Below are positions 1 through 64,000 of a stretch of 64,000 nucleotides of DNA, one piece after another (the first letter of the stretch is position 1; each line of letters starts with the position of its first letter). Both the position numbers and the translations under genes were made by a program. This DNA comes from Laburnicola sp. R22_1. Its lineage: Eukaryota > Ascomycota > Dothideomycetes > Pleosporales > Didymosphaeriaceae. The notes beneath the pieces are model-generated. The model was given only the letters and a program-made list of their open reading frames with translations, ran no database searches and was not told the DNA's origin. Where the stretch lies: NCBI GenBank assembly GCA_014281115.1, contig JACONQ010000006.1:1550001-1614000 (forward strand). The letters run 5' to 3'.

Positions 1-2960
1 CGAATAATGTAGAGTTAACAAGGCTTTACAGATTATCTTATAGAGATCTAATAGAGAGCACTAACCTACGCGTGCATTTAAAGCTATTACTATTAATATT
101 ATCGCACTTAACGCCAAATCTCTTGCAGGTAACTAGTACATCTTTTATAGTTACTATCTTGTCTCTAAGACCTATATAGTGTATAGCATACCTAATTAAT
201 CTACAGATGTCCTAGATAGAGTCTTTAAACTCATAGATAGACATATTAAACGCCGCTATAACGCCAGCCCAGTGTTTGTACTAATGGATAGAGAGAGAGC
301 TTATAGGTTTTAGAATAACCTTAGTGTAGTTAAGCACTGCAAACAACAAGGCATTACTATACAGCTCTAGTCCCCTAACACTATAGAACAATTAGGCTAT
401 ACAGAATAGTTAGGAAAGATGCTAATTACTATGTCTTAATTACTTAGGACTACGTCTAACCTTCCACTTCACCTGTGCGAAGAGATGTACGTCTATGCGG
501 CATATTTACTTAATTGGACTCCTATTAAATTATTAAACTGGACTACACTATTTGAGGCTGCACACAGCAAACCGCCCTCTATTGCTTATCTACGCATCTA
601 TAGATATAGAGCATACTACCTTCGCAAGAAGATTTTCTAAATAGACAAGCTTTCCCTAAGGGCGCTTATTAGTTACTTAGTAGGCGTAGACTCACGTAAT
701 ATCTACTATATATAGGTACCAAAAGCTGTATCCTACGGACACAGAGGCAAGGTCATTTAAACAAGGGATGTTACCTTTAATAAAGAACTATTCTTTAGGT
801 CTACTAATAAAGAGAGCCTACTTAGCATTTAGTTAGATTAAGCCATCAACAATATTAAGGTTAAAGAATTAGAAAGTAAGTAGGAAGATTCTAATAAGGA
901 AGTACATAAAGACGCTAAGCTGTCTATCCTTCTTACTAAAACTCTACTTGCAGGCGAGAAATTAGGCCAAGCTTATAATGTACACTGTGGCAGAGATACA
1001 TACCCTTCACTAGTTTCTATAGTTAATTAGACCTCCGCACCGCTAACGTTAGTAATAGCTACACCGCTAACGCCCTCTTAGTCCTCTGCGTCCCCTATAC
1101 CTACATTAATAGGACCTCCTACGCAAAGAAAGCAATATAGGACCAATACCCATCTCTAAACTACTAATGTGTTGCCCAAACGCACACGAAATTCTGCTGC
1201 CAACGCTATTTAGACTTATTAGAACACGTTCGCGTCGGCCTTACTACTAGACAAAGTGCCCTAATTAATCGCACTATTACGGCGAGTTTATAGAGACCAG
1301 CTTCTGCCCCTGCCTTAATTTTAGAATAATGTCCTAAAACTCCCTACGTAGTTTAGAGAAGGCTTTATAGTAGCTGCGAAGAAGGAGCTAAATACTATTA
1401 CTAGAAAGGAGATATACACTAAGATTCCGCTCTTAGAGCTCTCTCTAAGCACTAAAGTCTTGCCACTTATATAGGTCTTTACATACAAATTTAATTAAGG
1501 CTATCTAGCCAAGTTTAAAGTAAGAATTGTTGTAAGAGGAGACTTGTAGACTATTGTGGGTGACACCTATACTGCTACTCTTACTGTACGAATATTCCGC
1601 GCTCTTATGGCAATTGCCGCCTACTTTAACATAGATATACGTTAATACAACGCTGTTAATACTTTTACTAACGCTAAACTCCCTAAACCTGTTTACACCT
1701 TTTAACTAGAAGGTTTCTATAATGGCGGGCACTATTGGTAACTTCATCGCGCCCTTTATGGCCTTAAGACGTTACTACTACTCTGGTACAAAGACTTTAT
1801 AACTACACTTAAGAGCTTTAGTCTATTACTAGTACTTAACGCACCCTATCTATGGAGAGACAATCGTATTATTGTCTTCTTTAATATAGACAACATTATT
1901 ACTATGGCCCTTTTAGGTTATTTATTCTTTCTTAACGCCTTTAAACGCAAGCTTGTTAAATAGTATAAAATTACTAACTTGCAAGGCCAAGAGAACTCTA
2001 CTTTCTGTGGTATTACCACACATAGAGACCGCGACAATAGTTATTTTTAGTTGTTATAACGTGACTACATTTAGAAAATCTACGCCAAATACCTAGCACC
2101 TTAAAAGATGTTCTGGACTAAGGCACCTGCTTTACCTCTACCTTTTAAGGAGCTTGTACTATTAATAGAGTCTAAGAATAAGGACGCATCTTATTATTAC
2201 TCCTAGATGGTTAGATCTATTAGCTACGCCGCTAGTGCTACACGTCTAGATATCGCCAAAGCTTATTTAAAATTGGCTAAATTCCTTACTAACCCTAGCC
2301 CTAAACACTTATTAGCTGCATATTAGTGCCTCGCATACCTGTATTACTTCTAGGACCTAGCACTGCACTACTCTATAGACTACACTACTCTGCATCTCTA
2401 TTAAAAAGATACTAAAGAGACTAACTTCTATAGCGCAACTAACGCGTCTTACACCGATTATAAGGCAACCCGTAAGTCCTTACAAGACTACATCTTCTTC
2501 CTATTTGGCGGTCTAATTAACTAGAAAGCAACGCTCTAACGCTGCGTTGTTAAGTTAACTACTAAAGCTAAACTCATCTCACTCTCTATAGGGTACACTA
2601 AGTACTACTAGTGGTCTAGGATCTTTAATAATCTCTATCTAGACTTTGAGAAACAACCCTCTATGTACTATAACAATAAATAGACAATTCGTCTACTAGT
2701 TATAGAGTCCCCTTAGCTAAAGACAACTCTTTAACACGTGTATATACACCACTATTAGTTATGGGAATAGGCACTATATGGAACTATTACTTCCGCTTAT
2801 ATTAAAACTAACTCTTAGCCCGCTAACAGCCTTATAAAACTTCTACCTAAATAGAAGCATTAGGAATAGTTAAAGCTCTTACAACTTAAGCCTATTCTAA
2901 AGTAAATTATAGGTGAATAAGTAGAGTCTTTAAGCTCTTACACCTCTGCGACATTATAGC
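1..2960 (+). pseudogene. RIP-degraded Copia (Ty1-type) pol, left end outside window
   Basis: No open frame survives, but conceptual translation keeps the order of a Copia pol. Integrase-end similarity lies near 480-800 (NWT..L..AA.S.PP, then TRDV.F). Reverse transcriptase lies near 1430-2000 (YKFN, ALYGLK, and FFNIDNIITMA in place of the usual YVDD box region). An RNase H trace near 2640-2700 reads MYYNNKQTIRL. The same blocks occur intact in the Copia at 14162-19572, but the two are clearly different elements. Stops are nearly all TAG, as expected from CAG or TGG hit at CpA. The 5' LTR and gag would lie left of the window. I am confident of the superfamily, not of the boundaries. Confidence 0.8.
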
Positions 2961-2962
2961 AG

Positions 2963-3831
2963 AATATTAGCGGTTTAGGTGACCTATAAATCTTACTCTG
3001 TCCCTGCGCCCATAGTCTTTAGAATTACTGTGTTTTACTATATTGATGAGGCCTATAGCTACGCGCTCCTCTAGTCTAATGCTTCTCTATTTCTACATAT
3101 TAATAAGGCACATGGCTACGCGCCCCTTTAGTCTAATATTACCCCTAAGCACTGCTCTATTCTAGCACCCTACTTTCCCTATATTTTATAGTGACAAGAC
3201 CTTACACGTGTTATATTACAGCTCTAGCGAGAAGAATCTTAATATCTAACGCAGAGCACTGTCTATTAAGAAGTTAACAATAGCTAATAACTGTCTACAC
3301 CTAGGTGGATTAGCTACCTATTCTATAGATTAGTTCCCTTAGTACCTACACACCTAAGGCATAAGTCTAGGTATTAGCAAGGAGTTTTGTCTCCTTGTGC
3401 TGGCGCAGCTATATAGAGTAGTTCCGCCTACTTATGCTAGAGTTAATTACACTAGAGTTATTAAGACAGCTTATATTAATAACGAACACGGGCAGACCTT
3501 AGCACTAGACTAGGACCCACCTTTTTTTATTTTAAGACTAGACTCTCCTGTAAGGTACGCCCTTACTTGCTGGCCTAGCTATATAGAATAGTTACGATTG
3601 TTTACGCTAGTACCTGGGCAGACTGCTTTCTTATAGTAATTTTATATTAAAATAGACCTAATCTACTATTATAAGCTATATGCTAAGGACACTTAGACGC
3701 CGACCTATACACAGACGGCTTAGGTGACCTATTAGTCTCACCTCGTCCTAGCGGTTCAGGTGACTAATAAATCTCACCCCGTCCTTGCACTCACAGTCTA
3801 CAAAATTACTATGTTTCACACTATTAATAAG
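2963..3831. repeat. Direct repeats of a retroelement 3' end or LTR
   Basis: A block beginning cggtttaggtgacc at about 2963 recurs as cggttcaggtgact at about 3756, with matching text for about 75 bp until hAT copy 1 starts at 3832. The first copy continues with tagctacgcgctcctcta and catggctacgcgcccctt (about 3058-3130). The continuation of the second copy is found, reverse-complemented, at 28921-28999 on the far side of the window. Two other short similar segments containing agctatatagaatagtt-like text lie near 3405 and 3575. The position just after the degraded pol suggests LTR or 3' UTR sequence. No gene is visible here. Confidence 0.55.
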
Positions 3832-6800
3832 CAGACTTGTTAATAAACAAAACAAACAAAATTTGTGGCTCTGAATTTGTTTGTTTGACGACTTTCTTGG
3901 TGTTGTAGTTTGTTTGTTTGATTTGATGGAGCTATAGAGGCGCTTTTTATTTGATTGTTTGTTTGATTTTGAGTACTTTAAGAGGACTGTGAAAGAGACT
4001 CTGGTGGTGTTATAGGCGGCGGCTCCTCCCACTCATGTATGCTAAACTGTTCGTTGAGCTTATTGTCATCGTACGTTGCCACCACCTTTGCGCTTGGAGG
4101 TTTAAAACCTACTCAAATCTATCGTTGAGTACAAATTAAAGCAGCCAATAGTTGGCTGCCCATTTTGCGTCTCTGTGGCTCAAGTACGTCGCCAGTACCC
4201 AAGAAGACTCGCTCACAGTCAGCGCTGGAGGCAGGGATAGTTAACACGTCCAGCGCCAATCGTAACAAATTGGGATACCTCGGCTTGAGCTGGTACTAGT
4301 ATTGGACAGCTGTACAGCCAGTTTTGTACTGTTCTGATGTCTATGTTAGCTCTCTAAGCCAGCTCTCGTACTCATCCGCCACCCCTATTATCTCGTCGCT
4401 ATTGTCAAGTACCGAATCGATCGCGTCGTCAAAGCTGCTCATCGCGTGTTTAGGCGCAGTTGTTATTGTTGTTGCTGTCGCTAGGGCGGGCTTGTAACGA
4501 GCCCAAAGCTGCTCGAAGCTCGCGTGCGTAGCTTGTAACTGTGCAGGCTTCTCACGCCAGAAGCGTTTAAAGTAGTTCTTGAAGCGTGGGTGGAGTGCTG
4601 TGGCAGTGTAGTAGACGGGGATTTTGAGGAGTTTATTAAGGTACTTGCTCGCCTTCTTGAGCGCAGCACGTACGTTGATAGCGACGTGATCTTCTGGCGC
4701 CTCGTCTGGCAGGTAATTGACGCTTTCAAACAGTCTAAGGCGGGCATCTAGGTTAGCAATAAGAGACTCAAACACAGGGATAACCTCGTATAACGCGCCG
4801 TGAGTGCCAGCTTTGCCGCGACCTTGCAAGCGATTAGTTGCGGACTTTAGCGGCTCAAGCACCTCAATGTACTCGGTAATCACCGCCTAGTCTGTAGTTG
4901 CAAGCCCGCCTAATCGCATCTACTGCGGCACAATAGGCGGCTTAGTGTTGTTGCTTTTGGCAAGCTCGTCAGCGTGCTCAGTCTCTTATATGTGGTAGGA
5001 GGAGTAGCTGTTGATGGCGTGTTGTAGCTCAACACCGCGCTTAAAGCAGTCATGATAGCTGTTCCAACGCGTAACTCCAGGCTTGAAAGGCTCACGGCGT
5101 CTTGCTGTAGCGCCAGCAGGCATCTCAACTGCTTCGCTGTTCTGACAATTCTCAAATATACCCCATTGTTTTGGCGTGTTAATGTAGTTAACAATATCAA
5201 GAAACACGCCAAGCGGACTATCTTTCCGCCATTGCTTCATATAAAACTCCTCTTTGTTGTAGTGTTTAGGCTCGTTATTAAAGGCGTCGGAGTCAGTGCC
5301 AAACATAATAGTTTGCCCAACGAGGTTGAGTATGTGGCAAGCGCAGCGGAGGCGTCGATTGTTGGCGATAAAGCCGTACATTGTGCCGAGTTTATTAACT
5401 GCAGTATCGTTGTTGTAGGCGTTGTCAAGCACGAAATAGCCCAAATTGCTGCTAGAAATCTCAAAGTAGCGTAGGATTCGTACGACAGCTTCCGCGATCG
5501 CTGAGCCTGTGTGCGCACCAACTAGCTGCGGCAAGGCGATGGGAAGGTCAACTATATTGCCTTGAGAGTCAGCGTAGTGCGCACAAATTGCAAAGAAGCC
5601 GCGCTTCCCCCCCTTAGTAGTCCAGCCGTCAAAGCTTATGTGTATTTTGCTAGAGGCCTCAGACAAGGCGCGCTTAACTTGAGGTTGTAGCCAGCTGTAA
5701 AGCCTTATTACGAACCTCGAAACGCTGTTGTGAGACCTCCATAGCGCCGCCTCTGCCTCTGGGTTGGCGAACCTGATTATCGCGCGGAAGGACTCAGTCT
5801 CAAACTCGCGTAATGGCCTGTTGTTGTTGACAAGCTATAACACTGCAGCTTGCCTGAAGCCTTGTACGTCAAAGTTACCCAGCTCCTGCGTTGCATCTTG
5901 GCTTAATGTGACCCCGTTTTCTTCCGCCCATCGCAGCGACTTCTGGCCAGGTTCGAGCGGCCTCTTGTGTACGATAGTGCCTTGTTTGGTGAGCCAATGG
6001 CCGGGAAGGTCTTGCTTTAAATAGTTGTTAGCGGCTGTAGTTGACAGAGTGGTCTGGTGTAGGCCGCCCTTCTTTCTGTTAATGTGACAGTGCTTGCATT
6101 GGAAGTAGATCTTCTCAGGGTTAGTACTAAGCTTTCGAAGGCGATAGTCGTGCCTAAAGACCTAGCTGATGTTGCCTGTAGGTGTGGATAGAGGCACATT
6201 AAAGCCCAGCAGGCGCTTTAAGTCAAGGCCTTTGTAGTTAGTAAAGTCAACACTAGGCGCAGCGTCCTTCTCTACTAAAGCCTCTGTGGCAGCATTACTA
6301 AACGCGCGCGGCGGCTTAGTAGCTATAGGCGGCTTATTAGCCACTAACAGCAACTTCCAAGCTGGCTTATTGGCCTGTAAGGCTTGTAGTATAGGCCGTG
6401 GTGATGGCCTCTAGGCGCGCTCCTCTAGCTCGGTTAGTGGCTCTATTAAGCGCGGCTCTAGAGTACTTTTAAGCACCTTAATAGGCGGCTCCGGCTCATT
6501 AACTACCTCAATAGACAGCTAGGTTAGCGGAGGAGTAAGCGGCCGCTGGCTATCCATAAGGCGCTAGCTGGGTTTCGGCGCACGTTGGGAACGTTTGGGC
6601 ATAGGTTCGGATGCCTTAGCAGGCTCGCGGCTTTGTTTTAGGGGCATAGTAAGCGTGAAGGTAAGCAAAGGCGCGAAAAAGTAAGCTATAGGCGCAGGCA
6701 AGTAAGCCAAAGTATAGTGGGTGTGTAAGCGTTGACGCGCAAGGTACGCGGAAAGTACGCGGTCGGCTAGCCAACATTACCACTTTATGCCAAGGCGTAC

Positions 6801-7504
6801 TACGCGACGCTCTGCAGCCCGCAACAATAGAGATATAGTAAAACAGGCGATAGGAATTAATTTAGCAACATTGATTTAATAGTTTAACTTATAGAAGATA
6901 AGATTTATTGCGTGGTTATAGCAAACGATTTTTTAAGAGTAGTAACTAGGTTTAGAATATATAAACATAACTTAGGCTTCGCTACAATAGCGCAAACTTA
7001 CTTTGCTATAATACCTCAACACTATAATATTAGCTTATTTAGATTATTATATATATATTTATTGTTTTAATAGCTTATTACCTACGTAAAGAAAGAGGAG
7101 GAACAGAGGATAGGAGGTGCTAAAGCCGAATAGCAATTTATGTATATTAGTTGCTGGCGGCCAGTGGAAGCACACATCCGTTATGCGGGCTTTTTTTACG
7201 CAGGTACAATCCACTTAAGAAGCTCTGTTTTTTGCTCTATTTACTATAGGAATACCTATATAATTGCAGCGTTAGGAAAGTTATTATTATATTAACACTA
7301 AGAATATATCACTAACTCTAGGGTACCTTATCATTATAGTATGCTAAGCGATTTAAACAAACTTTAAATTTTTTAACTGCAATTGCCTCTTTTGTTTGTT
7401 TGACCTATTAAAATTGCAGCAGCAGCTTTTTGTTTGGTTGACGTTGTCAATTCAAATAAAATTCAAACAAAATATTGAGGCATGTTTGGTTGTTAACAAC
7501 CCTG
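3832..7504 (-). mobile_element. hAT transposon, copy 1 (recombinant flanks)
   Basis: A 3673-bp element with short terminal inverted repeats, CAGACTTGTTAATAA at one end and CAGGGTTGTTAACAA (read on the minus strand) at the other, and CAAACAAA-rich subterminal sequence. It has the same length and near-identical sequence as the copy at 7656-11328. Its 8-bp flanks differ: ttaataag at 3824-3831 and ggtggaaa at 7505-7512. The reverse complements of both flank hAT copy 3. That makes this a chimera produced by recombination with copy 3 rather than a simple insertion. Confidence 0.93.
3978..6647 (-). pseudogene. hAT transposase, copy 1, inactivated
   Basis: A single-frame transposase of 2670 nt (889 codons) whose start and stop match copies 2 and 3. 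It carries a BED-type zinc finger (CKHC...NNHLK...H), the hAT catalytic core (HISFDGWTTKGGKRGFFAI; NLGYFVLDNAYNN; WRKDSPLGVFLDIV) and the C-terminal dimerisation domain. Several in-frame TAG/TAA codons interrupt it; the longest open stretches cover 4986-5666 and 4341-4883. Most changes are C-to-T or G-to-A, consistent with RIP. It is very unlikely to make protein. Confidence 0.9.
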
Positions 7505-7647
7505 GGTGGAAATAATATTGTAAATCCAGACGGTGACCGGGAACTGTAACTTTGTTAGTACATATACGTAGAGAATCTTACATTGAGGGTATACTTACTA
7601 AACAGACCAGCAAGGTCAAATTTATAACCCGAGACCAAGTGTTATTC

Positions 7648-7655
7648 CCTATGAC
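7648..7655. repeat. 8-bp target site duplication of hAT copy 2 (left)
   Basis: cctatgac immediately precedes CAGACTTG at 7656 and recurs at 11329-11336. Eight base pairs is the length diagnostic for hAT insertion. In the P450 reading it is part of codons 7-9. Confidence 0.95.
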
Positions 7656-10600
7656 CAGACTTGTTAATAAACAAAACAAACAAAATTTGTGGCTCTAAAT
7701 TTGTTTGTTTAACGACTTTCTTAGTGTTGTAGTTTGTTTGTTTGATTTAATGGAGCTATAGAGGCGCTTTTTATTTAATTGTTTGTTTGATTTTAAGTAC
7801 TTTAAGAGGACTGTGAAAGAGACTCTGGTGGTGTTATAGGCGGCGGCTCCTCCCACTCATGTATACTAAACTGTTCGTTGAGCTTATTGTTATCGTACGT
7901 TGCCACCACCTTTGCGCTTGGAGGTTTAAAACCTGCTCAAATCTATTGTTGAGTACAAATTAAAGCAGCCAATAGTTGGCTGCCCATTTTGCGTCTCTGT
8001 GGCTCAAGTACGTCGCCAGTACCCGAGAAGACTCGCTCACAGTTAGCGCTGGAGGCAGGGATAGTTAACACGTCTAGCGCCAATCGTGACAAATTAGGAT
8101 ACCTCAGCTTAAGCTAGTACCAGTATTGGACAGCTATACAGCCAGTTTTGTACTGTTTTAATGTCCATATTGGCTCTCTAAGCCAGCTCTCGTACTCATC
8201 CGCCACCCCTATTATCTCGTCGCTGTTGTTAAGTACTAAATCGATCACGTTGTTAAAGCTGCTTATCGCGTATTTAGGCGCAGTTGTTATTGTTGTTGCT
8301 ATCGCTAGGGCGGGCTTGTAACAAGCCTAAAGCTGCTCGAAGCTCGCGTGCGTAGCTTGTAACTATGCAGGCTTCTTACGCCAGAAGCGTTTAAAGTAGT
8401 TCTTAAAGCGTGGGTGGAGTGCCGTGGCAGTGTAGTAGACAGGGATTTTGAGGAGTTTATTAAGGTACTTGCTCGCCTTCTTGAGCGCAGCACGTACGTT
8501 GATAGCGACGTGATCTTCTGGCGCCTCGTCTGGCAGGTAATTGACGCTTTCAAACAGTCTAAGGCGGGCATCTAGGTCAGCAATAAGAGACTCAAACACA
8601 GGGATAACCTCGTATAACGCGCCATGAGTGCCAGCTTTGCCGCGACCTTGCAAGCGATTAGTTGCGGACTTTAGCGGCTCAAGCACCTTAATGTACTCAG
8701 TAATCACCGCCCAGTCTGCAGCTGCAAGCCCGCCTAATCGCATTCACTGCGGCATAATAGGCGGCTTAGTATTGTTGCTTTTGGCAAGCTCATTAGCGTG
8801 CTTAGTCTCTTATATGTGGTAGGAGGAGTAGCTGTTAATAGCGTGTTATAGCTTAACACCGCGCTTAAAGCAGTCATAATAGCTGTTCCAACGCGTAACT
8901 CTAGGCTTGAAAGGCTCACGGCGTCTTGCTGTAGCGCCAGCAGGCATCTCAACTGCTTCGCTGTTCTGACAATCCTTAAATATACCCTATTGTTTTGGCG
9001 TGTTAATGTAGTTAACAATATCAAGAAACACGCCAAGCGGACTATCTTTCCGCTATTGCTTTATATAAAACTCCTCTTCGTTGTAGTGTTTAGGCTTGTT
9101 ATTAAAGGCGTTGGAGTCAGTGCCAAACATAATAGTTTGCCCAACAAGGTTAAGTATGTGGCAAGCGCAGCGGAGGCGTCGATCGTTGGCGATAAAGCCG
9201 TATATTGTGCCGAGTTTATTAACTGCAGTATTGTTGTTGTAGGCGTTGTCAAGCACGAAATAGCCCAAATTGCTGCTAGAAATCTCAAAGTAGCGTAGGA
9301 TTCGTACGACAGCTTCCGCGATCGCTGAGCCTGTGTGCGCACCAACCAGCTGCGGCAAGGCGATGGGAAGGTCAACTATATTGCCTTGAGAGTCAGCGTA
9401 GTGCGCATAAATTGCAAAGAAGCCGCGCTTCCCCCCCTTAGTAGTCCAGCCGTCAAAGCTTATGTGTATTTTGCTAGAGGCCTCAGACAAGGCGCGCTTG
9501 ACTTGAGGTTGTAGCCAGCTGTAAAGCCTCATCACGAACCTCGAAACGCTGTTGTGAGACCTCCATAGCGCCGCCTCTGCCTCTGGGTTGGCGAACCTGA
9601 TCATCGCGCGGAAGGACTCAGTCTCAAACTCGCGTAATGGCCTGTTGTTGTTGACGAGCCATAACACTGCAGCTTGCCTGAAGCCTTGTACGTCGAAGTT
9701 ACCCAGCTCCTGCGTTGCATCTTGGCTTAATGTGACCCCGTTTTCTTCCGCCCATCGCAGCGACTTCTGGCCAGGTTCGAGCGGCCTCTTGTGTACGATA
9801 GTGCCTTGTTTGGTGAGCCAATGGCCGGGAAGGTCTTGCTTCAAATGGTTGTTGGCGGCTGTAGTTGACAGAGTGGTCTAGTGTAGGCCGCCCTTCTTTC
9901 TGTTAATGTGACAGTGCTTGCATTGGAAGTAGATCTTCTCAGGGTTAGTACCAAGCTTTCGAAGGCGATAGCCGTGCCTAAAGACCCAGCTGATGTTGCC
10001 TGTAGGTGTGGATAGAGGCACATTGAAGCCTAGCAGGCGCTTTAAGTCAAGGCCTTTGTAGTTGGTGAAGTCAACACTAGGCACAGCGTCCTCCTCCACT
10101 AAAGCCTCTGTGGCAGCATTACTAAACGCGCGCGGCGGCTTAGTAGCTATAGGTGGCTTATTAGCCACTAACAGCAACTCCCAAGCTGGCTTATCAGCCT
10201 GTAAGGCTTGTAGTATAGGCCGTGGTGATGGCCTCTAGGCGCGCTCCTCTAGCTTGGTTGGTGGCTCTATTGAGCGCGGCTCTAGAGTACTTTTAAGCAC
10301 CTTAATAGGCGGCTCCGGCTTGTTAACTACCTCAATAGACGGCTGGGTTAGCGGAGGAGTAAGCGGCCGCTGGCTATCCATAAGGCGCTGGCTGGGTTTC
10401 GGCGCACGTTAGGAACGTTTGGGCATAGGTTCGGATGCCTCAGCAGGCTCGCGGCTTCGTTTTGGGGGCATGGTAAGCGTGAAGGTAAGCAAAGGCGCGA
10501 AAAAGTAAGCTGTAGGCGCAGGCAAGTAAGCCAAAGTATAGTGGGTGTGTAAGCGTTAACGCGCAAGGTACGCGGAAAGTACGCGGTCGGCTAGCCAACA

Positions 10601-11328
10601 TTACCACTTCATGCCAAGGCGTACTGCGCGACGCTCTGTAGCCCGCAACAATAGAGATATAGTAAAACAGGCGACAGGAATTAATTTAGCAACATTGATT
10701 TAATAGTTTAACTTATAGAAGACAAGATTTATTGCGTGGTTATAGCAAACGATTTTTTAAGAGTAGTAACTAGGTTCAGAATATATAAACATAACTTAGG
10801 CTTCGCTGCAACAGCGCAAACTCACTTTGCTACAATACCTCAACACTATAATATTAGCTTATTTAGATTATTATATATATATTTATTGTTTTAACAGCTT
10901 ATTACCTACGTAAAGAAAGAGGAGGAACAGAGGATAGGAGGTGCTAAAGCCGAATAGCAATTCATGTATATTAGTTGCTGGCGGCCAGTGGAAGCACACA
11001 TCCGTTATGCGGGCTTTTTTTACGCAGGTACAATCCACTTAAGAAGCTCCGTTTTTTGCTCTGTTTACTATAGGAATACCTATATAATTGCAGCGTTGGG
11101 AAAGTTATTGTTATATTAACACTAAGAATATATCACTAACTCTAGGGTACGTTATCATTACAGTATGCTAAGCGATTCAAACAAACTTCAAATTTTTTGA
11201 CTGCAATTGCCTCTTTTGTTTGTTTGACCTATCAAAATTGCAGCAGCAGCTTTTTGTTTGGTTGACGTTGTCAATTCAAACAAAATTCAAACAAAATATT
11301 GAGGCATGTTTGGTTGTTGACAACCCTG
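7656..11328 (-). mobile_element. hAT transposon, copy 2, with intact target site duplication
   Basis: A 3673-bp element bounded by CAGACTTGTTAATAA on the left and, on the minus strand, CAGGGTTGTTGACAACC on the right. Perfect 8-bp duplications cctatgac at 7648-7655 and 11329-11336 show a clean insertion, here into exon 1 of a P450. It is oriented like copy 1, 151 bp away. Subterminal CAAACAAA motifs are abundant at both ends, as in many hAT elements where transposase binds clustered motifs. Confidence 0.96.
7802..10471 (-). pseudogene. hAT transposase, copy 2, inactivated
   Basis: Same 2670-nt frame as copies 1 and 3. The longest surviving stretch (9844-9053, 263 codons) covers the start of the catalytic core: WLVNNNRPLREFETESF, HISFDGWTTKGGKRGFF, NLGYFVLDNAYNNN. 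The BED finger lies in 10177-9878 (YFQCKHCHINRKKGG). The dimerisation region near 8000-8200 has several TAG/TAA codons. The protein would start MPPKRSRKPAE at 10471. Its hAT assignment rests on domain order plus the 8-bp duplications. Confidence 0.9.
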
Positions 11329-11336
11329 CCTATGAC
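11329..11336. repeat. 8-bp target site duplication of hAT copy 2 (right)
   Basis: cctatgac directly follows the element end and matches 7648-7655 exactly. Confidence 0.95.
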
Positions 11337-11354
11337 AATATCCAGATATGCCAT

Positions 11355-11539
11355 TGTCGCGCTTCGAATCTGGTCGTGTACTAAGTAATTTATTTCGTTG
11401 CCGGTATAGAGAGACAGTCAGTTCAGTGATGGAGAGCAATGTGCGGTGAGGGTGGGTTAATGTAGCATTGTCGTGCCTCGCTGCAGCAGGGCGGTGCAGA
11501 CCACCTGCACTCAAGAGGTAATCCTGCAGGCTGCGCTTA
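11355..11539 (-). promoter_or_regulatory. Former upstream region of the split P450
   Basis: This 185-bp non-repetitive stretch lies between the P450 start codon (minus strand, 11354) and the pogo element at 11540, so by position it holds the old P450 5' UTR and proximal promoter. No TATA box or other specific motif is convincing. With the coding body displaced by inversion it would now drive only the interrupted N-terminal exon. Confidence 0.45.
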
Positions 11540-11587
11540 CTGTGTCCGTGCACTCAACGCCCGGATTCAGTCAACGCCCCGCTGAAC
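11540..11587. repeat. Left terminal inverted repeat of pogo element 1
   Basis: Its reverse complement is 13605-13652. It contains two related copies of a TCAACGCCC-like motif (ctcaacgcccgg and gtcaacgccccg), a possible transposase-binding array. Confidence 0.9.
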
Positions 11588-11628
11588 GCAAACCACCCCA
11601 AATTTCAACACGCCATAACGCCACCAAT

Positions 11629-13500
11629 ATGAGCTCAATTGAGGCTGCAATTAAAGAAATAGAATCGCTAAGGTCAGAAGAATCTTTCTCTTATACTAAG
11701 ATCGCTAGCAAGCATGGCGTTGATCAAAGTACGCTGTCGCGAAGGCACCAAGCGATTCAAACAACGCGTGCAACTGCGGGGTTTAACCGACGGAAACTCA
11801 GTCCCCAACAAGAGCAGGAGCTTGTACAATACATTGAAGGGCTTACAGCGCGTCACTTGCCACCCACAAGAGAGATGATACGAAATTTCGCGTCAACAAT
11901 AGCCAAGGAGCCAGTGAGCGAGAGCTGGGTTACTCGCTTCATTAACCGACACAACATCCATCTAATCTCTTAATGGGCAGCTGGTATGGACAGCAATCGC
12001 CACCAAGCCGACTCAGGGGATAAATACAGCCTGTATTTTGATCTCCTGGGTGCCAAAATTAAGGAATATGACATCGAGCCTCGTCACACGTATAATATGG
12101 ATGAAAAAGGCTTCTTAATTGGTATCACTAGCCGATCAAAACAAGTGTTCAGCAGACGAATGTGGAAGAATAAGGAGGTTATAGCATCTCTCTAAGATGG
12201 CTCTTGTGAATGGATTACCCTCCTAGCGTGTGTTTGCGCTAATGGATTAGCCTTGCCGCCAAGCCTTATCTATTAGGCTACTAACAAGGCTATACAATCA
12301 AGCTAGGTAGAGGATATTAAGGCAGGAGAGCACTTAGTATATATTTCCTCGTCGCCTTTAGGCTGGACAAACAACGATATTGGCCTTGCCTGGCTTAAAC
12401 AGGTGTTTGATCGCTACACTAAGGTAAAAGCTCGACGGTCTTACCAGTTACTCATCCTTGATGGCCATGGATCTCACGTTACTATGGATTTTATCGACTA
12501 TTGCGACCGTAACAGGATACTCCTAGCCATCTTCCCCCCTCATTCAACCCACACACTTCAGCCACTTGATGTGGTTCTATTTAAGCCTCTATCAACTGCG
12601 TACTCAAAGGAGCTATCAGATCACCTCCACCAGAGCCAGGGACTCCTCCCTATTAAGAAAGGGGACTTCTTCCCTCTATTCTGGGAGGCCTGGACAAGCT
12701 CTTTTAAGGAGGAGACGATACTTAAGTCTTTTGAAGCAACAGGCATATCACCATTCAACCTAGAGGTTATACTCAAAAGGTTCACCAACACTACCCTAGA
12801 TGAGCAGGAATCGCGAGAGAGCTCTACGTCAGTACTTAGCGGATCTAACTGGCGTAAACTAGACCGCCTTGTACGATCCGCAGTAGAAGATCAGAGTAGT
12901 AAGGACGCGCAGAAGCTTAGCTGCTCACTCCACCACATCTCAGTTCAAAATGAGTTACTTCACCATGAGATTGCTGGGTTAAGAGAGGCTCTTACTACGA
13001 AAAAGAAGCACAAGAAGAAGGGAAAACCTCTAGACCTGCAACAACGTCAAGAGTACTATGGGGGGGCGGTTTTCTGGTCACCAAGGAAGGTTAGGGAGGC
13101 TCGCGTACGTCAGTCTGTAAAGGAACAAGAGGAGAAGGAGCAGAAGCTTCAAAAAGCTGAGAAGGCTGAGTTGAAGAAGGCAGCTAAGCTATGCAAGGAG
13201 AAAATTGCAGAGGAGAAGCGTGTGGCGAGGGAGGCAGCCAAGGTAGCTAAGGAGAAGGAGAAGGCTGAGAAGGCAGCAGAGCGTGCTCGCCAGAGAGAAG
13301 CTCGCGACGATGCAAAAGCTCTACAATCTACCCAAAAGGGTAAGAGAAAGGCCTCGCAGCCATCTATATAGAGCAACAAGCGTCAGAAACGCGTAGTTAA
13401 TACTATAACTACTCAGGAGGCTTCAGGTGCCGCATCAGCAGCTCCACCCAAGACCACGCGGCATGGCCGCAACGTTAAGCTTCCAAGTAAATATAAGTAG
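11629..13500 (+). pseudogene. pogo/Fot-like DDE transposase, inactivated
   Basis: One frame of 1872 nt (623 codons) starting MSSIEAAIKEIES. It has a psq-type helix-turn-helix (KIASKHGVDQSTLSRRHQ), a CENP-B-type second HTH (LSPQQEQELVQYIE...ESWVTRFINRH) and a DDE core with the three acidic positions visible in YNMDEKGF, LILDGHGSH and LQPLDVVLF. The tail is a Lys/Glu-rich coiled coil. In-frame stops occur at about 11971, 12193, two between 12270 and 12310, and 13369. Most fit C-to-T or G-to-A change. The 322-codon segment 12403-13371 is open but lacks the DNA-binding domain. Confidence 0.9.
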
Positions 13501-13604
13501 CACAGGTGAATCGCAAGCATCAAAATAGTACTCTACTACAAAATCTTGTAATAATAGCGATTTTGTGTGGCTCTGCAGCCTTATTTTAGTTAAGCTGCTA
13601 TGGT

Positions 13605-13652
13605 GTTCAGCGGGGCGTTGACTGAATCCGGGCGTTGAGTGCACGGACACAG
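13605..13652. repeat. Right terminal inverted repeat of pogo element 1
   Basis: Reverse complement of 11540-11587, ending at the TA duplication 13653-13654. Confidence 0.9.
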
Positions 13653-13654
13653 TA

Positions 13655-14161
13655 CACTTCCCCGCAGCGCCAATCCGTCTACGCAAGGCAGGTATTTAAC
13701 TACGCTTGGCAACTACAATCCAGATCACTGTCTCTCTCATCGTACGATTGTAGTACACCGATAAACTGCGGCGCGGAGAAGACAATTTTTACGCCCGATA
13801 CCAAAAAACCAACACACAACGCCTTAGCGGGCATGTTCCATTATATGCAAAATAAAGACAGGGAGGATGGATACCTGAAATAACAAGCTCTTAGAGATAG
13901 GCGTAAGCCGTCACACTTGGCGTGCACTCTCCTGGTAAGTAGCTAGATCTGGAATACCTCGCCAGCCGATTCTTTTAATTTTTTATAGGTGTCGGGTAAG
14001 AGTTGAAGTGCGTTTTTGGCCTTCGTGTCGCCTATCTGGGGGAACACACAGGACAAATTGTTGTTCTAGTACTTCACGTCGTTCATTGGCCACAATAAGA
14101 CTTAGGGTTAGGGTTAGGCCTATTTACCCACACCAATATAGAAGTTCCTACCAACTTCTCC
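13655..14161. other. Gene-free spacer between pogo element 1 and Copia
   Basis: No convincing gene. An open frame to 13883 ends MFHYMQNKDREDGYLK but has no recognisable family and starts inside the pogo end. The stretch has normal base composition, so it is not RIP-degraded. A short telomere-like tract lies at 14102-14118. The last five bases, tctcc (14157-14161), are the Copia target duplication. Confidence 0.6.
14102..14118 (+). repeat. Short interstitial telomere-like tract
   Basis: ttagggttagggttagg, nearly three units of the fungal telomere repeat TTAGGG, in otherwise non-repetitive sequence 44 bp from the Copia insertion. Three units can arise by chance or by break repair. Confidence 0.6.
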
Positions 14162-14314
14162 TGTGACGGATTTTAGGTGATTACGTCAGCGGTGCTGTGA
14201 TTACGTCAGCGCCTTGGCCCGTGCTCTACTCAGGAGTATACGGGGCTCCCATAGCTCAATAGTTACAATCAACAATTGCCTCAACTTTCGACTAAGGATC
14301 TCAACGCTCCAACA
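14162..14314 (+). repeat. 5' LTR of Copia element
   Basis: 153 bp, begins TGTGACGG and ends CCAACA (TG...CA). Matches the 3' LTR throughout on reading. Confidence 0.96.
14179..14210 (+). promoter_or_regulatory. Two CRE-like boxes in the LTR
   Basis: The motif gtgattacgtcagcg occurs twice, 20 bp apart, with TTACGTCA cores at 14181-14188 and 14201-14208 (TGACGTAA on the other strand, the binding-site type of ATF/CREB bZIP factors). The 3' LTR repeats them at 19439 and 19459. The position in U3 suggests a promoter element, possibly stress-responsive; that role is inferred. Confidence 0.5.
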
Positions 14315-14335
14315 GTTATGAGCCCGGTCTGCACC
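14315..14335 (+). other. Primer binding site, tRNA-iMet anticodon half
   Basis: gttatgagcccgg directly follows the 5' LTR. Its complement, ccgggctcataac, resembles the anticodon stem-loop of a Met tRNA with the CAT anticodon. Priming from an internal half of initiator tRNA-Met is known for Drosophila copia and yeast Ty5. The match was judged from memory of tRNA structure. Confidence 0.6.
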
Positions 14336-14506
14336 TACTAAAGGCTGCCTACTCAACTGCAATTATTCACGACAACTTTACGACTTTTACGATCCCGCGA
14401 TCCAACGATCCAGCGATCTGACGACGATCCCGCGATCCATTGATCCAGCGATCTCACACAAACAATCTCGCGATACCCGCGTACGACTCTCGCGACGAGT
14501 GACACG

Positions 14507-17500
14507 ATGGCGACAGAAGAGTCCACAACAATGCGTGTCACAGTCGTCCTCAGCAAGCCTAAGGACTGGCAGGCATGGATCCATTTGCGCAAAGACGCAG
14601 CACAACAACAAGAGCTTTGGCAGTACTGCAACCCAGACGTCGCTACAGCTGATCTGCCAGAGTTGACAGAGCCTATAGAGCCTACAGCGCATCCTTACAA
14701 AGTCAACAAGGAGCCTAGTAAGCACTATCTTAACACCGACCTTAGCGACGTCGAATTCCAACACTATCATTTTGCATACGATCGTTACAACAAGCACCTT
14801 GCTAGCTACAACAGAAAGAAGCAGGGCCTTCAAAACCTGAATACAGAGATCAGTAAGACAATTAACAAGCGTCATATTTATCTAATACAAGACAAAGACA
14901 CGCCACACGCGCGGCTTGTCACCCTCAAGGCGCATCTCGCGCCATCAACAGCAGTTCACCGACGTGATCTGATCGACAAATACAAGCGTCTTTGTGTCCC
15001 ACCAAAGTCGCGCAATATCGAAGACTGGTTACGCTCATGGGTTGAGATAACCAATCAATGCATGAAGATCAATCTGCCCGACGTCGAAGGCACGCGCGCG
15101 CAGGAGGATTTCTTGCAGGCGATCAAAGGCGTGGATCCCGACTACGCTACACCTAAGCTTATCGAGCTGTTCGACCAGGAGAACAAGGGCACAGAGATAG
15201 CGACGCTGGAGAACTACGTCGCTGCATATACAACGTACTATCGTCGAGTTCGACCGTCATCTCAAAAGCTCACGAGCATGGCTGGCGATCTGGGCGTAGC
15301 AAAGACTCAGAGCGACAACAAAGCAAACAACAAGCCTGCTACACCAACTTGTCTCTGCGGCTTAATACACTAGTTTGGACAATGCTACTATCTTAATAAG
15401 GATAGTCCTCATCGTCCACACAACTTTCGTGAAGATCCCGCTATTCGTCAGCGCATAGATCAAGCGTTACGAAATAAGAAGCTGCTCGAGCAAGTACAGC
15501 GAGCAGTCAATAGGACAAACAAGTCTCTTTCGTCAAAGTCAGCGTCTTCGACGCCTCCGACGCCTGCGACGACTGCGACAATTCAACTGGATAACGGCAA
15601 TCCACCTAGCTACGGTTGAGCTGCCTTTGCCTGCGATCTCTACAGCATGGCAATAATCACACCGGACGTGCGATCTGACAGCGTCTCGGAGGAGCGATCC
15701 ACCAACGACAGTTTCAATCTAACTGTCGCAGCAATTAACGACGACACCATGTCGCTGCGAGACCGATGGATTGTCGATCCTGGCTCCAACACCCACGTCA
15801 TCAATTCTCCCGACTGGGTAGGCTAGGAGCAGGAGCGCGTTAAGGATACCGGCATGACAATTGGCGCAGGTAAACACCAATACGAAATCGAGGCTTGGGG
15901 CAAGGTTACCCTTATAGCCAACACGCCAAATGGACCAACGCCTTTACAGATTTCTCACGTAGCTCTCGTACGCGGCTTCATCACCAGCGTCATTGGACTA
16001 GGACGTTGTCGAGATATTGGAGTTCATTTTGACTCAGGCAGAGATGCGCTGTACAACAAAGACGGCGTTATTGCTCACTTAGAGTATCGCAAGGGCCACT
16101 GGCTAGTCGACGCCGACGCGTCGCGCCGTCCATCAAAGTCGTCCTTGATCGCAATAGCCACCCGCCTATCGACTACTTCAAAGACTCAAGAGATCTCTCC
16201 AAAACTTGCTCATCAGATCTGGGGCCATCCAGGCCGCAAAGTCGTCAATCACCTGTCTGACAACGTCGACGGCGTGAAGGTGAACCCGACGGGTTCACCG
16301 CAACAAGATTTCTGTCAAATTTGTACAGAGTCAAAACTCACAGAGCAGGTTTCCCGCCGTACGCCGCAAGACGCCGTTCGTCCTTTCTACCGAATCTCGG
16401 TCGACGTTATACAACTGCGACAACAAGGAGAGTCGTGCTACAATGGAGACAAATGGGGTGTTCATGCCGTCTGTCAGTACTCTCGCTGGCATGAGGCAGA
16501 TACCTTTGCAACAAAGTCGGAGGCTCAACTCCGCCGCTGGCTCCAAAACCTCATACGACGGATCCAGCGTCAATACAACTGTGACGTTATCGCTCTCAAG
16601 CTTGACGCAGAGCGCGGTATCGTCTACTTTGCAGAGCGACTTTGTGCTGACCTAGGTATACGCTTTGAGCTTCGCGCTCCAGATACGCCAGCTCAGAATG
16701 GAGGAGCAGAGATCGCTGGCAAAGTCATCATGACAAAGGCACGAGCTCTACGCCTACAGGGCAATCTGCCGGAGCGACTGTCGAACGAGATGACAAAGAC
16801 GGCAGCATACTTGATCAATCGAACGCCGACAGCGATCCTCAACTGGCGTACGCCATATGAGGTTGTCTGGGGCAAGAAACCAGCGACTAGCCATCTCCGT
16901 CCAATTGGCTGTCGCGCGTACGTCCTCAACAAACACCTGCCGCGCGGAGCAAAGACAGCCTCACGCGCTCTAATCGGTCATCTTGTAGGCTACGACAGTA
17001 CAAACGTCTTCAGGATCTGGCTACCCACAAAGGATCGCGTTGTCCGCACCCGCGACGTCGTGTTTGACGCATCAACCTTTTACGAAGGTCGCGATGGCTA
17101 TGCCGACGACAACGTGATAGAGGAGGTAATCGAGCTGCTGGATGTCCCAGAGACTTACGACGACGACGATATCTCCATTGACGAGCTCATGACAACACGT
17201 CAGCGACGTATACACGACAAAACCACTACAATTACGGCACCATTAGTTACACCGACGCCCTCAACAAAGCCGTCGGTGGGGGGTGAGTTAATCGACTCGC
17301 TCGACAAAGTTGACAAATCCATCAAATACAATACCACAGTAGATTATCTTGCAGGACGTTCTACAACGAGAAATTATCGTCCGTCGCCTACGCAGCAAGA
17401 CGCCACTGGTCAGTTGGCCACCGAGATCGAAGGCTATATACCTGATCGACGCGACAACAACGCGCCACGTCGACGCGATCTAGATCTCTCGCAAGACAAT

Positions 17501-19294
17501 ATCGTCACCACAAAGCGTGTGCGTAAGGCACCCGCTCATCTAGGCAATCCCAAGACTCACGCAATTCAACTGGGAGCACAAAACGTAGAGTCGTACTTAC
17601 GTACCTTTGCTGCAATTACGATCAACAACGACAAGGCAGACGACTTTCGAATCCACCAAAGTCAGTTGCCGCCTCCCCCGCAGCATATAGGTCAGCTCAA
17701 GACCCATCCACATGGTGAGCAGTTTATGAAAGCTGCTGAGCGTGAGTATCAAGAGGTCTGGGGTAAGGGCTGCTTCCGCAAGACCTCAGCAACGCTACAA
17801 TCCGCGCTGGACGAAGGCGTGGAGGTGATCCCGCTCATGTGGGTATTCGCATACAAGATCAATGAGGATGGCTACCTCTACAAATACAAAGCTCGACTCG
17901 TCGCGCGAGGCGACTTGCAGGAGCAGTTTGGCGACACGTACGCGGCTACGCTTGCCGCACGCACCTTTCGAGCAGTTGTCGCGATTGCCAATTACTTTGG
18001 ATTGGAGCTCAAGCAGTACGACGTACCCAACGCTTTCCTTAACTCCATGCTCGATCGCAAGCTCTACGCAAAGACGCCTGACGGTTTCAAAGAGGACGGT
18101 GATCTCCTGGAGGTGCTGCGCGCCCTCTACGGTTTGAAAGACGCGCCGCTTCTATGGTACAACACGTTTCGAGTAGCAATTGAGCAGCTGGGGCTCAGAC
18201 GCGTCAACGGCTTCCCCTGCTTATACGTCAACGAGTGGCTCATCTTGTTCGTCTACGTCGACGATATTGTTATGGCCTTTCATCAATCAAACGCCTCACT
18301 ACACCACAAACTCGAGAGCCAACTCAAGGATCGCTTTGGTATCAAGGCAATGGGAGACCTGTCCTGGTTCTTGGGGGTGAGGGTTATACGAGACCGCTCA
18401 AAGCAGAAGCTTTGGCTTATACAAGACACGTACATTGACAAGGTTTGCAAGAAATACGGCATCCAACTAGCAGGCCATAAGAAACCCGAGTTTCCACTGG
18501 ACGTCAACTCGCTCGACAAGTCGCTCGAGGAGACTGACGCTAGCCGCACAAAGCTTTATCAGGAGCTTGTCGGCCACCTGGCATATATTACATGCTGGAC
18601 GCGACCTGACGTCGCTCGTAGTCACGTCGTACTTGCTTGCCATCTCACCAATCCCGGACAGTCGCATATCGCAGCAGTACAACGCGTCTGGCGTTACCTG
18701 CTGGCGACTCAGTATTACGCTATCGAAGGATTCTATGACGACAATATTACAGAGGTAGTCTCTGACGAGCAGGGCTATCGCGATCCATTGTTCTTTGGGG
18801 CATCAGATGCCTCATACGCCGACGATCAGGAGACTCGTCGTAGCTCACAAGGCCAGTGCTTCTTCCTCTATGGCATGATCGTCGACTGGAAGGCTACTGT
18901 CCAGCGTACAGTCACCAAATCAACCACAGAATCAGAGCTATTGTCCATCTCATTTGCTGGATCGCAGATGGCAGAGTGGCTTCGCTTCTTTAACGGTATC
19001 TCATTCAAAACAGGCGTACTGCCTACGATATACTGTGACAACCAGCAGACGGTGGGAATCGTCAACAAGGATCTAGATCGGCTCCATACAAAGCTCCGCC
19101 ACGTCGATATCCATCAACTCTGGATACGACAAGAAGTAGAGCGTCAACGACTCGTAGTCAAATGGGTCCCCACCGACAAGATGGCTGCCGACGGCCTCAC
19201 CAAGATTCTCTCAAAAGCCAAGCATCAGGAGTTTATACGACAGCTCCATCTAGTCAATATTGCTCAGCGTTTACAGGGCGATTTACGACAGTGA
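14507..19294 (+). pseudogene. Copia gag-pol polyprotein with three in-frame stops
   Basis: Gag and Pol share one frame from ATG 14507 to the stop at 19294 (about 1595 codons). It is interrupted by TAG at 15371, TGA at 15617 and TAG at 15824. Gag ends in a zinc knuckle, CLCG..H....C, and the first stop falls inside it. Protease has WIVDPGSNTHV at about 15770. Integrase follows with HQIWGHPG, a CQIC zinc ligand pair and PAQNGGAE. Reverse transcriptase has VARGDLQE, YDVPNAFLN, ALYGLKDAP and FVYVDDIV. RNase H has YCDNQQTVG and DGLTK. The 1146-codon stretch 15854-19294 is fully open. Readthrough is possible in principle, but three point mutations is the simpler reading. Confidence 0.93.
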
Positions 19295-19409
19295 CATCAG
19301 TGGCGTTTGAGTCAACAATTACGACGTCAATTGCAACACCAACAATCAACAAAAACAGCCTATACAAGGATATTTCCAGCTTTAATTAATCTCACGATCC
19401 TCTTAAAGC

Positions 19410-19419
19410 TGAGGGGGTG
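19410..19419 (+). other. Polypurine tract
   Basis: tgagggggtg abuts the 3' LTR start at 19420, the expected site for plus-strand priming. Confidence 0.7.
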
Positions 19420-19572
19420 TGTGACGGATTTTAGGTGATTACGTCAGCGGTGCTGTGATTACGTCAGCGCCTTGGCCCGTGCTCTACTCAGGAGTATACG
19501 GGGCTCCCATAGCTCAATAGTTACAATCAACAATTGCCTCAACTTTCGACTAAGGATCTCAACGCTCCAACA
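19420..19572 (+). repeat. 3' LTR of Copia element
   Basis: Same 153 bp as 14162-14314, followed by target duplication tctcc at 19573-19577. Confidence 0.96.
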
Positions 19573-19590
19573 TCTCCTTTAAACAGACAA

Positions 19591-19834
19591 AGAAGTATGC
19601 ACAACTAAAATAACGCCAAAGCCACAGACCAAACTACACACACTTTCCGCTTACGCCAATGCCTCCACCCAAAGAAGTATGCACAACCGAAATATCGCCA
19701 ACTCCACAGACCAAGCTACACACACACATTCCAGTTACCCCAACGCCTCCACCCAAAGAAGTATGCACAACCGAAATATCATAACTCCGCAGACCAAGCT
19801 ACACACACAAATTCCAGTTACCCCAACGCCTCCA
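19591..19834. repeat. Minisatellite, about 83-bp unit, three copies
   Basis: The phrase agaagtatgcacaac starts at 19591, 19673 and 19757, giving periods of 82 and 84 bp. Each unit ends in cgcctccacc. The last unit overlaps the 3' end of the transporter gene, whose final codons and stop (19818-19834, minus strand) lie inside the array. The Copia element inserted at the outer edge of the array. Confidence 0.8.
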
Positions 19835-21545
19835 CCATCCTCCCCCTCCACCTGGATCCAAACCGCCCCATCGCCCACACAACCAGCAACCCAGTCGAGA
19901 CACTCCACACCCCCAAAATCGTCATAAACCAACCATTCCCAATGCTATCAATAGCCGACTCCGCCACCAACGCCCCCGTAAAACTACATATATTCCTGAC
20001 AAAATTATTAATCGCGATGCCCGCCGACGCACGCTTGGGCATAAACTCAGTCAACATGGTAGAGCTCAAGCTGAAGATGAGCATGGAGCCGACGCCGAAG
20101 AAGAAATTCGCAACCATGGGCACGATCCAGATGACGCCGTGCTGGACCGTCCAGCCGTACCAGAGGAGCGCGCTGGGCCAGAGGACGGCCGCGATCCACG
20201 CGTTTTCTCGCATGCGGTCTTCGGGCCGGAGGAGCAGTTTGCCGTAGGAGTCGTAGCGGCCGGCTTTGCGGGCTTCGCGGTGCATGATTTTGTCGATCCA
20301 GCGGCCGCCGAAGATGCTCGTGAGGATGTAGCCCATGGAGACCGGGATGTAGAGAAGGCCGACGATGATGGTTTTGAAGTTGTAGGGGGCGGCGGAGAAG
20401 GAGGCTTGGATGCTGATGTTTAGGCAGTAGAGGGAGCCGAAGGTTATGGAGGCGTAGTAGACTGTTAGGGCGACGGGCGGGTAGCGGAGCCAAGTAAGTA
20501 CGACGAGCGGGTCGAGGAATATGCGGCGGAGCGTTTGGAGCATAGATTTCGTCTTGAGTTGGACTGATTGGCACGTCGAGACACGGGTAAGATCGGATTC
20601 CGTGGGGGTTCCCTTCGAGGTAGGCTGGGATGCTTGCGGAGCGTCTGTAGTCGGTCCTTCCCGGGGGAGTGTTTCCGGAAGCGCAAATATTATCCCGATG
20701 AGAGTTAGGCCGCCGTATATTACCAGGAACCACTGTGTACTGCGAAACCCCAAAGTCTGAGTAAGAATACCGCCGATTATGGGGGCGAAAAGCGGCCCGC
20801 ATAACGGACCTAGATAGAACACGCCCATCGCTTTTCCACGATCTTTCGGCTCCCACAGATCTGCCACACTTCCTGCGCCCACAGCTTGGACACTCGCGGC
20901 GGCTCCGCCTGAAAATGTCCGCATGACTATCAACATGGCCATGTTCGTCGACAGCGCGGACAGGATAGCAAAAAGGGTAAAAACCGTAAACGAGATGATG
21001 TATATCGTGCGTCTGCCCGCTGTCTCCGAGAAAGAGGACCACCATAGCGGGAAGATAGACATGGATAGCATGTACAGAGCGACACTCATATTAGTAACCG
21101 TTGGTGAAGCCCCAAAAACTGTAGCAATGTCATGTAGCGCCGGCATGACGACAGCAGAACCCATCGGTGCAGCCATAGCACAAAAGGCCACAATCGTCGT
21201 GATGAGCCATTTCGTCTTCCGGGCATAATGATGCGAGTTTTCGACCTCGGGAATAATAGTCAAACGGCCGAATAAGCCTCTCCGATCTTTTCGCTGCACA
21301 ATTACCGCCTCAGGGATTACTGAGGTCGTCCTCGAGACCGTCGATGGTGGCCCATATCTTGTTGTGGCTTTCTTCTCATCGCGCTCGGATATGGAGGTGG
21401 CCTTTGAGTGTGTTGATATCGCATCGTCTTCAGATGTAGCGTCCGTCTCTTTTGCGTCATCTTGTAGGTCGTTGAAATCCACCGTGTCCTCTATGCGATG
21501 TTGTTCGTGGTACGATCCTGGTGACTGCTTTTCGAGATCTGGCAT
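19818..21545 (-). CDS. MFS drug:H+ antiporter (DHA1, 12-TM type)
   Basis: An intronless 575-residue protein starting MPDLEKQSPGS. About 110 polar N-terminal residues (Ser/Thr/Asp-rich, KATSISERDEKK) precede the first membrane helix, WLITTIVAFCAMAAPMG. The MFS signature loop appears as SETAGRRTIYII (residues about 170-182), and the helix 4/5 region has RTFSGGAAASVQAVGAGSVADLW followed by KAMGVFYLGPLCGPLFAPIIGG, typical of Qdr/Flr-like DHA1 exporters. A cytoplasmic loop after helix 6 is hydrophilic (TDAPQASQPTSKG). Likely a plasma-membrane multidrug or metabolite exporter; the substrate is unknown. The last codons lie inside a minisatellite, so the C-terminus could vary between strains. Confidence 0.9.
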   Translation of the reverse strand: MPDLEKQSPGSYHEQHRIEDTVDFNDLQDDAKETDATSEDDAISTHSKATSISERDEKKATTRYGPPSTVSRTTSVIPEAVIVQRKDRRGLFGRLTIIPEVENSHHYARKTKWLITTIVAFCAMAAPMGSAVVMPALHDIATVFGASPTVTNMSVALYMLSMSIFPLWWSSFSETAGRRTIYIISFTVFTLFAILSALSTNMAMLIVMRTFSGGAAASVQAVGAGSVADLWEPKDRGKAMGVFYLGPLCGPLFAPIIGGILTQTLGFRSTQWFLVIYGGLTLIGIIFALPETLPREGPTTDAPQASQPTSKGTPTESDLTRVSTCQSVQLKTKSMLQTLRRIFLDPLVVLTWLRYPPVALTVYYASITFGSLYCLNISIQASFSAAPYNFKTIIVGLLYIPVSMGYILTSIFGGRWIDKIMHREARKAGRYDSYGKLLLRPEDRMRENAWIAAVLWPSALLWYGWTVQHGVIWIVPMVANFFFGVGSMLIFSLSSTMLTEFMPKRASAGIAINNFVRNICSFTGALVAESAIDSIGNGWFMTILGVWSVSTGLLVVWAMGRFGSRWRGRMVEALG

Positions 21546-22480
21546 CTTGAAAGAAAACTTGGTGGCGAGAAGATACGTAAAGGCCGGGGTAGGCTTTCCG
21601 TTCGTTTATCCGAGAGTCGGAAGCAAGTATCCGTCGCTTTGGCACGAGATCAACCCAAGTCTTACTCTGTGAGCTAACCAACCAGTTCTCGTTCAGTAAT
21701 CAGTGTCTTCTATCGTCCAGGTCGGTTGAAGGGGGGTAGAGTAATAGCAGAGCAGTTGTAGTTGTGTAGGAGACTTGGGAGCAGCACGCAGGTTTACAAC
21801 GGACTGCTCTCTGCAGAAACACTGGGGCCGATCCGCTGGTCTCAATTGAAGTCGTTTGACCGGATCGCGGGAGGGCGCCGCTTGCAAATCGTAGATTGGC
21901 GGGTCCACGGTCCCATGGATCATTATCGGCTACCAACCTTGTTCCGGCATAACTGCACGGGTATAACATGGTACGTCGTGGTTATTCCCGGGTTGTCACG
22001 ATGTCTAGGCGTGAAGGTTGCTGAACGCGTTGGAGGTACTTTTTGGGCCGGTGAACTACTGGGCGGGATGATGCCCCCAAACTGATGAGAGGTGAGACGG
22101 AAGACGCCGTCATGACGTCGTTCCTGGAGCTAGGTATTAGTGTTCTCACCACCTGGGCACGTCTGAATCCATGTGAATCCACGCAATCCATGGATGTCAG
22201 ACGTCAACTAGTGGTTGACCTTTACGATAGCTTCGCAAGCGTCCCGCCCGTTCTCACAATTTCGGTGTATTCCTGTCGTGATCCGTGGATCCGTGGATCG
22301 GTCCACGGGTGGTCCCAGGCCACGGGCCCCGGCGTGGACACGACCATGTGATTTCACGTGATACCCTTAGCGCCCGTAGCCGCACCACACGGCCGAATTC
22401 CTCCCCGCACCCACAACCCCGCCATAACAGCAACCCTTACCACCAATTCCACACCACATCGCCCCAAGATATCAACGAGA
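21546..22480. other. Intergenic region between divergent genes
   Basis: This 935-bp region separates the transporter start (minus, 21545) and the methyltransferase start (plus, 22481), so it holds both promoters. A small repetitive, partly palindromic patch of gatccgtggatcc and its complement lies at 22279-22318. No other gene or element is recognisable. Confidence 0.6.
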
Positions 22481-23384
22481 ATGACATCGGCACCCCCAAC
22501 CCAAAATCAAGACCGCCTCCGCGCCCACTTCCGCGACCACGCGCCGGCCGAGCACAGCAAACGCTGGGACGACCTCTGGTCGGCCGGCGACTTCATCCCT
22601 TGGGACCGCGGCCACGTGAATCCCGCCCTTATTGACACGCTCAATGAGCACGCGGACTTGCTTCCCTCGGCAGTGAAAGCCAGCGGGAAGAGGGCGCGCG
22701 CGCTGGTGCCGGGTTGCGGGAAGGGATACGATGTCGCGCTCTTTGCTGCGCACGGGTATGATGCATGCGGGTTGGAGGTTAGTGAGAATGCGGTCAAGAA
22801 GGCAGAGGAGTATTTGAGGGAGCCGGGAGAGGGGCCATTGGAGGGGGAGTACAAGGTTCGGGATGAGAAAGTTGGGCGAGGGGCGATGAAGTGCCTGATG
22901 GGGGATTTCTTTGAAGATGCATGGTTGGCAGGTGCGGGTGGTTTGGGAGAGGGGTTCGATTTGATATACGACAATACGGTGAGTTGTCCATGTAAAATGT
23001 GCAGAAGCCTAGTGGGTCTTTCGCTGATACACTGCATAGTTCCTCTGCGCACTGGATCCCTCTATCCGTCCCCGGTGGGCCGAGCGTATGGCGCAGCTAC
23101 TCGCCCCGGGAGGCGCACTCATCTGCCTCGAGTTTCCCACGTATAAGCCACCGCAGTCCGGCGGACCACCCTTTTCCCTCCCGCCAACCGTACACGAGGA
23201 GCTATTGAAGCGGCCGGGCGAGGACATAACATACAATGGGAGTGGGGAGTGCGTGATCACGGACCGGGAAGAGAGCGACAAGGCGCTTGTGAGGGTCGCG
23301 CATTGGAAGCCTGCGCGGACGCATAAGGTGGCTATCATCAACGGCGAGATAACCGACTGGGTGAGCGTGTGGCAGCACAAGTAA
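22481..23384 (+). CDS. TPMT-family thiol methyltransferase
   Basis: Two exons, 22481-22978 and 23040-23384, with a 61-nt GT-AG intron, encoding about 280 residues. It starts MTSAPPTQNQD. Hallmarks are the N-terminal RWDDLWSAGDFIPWDRG substrate-side motif, the SAM-binding LVPGCGKGYDVALFAAHGYD, GLEVSENAVKKAEEY, and after splicing FDLIYDNT/FLCALDP then WAERMAQLLAPGGALICLEFP. The tail ends VSVWQHK. This is the fungal TMT1/HOL-like branch of the thiopurine S-methyltransferase family, which methylates thiols or halide ions with SAM; the true substrate is unknown. An upstream ATG at 22358 is in frame, but the family similarity begins after 22481. Convergent with the OTU gene, 71 bp between stops. 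Confidence 0.9.
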
Positions 23385-23455
23385 TATCTAGCCCGTGTAG
23401 CTGAAATGCGTGAAGAATTTATTCGTGCATGCTCGCGGTCGTGTCCGGTGGACGC

Positions 23456-24409
23456 TCATGGAGCCTTGCGCAATGAGTTGTAGTGCTCGCCCAGGCCGTG
23501 ACTGTGGCGGTAGTAGCCCAGCCAAATCTCTTTAGCATCCTCATTCTTGACTTCATCTCCAGGCTCGATCTTATCCACTCTGCCATCGCTGTGCAGGACA
23601 TTGATCTTGACGCGATACGTTTTTGCCAGCGCCATGAGCTCCATATGCCCGCCCCATTCGCCCGTCTCTCGTATCTTCTGCAGATACACGTCCAACGGCT
23701 CTTCCATAAATCCCACAAAATCATCCGGCTTACTCGCAATGAGATCGGCCGCGGCATACCTCACCCTCTTGTAGTCCGGCAGCCCCTCCCCTTCACCAGC
23801 AACGTTGACTTGTATCCGTGGCTTCAAGCCCAAGCCCCGCGTCTCCATCTGGTCTGCCACAGCAGCATACAGACAATGTCCATCCGCGCGTATTTCCTTG
23901 ACCTCGACATTATATTTGCTGAAATGCTGCTCCATGCGTGTGCGCTCCTGTTCGCGGAGATCAGGCATGTTCGCAGCTTCTTCTTTCGCTTGCGCAACGA
24001 GGGCGTCGTGTTCGGCAGCGCGGCGGGCTAGCCGGGCTTTTGCGCGATTCTGTTTCTTTTTCGGGCCATTCTGCTCGGAAGCAGACTGTTCGGGTGGTGG
24101 CGAGGCTATCGAGAGGTCTTCCACGGCCTGGGAGACGCTGTTGACCTGCCCCGCACTTTCTTCCGCTTCGGGCTCTTCTTCCAAAACCTCGGCGGAATCC
24201 TCGTCAGGCTTTTCGCCATTGTGGACCGCAAGCTCGTGCGCTTGCCGCTCTTTCAGCTCCTGCTCTAGACGATCGCATTCGTCGTTTACGGCTTTTCGCG
24301 TCTTCTTGGAGGCTTGTTTCTTCTTCTGGGTGATGCGGGAGACGAGGTCGCGTTGTTCTTTGCGGTGGCGGGCTTGTAGTGCTTCGGAGGTTTCTAGGGC
24401 GTCCGCCAT
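23456..24409 (-). CDS. OTU-domain cysteine protease (OTU2/OTUD6-like)
   Basis: An intronless protein of about 317 residues starting MADALETSEALQARHRKEQ; an in-frame upstream ATG at 24544 lacks family-like sequence. The first half is charged coiled coil (KKKQASKKTRKAVNDECDRLEQELKER) with an acidic linker, as in yeast Otu2 and human OTUD6B. The OTU domain starts near residue 170. It has the catalytic Asp and Cys in RADGHCLYAAVADQM, and the catalytic His in the terminal YYRHSHGLGEHYNSL. A deubiquitinase that likely acts in the cytosol on ribosome-associated substrates, by analogy with Otu2. The gene looks intact. Confidence 0.93.
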   Translation of the reverse strand: MADALETSEALQARHRKEQRDLVSRITQKKKQASKKTRKAVNDECDRLEQELKERQAHELAVHNGEKPDEDSAEVLEEEPEAEESAGQVNSVSQAVEDLSIASPPPEQSASEQNGPKKKQNRAKARLARRAAEHDALVAQAKEEAANMPDLREQERTRMEQHFSKYNVEVKEIRADGHCLYAAVADQMETRGLGLKPRIQVNVAGEGEGLPDYKRVRYAAADLIASKPDDFVGFMEEPLDVYLQKIRETGEWGGHMELMALAKTYRVKINVLHSDGRVDKIEPGDEVKNEDAKEIWLGYYRHSHGLGEHYNSLRKAP

Positions 24410-24967
24410 CTTGTTGAGGAGATATACAGGAGGAGAAATGCCGACAAGCAAAGGTTGTTGGTCGGCGGGGTGCCATGAGGCCGGAATAATATTAATCCGT
24501 TGCTTAAATCCGCACGTGCGCGGACTTTCACTACTCACATACACACGCCATCACGAGAATGGCGTTGGCATGGGTAGTAAGTAATGGATCGGGACATAAT
24601 GAGATGTCAAAAACTATGGAGAGCGATTATCATCTCACGGAAGACTATGATTCCACTAGCGGAGCGTAGAACTTCAACAGCCGCTCTGGGGCTCACCTGG
24701 CAAGGGCTCTGGTACATCGAAGGCAGTAAAACCTTCAGTATCAACCATCGCACAAAAAAAATTGTTCATTTTGTTTTCTATTTTCCCTCAGCCTCCCTGA
24801 CCCATGTTCTGTCCACATAGTCTTTCCACGCTGACGGTGAATGAGCGCTATGTCCGTTTGCTGTTCCGCTAGCCGCTCTTTCCTATTACACTCTCGTCTA
24901 TATTCCCTCGACTCTTCAGCGCAGCTCTCTTTGCACTCAACTCCCAAGCCCCGAGCAACTCTTCGAT
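24410..24967. other. Divergent promoter region
   Basis: This 558-bp region lies between the OTU start (minus) and the Met-rich protein start (plus). Pyrimidine-rich stretches precede 24968, as is common in fungal 5' UTRs. No gene is visible. Confidence 0.6.
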
Positions 24968-26228
24968 ATGAAATCCTCATCGGGCTCAATATCACCGTCG
25001 GAATGGGAAGAGCTCCAGCGCGACTGCCACCCATTCCCCGCGTACGTCGACTACATCCACGGTCGTCCAACAGAGCATGAGCGCATATACCAGCCGCCTA
25101 TGCCTCTAGGATATCGCGGCGTCAATGCTCATCGGTACGTCAGAACATCTCAATACATGACGGTACCTAACGTTTATTCTCACAGTGCAATGGGCCCGCC
25201 TCCCAACCAGGCTTACCCAGCTGCGGGATTTCTCGCAAGCTCCTCGTGCATGGGACCCCCAGAGCCGCCGTCTGGTCCACCGCCTACTCCTCCAAGCCAG
25301 TTTCGCGGGATGTGGCCCCAAGAGGCCTCGCCTCCTGTACACATACTTCTCCGCGACGACCTGCTGAAGCCGCAGTACGACTGGCTTACGGACAAGGATC
25401 GCGTCAAGTTCAATGCGCGCGTTACCCAACTACGTACGATAGCGGAGAATAAGTACAGCCCCCCAATGCACGGCACGGCAGCGATCAATGAGCTCAAACT
25501 GATCTCAAGCAAAGTGGCGTCATGGGCGCAAGAGAGGTAGGTCATCTTTTCGCTCTCTGCTCATGAGACATCCATTTATTGACCATCTCAGGCAGAATTT
25601 TGATCGCATGATGCACAACGTGATGCCGAAGGTCTACACGGCGTTGCAGGTCAGGCTGCGTATGCCCGACAGTGAAGAAGCCATCGTGGCCAGCCGGTAC
25701 CTGCTGGGGATACAGCAAAAATTTGAGGGGCCGAAGTTTTCGTATATCACGCGTGTCCTGGCGGATATGAACGAGAATCGCCGACAGGGGATTTCGCCAT
25801 ATGAGGCGATTCCGGGGTGGAGCGAGGCTCGGGCGGCGAGTCGCCAGATGATGCCACAGAGAACGGTGGCGCAGGGATTGATGCAAAATGGAACAATGCC
25901 ACACGGAGACATGCCGCAGGGAATGATGCCACACGGAAGGATGATGCCATACGTAGCGACCCAACACGGAATGATGCCACCGGGAACGATGCACCCTAGC
26001 ATGATCCCACAGTTCATGGTGCAGCGGCAGATGATGGCACAAGGAAGGATGACGCCTCAACCACCGGCGCAACAGCACGCGATGCAACAGGGCATGATGC
26101 CATCGGGAACAACGCAACAGCGAATGTTCTACCAAGGAAGGATGATGCCGCAGTGTACGATGCCAGCTGGCGAAGTAGAGCAGTCGAAAGGGGAGACTTC
26201 GCCTTTGCCGGAGTGGAAGAGGTACTGA
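24968..26228 (+). CDS. Hypothetical protein with Met/Pro/Gln-rich C-terminal repeats
   Basis: Predicted as three exons. The intron at 25537-25591 (55 nt) is required to join the two open frames (KVASWAQER to QNFDRMMHN). A second intron at 25135-25185 (51 nt, GTACGT...CTAAC...ACAG) is likely; because 51 is a multiple of three the frame stays open either way. The N-terminal half is Pro-rich (GPPEPPSGPPPTPPSQF) and then helical (LLKPQYDWLTDKDRVKFNARV). From about 25840 it becomes a degenerate repeat around MMPxGxM and MPHG with many Gln, ending PLPEWKRY. I do not recognise a family. The Met/Gln-rich tail looks like low-complexity, disordered sequence. Confidence 0.72.
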
Positions 26229-26976
26229 AGGATGATTGTACATCAGCTTGGTCGGTGAGGGTTTAATGCTTGTATGAGGGTCATGAACTGTGTATGACTC
26301 TTCTCAGTAGCGAGGAATACTGTACAATTGTAAAAGTTCAGTTGATTATAGCCAGATAGGATGAATGAAGGAGGTTGTACGAATAATCAACATTTGAGAC
26401 TCTTTAATTGACATCAGACATCGCACGGAAATGGTATATCTCTGGCTCGTAGGCAATGTGAACTGTTTTATGTGCTGTTCCATTTGAGACGTACTGCCAT
26501 CCAGTTCGCTGATAGTACTAGATGTTGCAGGAGGGCCACTTGACCTTTTCTATACCGATTGCGTATCTAAGTCAGGAGCTTCTACGTAAAACTTCTTTTC
26601 AATGAGTTTTTTAACTTATTGGCTCATGTTGCAAGGCGTAAACTCACACAGTGCGCCCATAACAATTAATTACGCATGTTAGCAAGTAACGTGGTTTTGC
26701 GCACTATACGACTCCCAAGGAAAGAGACACTGTAACAACAATTCGACTCTTGTGACTAATGCCTCTACTAGATCGCTGCTACATTGTTGATTTGAAAATC
26801 AGAAGACATTTTTTTTTTTCGGCGTTACAACAATGCCTTTGTCCCTTATTCCTGCACAATGCCCCCATTTACCTTACTATAGCAATATAAGCTACCAGAC
26901 ACACCCCACCATCCCACCAAACAAAAAACATCAAATCTATAACCAAATATACACCATACCACACACCTTGGCCAAA
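26229..26976. other. Intergenic region
   Basis: A 748-bp region between two plus-strand genes. It becomes AT-richer toward 26800, where a T11 run (tttttttttttc) occurs. No coding or repeat structure recognised. Confidence 0.6.
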
Positions 26977-27726
26977 ATGACAACTCAATCCCTCGCCCCC
27001 AACCCCACCCTCCCCACCCTCACCAACCTCCTTTCCAAACCACACATCCAACACAACACCCCCGAAGCCGGCCGCATCCTCTCCCTCTTCGCCCGCCTCG
27101 CATGTTACGTCGCCCTCGCCTCCTTCTCCACCACCCACGAAGCCGGCTGCGAAGCTCTATCGCACCACTGGCACCACTTAGTCTCGACGACGGATCTCAA
27201 CGACGATAACAGAACGTACATGGCGCGTATCGATGTCCAACAAACAGCGCGCAGCATACACAATATAACGCTTCAACAGCGCAGCGCCGGTCTCGCTGGC
27301 GAGGCCTTATGCGTCCGGACAGCGAGTTTAGTCACCCTCATCGGGCTTGCGGTGCTGGGCGTAACTCGAGGCGATGATCCGCGGATGGAGGGTCTCATCC
27401 TAGGTCCGGAGGAACTACTTCCTGTTGCGGTGCCTCTGTCCTGTGAGCGCGGTGAGGCGGTTCGTATTGCGGATGTTTCTGGGCCGTGTGCGGGGGTGGA
27501 TGCGGAGGGGAATGTTGTTGAATGCGCGATTTGTTTGGGGGGGTTGGCTGGCGGGGTGAGGCTGGGGGTTTGTGGGCATTGTTTCTGTGGGGGGTGTTTG
27601 GGGGAGTGGGTTAATGGGGGGGTGGGGGCGACGGGGTGTTGTCCGGCTTGTAGGGCGAGGCAGGGCTTCCAACGTAGCGTAGTACGGTACGGTGACCCCC
27701 ATCGCTCTACGCTACGGCCCGTATGA
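26977..27726 (+). CDS. RING-finger (C3HC4) protein, C-terminus at repeat boundary
   Basis: A 249-residue frame from ATG 26977 (context CCAAAATGA); an upstream in-frame ATG at 26833 is less likely. The N-terminal half is helical with no known domain. The RING finger sits at the C-terminus: VECAICLGG (Cys 1-2), GVCGHCFCGGC (Cys 3, His 4, Cys 5-6) and CCPACRAR (Cys 7-8), which fits C3HC4. Such proteins are usually E3 ubiquitin ligases. After the RING only about 20 residues remain, and the AT-rich repeat block begins within 50 bp of the stop. The 3' end may therefore have been replaced by repeat sequence, including the inverted pair gtagcgtag/ctacgctac (27675-27712). Confidence 0.75.
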   Translation: MTTQSLAPNPTLPTLTNLLSKPHIQHNTPEAGRILSLFARLACYVALASFSTTHEAGCEALSHHWHHLVSTTDLNDDNRTYMARIDVQQTARSIHNITLQQRSAGLAGEALCVRTASLVTLIGLAVLGVTRGDDPRMEGLILGPEELLPVAVPLSCERGEAVRIADVSGPCAGVDAEGNVVECAICLGGLAGGVRLGVCGHCFCGGCLGEWVNGGVGATGCCPACRARQGFQRSVVRYGDPHRSTLRPV

Positions 27727-28999
27727 GAGCCCAGTACGTACGAGAGCCCCTAGAGATGTTAAAATACAGTCTGTAACTGTAGTGCGCTCTATAAAATCCC
27801 CCTACGCCCTATAGTAGGGTGGGATTTCCTAATTAGGTAATCTGTTGTTATTTTTTAGTATTAAGGTTATTAATAAGGCTTCCCTTTTAGAGATTACCTT
27901 TATAAAGCTTATAAGATTGCTTTTAATAACCTCTCTACCTAGTTAATTCTTCTATAACTATAAGGCCTTAATTATATAGCCTATAAGACTATTACAATTA
28001 TATATAATTATATATTTAGTAGAGCTAAAACACCTTTTATAATTATAGGACGTGCAGGGTATAGAAAGGTAATCTATAGCTATTTTATAAAAAAATTAGG
28101 TAACATTTTTAGCCTACTTTAACCTACTAATAATATAGGTTGTCTATAAGTTATATTAACTTTTAATATTACTACTAAGGTCCCTTTATAAATTATTTAA
28201 GTACTTATTAAGCTATGTTATACGCTTATAATATTTATATAACTTATTACTAGTAAAGAGTATAGAATTTACGCTTATTATTTAAGCCTTTAATATATTG
28301 CCCTTATAAGCCCTAAGTACCTTACGCAATATTAGGGGGGACCTAAATAGCTTAATATTGTCTTTTTTAGCGTTAATATACGCCTTAAATACATAGCGCA
28401 GTAAGTAATTAGCTTTTTAATACTACTTAGGGTGCCTTTTTTAATAGTCCTTAAACTAGGCAATATAGAGCTATAGGTGTAACATAGTAGCTATATAGTA
28501 AAGAAATATGTAAGATAGTGGAGATCACAATAATTCATAGTAATATGGGTTAACTATAAGAAAAGAGGTGTGTCATTACTATAAAGAACCGAGGGCCTAA
28601 AGGTGTATGGGTGAGGCTAGGCATAAGGTTATTCCGGCCGAGGTTATGTGACTAAGGACCGACCATACAGCCATGCGGCAGTCTTACACACCCCCTTCAG
28701 ATTGCCAATAGTGGTAATCTAAGAGATGCTAGGTCCTAAGTTAAAACAGATATGCGTGGCGATAAGAGATAAAGTTAAAATAGCGCAATAGGCAACAAAC
28801 AACTCCCAACCTTAGTAAGGGGAAGAAAAAGGAGCTGTTAGCAGGTTCTTATATAGGCTGCTTGCTATAAAAGTTACCTAAAAACACTATAACAACAGTG
28901 TAAGTAAGCTAAAAGGTGTTAGACTAGAGGGGCGCGTAGCCATGTGCCTTATTAACATGGTGTCGGACTAGAGGGGCGCGTGGCCATATACCTTATTAA
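27727..28999. repeat. AT-rich, RIP-degraded repeat block with LTR-like sequence
   Basis: TA-dinucleotide-rich sequence with no usable frame to about 28560. On the minus strand a purine tract ctgaagggggtg (about 28692) is followed by TGTAAGACTGCCGC, the layout of a polypurine tract and LTR start. From 28921 to 28999 two units of agaggggcgcgt(a/g)gccat match, reverse-complemented, the repeat at 3058-3120. The last eight bases, cttattaa, are half of a recombined hAT target duplication. This block appears to be the former right neighbour of position 3831. Confidence 0.65.
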
Positions 29000-31900
29000 C
29001 AGGGTTGTTAACAACCAAACATGCCTCAATATTTTGTTTGAATTTTGTTTGAATTGACAACGTCAACCAAACAAAAAGCTGCTGCTGCAATTTTAATAGG
29101 TCAAACAAACAAAAGAGGCAATTGCAGTCAAAAAATTTAAAGTTTATTTGAATCGCTTAGCATACTGTAATGATAAGGTACCCTAGAGTTAGTGATATAT
29201 TCTTAGTGTTAATGTAACAATAACTTTCCCAACGCTGCAATTATATAGGTATTCCTATAGTAAACAGAGCAAAAACGGAGCTTCTTAAGTGGATTGTACC
29301 TGCGTAAAAAAGCCCGCATAACGGATGTGTGCTTCCACTGGCCGCCAGCAACTGATATACATGAATTGCTATTCGGCTTTAGCACCTCCTATCCTCTGTT
29401 CCTCCTCTTTCTTTACGTAGGTAATAAGCTGTTAAAACAATAAATATATATATAATAATCTAAATAAGCTAATATTATAGTGTTGAGGTATTGTAGCAAA
29501 GTGAGTTTGCGCTGTTGCAGCGAAGCCTAAGTTATGTTTATATATTCTGAACCTAGTTACTACTCTTAAAAAATCGTTTGCTATAACCACGCAATAAATC
29601 TTGTCTTCTATAAGTTAAACTATTAAATCAATGTTGCTAAATTAATTCCTGTCGCCTGTTTTACTATATCTCTATTGTTGCGGGCTGCAGAGCGTCGCGC
29701 AGTACGCCTTGGCATGAAGTGGTAATGTTGGCTAGCCGACCGCGTACTTTCCGCGTACCTTGCGCGTCAACGCTTACACACCCACTATACTTTGGCTTAC
29801 TTGCCTGCGCCTACAGCTTACTTTTTCGCGCCTTTGCTTACCTTCACGCTTACCATGCCCCCAAAACGAAGCCGCAAGCCTGCTGAGGCATCCGAACCTA
29901 TGCCCAAACGTTCCCAACGTGCGCCGAAACCCAGCCAGCGCCTTATGGATAGCCAGCGGCCGCTTACTCCTCCGCCAACCCAGCTGTCTATTGAGGTAGT
30001 TGACAAGCCGGAGCCGCCTATTGAGGTGCTTAAAAGTACTCTAGAGCCGCGCTTAATAGAGCCACCAACCGAGCTAGAGGAGCGCGCCCAGAGGCCATTA
30101 CCACGGCCTATACTACAAGCCTTACAGGCCGATGAGCCAGCTTGGGAGTTGCTGTTAGTGGCTAATAAGCCGCCTATAGCTACTAAGCCGCCGCGCGCGT
30201 TTAGTAATGCTGCCACAGAGGCTTCAGTGGAGGAGGACGCTGCGCCTAGTGTTGACTTCACTAACTACGAAGGCCTTAACTTGAAGCGCCTGCTAGGCTT
30301 CAATGTGCCTCTATCCACACCCACAGGCAACATCAGCTAGGTCTTTAGGCACGGCTATCGCCTTCGAAAGCTTGGTACTAACCCTAAGAAGATCTACTTC
30401 CAATGCAAGCACTGTCACATCAACAGAAAGAAGGGCGGCCTACACCAGACCACTCTGTTAACTACAGCCGCCAACAACCATTTAAAGCAAGACCTTCCCG
30501 GCCATCGGCTCACCAAACAAGGCACTATCGTACACAAGAGGCCGCTCGAACCTGGCCAGAAGTCGCTGCGATGGGCGGAAGAAAACGGGGTCACATTAAG
30601 CCAAGATGCAACGCAGGAGCTGGGTAACTTCGACGTACAAGGCTTCAGGCAAGCTGCAGTGTTATGGCTCGTCAACAACAACAGGCCATTACGCGAGTTT
30701 GAGACTGAGTCCTTCCGCGCGATGATCAGGTTCGCCAACCCAGAGGCAGAGGCGGCGCTATGGAGGTCTCACAACAGCGTTTCGAGGTTCGTGATGAGGC
30801 TTTACAGCTGGCTACAACCTCAAGTCAAGCGCGCCTTGTCTAAGGCCTCTAGCAAAATACACATAAGCTTTGACGGCTGGACTACTAAGGGGGGGAAGCG
30901 CGGCTTCTTTGCAATTTGTGCGCACTACGCTGACTCTCAAGGCAATATAGTTGACCTTCCCATCGCCTTGCCGCAGCTGGTTGGTGCGCACACAGGCTCA
31001 GCGATCGCGGAAGCTGTCGTACGAATCCTACGCTACTTTAAGATTTCTAGCAGCAATTTGGGCTATTTCGTGCTTGACAACGCCTACAACAACAATACTG
31101 CAGTTAATAAACTCGGCACAATGTACAGCTTTATCGCCAACGATCGACGCCTCCACTGCGCTTGCCACATACTTAACCTCGTTAGGCAAACTATTATGTT
31201 TGGCACTAACTCCGACACCTTTAATAACAAGCCTGAACACTACAACAAAGAGGAGTTTTATATAAAGCAATGGCGGAAAGATGGTCCGCTTGGCGTGTTT
31301 CTTAATATTGTTAACTACATTAACACGCCAAAACAATGGGGTATATTTGAGGATTGTCAGAACAGCGAAGCAGTTAAGATGCCTGCTGGCGCTACAGCAA
31401 GACGCCGTGAGCCTTTCAAGCCTGGAGTTACGCATTAGAACAGCTATTATAACTGCTTTAAGCGCGGTGTTGAGCTACAACACGCTATTAACAGCTACTC
31501 CTCCTACCACATATAAGAGACTAAGCACGCTAACGAGCTTGCCAAAAGCAATAACACTAAGCCGCCTATTGTGCCGTAGTGGATGCGATCAGGCGGGCTT
31601 GCAGCTGCAGACTGGGCGGTGATTACCGAGTACATTGAGGTGCTTGAGCCGCTGAAGTCCGCAACTAATCGCTTGCAAGGTCGCGGCAAAGCTGGCACTC
31701 ACGGCGCGTTATACGAGGTTATCCCTGTGTTTGAGTCTCTTATTGCTGACCTAGATGCCCGCCTTAGACTGTTTGAAAGCGTCAATTACCTGCCAGACGA
31801 GGCGCCAGAAGATCACGTCGCTATCAACGTACGTGCTGCGCTCAAGAAGGCGAGCAAGTACCTTAATAAACTCCTCAAAATCCCCGTCTACTACACTGCC

Positions 31901-32670
31901 ACAGCACTCCACCCACGCTTCAAGAACTACTTTAAACGCTTCTGGCGTGAGAAGCCCGCACAGTTACAAGCTACGCACGCGAGCTTCGAGCAGCTTTGGG
32001 CTCGTTACAAGCCCGCCCTAGCGACAGCAACAACAATAACAACTGCGCCTAAACACGCGATAAGCAGCTTTAACGACGCGATCGATTCGGTACTTAACAA
32101 CAGCGACGAGATAATAGGGGTGGCGGATGAGTACGAGAGCTGGCTTAGAGAGCCAGCATGGACATCAGAACAGTACAAAACTGGCTGTACAGCTGTCCAA
32201 TACTGGTACCAGCTCAAGCCGAGGTATCCCAATTTGTCACGATTGGCGCTGGACGTGTTAACTATCCCTGCCTCCAGCGCTGACTGTGAGCGAGTCTTCT
32301 CGGGTACTGGCGACGTACTTGAGCCACAGAGACGCAAAATGGGCAGCCAACTATTGGCTGCTTTAATTTGTACTCAACGATGGATTCGAGCAGGTTTTAA
32401 ACCTCCAAGCGCAAAGGTGGTGGCAACGTACGATGACAATAAGCTCAACGAACAGTTTAGCATACATGAGTGGGAGGAGCCGCCGCCTATAACACCACCA
32501 GAGTCTCTTTCACAGTCCTCTTAAAGTACTCAAAATCAAACAAACAATCAAATAAAAAGCGCCTCTATAGCTCCATCAAATCAAACAAACAAACTACAAC
32601 ACCAAGAAAGTCGTCAAACAAACAAATTCAGAGCCACAAATTTTGTTTGTTTTGTTTATTGACAAGTCTG
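29000..32670 (+). mobile_element. hAT transposon, copy 3 (recombinant flanks)
   Basis: A 3671-bp element starting CAGGGTTGTTAACAACC and ending ...TTGACAAGTCTG. It is the inverted counterpart of copies 1 and 2. Its flanks are cttattaa (28992-28999) and tttccacc (32671-32678), which do not match each other. They are the reverse complements of the left (3824-3831) and right (7505-7512) flanks of copy 1. The right flank lies inside a P450 coding sequence. Confidence 0.95.
29855..32524 (+). pseudogene. hAT transposase, copy 3, inactivated
   Basis: A 2670-nt frame starting MPPKRSRKPAEASEPMPKR. A Pro-rich N-terminus is followed by a BED-type zinc finger (YFQCKHCHINRKKGG...NNHLKQDLPGH), the hAT core (HISFDGWTTKGGKRGFFAI; NLGYFVLDNAYNNN) and the C-terminal dimerisation domain (YPNLSRLALDVLTIPASSA, DCERVFSGTGDVLEPQRRK). 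Four stops interrupt it: about 30338, 31436, 31514 and 31577, all explained by CAG/CAA to TAG/TAA or TGG to TAG. It has the longest open C-terminal part of the three copies (313 codons, 31583-32524). Confidence 0.92.
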
Positions 32671-34205
32671 TTTCCACCCCCTCGCTAAATTCCCAGGGCC
32701 TCTTCTCTGGCGCGCCTCAAGACTTCCATACATGCGCGCAGTCTAGGGTAGGCATTTCCCCTACGAAATCCAGAAATTGCACGCACGATACGGCGACGTC
32801 GTGAGAGTTGCACCTAATGAGCTCTCTTTTACGAATCCAACCGCTTGGGACGACATCTACACCAATAAAGATGGAGCTAACCCCAAGGCATTTAGAAAGA
32901 GCGAGATCTGGCACGGTAACCCTGAGGGCGGGCCTGCGTCTGTTTTCACGACAATTGATATCAAGGAACATGCGAGAATCAGACGATTCATGGATCCTGC
33001 GTTCAGTGAGAGAGCGATTTTACAGCAAGAGCCTATCCTTCAAGACTACGTTAGTCTTTGCATCAAGAAACTCCGGGAGCAAGCTTCGTCAAGGGTAGCA
33101 CCGCGATCAACATCGTGGACTGGTTCAATTTCACTCTCTTCGATATCATCGGCGATCTTTCCTTCTGGGAGTCATTCGGATGCCTTGAAAAGTGCGAATA
33201 CGAGGGCTGGATGGATCAAATGGTTGCGTCTATCAAACTCCACTAGCTATCCACCAACCTGCGACACTATCCCATCATCAACACGTTGTTGAAACCTCTG
33301 GCCGGATTCCTCATCCCAAAGGAAATCATCAAGCAACACATGGACTACAGCCAAAGCGCCGCGGCAAAACTAAAACGTCGGCTCTCGCCCAGTGCCGATA
33401 TCGATCACCAGACATCGTATCACAGCTATTCCGGAGCGAGGATCGAGGATCGAGGAGAAGGACTGACTCCAGATGAGGTCACGTTAAATGCGATGCTTTT
33501 CATCAACGCCGCAAGCGAAACGACAGCTACAGCACTTACAGGCGTCCGTCAACAACCTCCTGCAGAATCCGGAATCCCTAGCAGCGTTGGAAACAGAGAT
33601 TCGAAAGTTCTCATCGCCATCGGATTTGACGTTGCAGGCGTTGAAGCAGCTGCCATATCTCAATGCGGTTCTCAAAGAGGCGCTGAGAATGTGCAATCCG
33701 AAGTGGGTTGGACATGGTTATTCATTGGAACGTCGTATTGATCTAGGGAGCTAACTAACTCAGTCCTATCGGACACATGCGCACCACGCCTCCAAACGGC
33801 GGCATAGTTGCCCCCCTCATCCACCTTTCCTGAATACCTTCTCACGATCAGCAGACACTAGTAAACATCCAACCACTAGCCCTATCCTACTCACCAAAAT
33901 ACTTCCACGACCCCGAAGCCTGGCGCCCCGAGCGATGGCTCGAGCAAGCCGAAACCGATCCCAAGTCACCGTACTACCATGACAACTGGTAGGGTGTTCG
34001 AGCATTCGTCTGGGGACCTTACAGCTGCGTTGGGGAACCGCTTGGGTGGGCGTGGATGCGCTTGATCGTTGCGAAGATGGTTTGGACGTTTGATCTTAGG
34101 GAGGCTGAGACGTCGAGTTCGAGCAGTGCGTGGGAGGCGCAGGATGTTTTTGGGATTGTGGTTAAGCATCGGTTGGATGTTAGGTTTGTGGAGAGGGGTG
34201 CTTGA
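32671..34205 (+). pseudogene. Cytochrome P450, C-terminal body (truncated by inversion)
   Basis: Begins exactly at the hAT copy 3 end with FHPLAKFPGP, the proline hinge that follows a microsomal P450 anchor, so the anchor and ATG are missing here; they are found at 11354-7505. Later landmarks are the I-helix AASETTAT (about 33510), the K-helix KEALR (about 33676), WRPERW (about 33922) and the heme loop FVWGPYSCVG with its cysteine (about 34008-34037). A TAG at 32744 replaces a likely Trp. Frame changes occur near 33085 and 33540, with further stops near 33244 and 33990. The overall sequence resembles fungal isotrichodermin 15-hydroxylase-like P450s; the substrate cannot be assigned. Confidence 0.9.
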
Positions 34206-34749
34206 GTTTGTTGATGGGGGATAGGCAGGTATGGAGGAGGTTAGAGAGGGAAGTTGTTTTGGAGAAGGTGGAGGGGGGTGCGTATATGATATAGCGAATT
34301 GATTCTTTTGGATGATTCATTTTTGACGCGGGAATTTCTGAGAAAACTTGCCTGTGGTGCTAAAGCACCCTGTAGCAACATCGGTGTTGGATGTGGCAAG
34401 GGTAAGAATATTTGACACTGTCCATGTTGCACTGAGTACACTTGAAATTAAGAAATCCCGCATCTGTCATGTGATCGGACCTTTACCGTATACCACTATA
34501 GCTAATCCTAATTGCGTCCTTTTTTTATACGTACTTTAGCTGTTGAACCTTAGTTGTGCTGTTAAGTCTTATAATCTATAAAAGGTTACGTCGACTATAA
34601 ACGGATACAAATAAATGAAGGAAGAAATTCGGGTTTGCCCGGCCTATACACGAACCATTTTGAACAAGATAAACGCTAAAAAAAGCCTTCTCAGGCCATT
34701 TCATTCTGTTATTTCTCGCCCGCTACATGCGCCCAACAAGTGGCATCCG
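34206..34749. other. Intergenic region with a repeat-derived fragment
   Basis: No gene. At about 34494-34612 a segment starting ctatagctaatcctaattg matches, in direct orientation, about 37612-37730 at the end of an AT-rich block. It looks like a solitary terminal fragment of that repeat family. Confidence 0.55.
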
Positions 34750-35384
34750 TTATATTTCCGTAGCATCGAGGCTTTCCAAATTGCGCGGTCTTCGCAAAAC
34801 ACACCTCAACAACCCTCCACTCAAAACGTGATATCTCGGGAAGAACGCCGCACTCTTCTTCGTGTACTTCTCAAGATCTTCCACGCTAGAAAACGTGCGT
34901 ACAATCTCGCCTTTACCACGTCGATGTGCATCAACCACATCAACAAGATTGAAAATCCGGCCTTTCAAAAGCTTCACCTAAGAATTAGTCACAAGACACT
35001 GCAACGCCTGCCCCTTCTAAATTTCCATCTGTCCAAAAAACTCACCTTCTCACATTCCCCCCAGTCAGCTACATTATATACATCTTTTATACCAACGATT
35101 GCACAAAGAGTCTGCCACGCAAGCAAATGATTCGCCTGTGTTCCGAATCTTACATTGAACTCTGAGACCAGCGCTGTACGGAAGTCCTCCCATGCTGCTT
35201 TTCCTACCGCATCGCCGCGTTTCCAGCCTTTTTGCTTGCGCAGACGCTGGTATTCTAATACTGAGGGAGAGTCTGGATTGTGCGCGAAGCCGTCATAGGA
35301 CGAGAAGAAGGTGTCGAGGGGGTGTGTTTTTCCGAGCTTTGTGCGGGCTTGTTTTGCGGTGCGTTGGCGGGAGAGTCTGCCCAT
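34750..35384 (-). CDS. Conserved fungal protein of unknown function
   Basis: Two exons on the minus strand, 35384-35046 and 34977-34750, with a 68-nt intron (GTGAGT...TGACTAAT...TTAG), giving 188 residues from MGRLSRQRTAKQ. The spliced product reads TFFSSYDGFAHNPDSPSVLEYQRLRKQKGW, then AWEDFRTALVSEFNVRFGTQ, LLAWQTLCAIVGI and, across the junction, CEKVKLLKGRIFNLVDVVDA, ending with FPRYHVLSGGLLRCVLR. This pattern (FF..Y..F; GW; F..AL..FN..YGT; W..LC...GI; NLVDLVD; FPR...GGLL) recurs in many ascomycetes without known function; that is recognition from memory. The gene looks intact although wedged between a decayed P450 and an AT-rich block. Confidence 0.8.
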
Positions 35385-35639
35385 GATAAGGGATGTAGTG
35401 GGATGCAAGTTTTTAGGTTCGGATTGTGATGAAATGCGAAGAGCCGGTGAAGTGTTTACAGTGGTGCCTAGAGAAAGTCGGATCACTTGTAAAGTTGTTC
35501 CTTGTAAATAAAACGGCCAATTGTGTACAGTTGAGGGTGCTTGTTCATGCAGGTGAGATGTGGCTGCATGTGATTGGCAGGTCTTCGATGCAGACCTATT
35601 AAGTACTTTATTAAGTTTTACGCAGTGCATAGTTTAAGG

Positions 35640-37735
35640 TTAATAATTATATTAATTATTTAGGGTTGCTCCCTTTACTACTAGTTTAGTATATTTTAAA
35701 TCTACTTTTTATTCTATATATAGATTTTTACCTTAACACCTCTCTCCTTATTATTAAGCTTATAGTTCTTATTCTTTTTAATAATAGTAGTAAAAGTGGC
35801 CTTTTACCTCTAAATATACGCGCAATTAATATCTTAGTATTAATTACCTACTATTCTTATTAAAAATACTTTAAGTAAGGGAGTTAAACTTATAGGTTTA
35901 CTTTACTAAAATCTTAAAGTGTAGCTCTAGTAGCTAAAGAGCCTAAGTACTAGTAATACTATATATCTTTATTTTTTTACTTATAATTTAACTTCTTCTA
36001 GTATAGTAGTTATTAAAGTAAGAGAGTTAAGAAATATAGGTTTAAAAGTTACTTATACTACTATAGTATATTAATAAAGCTATAATAGTTTTATTAATAA
36101 AAGGAATTAAAGTTGCTATAATAGTTATAGATTGCCTTTATAGTAGGTTATAATAAGAATATAAAGTAAAGGCACTTTTTCCCCTAGGGTTAATTCGTAA
36201 TATTACGTAATTCTAGGCTGGCTATTTAACTAACCACTGTGTTACGTAATTAATAATTTCTTTAATAATATTTTTTGCTATAATAACAATAATAATAATT
36301 ATAACAGCAACTAACCTAACTATTTTATTAACTTTCTTCTATAGTATATCTCCCCTTACAACTAGCGAGCTGTATTCTGCCCCCCTAGGACCTCGCCGCC
36401 GCCTATCTCCCCTATGCTCTTGCCACTACCGCTTACCCTCACCCTTATTGCTTAGTTGCAGTCCCCTACCTTAATAGTACCCTAAATAATTACTACTATA
36501 TCTATAAGCTTCTTGCGCTATAATTGCGCTTTTAAACTTCTATAGTTCCTAAGGAACTACTACTTATTATCTAGTAGCTACCCTATACCTTTGCTTTGCT
36601 AGTTCTTATCTTTAAGCTTCTTTAGTAACACCTTTACTTTGTCCTATTATTATAGTATAAACGCCTAATCTAACCTTCTATTTAGGTACTAAAGAAGTGC
36701 TTTGTACTCTAGAATCTAAAGTTATAAAACTAGCTAATAGGGCCTAAATAGCTAAGGCTAGGTATTGTTAAAGATATTAAGATTAAGAGGCCCCTCTAAT
36801 AACCCTACTTATTATATAAAATTACTAAATCTCTAGAAATTATCCTTAACTTTGCCTAGCTAATCCTCTATATACTTTTAGAACTCTACTATAGCTATGC
36901 TATCCTATATAAAAGTAGTAGTATAGTTAGGCTACTAGAATATTATTATATTACTAGATATAATAGATAAAGAGCTAGATTTAAAAGATAGTAGTAGTAG
37001 TTATGTATTAAAAATAAAGATTTAGTATACTAGGCGTTACTAATATTATAAGAGTAGGCAGACTTTATACGCTATATATATAGCAAACTATAGTTACGCT
37101 ATAGCTACTAGATTGCAAACGTAATAACTAAACTATAGTTAAATATCCTATTGCCTACACTGCTCCTGTGATTGCGACTCTGCAGTCTACTATAGCTCTC
37201 TAATAGTCTACTAGTTAAGAGATAATATATAACTTAGTTATGCTAAATAGCAGACTATTTATTAACTGCTATTAATAATACTACTATAAAGAAAGTTAAT
37301 AACAAAATTATTATTATTTTATATATATTTTATTACTACCACTGTGTGCTAGGTACTAGGTTTTAGTGCCTTCTATTTTACTTCTCTCTGTGTATAGTGC
37401 GGACTCGACCTTAATTAGAATCTCCACACGACGAAGATGTTCAAAGTAAAGGCACTAGCTTTTATCCTACTTCTTTTATTACTACCCTTTAATAGGCTAT
37501 TTTGCCGCCCTTTAGAGCTCTATAGTTAAATAATAACTCTAAGATTACTATCCTATAGTTCGCTGTTATATAATCTGCCCTTATAATTATTATATTATTC
37601 TTTAGCTTCCTACTATAGCTAATCCTAATTGCGCCTTTTTTTATATACTTTAGCTATTAAACCTTAGTTACACTTACTATTAAGTCTTATAATTTGTAAA
37701 AGGTTAGTTCGACTATAAACTGATATGAATGAATA
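35640..37735. repeat. AT-rich, RIP-degraded repeat block (unclassified family)
   Basis: TA-rich with stops in all frames. The segment 36181-36420 (ccctagggttaattcgtaatattacg onward) recurs in direct orientation at 51660-51900. The segment 36960-37440 recurs reverse-complemented at about 50500-50900. The terminal segment 37612-37730 recurs at 34494. These shared blocks show a repeat family, but I cannot assign it to a superfamily from what survives. Confidence 0.65.
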
Positions 37736-39072
37736 AATAAATAAAAATGTGATTGGCCATGCATGCTGCATTTGCTCACCTGCAGAAATTGAGGCAGCTA
37801 GTGACCCCCCATAATTGGTTTGCACTTCAGAGCGCTGGCTACACGTGGAAATGTGAGGGCTGCTTGCATAAGGCTGCGTTACCCCTCTCCATGTATGTCC
37901 TGCTAACTAATTTTACGCCTGTGTATGTTCAAATGGATCCTACTCATCAGAGTAGTCCACCGTCTACACTCCTGTTTTCTAAGTTACATGTATGATTTTA
38001 CAAGTTAAGTATTTTCTCAGATCAACATGACCTCCCTATTGTTTGCTATATGCGCTATTCAATACATTATATTTGTGGCCATAGATACTACTACACGAAC
38101 TGGAGGAGGGGAAGCTGTTTCCGCAATGGACATATATGCCAAAGCTACACTAGACAAGGCGACGCCATGATATACCAAGAATGTGACATGGAAAGATAGA
38201 TTAGAATTTGTTGGTACTGCATTACTGTGATCAACAAGCTCGCACAGTGTCTATCTCGAAGATGAGCTCGAACCCACCATGGGTGAAATATCTTTTAAGT
38301 AGTGAATATGACCTTAGGGACGTGATCAAAATTCTGCAAGATTTCATACCAATCTTGAGCCTGAACATGATCTACCTAGCAACCCACTTCTGTCCTCTGG
38401 CCTTGATTCTCGTTTCTGCAGTTGACCCGTATGTCCAAATACTGTCCAGAGTCGAGAACCCTTCCTTCCGCATTTTCTTGGCTCATTGTTCGTCCTAAGC
38501 AATCGTCTGGTGGATTTTTAGATGCTTCAATATGATTGTCCGAGGCGAAGTTCGGGAGATTACTTGCGGGGTCGTGATCGCGCGGTGACGCATTAGTGCA
38601 ACCCCATTACAGCAATTGCATTCACTACGAATGGCAGATGATTGCTCGTAACAAAAGAAGTGAAGATTTTGTTTCAGCATATGGCGAGCATCATTCTACG
38701 TGGAGGCAGAGTACAAGCGAACAATACTAGTGGCACGACAAACAACTTTCCAACTCACCCTTTCATAGTAGCGGTCTCAAGCTCGCACAACAATAGTCAG
38801 CTTCAAATGACGACTAAGAACAAAGCACCACATCCACCAAAACACAATCGAACAATATTAACCCAACCCCCGACAAGCAAAGCCCCCACAACATCAAAAC
38901 TCAAAACTAGAACACCATCATCCATCTCGCCATTGACATCAGCAAAATTGCGCACAGTATCTACCATACAACTTCGAATATATCTAGTGGAAAGGAGTCA
39001 GACGAAATCTCTCCACCACCATCAGTACAAGTCAGCTTCGCAAAGAAACAACTTCGTCAAATACCAGCCACC
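37736..39072. other. Non-repetitive region without a convincing gene
   Basis: Base composition returns to normal. Short open frames (37753-37995, 38208-38498, 38642-39076) lack family-like sequence. The last few hundred bases are A/C-rich and likely include the 5' UTR of the secreted protein gene at 39073 (caccaccatcagtac... just upstream of its ATG). Confidence 0.5.
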
Positions 39073-39415
39073 ATGAAATCCTACGGTTTCAACATCTTCG
39101 CCATCATAGCCGTCCTTTCCGCCGTGCTCGTCAGCAGTGCTCCCGTTTCCGGCGATGCCATCGATGCCGCCCCTGTCGAGGGTGTCGACGCTGCCGAGGT
39201 CCCTGACTTCGAGTTCACCATCCCCGGCGCCATCATCGAAGAGCATGAGGGTAAGTAGCGTCCAAATCAGGCAGAGGCTGTGATAGCCCTTCGTATGCGA
39301 GACAAAACATGCTAACGTTCATATAGCTCCCAAGGTTGGGAGGGGCATGAAGGTCAAGACCGGACACTTCAAGAACCCCAGTGGCTTCAAGATCCAGGGT
39401 TGCCTGATGATGTAA
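39073..39415 (+). CDS. Small secreted protein, 88 residues (candidate effector)
   Basis: Two exons, 39073-39250 and 39327-39415, joined across a 76-nt intron (GTAAGT, CTAAC, ATAG). It starts MKSYGFNIFAIIAVLSAVLV, a clear signal peptide with probable cleavage after VSSA. The mature part is first acidic (APVEGVDAAEVPDFEFTIPG) and then strongly basic after the intron (KVGRGMKVKTGHFKNPSGFK), with one Cys near the end (QGCLMM). The ATG context is good (CAGCCACCATGA). No homologous family is recognised. Small size, a signal peptide and a position among repeat blocks fit effector-like genes, but that role is only a hypothesis. Confidence 0.75.
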
Positions 39416-40037
39416 ATTGGAGGCCAATGGGAATTCTTGCCATACGATAGAGGGTGTGTAATAGAGTGGAGGTAGCGGAACAACTTGATTTTCTTAGTGT
39501 ATAGGGGTTGGTGCCGAAGAAGCCTCCCTAGCAATTGAGAAATTTGATTTTGGCCTGCTGAGAGTTGGTTGCTGATCGATTCGATTTACTTGCGCTGTCG
39601 TGAAGCGTGCATGTGACTGTGGTGATGATGGCAGTTGGATTGGTCGGTTTTGTACGGGTTGGTTGGGCACGCGGTATACTGATTGCACTTGATTCGTATG
39701 TCGAGCATGTGCCATGATGACTTTATAGCCTTGAGTGGTAGAATGATAGCTGAGAGAGTGAGGACAGTGGAGGGGGTGGATTGAGAAGCTATCGCCAATG
39801 GGACGATGGTGAAAAATAGTGAAAAATGGTGAATTGAACAGCAAAGCCTTTCCAGAGGATCAATGCAGAAGAACCTGAAAAGGACCCATACTCCAGGCCC
39901 TGTACATGTTTGTGGAACAAGAAGAGTCGCTAACCGCCCTCCATATGATACGTAAGTGTATCAAAGTATCCCGGCATAATCATCCCACCCTAACGCCGTA
40001 GCCAGAGTAATGGGTAATGAGCAAGTATCGACAGAAA
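39416..40037. other. Intergenic region between convergent secreted-protein genes
   Basis: A 622-bp region between two gene 3' ends, with no open frame of recognisable family. A short tandem gtgaaaaatagtgaaaaatggtgaa lies near 39808-39833. Confidence 0.55.
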
Positions 40038-40654
40038 TTACTTGCGCTTCACAAAGGTGACGCCGAACACCGTGTCTTTCAGTGTCGATATCCCACCGAC
40101 TGTGACTTCGCCAGCGCTAGGACCCAAGCCTTCGAGACGACAGCCATTGGGTTCCGTCTTCAAGAGAAGCTCTCGGAAATAACCTTTGCACTCTTCTTTT
40201 GTCAAGAAGACACCGGCGGAGTCTTCAGGCTGCTTTGCTGGGGTGACGGCGACTTTGTAGAGGTTAGTTGAGCCGAGTCATCATCAAGATAGCAATACTT
40301 ACAGTTGACTGCCCAGCCACTTAGCTTGTTGTGGTTCTCCTTCGACTCGACCAGGGCGTTCAAGGTTGTATTTTTCGGCCCGTCGAGCTTGTAGTTAATT
40401 CTCTGGGTGCAAGCTGTGCCTTGGGGGAGGTTCTCGGGATACGCGCAATCGGGAAGAATGCCAGCGCAAGCATGGTCGAAGATCACAGAGCCCTGCTCCG
40501 GGCCCATAACCAGCGAAATGTACTTGTCTGACGTTGCGTCGCAGGCTGCAGTGGTGCCTTCTGCTGGCTGCCATTCCGTGTCGTTCTGTCGAGCGACAAG
40601 AGGTGCTCCGAGAACGCTGGCTAGCAAGCCGCCGAGGAGAAGCGCAGTGTACAT
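40038..40654 (-). CDS. Secreted cysteine-containing protein, 183 residues
   Basis: Two exons on the minus strand, 40654-40303 and 40237-40038, with a 65-nt GTAAGT...CCAG intron. Starting at MYTALLLGGLLASVLGAPLV gives an immediate signal peptide followed by a possible VARQ processing site; an in-frame ATG at 40699 would add 15 residues. The mature protein has six cysteines (AACDA, HACAG, PDCAY, TACTQ, EECKG, NGCRL), a number that allows three disulphides, and N-glycosylation sequons NDT and NTT. It ends VTFVKRK. I recognise no domain. It is most likely an extracellular or wall protein; an effector role is possible but unproven. Confidence 0.8.
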
Positions 40655-42016
40655 GTTGTTGCAGATGATGAGGAGCCTCGAGGAAGAGAAGCGAGGCATG
40701 TCTATCTCATATTAGATCGCGGCTAACTGCATGCGCAACGCGCAACTAAACCTACACGACTGATCGACAAGGCAGAATAGAGGATGCTGGAATGAAGCTC
40801 CAAGTATTCGTGTTGGTGTTGGTGTCTGTGTTCTTCGCAGCAAGTGCCTGCAAAAGAGAAGTGGCGAACGGTTGAGTAAGGAGTGACGACAAAAGAATGG
40901 CTAGGCTCCTAGGAATCCCACGATCACTGTGCAACAGGCGGCCCGCAATAAAGTGGCCAGCAAACAGAGCGATGAGGCCATGTATATGCGAAGGCCGCCG
41001 TTTCACGCCACAATTAAACATTGCCCCATTTTAGCTGTGCCAAAGGGGTCCAGTTTGATTTTTCTCACCATCTTGCGGCGATGTCATTGGGGCTGTGAGT
41101 CGACCCCTCCGCTGCCAAGAAATGTGACACTCTTGGTACAAACAAGCCCGCAAACAGCTCAGATAGATGAATGGTGTAACACGGTCATCAGCATGGTATT
41201 GCGAAAATAAGATTGCGGAGATTGGACGGATCGCAAGAGCTGATCCAGCGAAACGGCTGCGGCCAATCACAATCGTGTACCTGACCATCGTCTGGGGTTC
41301 GTTTCAAAACAAGTGATATGTGCTTAAGAATGGCAGCGTCGGACCCTGCGAAAGGGGAGGAGTGAGGTCATGCGAGGATGTTCGCCGCCGCAAGTAGAGA
41401 GACGGGAACTAGCTATGGTACCTAGGTATCGGTGAAGAGCTGGTGTATTCAATCGCAAGGGTCAGACACGACCATTACATTCCTTCTCCGACAGCGATTC
41501 ATTGTTGAGCATGATGCACGCTTCTGTACAACGCGCCTTTCGTGTCGGTTGGCTATTTCTGTGCTTTTCTCGTGTAGTGGTTTGCAGCGTGCACGAACAC
41601 AGCTTGGCTCCGCCTCCGCCCCACGCCGACGGAATCCGAAGCAAAGCCGCAATATGTTCAAATGTTGGTTTGCAAAGGCTACACATCATGCATAAATACA
41701 ATAATTTTACATAGATTGCTCCAAGTGGCATGTTTGCATATTGTCTAACAATACCTGGGACCAAGCGTCTTCAAGTTGCAACTTTGAGCTGTGCTCACAA
41801 CGCTGTTCCAGAAGGTCTCGTTGGGTTTTGAAATGACCGCAACCATTTCTGATATTCCGCGTGGAAAAAGCGTCCTACATGTGAAACATGAAGATTATAC
41901 ATAGTCGATGCAGATAAAATCACGTGACAAAGCACGTTCCAAGTTCTCTACCTACATAGTACATAGGTACTTTGATGATGCAAAGTCACGTCATAGGGGG
42001 TGACCCATTTTTAGTG
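40655..42016. other. Intergenic region
   Basis: About 1.36 kb of non-repetitive sequence. Frames at 41432-41695 and 41462-41764 overlap in opposite directions and show no family features. I see no RNA gene. Confidence 0.5.
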
Positions 42017-42266
42017 TCAGAAATATTTACGCAACTGTTGAGCGCTCAAATTTGTTCTGGCCGAGGCTTTAGGCTCCGCAGGCGCTGGTGACCCTCCGCT
42101 CGGTACAGCCCTGCATGTTTCCGTGATGGACTGCGTGAGGAAAGGGATATTGGGTATCGTATTATCCAAAGATGGCTGCCATGGAGTGGTGAGAGCTGGC
42201 TGCTGCGGTATGCTTGGCATTGATTGCGTCGGCTGTGTATCCTCCTACTGCGCTGGTAGGGGAGAA
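42017..42266 (-). pseudogene. Possible coding end interrupted by the 42-48 kb hAT
   Basis: On the minus strand a Pro/Gln-rich frame (SMPSIPQQPALTTPWQPSLD) ends LSAQQLRKYF at a stop at 42017. Removing the hAT element and one target copy joins it in frame with 48511-48460 (GRRYSQEAWLEASPLPAQ), apart from one TAG 15 bp from the joint that a CAG-to-TAG change would explain. Upstream of 48511 the frame closes quickly, so an exon start would have to lie there. This is suggestive only; no family is recognised. Confidence 0.28.
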
Positions 42267-44907
42267 CAGAGTTGGCAACAATTAAGTCGACTTAATAACT
42301 TGACTTGATTGACTTCATTGTATTAAGTCAATTAAGTCAATTAAGTCAATTAGGGAGGCGAAATTTAGCAAGTCAATTAAGCAAATCCTGCCGACTTGAT
42401 TGACTTGATTGATAGACTTGAATCCCTAGGATCTTAGGGGTTTATTGTAGAATACTAGATCCTTAGAGTATAAGGCAACTCGGAGTTAACGGACTTTACC
42501 TAAGATAGTTGCCTATCTAGGCTTAGCGCCGTATTTCTGAGTTTCCTTATCTCCCACCACCCATCTAACTTACCTACTTACCCACCACCTCTCTTGCTCT
42601 ACTAACGCCCTCCTCTATTAATATGGCGTCGCCCGATCGCCTAGAAGGCATGAATAGTAACCTCTCTTAAGTTTTTAGCCAGCGGCTTAAAAGCACGGCG
42701 TCACAAACCCCTCCTAAAGATAGTGCCACTAATGTAGCCACTAACGCGCTGTTAGAGCTTAACGCCGAAAGCTCTGTGGGCACCCTATCCGCCACTAATA
42801 TAGAGGATAATAATGACGATTATAAGGGTATTAAATAGGTACGTCTACTAGATTATTATAAGCTAGCTTATAGTGCAAAGCGTAGTTAAAAGAGCTAGGT
42901 TTAGTGGTATAGATATTACCTTTGGCACTGCAAGCAATAACACCTATATTGGCTCTACCGCTATTGCTACTATTATAAGCACCCTACCGGATTTTATTAC
43001 GCTAATTAATTAACTATATTAATTAGGCGCCATCTTAGTAAGCGTAAAGCTGGCCATAGTATTAAGAAAAATAGCCTAAAAGCCATCTTCTACGGTATAA
43101 CTTCCTCCTAGTAATTCTCTCTACTCGCCCATATATATTACAAAGGCCTTAGCATACTATAAAGCGTTGCTAATCTTATTATAGAGAGCTTCTTGCGCAC
43201 AATTTTCCTATGATTAGTGCTTAATTAGGTGGTGGCCGATAATTAGGCGCTCTCTATAATTAAGGGCGCCGCTTTTCGAGCTATATTATGGCAGGCTAAC
43301 CCGCTAACTAAGGCAGAGCTATAGAGATCCCACAACACCCTATAAGCTTATATAATCGCGAAGTATAAGTTATATATACCTGCTATTATTAATTACCTAT
43401 GCAACACGCGATTAGCTATACATATCTTCTTTAATAATTAGACGTTAATAGGCGGCAAGTAGGCGTTAATAGGTATTTATATTTACTACCTTAATTATAA
43501 TAGTAAGTCTCGCGATTACGTATTAGGCCTGCCCTTATTAATAGGCTAGCATATAGACGTTAATATTGCCGCTATTATTAATGCTACGCTTAAGAGCTTT
43601 AAGATTTCTGCCTACAACTTAGGTTACTTTATTCTTAATAACGCCACTAATAATAACTTCGCAATTAGCACCCTAGCTATTAAATATAACTTTAATGGCC
43701 GCTATTAATAGCTACGCTACGCCTACTATATAATTAACCTTGCCGCCTAGTAAACTATATTTGGCAAAGATTGTAAGGCGTTTAAGAATGCGAAGGAGTA
43801 TCTTAATAAGGAGGAGGCGTTTCTTAATAAGTGGCGTAAGGTTGGCCCTCTAGGCGTCTTAATTAATATTATCGCCTTTATTTGTACTCTATAGGCTTAA
43901 TAGCTTCTTAAGTAGTACTAGATAATTAGCAACACTTAATTAGAGGCAGATTGTAAAGTTAAAACACTAGAGATTATTAAGCTAGTAAAGACAAAGTGAA
44001 ACTCCTATTATAACTATTTTGCGCGCGCGCTTAAGCTCTGCATACCTCTTAACAACTATATTAATTATAAGCTTATTAAATATTGTTGCTAGGATATCTA
44101 TTAACGCTCCCAACTGTCTAATCTTAAGAAGCGTTAGTTTATTAAAGAAGACGGTCTCTCTACTAAGGATTAGATAATAATTACAGAGTACTAAAAAATT
44201 CTATAGCTCTTTAAAGAGGCGACTACCTATATAGAGGGCAGGGGCATAGCTAGCACGTTAGAAGCCATCTGGGAGGTGCTCTTTACACTTAATTAGCTTG
44301 CTACCACCCTTAATAAAATGCTGTTTTAATACAATAACGTTGACTTTACTAATATTAACGCCCTAGAGAATTATATATAAGCCACCTATAATATAGCTTA
44401 TATAAAGATTCTTAAGTATATGCGTAAGCTAAAGGATACCCTAGTATACTACACTGCCTACCGTCTCTACCCACGCACAAAAAGTTATATGGATAAAGTA
44501 TAGACTATGCCTCTTAATTATAGTAAGGAGGCTTATGTAGGACCTTACACATATAAAGGCTAACTAGATAATTGCCACGTTGGCTTTTAATACTTATAGG
44601 CAGAGTTTAAAGAGGCCGCCTCTTCTGTTAGTACTCTAGAGCCTCTGGCAAAGAAGGCACGTACTGGGCTAGCTAGCAATTAGTCTGATTTTATAAGAGC
44701 TACCCTATAAGGTGTTAACGCCCATCTAGTCTATTATTGCAATAAGTTTAAGCGCTAGATAATTAAGTTACCTATGCTAGAGGAGTCTCTGTTTACGCGC
44801 GACCCGATTCTATACTAGCTAAGAAAGACTAATAAGTACCCTATCTTATTACGCTTCGCCCTTATAATTCTTAGCATCTCTGCGGCAGCTACTAACCATA
44901 AGAGGAC

Positions 44908-47900
44908 TAGACTTATTAATAAGTAAGTAACTTGCAAGCCTTGCTTATTAAACTTAGATAATAACTAATTTAAGTAAGCTAAGTTTACTTATATAAATTT
45001 ACTAAGTAATTTAAGTTTTAATAGAAAACTTGCTTAGTAAACTTAAATAACTTAGGTATTTAGACTATCTTAGAGTTAATTTTTATAAGATTTTTAAGTT
45101 ACTAGTAAAAGCGATTTCGCGATAGTTTTCTAGTGTTAAGATTAGCTTAGTTAGCTTTAGCTACCTAATTTCGCGCGTTTGTTTAAACTTACCGCGTACT
45201 TCTTGCTCTATAACGCCTATTCTAGTACCTATCCTAGTACTTTACTGCCTCTTTTACTATCTTATAGCCTATTATACCTATCTCTAGAGCTGCTAAAGCT
45301 GCTAGCAGAGGTAGTAAACGCGCTATAGGATATACTAAAACAATCTCTAACTCTTCCTCTAAATGCGCCCACGTCTTCCACAGCAAAGGCACCGAAAGCC
45401 AGCCTATAGAGCTACTAGAGAGCTAGCAATAGCTGCCTGTCTTGCTAGCTATATAGGCGATTAACCTAATAGTTAAGTAGCTATAGCAGTAGCGCTTACC
45501 ACGCAAAGCCCTAGCAGACGCAGCGTCCTAGGCTACTAAAAAGCGCCCATTTAAGTTGCAGTTGCGTAATAGAGTGGCTAATAAGACTATTATTAAGTCT
45601 GTAGCCAGTAGCAAAGCGGCCATAGTGGCTAATTTTAATAAGAATAACTGCAAGAAGGGGCAGTTTAATAAGCGTTTTGCGGATAACTTTAATAGTATTA
45701 ACTAGAATTATTTAAAGCGCTTTTATAAGCCTTTGCGCACTTAGAAGCGGGCTAAAAGCTAGATTTATAACTATGGTTACTATATTACGCTATAAAGTAG
45801 GCCTAAGAAGCTCTACTTTATCTGTAAGTACTACTATTAGTATTGTTTAAATAAAGGAATCTTAAAGATTACGCAGTTAATAATAGCTGCAATCTCTTAT
45901 CTAGGGTAGTTAAAGACGGACCATAACCTTAGTAAAGCTAGTAGCAAAGTTACTAAGTGAAAGCTGCCACCTGGCTAGAAGTTGCTAGTAATAGTAGCTG
46001 ATTCTAGTATAGAAGTTAGTTAAGAAATCGCCAATAAGATAGGCAACTTTAACGTATAGGATTTCTACTTTACTATTATTATGTGGCTTCTTAAAAATAA
46101 TTACCCACTTAGCAAACTCGAATCGCCCGCCTTTCGTGCCTTAATTAGCTTTGCTAACTCTAAGGCAGAAATAGCGCTATGGACAAGTTATAATAGCGTG
46201 TTATTGTACGCAATAAGACTCTATAAATTTATGCTACTAAAAGTTATTACAGCGCTGTCTAAATTAAGAAGCAAAATCTATATAAGCTTTAATAGTTAGA
46301 CAATAAAGAGAGGCAAGTGCAGCTTTTTTAGAGTTATAGCTTACTACACTAATGCGTTAGGCAAGCTAGTAGACTTGCCTATAGTGCTGCTATAGCTAGT
46401 GGGCGCCCACACTAGTAAGAGAATTGCTAAGATTGTTACTTAAACGCTATAGAAGTTTAGGATAGGTCTATTAAAGCTAGGCTACTTTGTGCTTAATAAT
46501 GCCTACGCTAATAATACTATAGTTAGCTACCTTACTAGTTAGTACAGCTTTACTGCCTCGTACTACCGCCTTCGCTATAGTCTATATATAATTAATCTTG
46601 TTGTCTAGACTATTATTTTTAGTAAGAATCCTAACTTATATAATAATAACGTAATAAAGCTAAGAGATAAAAAGTAACTAATGGCAAAATAGCGCAAAGA
46701 CGGTCCTCTTAGTATACTTATTAATATGATTAACTATATATAAACGCCTTAGCAATATAATAAGTTTAACTACTTTTAGCGTCTCGCTAACATAGAGCTA
46801 CTAACGTATAAAAAGAAATTAATATTAGAGCCTATTAAGGCGATTGTTACGCACTAGAACTTATACTATAGCTGCTTTAAACGTGCTACTAAGCTATAGC
46901 ATACTATTATTAACTACGCTAACTACCACATACAGCGCACGCGCAACCTTAATAATATTGCTAAAAGACGCGACAACAAGCTTTCTAACGTGCTAAAATA
47001 GATGCGATTAGACAGCCTAAACAGCGCGGACTAGGCAGTAATTATAGAATATATTAACGCGCTTAAGCCGCTTAAAGACGCTATAAAGCAGCTTAAAAGT
47101 TGTAGTAAGTTAGGCAGATTTAGCGCGCTTTACTTAGTTATCCTAGTCTTTAAAACACTACTTTATAAGCTTAAGCTGCGCATTAAGTAGTATAAGAGCG
47201 TTAACTTTAAGCAACCTAGCGCTCTAAAGGATTATATACCTATTAACCTTCGCGCTGCCTAGGCTAAAGCTAATGACTACTACGCTAAACTTAACGCAAG
47301 TCCTTACCTATACGCTGCTATAATCCTCTACCTATACTATAAGCGCTACTGTAATCGTAGCTAGCGTAAAAAGCCAGACTAGTTGGCAAAAAAAAACGCT
47401 GCGTTTAAGCAGCTTTGGCGGCAATATAGGCCAACTAACGCGCTAAAAAGTAGCCTAGCTGCGTAGTCTAGCGATCTTAAAGACGCCATTGCTGCGATAG
47501 CTAACGCTAACAATAGCGATAATAATAACAAGGACATAGATAAGTATAAATAGTAGAAGAAACTAGAGCTAAAATAGACGCGCAAGCAGCTTAAAGACAG
47601 TTGCTGCCCTATCTATTACTAGATTAAACTGGCGCTAAAATACCCTAATTTATCGCGCTTAGCAATTAACATTCTAATAATCCCTGCCTCTAGCTGCGAG
47701 TGCGAGCGCCTCTTTAGCAAGCTTAGTAATCTATTAGAGCCAAAAAGACGCAAAATTAAAGCTTAGTTGCTAGCAGCTTTGCAATGTATTCGAGCTTAGC
47801 AGCGAGCTAGTTTTAAACACCTAGCTAACAGTATCGCTAAGAAGCTTAAAGCACTAGTTACCAACAATGAGCTAGGCCAGCAATATGGGATATACAACTG

Positions 47901-48094
47901 GGAGTCGTCTTAGCAGTAATTTATACCTACTTTAACTCTATACAACATAAATTCTATTAAGCAAGCAAGCAAGTCTCAAGCAATTAGCACGAAAACTTCA
48001 CCCAAGTTAAGCAAGTCAAGTTCCTAAGAAGCTGGAATACAAGCAAGTTAAGTTCGAGCTCGAAACTTACTTAACTTGCTTGTTAACAAGTCTA
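44908..48094 (+). mobile_element. Nested hAT transposon, RIP-degraded
   Basis: A 3187-bp element inside the outer hAT transposase gene. Ends are TAGACTTATTAATAAG on the left and, on the minus strand, TAGACTTGTTAACAAGCAAG on the right. 8-bp duplications aagaggac lie at 44900-44907 and 48095-48102. The ends resemble CAGACTTGTTAATAA of the hAT copies at 3832, 7656 and 29000, except that both terminal CAG triplets have become TAG, a CpA-to-TpA change on each strand. Subterminal AAGCAAG/TTAAG repeats are present. Confidence 0.93.
45270..47915 (+). pseudogene. Nested hAT transposase, RIP-degraded
   Basis: Translation is broken by dozens of stops but is colinear with the copies 1-3 transposase: WLLKNNYPLSKLESPAFRAL against WLVNNNRPLREFETESFRAM, KIYISFNS against KIHISFDG, VGAHTSKRIAK against VGAHTGSAIAE, KYPNLSRLAINILIIPASSC against RYPNLSRLALDVLTIPASSA, and CERLFSKLSNLLEPKRRK. 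It is therefore an older relative of the same hAT family. Start and end positions are approximate. Confidence 0.8.
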
Positions 48095-48459
48095 AAGAGG
48101 ACCTTCTTAGAGCTAGGCGATTTGCTAGAGACGAGGCGTCTTTGTATAAAGGCAGATCTCCTCTCCACTCTACAAAGCCTACGTAGCTGGAAGCGCCTTG
48201 GCTTAAAGCCTACAACAGCAGCAAAAAGTCTACGTAACGAAGCTATCTCTCCTAAAGAGCTGGAGACAATATACAAGATATACAGTAGTTAATTTACTAC
48301 GCCTAAATTATACGTATAGTTATCAATTAAGTTAAACAAGTCAACAAGTCGAGCCTTATTTTTGCTATTAAGTCAATCAAGTCAAGCAAAAGCCACCAGA
48401 TCCGTTAATCAATCAATCAATTCACCCCAACTTAATTGACTTGATTGTTGCCAACTCTG

Positions 48460-49080
48460 GGGGAGAAGCCTCTAGCCATGCTTCTTGTGAGTAACGGCGT
48501 CCCGAGACGTACTTTTAGAATCTGTCAGTATCGGCTGCAATAGTGACTAGCATCTATAAATCCACCACTCATGTCTCTGCACATCTGTGGTCAATGGCAG
48601 ACTCTTCCACTCCTCAATTTTGGCTAATTTCGACTGCTTCTGGCTGAAATCTGCCAAATTCCTGCGATCTGTCTCTAATAACCGCTGCGGTTAAATGGGA
48701 GCTTCCGTATTGTAAATGACGGAGAGGAGTTCAAGAACAACGACCTCAGTATCAAGTAGTCGTTGTTCGATGAGGGACAAATAGCCCGAAGGAATTCCGC
48801 TTCTAGTGTTAGCGTGGGTTTGCAAATAACAATCCCTAGAAGAACCTACCGTTTGTTAATTGGCGGGTATCGACAGCTCACACCGGAGAAAGGGCGCTGC
48901 GAACATAGTGGGAGCTCACGATCACACTGCAACCCGTCAATGCAGACAAACCATTGGGTAAGCTGTTCTACTTTGGATTTCTTGTTTCGTCAAGACTCGC
49001 ACGCCGTACGCTTTCTTTCTCCTCAAAGCTGCATTCCGCAACTATACCATAGCAAAAGAAGATCTAGCTAATTCCTTTTT
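48460..49080. other. Non-repetitive island between hAT and AT-rich block
   Basis: Normal base composition. It begins with the outer hAT duplication. A 102-codon frame at 48763-49071 has no recognisable features. No supported gene beyond the possible exon piece at 48460-48511. Confidence 0.5.
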
Positions 49081-52000
49081 TTCTGTGTACCGGCTCGGTA
49101 AGATACCATATAAATACATGTAAAAGCAGTTCATAAGCGCTTATCCATCTGGCACTCGGCGATCCCGTCGGCTCCCCACAACAGTGACTCATTCACATCG
49201 GCGTGATACGATAAAGTAACAAGGAAGATATGTGCGTGACCAAATACCTAAAAGCTTTAATAATTGTGTTCTTTTGCAACTAGGCGTACAGATTTAGCTT
49301 TGCTACACACTTTAACGTTGCACTACAATGTTAAGATTCTGTGCAGCAGTCCTACTATAAGAATGCTCCTCCCTAAGAATCTGCCTTATCTTCTCTAGCA
49401 CCTCCTTAAACATCTTAGCTGCCTTATCTAGCTAGCCTATCGCTAAAATAGTATCTAGATGCTTCTACCTAAGAATCTATTACCTCTTCTCTAGCACTTT
49501 CTTTATTATCTCTACTACTTTATCTAGCTAGCCTTAGTCTTTAAGTGTATTAGTAAGGTTATTTATTGCTAAAATAGTGTCTATATATTTTTTCGTTTAG
49601 CTATTTTTACTATAAGGGATATTAGCCGGCTATAGTAAGCGTGTACGCTTAGTTATTAGTTACATATTAAGTTATATAATATTAATTGTATTAGTTAAGT
49701 ATACTATACCTATGTATATATTAGAATTTTTTTAGTAAGTATATGTACCTAGAATATCTATATAGCTCTGTGTACGCCTATGTATACTTATATACTAAAT
49801 ACATCTTAAGCGCCTTAGTAATACTTATTTTTTTATAGATATTTCTATAACTTTATATATAATTATATATAATTAGTATAAAGTATATAATAAGTTATTA
49901 AATAGACTCTATAGCTAGCTATATAAATAGAATAGTATATATTTATATAGTAAGAGTAGAGGTTATATAGAATAAGCGTACAAAGGAAATAGTATAAAGA
50001 AAATAAATAGACTTAGTGTTAATTGCTTATTCTATCTTAAGATAGTATAGATAGAAAGGAAAAACTCTATAGCACTAAGACTACTCGGCATAGGCGTTAT
50101 ATACTAGTTTTATAATGTCTATTATATAGTAGCTATTAAAATCTTAACGTATTATTATATTTTATAGTAATCCTTACTATTTATTTTTATTTTTTTATTA
50201 GGCTATTCTTACTAGGAGAAATAGTAGCCGGCTATGTGTGGTATTAAATTAACTGCCTAGAGGTAGCACGACAAAGGCTTTCATCTTAAATAACATAATA
50301 AAAAAAGCAGAGCCTCCTGCTTAGTAATAAAAAACGTGAAAAGGTGGTCACAAAAATGCGCATGCCGACTATAGTAATTATATATTATATACGCTTAGTT
50401 ATTAATTATATAATATCTATTTAGTACACTATGCCTATGTATATATTAGTAACTACTCTATACTTATATATTATAAGTATATTAAAGATCTTTATTGTGT
50501 AGAGATTCTAAGTAAGGTTAAGTCTATACTATATATAAAAAGAAGTAAAATAGAAGACACTAAAATCTAGTATCTAGCATATAGTAGTAGTAACAAAATA
50601 TACACAAAATAATAATATTTTTATTATTAACTTTCTATATAGTAGTATTAGTAATAGTAGTTAATAAATAGTTTACTATTTAGTATAACTAAGTTATATA
50701 TTATCTCTTAACTAGTAAACTATAAAAGAGCCGCAGTAGACTGCGAAGTTGCAACTGCGGGAGTAGTGTGGGTAATAGAATGCTTAACTATAGTTTAGTT
50801 ATTGTGCTTACGATCTAGCAGTAGCGTAACTATAGTTATACTATAAGTATATATAACGCGTTACTATAGGTAGAACTATTAACTATTAGCTTCCTATAAG
50901 TCTACATAATAGATTTAAATACTTCTTAGTAACACTACTTACTTATTATATCCTTTACTCTACTATTTTTACTATATTAAATTTGTATATACTTAAAGAG
51001 TTAACGCGCTCTACCCTTACGCCTACTAGAGTAGCTTAGCTAGAGGGTGTACGCATTAATAAAGTAGCGATACTATAATATACTAAGACGCTAAAAGATA
51101 TATTTAAAATAATAAATATATAGTACTTAAAAGGCCTACTAGATTTTCGCTAGGTGTGAATAAATCTTTAGATTATCTAACTTAAGGAGCTTAGCCTATA
51201 GCTGTTACGCAAGTAGTTACCTAGTAATATAATATATATAGCTAAGCTCTATAACCTCTACTTACTAGAGAAGAATCTTAGGGCTAATTATAATCTTATT
51301 ATATATTACTATATATAGTTAACGTCTATTAAAGAGAATAATAATAAGAGGCACACGTACTAGTACTTCTATCTTATTACTACTTACAATACTATATAGA
51401 TATGCTAGTAGTAATAATAATAATAATAATAAAATAATAACGCAAACTAAGTCCTTTAAAAGGATAGATAATAAAAGAGATAAAAAAGCGTGCGTATAGT
51501 AACACAACGCAACGCAAAGTAACCTAAGAGTAATTGCTATTATTTATAACAAAATATAAATAATAAACTATAATATTACTACATAATATTTATAATTAAA
51601 ATTTCTATTAAAGTAATCCTTACTATAAACCTTGCCTATATAGTGTATAGACACCTTCTCTCCTAGGGTTAATTTGTAATATTACGTAATCCCGGGCCGG
51701 CTATTTAACTAATCACTATGTTATATAATTTATAATTTTTTTAACAATATTTTTGCTGCAATGATAATAATAATATTATAATAGTAACTAACCTAACTAT
51801 TTTATTACTCTCTTATAGTAAATCTTTTCTTATAACTAGCAAGCTATATACTGTCCCCTAGGATCTTATTGCTACTACCTATCTCTCCTATACTTTCGCT
51901 ACTACTACTTACCCTTACCTTTACTCTTATTACTTATAGTTCCCTACCTTAATAGTAGTCTAGAGAATTACTACTATCTTAATAAACTCCTTATACTACT

Positions 52001-52347
52001 ATTATATCTCTAGCGTCTTATATATTATAATAAACTCTTTCTTTCCTTTACTCTAGTCCTTACTCTTATAGTCCTTATTACCTTTATTTTTAGTTATATT
52101 TTTAAGTTATTATAGCAAAATTTTTATATTATACTATTTTTATATTATACTATTTTTATATTATACTATTTTTATATTATACTATTTTTATATTATACTA
52201 TTTTTATATTATACTATTTTTATATTATACTATTTTTATATTATACTATTTTCATATTATACTATTATTATATTATAAAGACTACGTCTCTTTCACTATT
52301 ATCTAAATATTACAGAACTACTTTATACTCTAAAATCTAAAGGCATA
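49080..52347. repeat. AT-rich, RIP-degraded repeat block
   Basis: TA-rich throughout with several internal duplications. Terminal-like text ggctattcttacta...agccggctat near 50200 is related to 49600-49640 and, inverted, to 56690-56740. The segment 51080-51400 is inverted relative to 56050-56335. The segment 51660-51900 is direct relative to 36181-36420. A degenerate reading near 51000-51130 (RVAQLEGVRINKVAIL-like after allowing CAG to TAG) hints at a transposase N-terminus, too weak to classify. An (AAT)n run lies at about 51408-51438. Confidence 0.6.
52120..52262. repeat. 16-bp AT-rich minisatellite, about nine units
   Basis: The unit ctatttttatattata repeats almost perfectly; the last unit carries ttcatat instead of tttatat. 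Such perfect AT-only units suggest slippage after the region was already AT-rich. Confidence 0.85.
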
Positions 52348-54483
52348 CCGAATTCGGCCACTCAACGCACAGACCCCACTCAACGCACAGTTTGAGGATA
52401 GCCACCACTATTACTTTTGAAGCTGCAGAGCTCTATATATATCGTAAAATCACTAGATTTTTTAGAGTAGCATTTGCAGAAGCTTGATAAATCGATTGGC
52501 AACAATAAACTACGTGTGATACCTCTATGGGAGGCGTACTTTGCGAGTGCGCGTTGATGGGCTGGATGCCTCCACCACCCCTTCAATAACTAATAGATCC
52601 TTAACATCAACCTCTAGGTCCTTAATAACATGAGCAGGAGGTGTAGGAGCCTCGAGGCTACGCGCCTTACCCTTTTTAGCCAATTGTATATTAGTCCTAA
52701 GTTGCTTTTTAGCTGCGCGCGCAAGTAGATCTTCTTCGCGCTCTGCCGCCTTCCTCTACTGTTCTTGCAACCTAACCTCTTTTGCAGCCATCCTTTTCTG
52801 CGCCCTCTGCTTAAGCATAGCCTATTTCTTCTACTTTTTCTACTCCTTAGCTAGCTTGTTGCGCTCCTTCTAGTGTTGTAGTTCTTCTGCTTTGGCGTCT
52901 TTTTTAGCCTAGCGATTGTGGGCAGCCTTAACTTTTGATAGCAACTAGAAGACGGCGCCGCTAGCGTAATTCTTAGAGGGTTTAAGTAGTAATGCCTTGC
53001 CACGCTTACAGCGCTTCTTCTTATTGAAAAGGGCATCTCTAAGGCGATTGTTTTTGTGCTGGACGAGCTGTTTCTGAGTCGCTATTGCGTGTATTGTGTG
53101 AGACAGCTGCGAGACGCGTTTATTATTAAGATCCTTAACTACCTGTTGTAGAAGTCCTTTAATTTTACGCCAATCGCTTGCAGAGAGTACTGACAACGTG
53201 CTATCGCTGCTTAATGGCCTCTTAGGCTCTAGATCCTTAAATTTCTTTAATATAGCGTTGCTATTCAGCGGAGAGATGCCAGTAACTTTAAAGGCGTTAA
53301 TAATTGTTTCTTTGGCGAATGCAACTCTGTATACCTTATAGAAGAAGCGGAAGAAGTCGCGCTTAGTAATAGATGTGAGTCCTTGGCTGTTGTACATGAA
53401 TTCGGAGAGCTCTTTTGTATATGCAGCTGAAAGAGGCTTAAAAAGGCAGACATCTAGAGGCTGTAGCGTATAAGTTGAATGCGGCGGGTAGATAGCTAGG
53501 AGGATTCGATTTTGATAGCAGAACTCGATAAACTCCATAGTAACGTGTGAGCCATGCCCATCAAGAATTAGGAGTCGATAGTCGCGCTTTGCCTTCTTCT
53601 TAGTCTCCTCTTGAAAGCACCTCTTAAGCCAGGCAATCCCAAGTTCGTTGTTTGTCCATCCAGATGGTGATGAGGCGAAAAAGGCCTGGTGCTCTTGAGG
53701 ATTGAAATCTTGTAGCCATGTGTCCTGGATGTTGCCAGAAGCCGCCTGATATATTAGGGCAGGTTTAAGAGAGCTGCCGTCGGCGCATATACAAGCTATC
53801 GTTGTTATCCACTCTCTATTGCTGTTCTGGAGTACCTGCTTGACGCCTCCTTGCTCATATCGCTGTCGAGAGAACACGCGCTTCATTTTTAACACTACCC
53901 CGATCAAGAAGCCCTTCTTATCCATATTGTATATATTTGACGGTGCGATATTGTACTGCTTGATCTTATCGTCTAAAAGCTTGAAATAGAGGGCGTATTT
54001 GAAGGCTGAATCGGCTTTGTAGCGCTGGCTATCGATGCTAGATGTCTATCGCGATATAAGGTCAATTTGATGCCGCGCAATGTAGCGATTAACCCAGTGA
54101 TTTCCTGGCTCTTGATGTGCTATTTCTCCAGCGAAATTTCGTATCATCTCTCTCGTAGGGGGTAGGCCTTGTACACACAGCTTATCAATGTACTGTAGTA
54201 GCTGTTTTTCCTATGTATTGTTGAGGAGTCGCTTTTTTTCGGCCCGAGTTGCATAGGTGCCCTGAACCCCTTGATAGCGCTTCGAGAGCCGCAACCGCTC
54301 AACGCCGTACTCCCGAGCAACCTGGGATATATTAGGACGTTCTCCTAGCTCTAGGGATTTTAAAGCTTCAACAGCTGCGTCGATCGGGTCCATATTGGTG
54401 GAGTTATGAGGTGTTGAAAATATACGATTTTTAGTGTTAACTGTGCGTTGAGTGGGGTCTGTGCGTTGAGTGGCCGAATACGG
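52348..54483 (-). mobile_element. pogo-superfamily DNA transposon (element 2)
   Basis: A 2136-bp element flanked by TA at 52346-52347 and 54484-54485. The terminal inverted repeats start CCG(A/T)ATTCGGCCACTCAACG and contain CTCAACGCACAG twice in tandem. The left and right ends agree except for one base by eye. The ends differ from those of pogo element 1, but both carry CTCAACGC motifs, and the transposases are related. Confidence 0.93.
52525..54393 (-). pseudogene. pogo/Fot-like DDE transposase of element 2, inactivated
   Basis: A frame of 1869 nt starting MDPIDAAVEALKSLELGER, nearly the same length as that of element 1. It has a psq-type HTH (NISQVAREYGVERLRLSKRY), a CENP-B-type HTH (LPPTREMIRNFAGEI), and a DDE core with YNMDKKGFLIG, LLILDGHGSHVTMEF and TLQPLDVCLFKPL, then a basic tail. 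In-frame stops occur near 54211, 54044 and 52945 and in the tail near 52850-52900. The 326-codon stretch 53925-52945 covering the whole DDE core is open, so decay is mild. Confidence 0.9.
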
Positions 54484-54485
54484 TA

Positions 54486-55910
54486 TACTTAACGTAAACG
54501 CGCGAGGATTTCTGCCCTGGCTTAATGCTATAAAAGATATGGCCGATTCTTTACTGGCTGTACGCCACTACAAGCTAGTTGGCTAGAGGTGGCCTTATGA
54601 CTTTGTTAAGCGCTAGCTAAAGCTTTAAGTTAAGTTTAATCAAAAGTACGACTATAAGAGAGCCCTCTAGGAGGATCCTAAGGTAATACAAGGCTGGTTC
54701 CAGCTTGTGGAGAACATAAAGGCTAAGTATAGTATCCTAGATAAGGACACCTATAATTTCAACAAGTCTGGCTTTATAATAGGCATAATATTAACTAGAG
54801 TGGTAGTTATAGGCTCTAAGCGTTAAGGATAGCTAAAGCAGGTGCAGTAGGGCAATAGGGAGTGGACAACAGTTATCCAAGGCATTAACACAATGGGGTG
54901 GTGGATCCCACCCTTTATTATCTTTGGGGGCAAGCACCACCTCTCCGCCTAGTATAAGGAGAAGGATCTACCTTATAATTGGGTTATTGCAGTCTCTAAG
55001 AACGGCTAGACAATAAATAAGCTTAGTCTATAATGGCTAAAGCACTTTAATAAGTATACAAAGAGGCGTACTACTAGTAGAGTATGTTTGCTTATTATTA
55101 ATAGCCACGAAAGTTATAACCTACTCGAATTTTAGGATTACTATAAAAAGAGTAATATTATTACTCTCTATATGCCTTTACATTCGTCGCACCTCTTGCA
55201 GCCACTTAATATAGGTTGTTTTGCGCCGTTAAAGAAGGCGTATAGGCGCTAAGCTAAGAATCTGATGCGCAACCACATTACGCACATTACTAAAATTAAG
55301 TTCCTACCTTGCTTTATTGCTGCTTTTAAGGCTTTAATTACTAAAAGTAATATTAAAGGAGGCTTTTAAGGTGCTGGCCTAGTGCCCCACAACCTAGAAG
55401 TTATGATATCGCAGCTTAACGTCCGCCTGCGTACGCCTCCACTTTGTACTATTCGGAATAGTACATAGAAGTCGTAAACTCTGCGAAATAGTATAGAACT
55501 TAGGTCGCAATTAACGCTAGTTAAGTAGAGGATTTAAAGGCATATAGATAGTTCCCTAACTTATATAGTTAAGGCGGTGGAAAAGCTTATTAAAGGCGCC
55601 AAGCTAATAGGGCATTCTTTAGTGTTAATAACTAAACACAACGCCAAACTTTAAGCTGCTAATAAGGCCGCCACGTGATGTAAATTACATAAAAGAAAGC
55701 GAGTACAGCGTAAAGGAGTCCTTATAGCTGAAGAGGGCCAGCGGCTAGCCACTCTAAAGGAGTTTAGGGCGCGCAGTGATGGGCAAAAGGCGAAGAAGAG
55801 GGTGCGCGCTAATAGAGGCGAATCTGCTTAACGGCGCTGTGGACGCTGCGGCAAGCCTAGGTATAACAAAATAACCTATAGGCAGCCTATAGAAGTAGAT
55901 TCTAAATAAA
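54486..55910 (+). pseudogene. Fot-like DDE transposase fragment, heavily RIP-degraded
   Basis: Starts abruptly after pogo element 2. Translation with stops ignored reads ARGFLPWLNAIKDMADSLLA, KYDYKRAL, VIQGWFQLVENIKAKY, YNFNKSGFIIG, REWTTVIQGINTMGWWIPPF, LPYNWVIAVSKNG, PLHSSHLLQPLNIGCFAPLK, and a C-terminal CGRCGKPRYN zinc-knuckle-like end. This is the layout of Fot1/pogo transposases of fungi. The N-terminal helix-turn-helix is missing, probably displaced or destroyed left of 52347. Stops are almost all TAG/TAA. It belongs to a different family from the two pogo elements. Confidence 0.75.
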
Positions 55911-56039
55911 TTAGCCTATTTAGACTATCGAAAATAGTTCGTGTTAACTCTATACTATCGTGAATAGTACAGAACTTAGTGGGGTCTTGGCAAAGTGATT
56001 AACTTAATGGAATAATTAACTCGAGTGCAAAGTACGTTA

Positions 56040-56760
56040 GTATTGTAAGTAGTAATAAGGTAGAGGTACTAGTGCGTATACCTCTTATTATTATTCTCTT
56101 TAATAGTAGTTAACTACGCATAGTAATATATAGTAAGATTATAGTTACAGTTATCCTAAAGGTGCTTCTTTAGTAGGTAAAGGTTCTAGAGCTCTACTAT
56201 ATATACTATATGTACTAAACTATTACTATTATATAATTACTTATATAGCAGCTATAGGCTAACCTCCTTAAGCTAAATAATTTAGAAATCTATCTATACC
56301 TAGTGTAGATTTAGTAGGCCTTTTAGGTGCTATATACCTATCTTTTTAAAAATGCCTTTTAGCGTCTTAGTATATTATAGTATTACCACTTTATTAATAT
56401 GTATACTTTATAGCTAAGGTGCTATAGTAAAAATAAAGCGCGTTAACTACTAGAGTAATTCTAATATAGTAAAAGGAGGTAGAGAATATAATAAGTAAGC
56501 GTTGCTAGGTATTTAAACCTATAGTGTAGACTTATAGGGAGCTATAATAGTAATAAGTGTTACTATCTATAAGTAAGTTAATACGTTATATATACTTATA
56601 ATATATAAGTAGTTACTAATATATATATAGGTATAGTGCACTAAACTAATATTATATAATTAATAACTAAGCGTATATAATATACAATTACTATAGCTAG
56701 CTAACGTCCCTCTTAGTAAGAATAGCCTAATAAAAACGAATAAAAAACGAATATATCGTC
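56040..56760. repeat. AT-rich repeat, inverted relative of the 49-51 kb block
   Basis: The reverse complement shares long stretches with 50200-51420, including ggcctactaaat/ggcctactagat and aagagaataataataagagg. It ends against the aldolase fragment, with taggctattcttact near 56725 (minus strand), the same end-like text found near 50205. It therefore probably inserted into the aldolase gene. Confidence 0.6.
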
Positions 56761-56762
56761 TT

Positions 56763-57170
56763 CTACCGGTCCTGGGGTGCTCCAGGTTGATAACCGAAGC
56801 GTAGCCATCCGTGACTCGGGTACAAAAGTCCTGCTTGCGCACCAGCAGCTTTGGCGCGTTGAGCCTCAAGCGCAGAAACTTCTGTGCTTTCGGTAGTGAT
56901 ACCAGCAATAGTGGGGATTTTGTTGTCGACGGACTTGACGAAGGCCTTGATGACATTCAGTTGTTCGTCTTGAGTGAGAAAAGTACCCTCCCCAGCGTGA
57001 CCGAGAACGACGAGACGCTTGACACCAGAGATGATGCCGAGCCACGAGCCAAGCCGTTGAATGGCAGCATAGTCCACGCTTCCATCCCGATTGAAAGGAG
57101 TGACTGGAGCAGGTACAAGACTGGCAAGGTCGATCTTGGGAGCTGGTTGGACTTCAGACATGGAACCCAT
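56763..57170 (-). pseudogene. DHDPS/NAL-family aldolase, truncated after about 135 residues
   Basis: Starts MGSMSEVQPAPKIDLASL and reads like a class I Schiff-base aldolase of the dihydrodipicolinate synthase family: VPAPVTPFNRDGSVDYAAI, LGHAGEGTFLTQDEQLNV, IPTIAGITTESTEVSALE, AGAQAGLLYP and then GYQPGAPQDR. The usual family length is about 300 residues, so the half carrying the catalytic Lys is missing. The break coincides with the AT-rich repeat at 56760. In fungi such enzymes include 2-keto-3-deoxy-sugar-acid aldolases; the exact substrate cannot be told. Confidence 0.8.
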
Positions 57171-57828
57171 TGTGATGAAGAGGTGGGTGGTTGAGATGAT
57201 CGTGGATCCGTTAGGATACAATATGCATATGACAGATTGGTGATTTCCTTGTTACCTTTGCGCAGGAGCTCCGTGTTATATGCTTTTCGTCGACCTTCCT
57301 CCCCGGTAAGCCCATGGCAAGGGCTTGACATCCTGATTCAGGCCCACCTGGTTGCATATTACCCCACAGTGGACTCAGAAATGCGGAGAGCCGCTCGCGG
57401 AGTTTTCTATCCCCGTCGAAGATTTCATCCGCACCATCGTGCTTGACATCGCGAAAGAGGAGGATTGAAGAATCCGCTGACCTATTCAGGCATGGCGTCC
57501 AATGATGGCCCGCGTCGGACTTGTCATAGTCCGGCTAGTGAGCGTTGATCTCAGCCCCATGACCAACTTTCCCAGCCAAGTGACACGACGATGCGCGACA
57601 TGCCAGTCTAAGTGACGGGGGTTGAGCGCCTTCTTCCATGCTCACATCTTAGCCAACTCGCAACAAATCTTTTTGAATTGTGGGGTAAGTCTGGGACCTT
57701 TCCTGGATGTGGGGAAAGTCCGAGGCAACGCATCGTCTGGAGAAGGTTTTTCCAGCTTCAATATATGAAAGGCAGTGATCCCCTGCCCTGTCAATGCGCA
57801 CCTCATGCCAGAGTGAAGTATCATATTC
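57171..57828. other. Intergenic region between divergent decayed genes
   Basis: This 658-bp non-repetitive region lies between the aldolase start (minus) and the permease remnant (plus); a shared promoter is possible. Overlapping short frames have no family features. Confidence 0.5.
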
Positions 57829-59472
57829 TTGAACATTGCTACCACCGACGCTCGCAATACAGGCCTGGAGAAGCATTTGGCGCTCCAGATTGACGACGCC
57901 ACGTTATCGGAGAACGACCTGAAAACAGATTCACCCAATAATCGCGCCGACTATACAGGGGCAGTCGCCAAAACCGACCCTGCAGAGTTGGCACTTGTGC
58001 GCAAGTTGGACTACCGCATCATGCCCGCCTTGTTCTGCATGCACTTCCTGTGTGTAGCCAACCTCCATCATCACCTTATGATCTAAAAAAAGTCGCTGAC
58101 ATGTACTAACAACAAGTTCAATCAAAACGCAATTGCCAATGCCCGTCTCAATGATTTGGAGCAAGACTTGGGACTAGTTGGCTCACAATACAACACCTGC
58201 ATCTCCATCCTCTACGTTGGCTATCTGTTCGCTCAGATCCCCTCCAGCATGATCTTGTCTTCAAAGAGAGTTCGTCCTTCGCTATACATGGCCATCTGTA
58301 TGATGGTTTGGGGTGTGGTTGCTACCATGACAGCGATAGTCAAAAACTACACAGGTCTTGTCTTAACTCGATTTTTTTCTAGGTTTTGTCGAAGCGCCGT
58401 TTTATCCAGGGGCGCTGTATATCCTCTCATTGTTCTATACGCGCAAGGAGATTGCTACTAGGTGTCAATTCTGTATGCTGGAAACATCTTCGCTGTAGCC
58501 TTTGCGGGGCTCATTGCGGCCGCAACCTTCGCCACGCTTGACGATAAACACAATATGCATGGGTGGCAGTTGCTGTTCATAGTAGAAGGCTAGTCATCCA
58601 GCCTTGAAGGCCATCCCTCACGCACACTGACCCGGATTCCAGGTGTTGTCACAATCGGTGTCGCCGTCATTTGCATTTTCATACTTCCGGATACTCCTCT
58701 CACCACAAAATGGCTGACACCCGAGCAACGCCAGCTGGTCCATGATCGCATTCAGCGAGATACTGTCGGCCTATCAAAAAGTAAGGAAGCACGAGCTGGA
58801 TTCATACAAGCGCTGCGGGACCCGCGATTTTACCTACTAGTACTCATGCAGAACAAGCATCTGAGTGCTACATCTTTCAACCAGGTATGCAGTATTCTCT
58901 CTTCGAAACGATCGGGCCTAACAAGTTCCGCAGTTCTTCCCTACTGTTGTCAAGTCCCTCAACTTCAGCACGACCATCACATTAGTTCTAACAGCCCCGC
59001 CCACTCTTGTTGCAGTGCAGGCGGGGTTGGGATCCTAGTCGGTATTTCCTCCGGCAAATACAATGACCGCACATGGCACACAACAGGCATGATGGGCCTC
59101 GCGGTCATCGGTTTTGCTATCAACACCATAACACTCAACACCGCGGCCCGCTACATATCCTGCTTCCTCTTCGCCTCCGGCGTCTATTCGGTGAACTCCG
59201 TCATCCTAGGTTGGGTATCTGGAACGCTGGGCCAGACGCCTGAGAAGTAAGCCGTCTCGCTTTCCATCGTCAATGTCGTGTCCATGGCGAGTTTCATCTA
59301 TACGCCGTCCTTGTATGTAAAGAGTGATGGGCCGAAGTATGTTATTGCGATGAGTAGCAATGCATGCTTTTCGGCAGCGTGTATCGCCTCAGCCTGGGCG
59401 CTGCGCATGTGGTTGCAGGTGCAGAATCGGAGGTTGAGGAGAGATGGGGGTACGGTGTTTTACGCGTACTGA
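57829..59472 (+). pseudogene. MFS anion:cation symporter (allantoate/nicotinate permease-like), decayed
   Basis: The N-terminus reads LALQIDDATLSENDLKTDSP, then LVRKLDYRIMPALFCMHFLC. A 63-nt intron (58054-58116, TACTAAC branch site) joins FNQNAIANARLNDLEQDLG, a hallmark of the Dal5/Tna1 family. Damage: one extra T in the run near 58376 shifts out RFFLGFVEAPFYPGALYILS, and a loss near 58460 restores the frame. A probable intron near 58590-58655 lacks a normal donor, and frames break again near 59030. The end YIAM..NACFSA..IASAWALRMWLQ is still recognisable. No ATG fits the start. The divergent aldolase fragment suggests a former transporter-enzyme pair for an organic acid. Confidence 0.8.
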
Positions 59473-59781
59473 GTGGCGAATTTATCGAATACATATGTTG
59501 AATTTTACGAGGCCATCCACCGCTGGAGCCTGGCTCGATTGTCCCTTGGTAGACTTGAGGTATGACCAGTACATTCCAAAGGTCTTTCTTCGACATCGTT
59601 GCAAATTTGTTCCGTATAATCTAAATTTCTTACAACAAGCCTTCTATACTAGCTAGATTATATACATAGCTCATCTATACCTACCTAGGTACTTGGCCCT
59701 ACCTCCGCCCTTCAATGCGAGCACGTCACCTCTCCAACCGACATCTCAGACTTCGTCACCTACATCAAAACATGGGGGGAC

Positions 59782-60382
59782 ATGGTGCACCACCATCATT
59801 CGTCGGAAGAGACTCATGCTTTCCCCCAGTGGGAAAGGATCGTCAAGGCAGCCGGCGCGCTAGAGAGCGTTACGAATACAAACGTGGAGCAGCATCATGC
59901 TTTCGAGCAAGGCTTTGAAGAATTAAGGACCTATGCTTTGGAGGTGCAAGAAGGCAAGGCGCAATATGACGGCAAGAAAATGACGAAGATTCTGGATAGC
60001 TTCGCGCCAGTGCTCAATCAGCATCTGCACGATGAGGTGAAGATGATACTGGCGCTGGAGAAATATGATGGCGCTGCGCTGAAGAAAGCAATGGACGATA
60101 CTGCGCGGGAGAGCTTGAAATCTGCTGATCCGGTATGTGGGATTGGACTGGTTGGAGTGCATGGTCGCTTATACTTTGTAGAATTTCCTCGTTCCTTTGC
60201 TGTTTGGGTCTTGCGACAAGACGGCGCCAGGGACCGCTGATTTTCCGCCAGCTCCGTTTTTCATGCCGTACCTGAACGCGCTATGGTTTGCGAGGAAGCA
60301 TAAAGGTGTCTGGAGGTTCAACCCTTGCGATAGCTGGAGTCGGCCTCGGCCGCTGCCGTTCTTGGGCTCGACGCAGGTGTGA
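59782..60382 (+). CDS. Hemerythrin-like HHE domain protein, N-terminus uncertain
   Basis: Exons 59782-60132 and 60182-60382 with a 49-nt intron (GTATGT...GTAG). Iron-ligand motifs are present: MVHHHHSSEETHAFPQWE, EQHHAFEQGFEEL and VLNQHLHDEVKMIL, as in fungal hemerythrin HHE cation-binding proteins, possibly involved in oxygen, NO or iron handling. The C-terminus FFMPYLNALWFARKHKGVWRF is typical of the fungal group. Upstream of the ATG the frame stays family-like (SPTDISDFVTYIKTWGD) back to about 59713, but the first helix with its early His is not visible before a stop near 59690. Either an upstream exon exists or the gene is 5'-truncated. Confidence 0.72.
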
Positions 60383-60721
60383 GGCCTAGGAGACTGTTCT
60401 GTGGAATGTTAAATTTCTCGATGCTAACATGGATAATGGGGTGTGTTGCATTCTCTTTCTGTAAGCGATTTGCGATCGAAGTTACCTACAACGGCGCTAT
60501 TCAGAGAGTGCGCAAAAAGTTAGAAATGGAATACCTAAATAACCCAGTGCAAAAACACAACAAACTAGTATTCATAATGGGAGTGTATGTATACTAAACC
60601 GACAGGCCGCTGATTCTTAGAAAGATTAGATTATGAGATGAACATTCCCTCCATCGACCATAGAACGCCCAAAAAACCCGCTAAAGGAAAATTCATGTTG
60701 TAAAACCAGAAGCCATGAACC

Positions 60722-61633
60722 CTAGCCGAACACTAGAGCCCTCACCTCAATACTCTCGCGTCCAACAGCACCCTCTGGTGTCCTAGGGTCAACAAAAGCA
60801 GAGTGCGGGACACGACCCCACCGACCCAACATCTCATCGCTGTCAAAGCACTTGAGCAGCAACCGATCTTCGTTTTTCATACCGGACCAGTAGTACCACT
60901 TTTGTCCTGGGTTGTATTTGACCTGCGCGGTCTCGCCTGTCCGATCTGGATACCTGTGCTCGACAGGAACAAGGTCTTCGTCGCGGACCGTCGCGCTGTC
61001 AGCTACCGCGAGCGGATGCGCCATGACGGGTCCGTTTAGCGGTCGCCATACGTTGATGATGCGATAGCGGCCTTGAAGAAGTTGATCTGCTTCGTCGGGT
61101 ACGTGGAAACGCACGCGCTGTATCGCCGAAGAGGGTGTCTGATCGATGTGAACGCGCACCACCGGCTCACGACGGGCACCTGGATGCGACCTTCTGATCG
61201 TATGGTCGAAGAGGACAACCTTGTGCGCTCCGGGAACCTGTTCCAAGAGCAATTTCTCCACCTCTGGGTAGTATACCCGCTTTATGTGTTCATCGTCGGT
61301 GAAGTCATGCTCCTCCGACGGCACACCCTGGATTGTATCGAACGCATTGTTGTCCAATGTGAACTTCTGCTCCTGCCCTCGAATGTCATCTAGGATGACA
61401 TCGTGCCATGATTCTCCGAAGTTGCGCTGTGGCACACCTTCAAGTGGCTCAACGTAATTGTGCGGTTTCGAACCGTCGGTCGGGGGCGCGTAGAAGGAGA
61501 GGGCGGCTGTGACGGGGCCACGGGGGATTCGAAGGCCTTGGAAGTTTGCATCCTCCGACTGGGGGGGTGACACTGTGGGTGCAGTGCCAGATAGCTGATG
61601 TGCGGGTGTTGGGCGCGGTGCTGCCGTCGCCAT
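60722..61633 (-). CDS. CmcJ/AsaB-family oxygenase-like protein
   Basis: An intronless 303-residue protein from MATAAPRPTPAHQLSG. Typical features of the fungal CmcJ-like family are SFYAPPTDGSKPHNYVEP, the ILDDIRGQEQKFTLDNNAFD segment, VVLFDHTIRRS, then RVHIDQTPSSAIQRVRFHVP (candidate iron-binding H and D), RYRIINVWRPLNGPVMAHPL and WYYWSGMKNEDRLLLKCFDS, ending ESIEVRALVFG. Members hydroxylate or desaturate small molecules, often in secondary metabolism (AsaB in aspergillic acid clusters, for example). No cluster genes surround it here, so the substrate is open. The gene looks intact. Confidence 0.9.
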   Translation of the reverse strand: MATAAPRPTPAHQLSGTAPTVSPPQSEDANFQGLRIPRGPVTAALSFYAPPTDGSKPHNYVEPLEGVPQRNFGESWHDVILDDIRGQEQKFTLDNNAFDTIQGVPSEEHDFTDDEHIKRVYYPEVEKLLLEQVPGAHKVVLFDHTIRRSHPGARREPVVRVHIDQTPSSAIQRVRFHVPDEADQLLQGRYRIINVWRPLNGPVMAHPLAVADSATVRDEDLVPVEHRYPDRTGETAQVKYNPGQKWYYWSGMKNEDRLLLKCFDSDEMLGRWGRVPHSAFVDPRTPEGAVGRESIEVRALVFG

Positions 61634-62893
61634 CGTGGACTATGTGGAGCTTCGAATGTCGGGGTGAGAGGTATCGAGGTGGGACTTTGAAGCTTATGCG
61701 TGCGAAGCTATCCAGTCGCTGGGCAGATGTGATATACAGGGGTTTGGATGCTAGCTGTGGTCAAATCGTTGGAAGTGTGAGTTGCTTGAAAGTATGGGAA
61801 GATGGCGCCCGAGAGCCCATCCACGCGTATATATATACTCGTGCGATTAGAAATCTTGCCCTGTAATTCGGAACTCAATAAGCCACTCTTTGAGCTTCTA
61901 CGACGCTGGACGCTGGACCCCTCATCCGTAATGCGCGGGGAGATGCGGCGATGGCATCATTGCCCTATCCCCGAGGTTACTAATGCTTGTTCGAATGAGC
62001 ATAGTGGCGGCTGACAAACGAAGCAATTGCGCGATCGATGCAAAATTCACGAAAGTTGGTCTGAAGTCAATGATGTAATAACCGCTGGCTTTCGAAAGCT
62101 GTGAGTGCATTGTGCAGTGGCAATGGTGATGGACATGTAGGCGGTGGCGGCGTCTTTTCAGGTAGTTTCAATCATGTCATCCTCGGCATCCTCCGGAGAT
62201 GATTCGGATCTTACTGCTGGCTGCTTTATTGCATCTCGTCGCATCATCAGTGCTCCACAACCACAGTGACAACCATCGGTTAACAGTGCGATCAGGTGCA
62301 TTTTCGTAAATTTACGGCAATGCTAAGTTAACGGTCCCGATACCAGATCTTCGCCCAGGACGAGGAATACCTTGACGAAAAGTACAGAGATCTACACCTG
62401 TACACTGCTCACGGGACGCAAACTCTTTTAGCTGCCCACTGGCACACAATAGATGACATCTGGTTAGTATTCATTTAGACAAAGACACTACTAAGTACAT
62501 CATCAATGACCGAGGACTCCTGTCCATATCTGTTGAATCCACCGTTGCGGTCGAGGACACGGAGTACATGATCGTAGCACAATCTTAGCGTCAGGACCCA
62601 CGAGCTGCATCGCGAAAAGGGGAGCGAAAGATCATGCGAATCGGATGTAGACCTCACATCAGATGCACGTCTCGATTCTTGAGGGCCACCATCACCGTGG
62701 ACCCTTCCACTAACGTTGCTTCACCACGACGTCATGATGTTGACATCCATGTACTCCATCGCTTCTTTGCGCGCCTCGTGCACATTTTTTTCATAAACTC
62801 ATCATGCTACTCCTCTTCGCACGCACTCTACCCTCAAATCGTACTACTCTTTCTTCTCAGATACCCAAAGTTTGTTACTTCCAATTCAAAAAT
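61634..62893. other. Intergenic region between divergent genes
   Basis: About 1.26 kb with normal composition between the CmcJ-like start (minus) and the dehydrogenase start (plus). A pyrimidine-rich stretch precedes 62894. No gene recognised. Confidence 0.55.
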
Positions 62894-64000
62894 ATGAGCG
62901 GCAAGGTAGATAACGAGCAACTAAAGGCCTCCAAGCTCTTCGATGTCTCCCACGTCACTGCCCTTGTTACGGGCGGCGGAACTGGTATTGGATTAATGAT
63001 CACTCGAGCCCTCGTCGCAAATGGTGCGAAGGTGTACATCACTTCTCGACGAGATGAGGTGCTCAAGAAGACCGAGGAACTGTACAGTTCAGGACCAGGA
63101 AAGATTATTTCCCTCCAGGCTGATGTAAGCGACAAGGAGGATGCCAGGCGCCTCTAGGACGAGATGTGCCAGAAGGAGCCGCAAGGTATCCAATTGCTCG
63201 TCAACAACGCTGGTATTGCGCGTGACGACAGCACAAAGTAAGCGAATAATGAAGGTCAACGGATTGCGATTTATTATGAACAGATACCTTATAGGTACTC
63301 CTCTGCTGGCCAACCCGATATGAGTGACGCGCAAGCCATTACCGATCACTTCTTGAAGAGCCCGCCTGAGGCCTGGGCCGACACCTTCAAGACAAACGTC
63401 ACCGGCGTGTACTACATGTCCATGACATTCCTTCCTCTGCTCGCAAAGGGTCGCGAGGTTACGCCTGGATACACCTCCAGTGTTGTCAACGTGACTTCCA
63501 TTTCCGGTTTCACGAAAGGCAACAGTGCTGGTCAGTTTGCCTACGCTTCTATCAAGGCTGCTGCTACCCACCTGACACGCATGCTCGCCACGGTTTTTGC
63601 GCAGACCAAGGTTCGCGTGAACTGCATCGCTCCAGGAGTTTTCCCTAGCGAGGTAAGACCCCTTGGGTGGTTTTTGCATTCTCGTGTGCTGATTGGTTAT
63701 AGATGACGGCTGGCGATTCAGGCGAGGACAACAAGTCGAAGCTCGACATGGAAATGTTCAATCCCGCTGGTAAGCCAACCCCTTCCCCCCCACCAATGAT
63801 TCTCCTACTGACATCAGTAGGCAGTCCCGGTGCCGACTCTGACATGGCTGCCACGATCTTGTTCTTGGCTGGGCCAGGCGGCGTCTTCTACAATGAGCAG
63901 ATACTGTTCCCCGAGGGAGGTACGTATCAACCATGGTCAACTTATGACTTTCCATTGACATCAAGCAGGCAATACTCTTGTACAGCCGGCAGCGAAGTAA
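62894..64000 (+). pseudogene. Short-chain dehydrogenase/reductase with one nonsense codon
   Basis: Five exons: 62894-63237, 63295-63652, 63703-63768, 63821-63919 and 63969-64000, each intron 49-57 nt with GT-AG ends; the stop TAA is the last three bases of the window. It starts MSGKVDNEQLKASKLFDVSH. The Rossmann motif is TGGGTGIG, then NNAG at about 63210, the active-site region VVNVTSISG and the catalytic YASIK. The C-terminal region is VRVNCIAPGVFPSE, ILFLAGPGG and FPEGGNTLVQPAAK. The family resembles fungal 3-oxoacyl-ACP reductase-like (RhlG-type) SDRs. TAG at 63155 interrupts otherwise intact coding sequence (ARRL-stop-DEMCQ), where TGG or CAG would be one transition away. It may be a fresh null allele or a sequencing error. 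Confidence 0.85.

Follow-up and report, generated by a model that had tools for sequence, protein, structure and literature searches.

The question raised by this locus is how two inverted copies of one transposon came to have flanking 8-mers that disagree within each copy and agree across the two. In the window (the whole stretch of DNA analysed, 64,000 nucleotides) we find three copies of a hAT element, with pairwise identities of 96.2-97.0%, which together with their flanks are arranged as follows.

3824..3831, unstranded: TTAATAAG, half of the target duplication at site A
3832..7504, plus strand: hAT copy 1, with two flanks from different insertion sites
7505..7512, unstranded: GGTGGAAA, one half of the site B target duplication (TTTCCACC on the minus strand)
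7656..11328, plus strand: hAT copy 2, a separate insertion in the first exon of a P450 gene, with matching CCTATGAC at 7648-7655 and 11329-11336
28992..28999: CTTATTAA, the other half of the site A target duplication, reverse complement of TTAATAAG
29000..32670, minus strand: hAT copy 3, with a hAT dimerisation domain in the ORF 31583-32524
32671..32678, unstranded: TTTCCACC, the other half of the site B target duplication

Read in the direction of the element, the flanks are TTAATAAG / GGTGGAAA at copy 1 and GGTGGAAA / TTAATAAG at copy 3, and copy 2 has CCTATGAC on each side. The original prediction was that copies 1 and 3, inverted with 21,495 bp between them, had exchanged their target duplications, with copy 2 as a matched example; all four 8-mers are located exactly where it placed them, and the flank comparison confirms the exchange. 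The chance of such a double 8-mer match for one given pair is of the order of 4e-9 by simple arithmetic. An accidental agreement of 8-mers, with copies 1 and 3 having lost their duplications independently, might draw on the abundance of TTAATAAG in the window (20 occurrences on both strands, the flanks at issue included, with 3 for GGTGGAAA) and on the seven of 61 family copies without matching 8-mers, so that other causes of mismatch are possible; but the double exact match stands together with the contiguity of site A and the split P450 gene described below, both independent of the 8-mers, and the chance of this reading is negligible.

Overall, 61 copies of the family are detected in the 63.9-Mb genome of this root-dwelling fungus by end patterns allowing at most three mismatches, a search in which the 61 five-prime and 61 three-prime ends all pair and which more diverged or truncated copies escape. 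Among them, 43 are compared in full (one with a large internal deletion) and 18 by their ends only. Identical 8-mers flank 54 of the 61, which bears out the 8-bp duplication as a trait of the family, and the seven non-identical cases are copies 1 and 3, an inverted pair on contig C6, an inverted pair on C21 and a single copy on C12. When, across all 61 copies, every 5' 8-mer is compared with the 3' 8-mers of the others, seven exact matches appear, five of which fall inside the three inverted pairs (same contig, gap below 22 kb); the other two come from a single pair of matched copies, one on C1 and one on C26, which have CCTACACC in common because they sit at the same position within near-identical flanking sequence. 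The dimerisation domain PF05699 is found in copy 3 (E 2.4e-21) and in one further copy (E 2.9e-21), and short imperfect terminal inverted repeats, CAGACTTGTT and CAGGGTTGTT, lie at the ends of copy 1. With the 8-bp duplication, the domain and these repeats, the family belongs to the hAT superfamily.

Two insertion sites and the segment between them

The sequences around the two sites are the following.

2900..3831, plus strand: left part of a dispersed repeat at site A (the stretch searched)
28505..28999, minus strand: right part of the same repeat, apparently moved off by the inversion
11329..11354, minus strand: likely P450 gene start (MAYLDIVI), too short for significance alone (E 2.5 and 12)
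7505..7655, minus strand: P450 piece that completes the first exon and continues through an intron-like stretch (by eye) into the start of the next exon; homologs P0130, P0131 and P0132; ends at the TTTCCACC junction
32671..34205, plus strand: P450 remainder, a pseudogene with frame breaks and stops

Long matches to the left flank of site A occur in at least 39 further places (40 of 52 candidates scored), and to the right flank in at least 40 (40 of 209 candidates scored). Leaving out the window itself, nine short partial left matches and one short right match, 36 of the left and right matches adjoin on the same strand, and 34 of these overlap by exactly 8 bases, the remaining two having overlaps of -4 and 5 where the alignment stops early; three left and four right places have no partner among the matches listed. 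All five paralogs fetched align ungapped across 120 joined bases (84.2-93.3%) and carry the junction 8-mer in single copy, unchanged in two of them and altered by a single transition in the other three. The paralogs show the flanks of site A as contiguous ancestrally, with one target copy and no loss or gain. A Pfam search with three short ORFs in the AT-rich left flank gives no family; by eye we take these ORFs to resemble a Copia reverse transcriptase.

At site B, the P450 pieces run in order across both sides. P0130 matches 7658-7593 on the minus strand (residues 6-27, E 0.004) and 32672-33094 on the plus strand (residues 55-195, 78%, E 3e-103); P0131 matches 7658-7596 and 7564-7511, both on the minus strand (residues 6-26 and 38-55, E 2e-06), and P0132 matches 7582-7514 on the minus strand (E 0.005). 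A fit of the opening residues of P0130 and P0131 to 11354-11329 (minus strand) is non-significant at the values given above. Elsewhere in the genome, matches to P0130 of at least 80 residues peak at 53% identity, and a search of solved structures with the P450 piece gives no match up to E 0.1. The pieces support a P450 pseudogene split by the inversion, its beginning on the minus strand within 11354-7505 and its rest on the plus strand from 32672, with a one-base frame slip within a few bases of the junction, so that the join may be inexact.

The segment between the two sites contains the following.

7505..28999: inverted segment, 21,495 bp, defined by the exchanged 8-mers, the paralogs with site A empty and the split P450 at site B
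11538..13654, plus strand: pogo-type element with identical 50-bp terminal inverted repeats, TA at each end and a DDE_1 match
14162..19572, plus strand: Copia element with two identical 153-bp LTRs and TCTCC on either side
19818..21545, minus strand: MFS transporter gene
22358..23146, plus strand: TPMT-type methyltransferase ORF
23456..24544, minus strand: OTU-type cysteine protease ORF
26833..27726, plus strand: RING-finger ORF

An inversion from 7505 to 28999, as had been proposed, is backed by the paralogs that join both site A flanks through one 8-mer and by the split P450. Because site A is contiguous in the paralogs and the P450 gene is split at site B, the present order is supported as the derived one. 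Regarding the neighbours, the MFS gene has a locus-tagged match in Kalmusia sp. (N0V90_004423); the small gene to the right of the P450 (34992-35384, minus strand) has nine matches with no Kalmusia named among them, and none of the 13 partial protein matches of the P450 piece has a locus tag, leaving the gene order of relatives unreadable from tags. A tRNA scan gives none.

The same tags and broken neighbours would be produced exactly if the true order were ancestral and the segment had been turned round during assembly, owing to the similar inverted repeats at its two ends. However, the Laburnicola rhizohalophila R22-1 assembly is gap-free and built from 8.27 Gb of Nanopore long reads of a 20-kb library (PMC7936028); contigs C1 (4,903,573) and C25 (3,149,867) agree exactly with its largest scaffold and its N50 (PMC7936028 Table 1). 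Copies of 3.7 kb that differ by 3% should be spanned by such data. The 54 matched copies, many of them nearly identical where compared in full, are also consistently flanked. We regard an assembly flip as unlikely, with a very small chance.

Other rearranged copies of the family

A second fully exchanged inverted pair, with a structure like that of copies 1 and 3, is C6:1377969 (plus strand) and C6:1389055 (minus strand), 7,415 bp apart. One of its ancestral sites is contiguous in every one of the 40 paralogs listed (of 126 candidates, 40 were scored), and for the second the genome matches are its own two flanks only. The C21 pair is half-exchanged: all 40 paralogs listed (of 486 candidates, 40 were scored) have the site of its common 8-mer, ATTAACAC, contiguous, and its flanks CCTCCTCC and CCTGAGGT come from two distinct repeats, as read in two paralogs of each. 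With one new matching 8-mer and two unrelated flanks, this pair appears to fit reversed-ends transposition, for which the progenitor would have had two direct copies and a segment between them that was then lost; a deletion with a later homologous exchange would leave a similar picture. The lone mismatched copy, C12:1809573, has no partner among the 61 copies; the repeat that forms its left flank has another continuation in both paralogs read, no further match to its right flank stands among the 41 listed, and the copy probably marks a deletion scar.

Among inverted clusters with a gap below 25 kb, three of five are rearranged (two fully exchanged, one half); neither of the two wider inverted pairs, with gaps of 55.6 and 77.6 kb, is rearranged, nor is any of the five direct pairs below 100 kb. 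This share of close inverted clusters is the more interesting part of the results. One tentative and rather doubtful idea is that close inverted hAT pairs act as reversible inversion switches, about half of them flipped at any time, with an even number of flips being invisible because matching 8-mers are restored; if so, the segments, including the MFS/methyltransferase block, would differ from isolate to isolate, or even inside a single culture. Chromosome-level assemblies of the species exist for further isolates, five being reported in PMC11245560. The seven unmatched copies among 61 give a first measure of how frequently linked inverted copies recombine in a fungus with RIP-type-mutated repeats, where such mutations are expected to hold exchange down.

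Mechanism of the exchange

The inversion was probably made by homologous exchange between two inverted hAT copies. Two copies of one transposon would have landed some 21.5 kb from each other, facing opposite ways, one in the dispersed AT-rich repeat (site A, TTAATAAG) and the other in the cytochrome P450 gene (site B, TTTCCACC), and a reciprocal exchange between them would then have flipped the intervening DNA, so that each junction copy has one flank per site and the beginning of the P450 gene ends up at the opposite end. Opposite-orientation copies at the two breakpoints, with exchanged target duplications, are found here, as ectopic recombination demands. Reversed-ends transposition, with one new matching 8-mer and otherwise unrelated flanks, was considered for copies 1 and 3 and set aside, both 8-mers matching across the pair. 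We infer both the timing of the exchange and its being homologous recombination rather than aberrant transposition.

The original prediction took homologous recombination as the sole reading; it is still the best explanation, but hybrid-element insertion leaves the same 8-mers, as PMC2775673 describes. In such an insertion the 5' end of one copy and the 3' end of its sister-chromatid copy transpose jointly to a second target elsewhere on that chromosome and turn round the DNA from the old site to the new one; one 8-mer would be the old target and the other the new one. According to that paper the exchanged pattern is the same except that the copies are born identical (PMC2775673). In its favour, the C6 pair is nearly identical (its members depart from the family majority by 5 substitutions and 1 substitution), the members agree in one CC indel state within each of the three pairs, and the half-exchanged state of the C21 pair is a hint of possible aberrant transposition in this family. 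Against it, 116 positions distinguish copy 1 from copy 3, although changes of the RIP type may have arisen afterwards, and no observation favours it over homologous exchange. Two T-run indels also differ within all three exchanged or half-exchanged pairs, but they were not taken to speak against hybrid-element insertion, since the state of a copy tends to follow its strand (the extra T at position 3400 is present in 14 of the 21 copies on the plus strand and in 7 of the 21 on the minus strand), and they may be polishing errors.

A crossover point, expected from the SNPs of the aligned copies, is not located. The 116 mismatches between copies 1 and 3 are almost only C>T / G>A, mostly in CpA context, and the two copies have 16 changes in common, none private and each with at least three carriers. 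We compared copies 1 and 3 with each of the 41 other full-length copies by maximum chi-square (best 8 of 41); the mutation load shifts near element positions 1692-1845, a value reached by none of 500 shuffles. We discount this shift as a crossover, since it measures uneven mutation load and not chimerism, the bystander copy 2 being about as uneven by eye. With copy differences that are almost all C>T / G>A and show no clear crossover, hybrid-element insertion is a less likely alternative to the homologous exchange that we favour.

Comparison with known systems

One assembled genome, without relatives, makes a strong case here, the swapped tags, the empty-site paralogs and the cut gene being in agreement. 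Among the best-ranked matches in the open-access literature searched we found no fungal precedent with exchanged duplications. A related fungal case is MarorhAT-10 of Marasmius oreades, a head-to-tail hAT pair with one copy inverted and the middle sequence lost (PMC9674265); unlike the present case, it is a new variant among protoclones, and the passages considered say nothing of duplications at it (PMC9674265). Published hAT inversions have 8-bp duplications with one matching new duplication at two junctions, to which the C21 pair is alike; copies 1 and 3 differ in having both 8-mers exchanged, which fits recombination by the contrast drawn there. In Drosophila mojavensis, the BuT5 inversion 2s has exchanged duplications at both breakpoints as here, of 9 bp in BuT5, but one of its breakpoints is an excision footprint only (PMC3355041), whereas both copies here are full length. 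A transposon-made inversion is a kind of event already known from Galileo in Drosophila. For the Galileo inversions 2j, 2q7 and 2z3 of Drosophila buzzatii, it is reported that non-inverted chromosomes were sequenced and a crossover mapped to 141 bp (PMC2775673). That account shares with ours an inverted DNA-transposon pair at the breakpoints, exchanged target duplications and single-target ancestral sites (PMC2775673), while the present case differs in being a hAT in a fungus, with its ancestral sites drawn from paralogs and a split gene in one genome and its crossover unmapped.

Exchanged target duplications at inverted hAT copies

The window carries three copies of one hAT family:

3832-7504, plus strand, hAT copy 1, a 3.67-kb transposon
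7656-11328, plus strand, hAT copy 2, a 3.67-kb transposon
29000-32670, minus strand, hAT copy 3, a 3.67-kb transposon

Their pairwise identities are 96.2-97.0%, and nearly all differences are C>T and G>A changes, mostly in CpA context (75 of the 97 changes of copy 1 against the family majority), a pattern that we take as the signature of repeat-induced point mutation. Both flanks of copy 2 are CCTATGAC. Read in the element direction, copy 1 is flanked by TTAATAAG and GGTGGAAA, and copy 3 by GGTGGAAA and TTAATAAG, that is, exchanged relative to copy 1. Both the matching 8-bp flanks of copy 2 and the swapped flanks of copies 1 and 3, as claimed in the original prediction, are confirmed. Reversed-ends transposition does not suit copies 1 and 3, as both 8-mers match across the pair.

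Homologous exchange between the inverted copies 1 and 3 would swap these tags and invert the DNA between them (7505-28999). Hybrid-element insertion is described as giving the same exchanged tags, but with identical copies (PMC2775673); copies 1 and 3 differ, though their changes can postdate the event. Since the differences are possibly later and the crossover test is uninformative, we hold homologous exchange to be the quite likely origin of the inversion and hybrid-element insertion an improbable one. The reasoning for homologous recombination in the original prediction stands; lesser possibilities beside it are hybrid-element insertion and an assembly flip of the segment. The Laburnicola rhizohalophila R22-1 assembly is described as gap-free, with 26 scaffolds (largest 4,903,573, N50 3,149,867), a 20-kb Nanopore library and 8.27 Gb of long reads (PMC7936028).

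The two ancestral insertion sites

On the whole, we regard the inversion as real, and two lines of evidence separate from the tags agree with it. The first concerns site A, the ancestral insertion point in a dispersed repeat, which contains both 2900-3831 (left of copy 1) and the reverse complement from 28999 downwards (left of copy 3). Long matches elsewhere lie in at least 39 places for the left flank, where 40 of 52 candidates were scored, and in at least 40 for the right, where 40 of 209 were, so both counts are lower bounds. As same-strand neighbours, 36 left and right matches pair up, overlapping by exactly 8 bases in 34 pairs and by -4 and 5 in two where the alignment stops early; among the matches listed, 3 of the left flank and 4 of the right lack a partner. 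All five paralogs fetched align gap-free over 120 joined bases (84.2-93.3%), and the junction holds a single 8-mer copy, which is exact in two paralogs and differs by one transition in the other three. Therefore the flanks of site A were a single sequence before the hAT element landed.

A word resembling the 8-mer of site A recurs 44 bases on, within a tandem unit. The 44-base unit with TTAATAAG is repeated at 3096-3136 and 28915-29005, with equal direction after the inversion is undone, and TTAATAAG is a common word here partly because of this unit.

The second line is site B, the ancestral insertion point in a cytochrome P450 gene. Starting at 32671, the plus strand gives FHPLAKFPGPLLWRASRLPYMRAV, followed by P450 sequence to about 34205 that is interrupted by stops and frame breaks. 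PF00067 matches with E no higher than 0.1 come from five pieces, one of them above the curated cut-off, and the homologs are the stronger evidence for the identity. This stretch is without the beginning of the protein, which the partial homologs P0130, P0131 and P0132 include. Residues 55-195 of P0130 match 32672-33094 on the plus strand (78%, E 3e-103), and residues 6-27 match 7658-7593 on the minus strand (54.5%, E 0.004). Residues 6-26 and 38-55 of P0131 match 7658-7596 and 7564-7511 on the minus strand (52 and 56%, E 2e-06), the latter running up to the junction as YVLTKLQFPVTVWIYNII; P0132 gives a consistent match (7582-7514, minus strand, E 0.005). MAYLDIVI at 11354-11329 (minus strand) fits the first residues, too few for significance (E 2.5 and 12). 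Copy 2 sits between 11328 and 7656, and its 8-mer falls in the first exon. Judged from these matches, the gene (7505-11354 and 32671-34205) appears to have been hit separately by two hAT elements, at points 151 bp from each other, and to have been split later by the inversion, its beginning and remainder now lying on opposite strands at the two breakpoints. A mix-up with another P450 copy is unlikely, because no other genomic row of at least 80 residues exceeds 53% identity to P0130; short rows, 27 and 28 residues long, have 63 and 54%. There is a one-base frame slip near the junction, with further breaks elsewhere in the gene.

Inside the segment, an MFS gene shares 81% identity with proteins of Kalmusia and Bimuria. 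Between it and the P450 start lies a Copia element (14162-19572), probably a recent insertion, whose 153-bp LTRs are identical and which is flanked by duplications of TCTCC.

The hAT family across the genome

Searching the genome with patterns for both ends (at most 3 mismatches) gives 61 five-prime and 61 three-prime ends, pairing into 61 copies. The flanking 8-mers are identical in 54 copies and different in seven, namely copies 1 and 3 and the following elsewhere in the assembly:

G000:C6:1377969-1392723, C6:1377969 (plus) with C6:1389055 (minus), inverted, 7,415 bp apart, fully exchanged CCGCCCAC / CACCTTAG
G000:C21:3961510-3972512, C21:3961510 (minus) with C21:3968840 (plus), inverted, 3,659 bp apart, half exchanged
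G000:C12:1809573-1813241, C12:1809573, lone copy, differing flanks TTCTAGAG / GGAACAAT

An all-against-all comparison of the 61 copies gives seven exact matches between the 5' 8-mer of one copy and the 3' 8-mer of a different copy. Of these matches, five are inside the three inverted pairs, and the other two come from one pair of matched copies at the same place in near-identical flanks. These two (G000:C1:118481-122151 and G000:C26:755362-759031) have the common target CCTACACC, and their 60-base flanks are near-identical on either side; either the same spot of one repeat was targeted, or the copies were copied together with that stretch. Among full-length elements, the lengths of two T-runs (alignment positions 3363 and 3400) tend to follow the strand on which the copy is assembled (at 3400, 14 of 21 plus copies and 7 of 21 minus copies carry an additional T), which may reflect polishing errors in repeats.

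The C6 inversion looks young, because its copies differ from the family majority by just 5 and 1 substitutions. In the C21 pair, ATTAACAC is common to both copies while CCTCCTCC and CCTGAGGT are unmatched; the matching site is uninterrupted in all 40 paralogs among the matches listed, and the remaining two flanks belong to two different repeats. Reversed-ends transposition fits this pattern and is possible, and a deletion followed by homologous exchange would fit as well. The C12 copy has no partner among the 61, and is probably a deletion scar left by two direct copies; deletions of this kind would remove one copy and so leave such loners.

Copies on the same contig and less than 100 kb apart were counted as linked. 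Inverted clusters with gaps below 25 kb number five (C3, C6, C21, C23 and C24, with two such pairs in C23); the numbers are small, with three of these five rearranged and neither of the two inverted pairs that are 55.6 and 77.6 kb apart. None of the five direct pairs is mismatched except for copy 1, which partners copy 3. As a second flip brings back matching tags, a count of three in five agrees with back-and-forth flipping of close inverted pairs, which we nevertheless think doubtful.

Relation to known inversions

Laburnicola rhizohalophila is reported to be homothallic, one of its groups showing higher recombination (PMC8629976), and segmental inversions are reported between its genomes (PMC11245560). 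A transposon-made inversion of this type is an already known kind of event; what this adds is a single genome in which three lines of evidence agree, a family census with a second clean exchanged case (C6), and a possible reversed-ends case (C21) in a fungal hAT. Copies 1 and 3 resemble Galileo of Drosophila, for which exchanged duplications at inverted copies are likewise argued to be the outcome of homologous exchange (PMC2775673).
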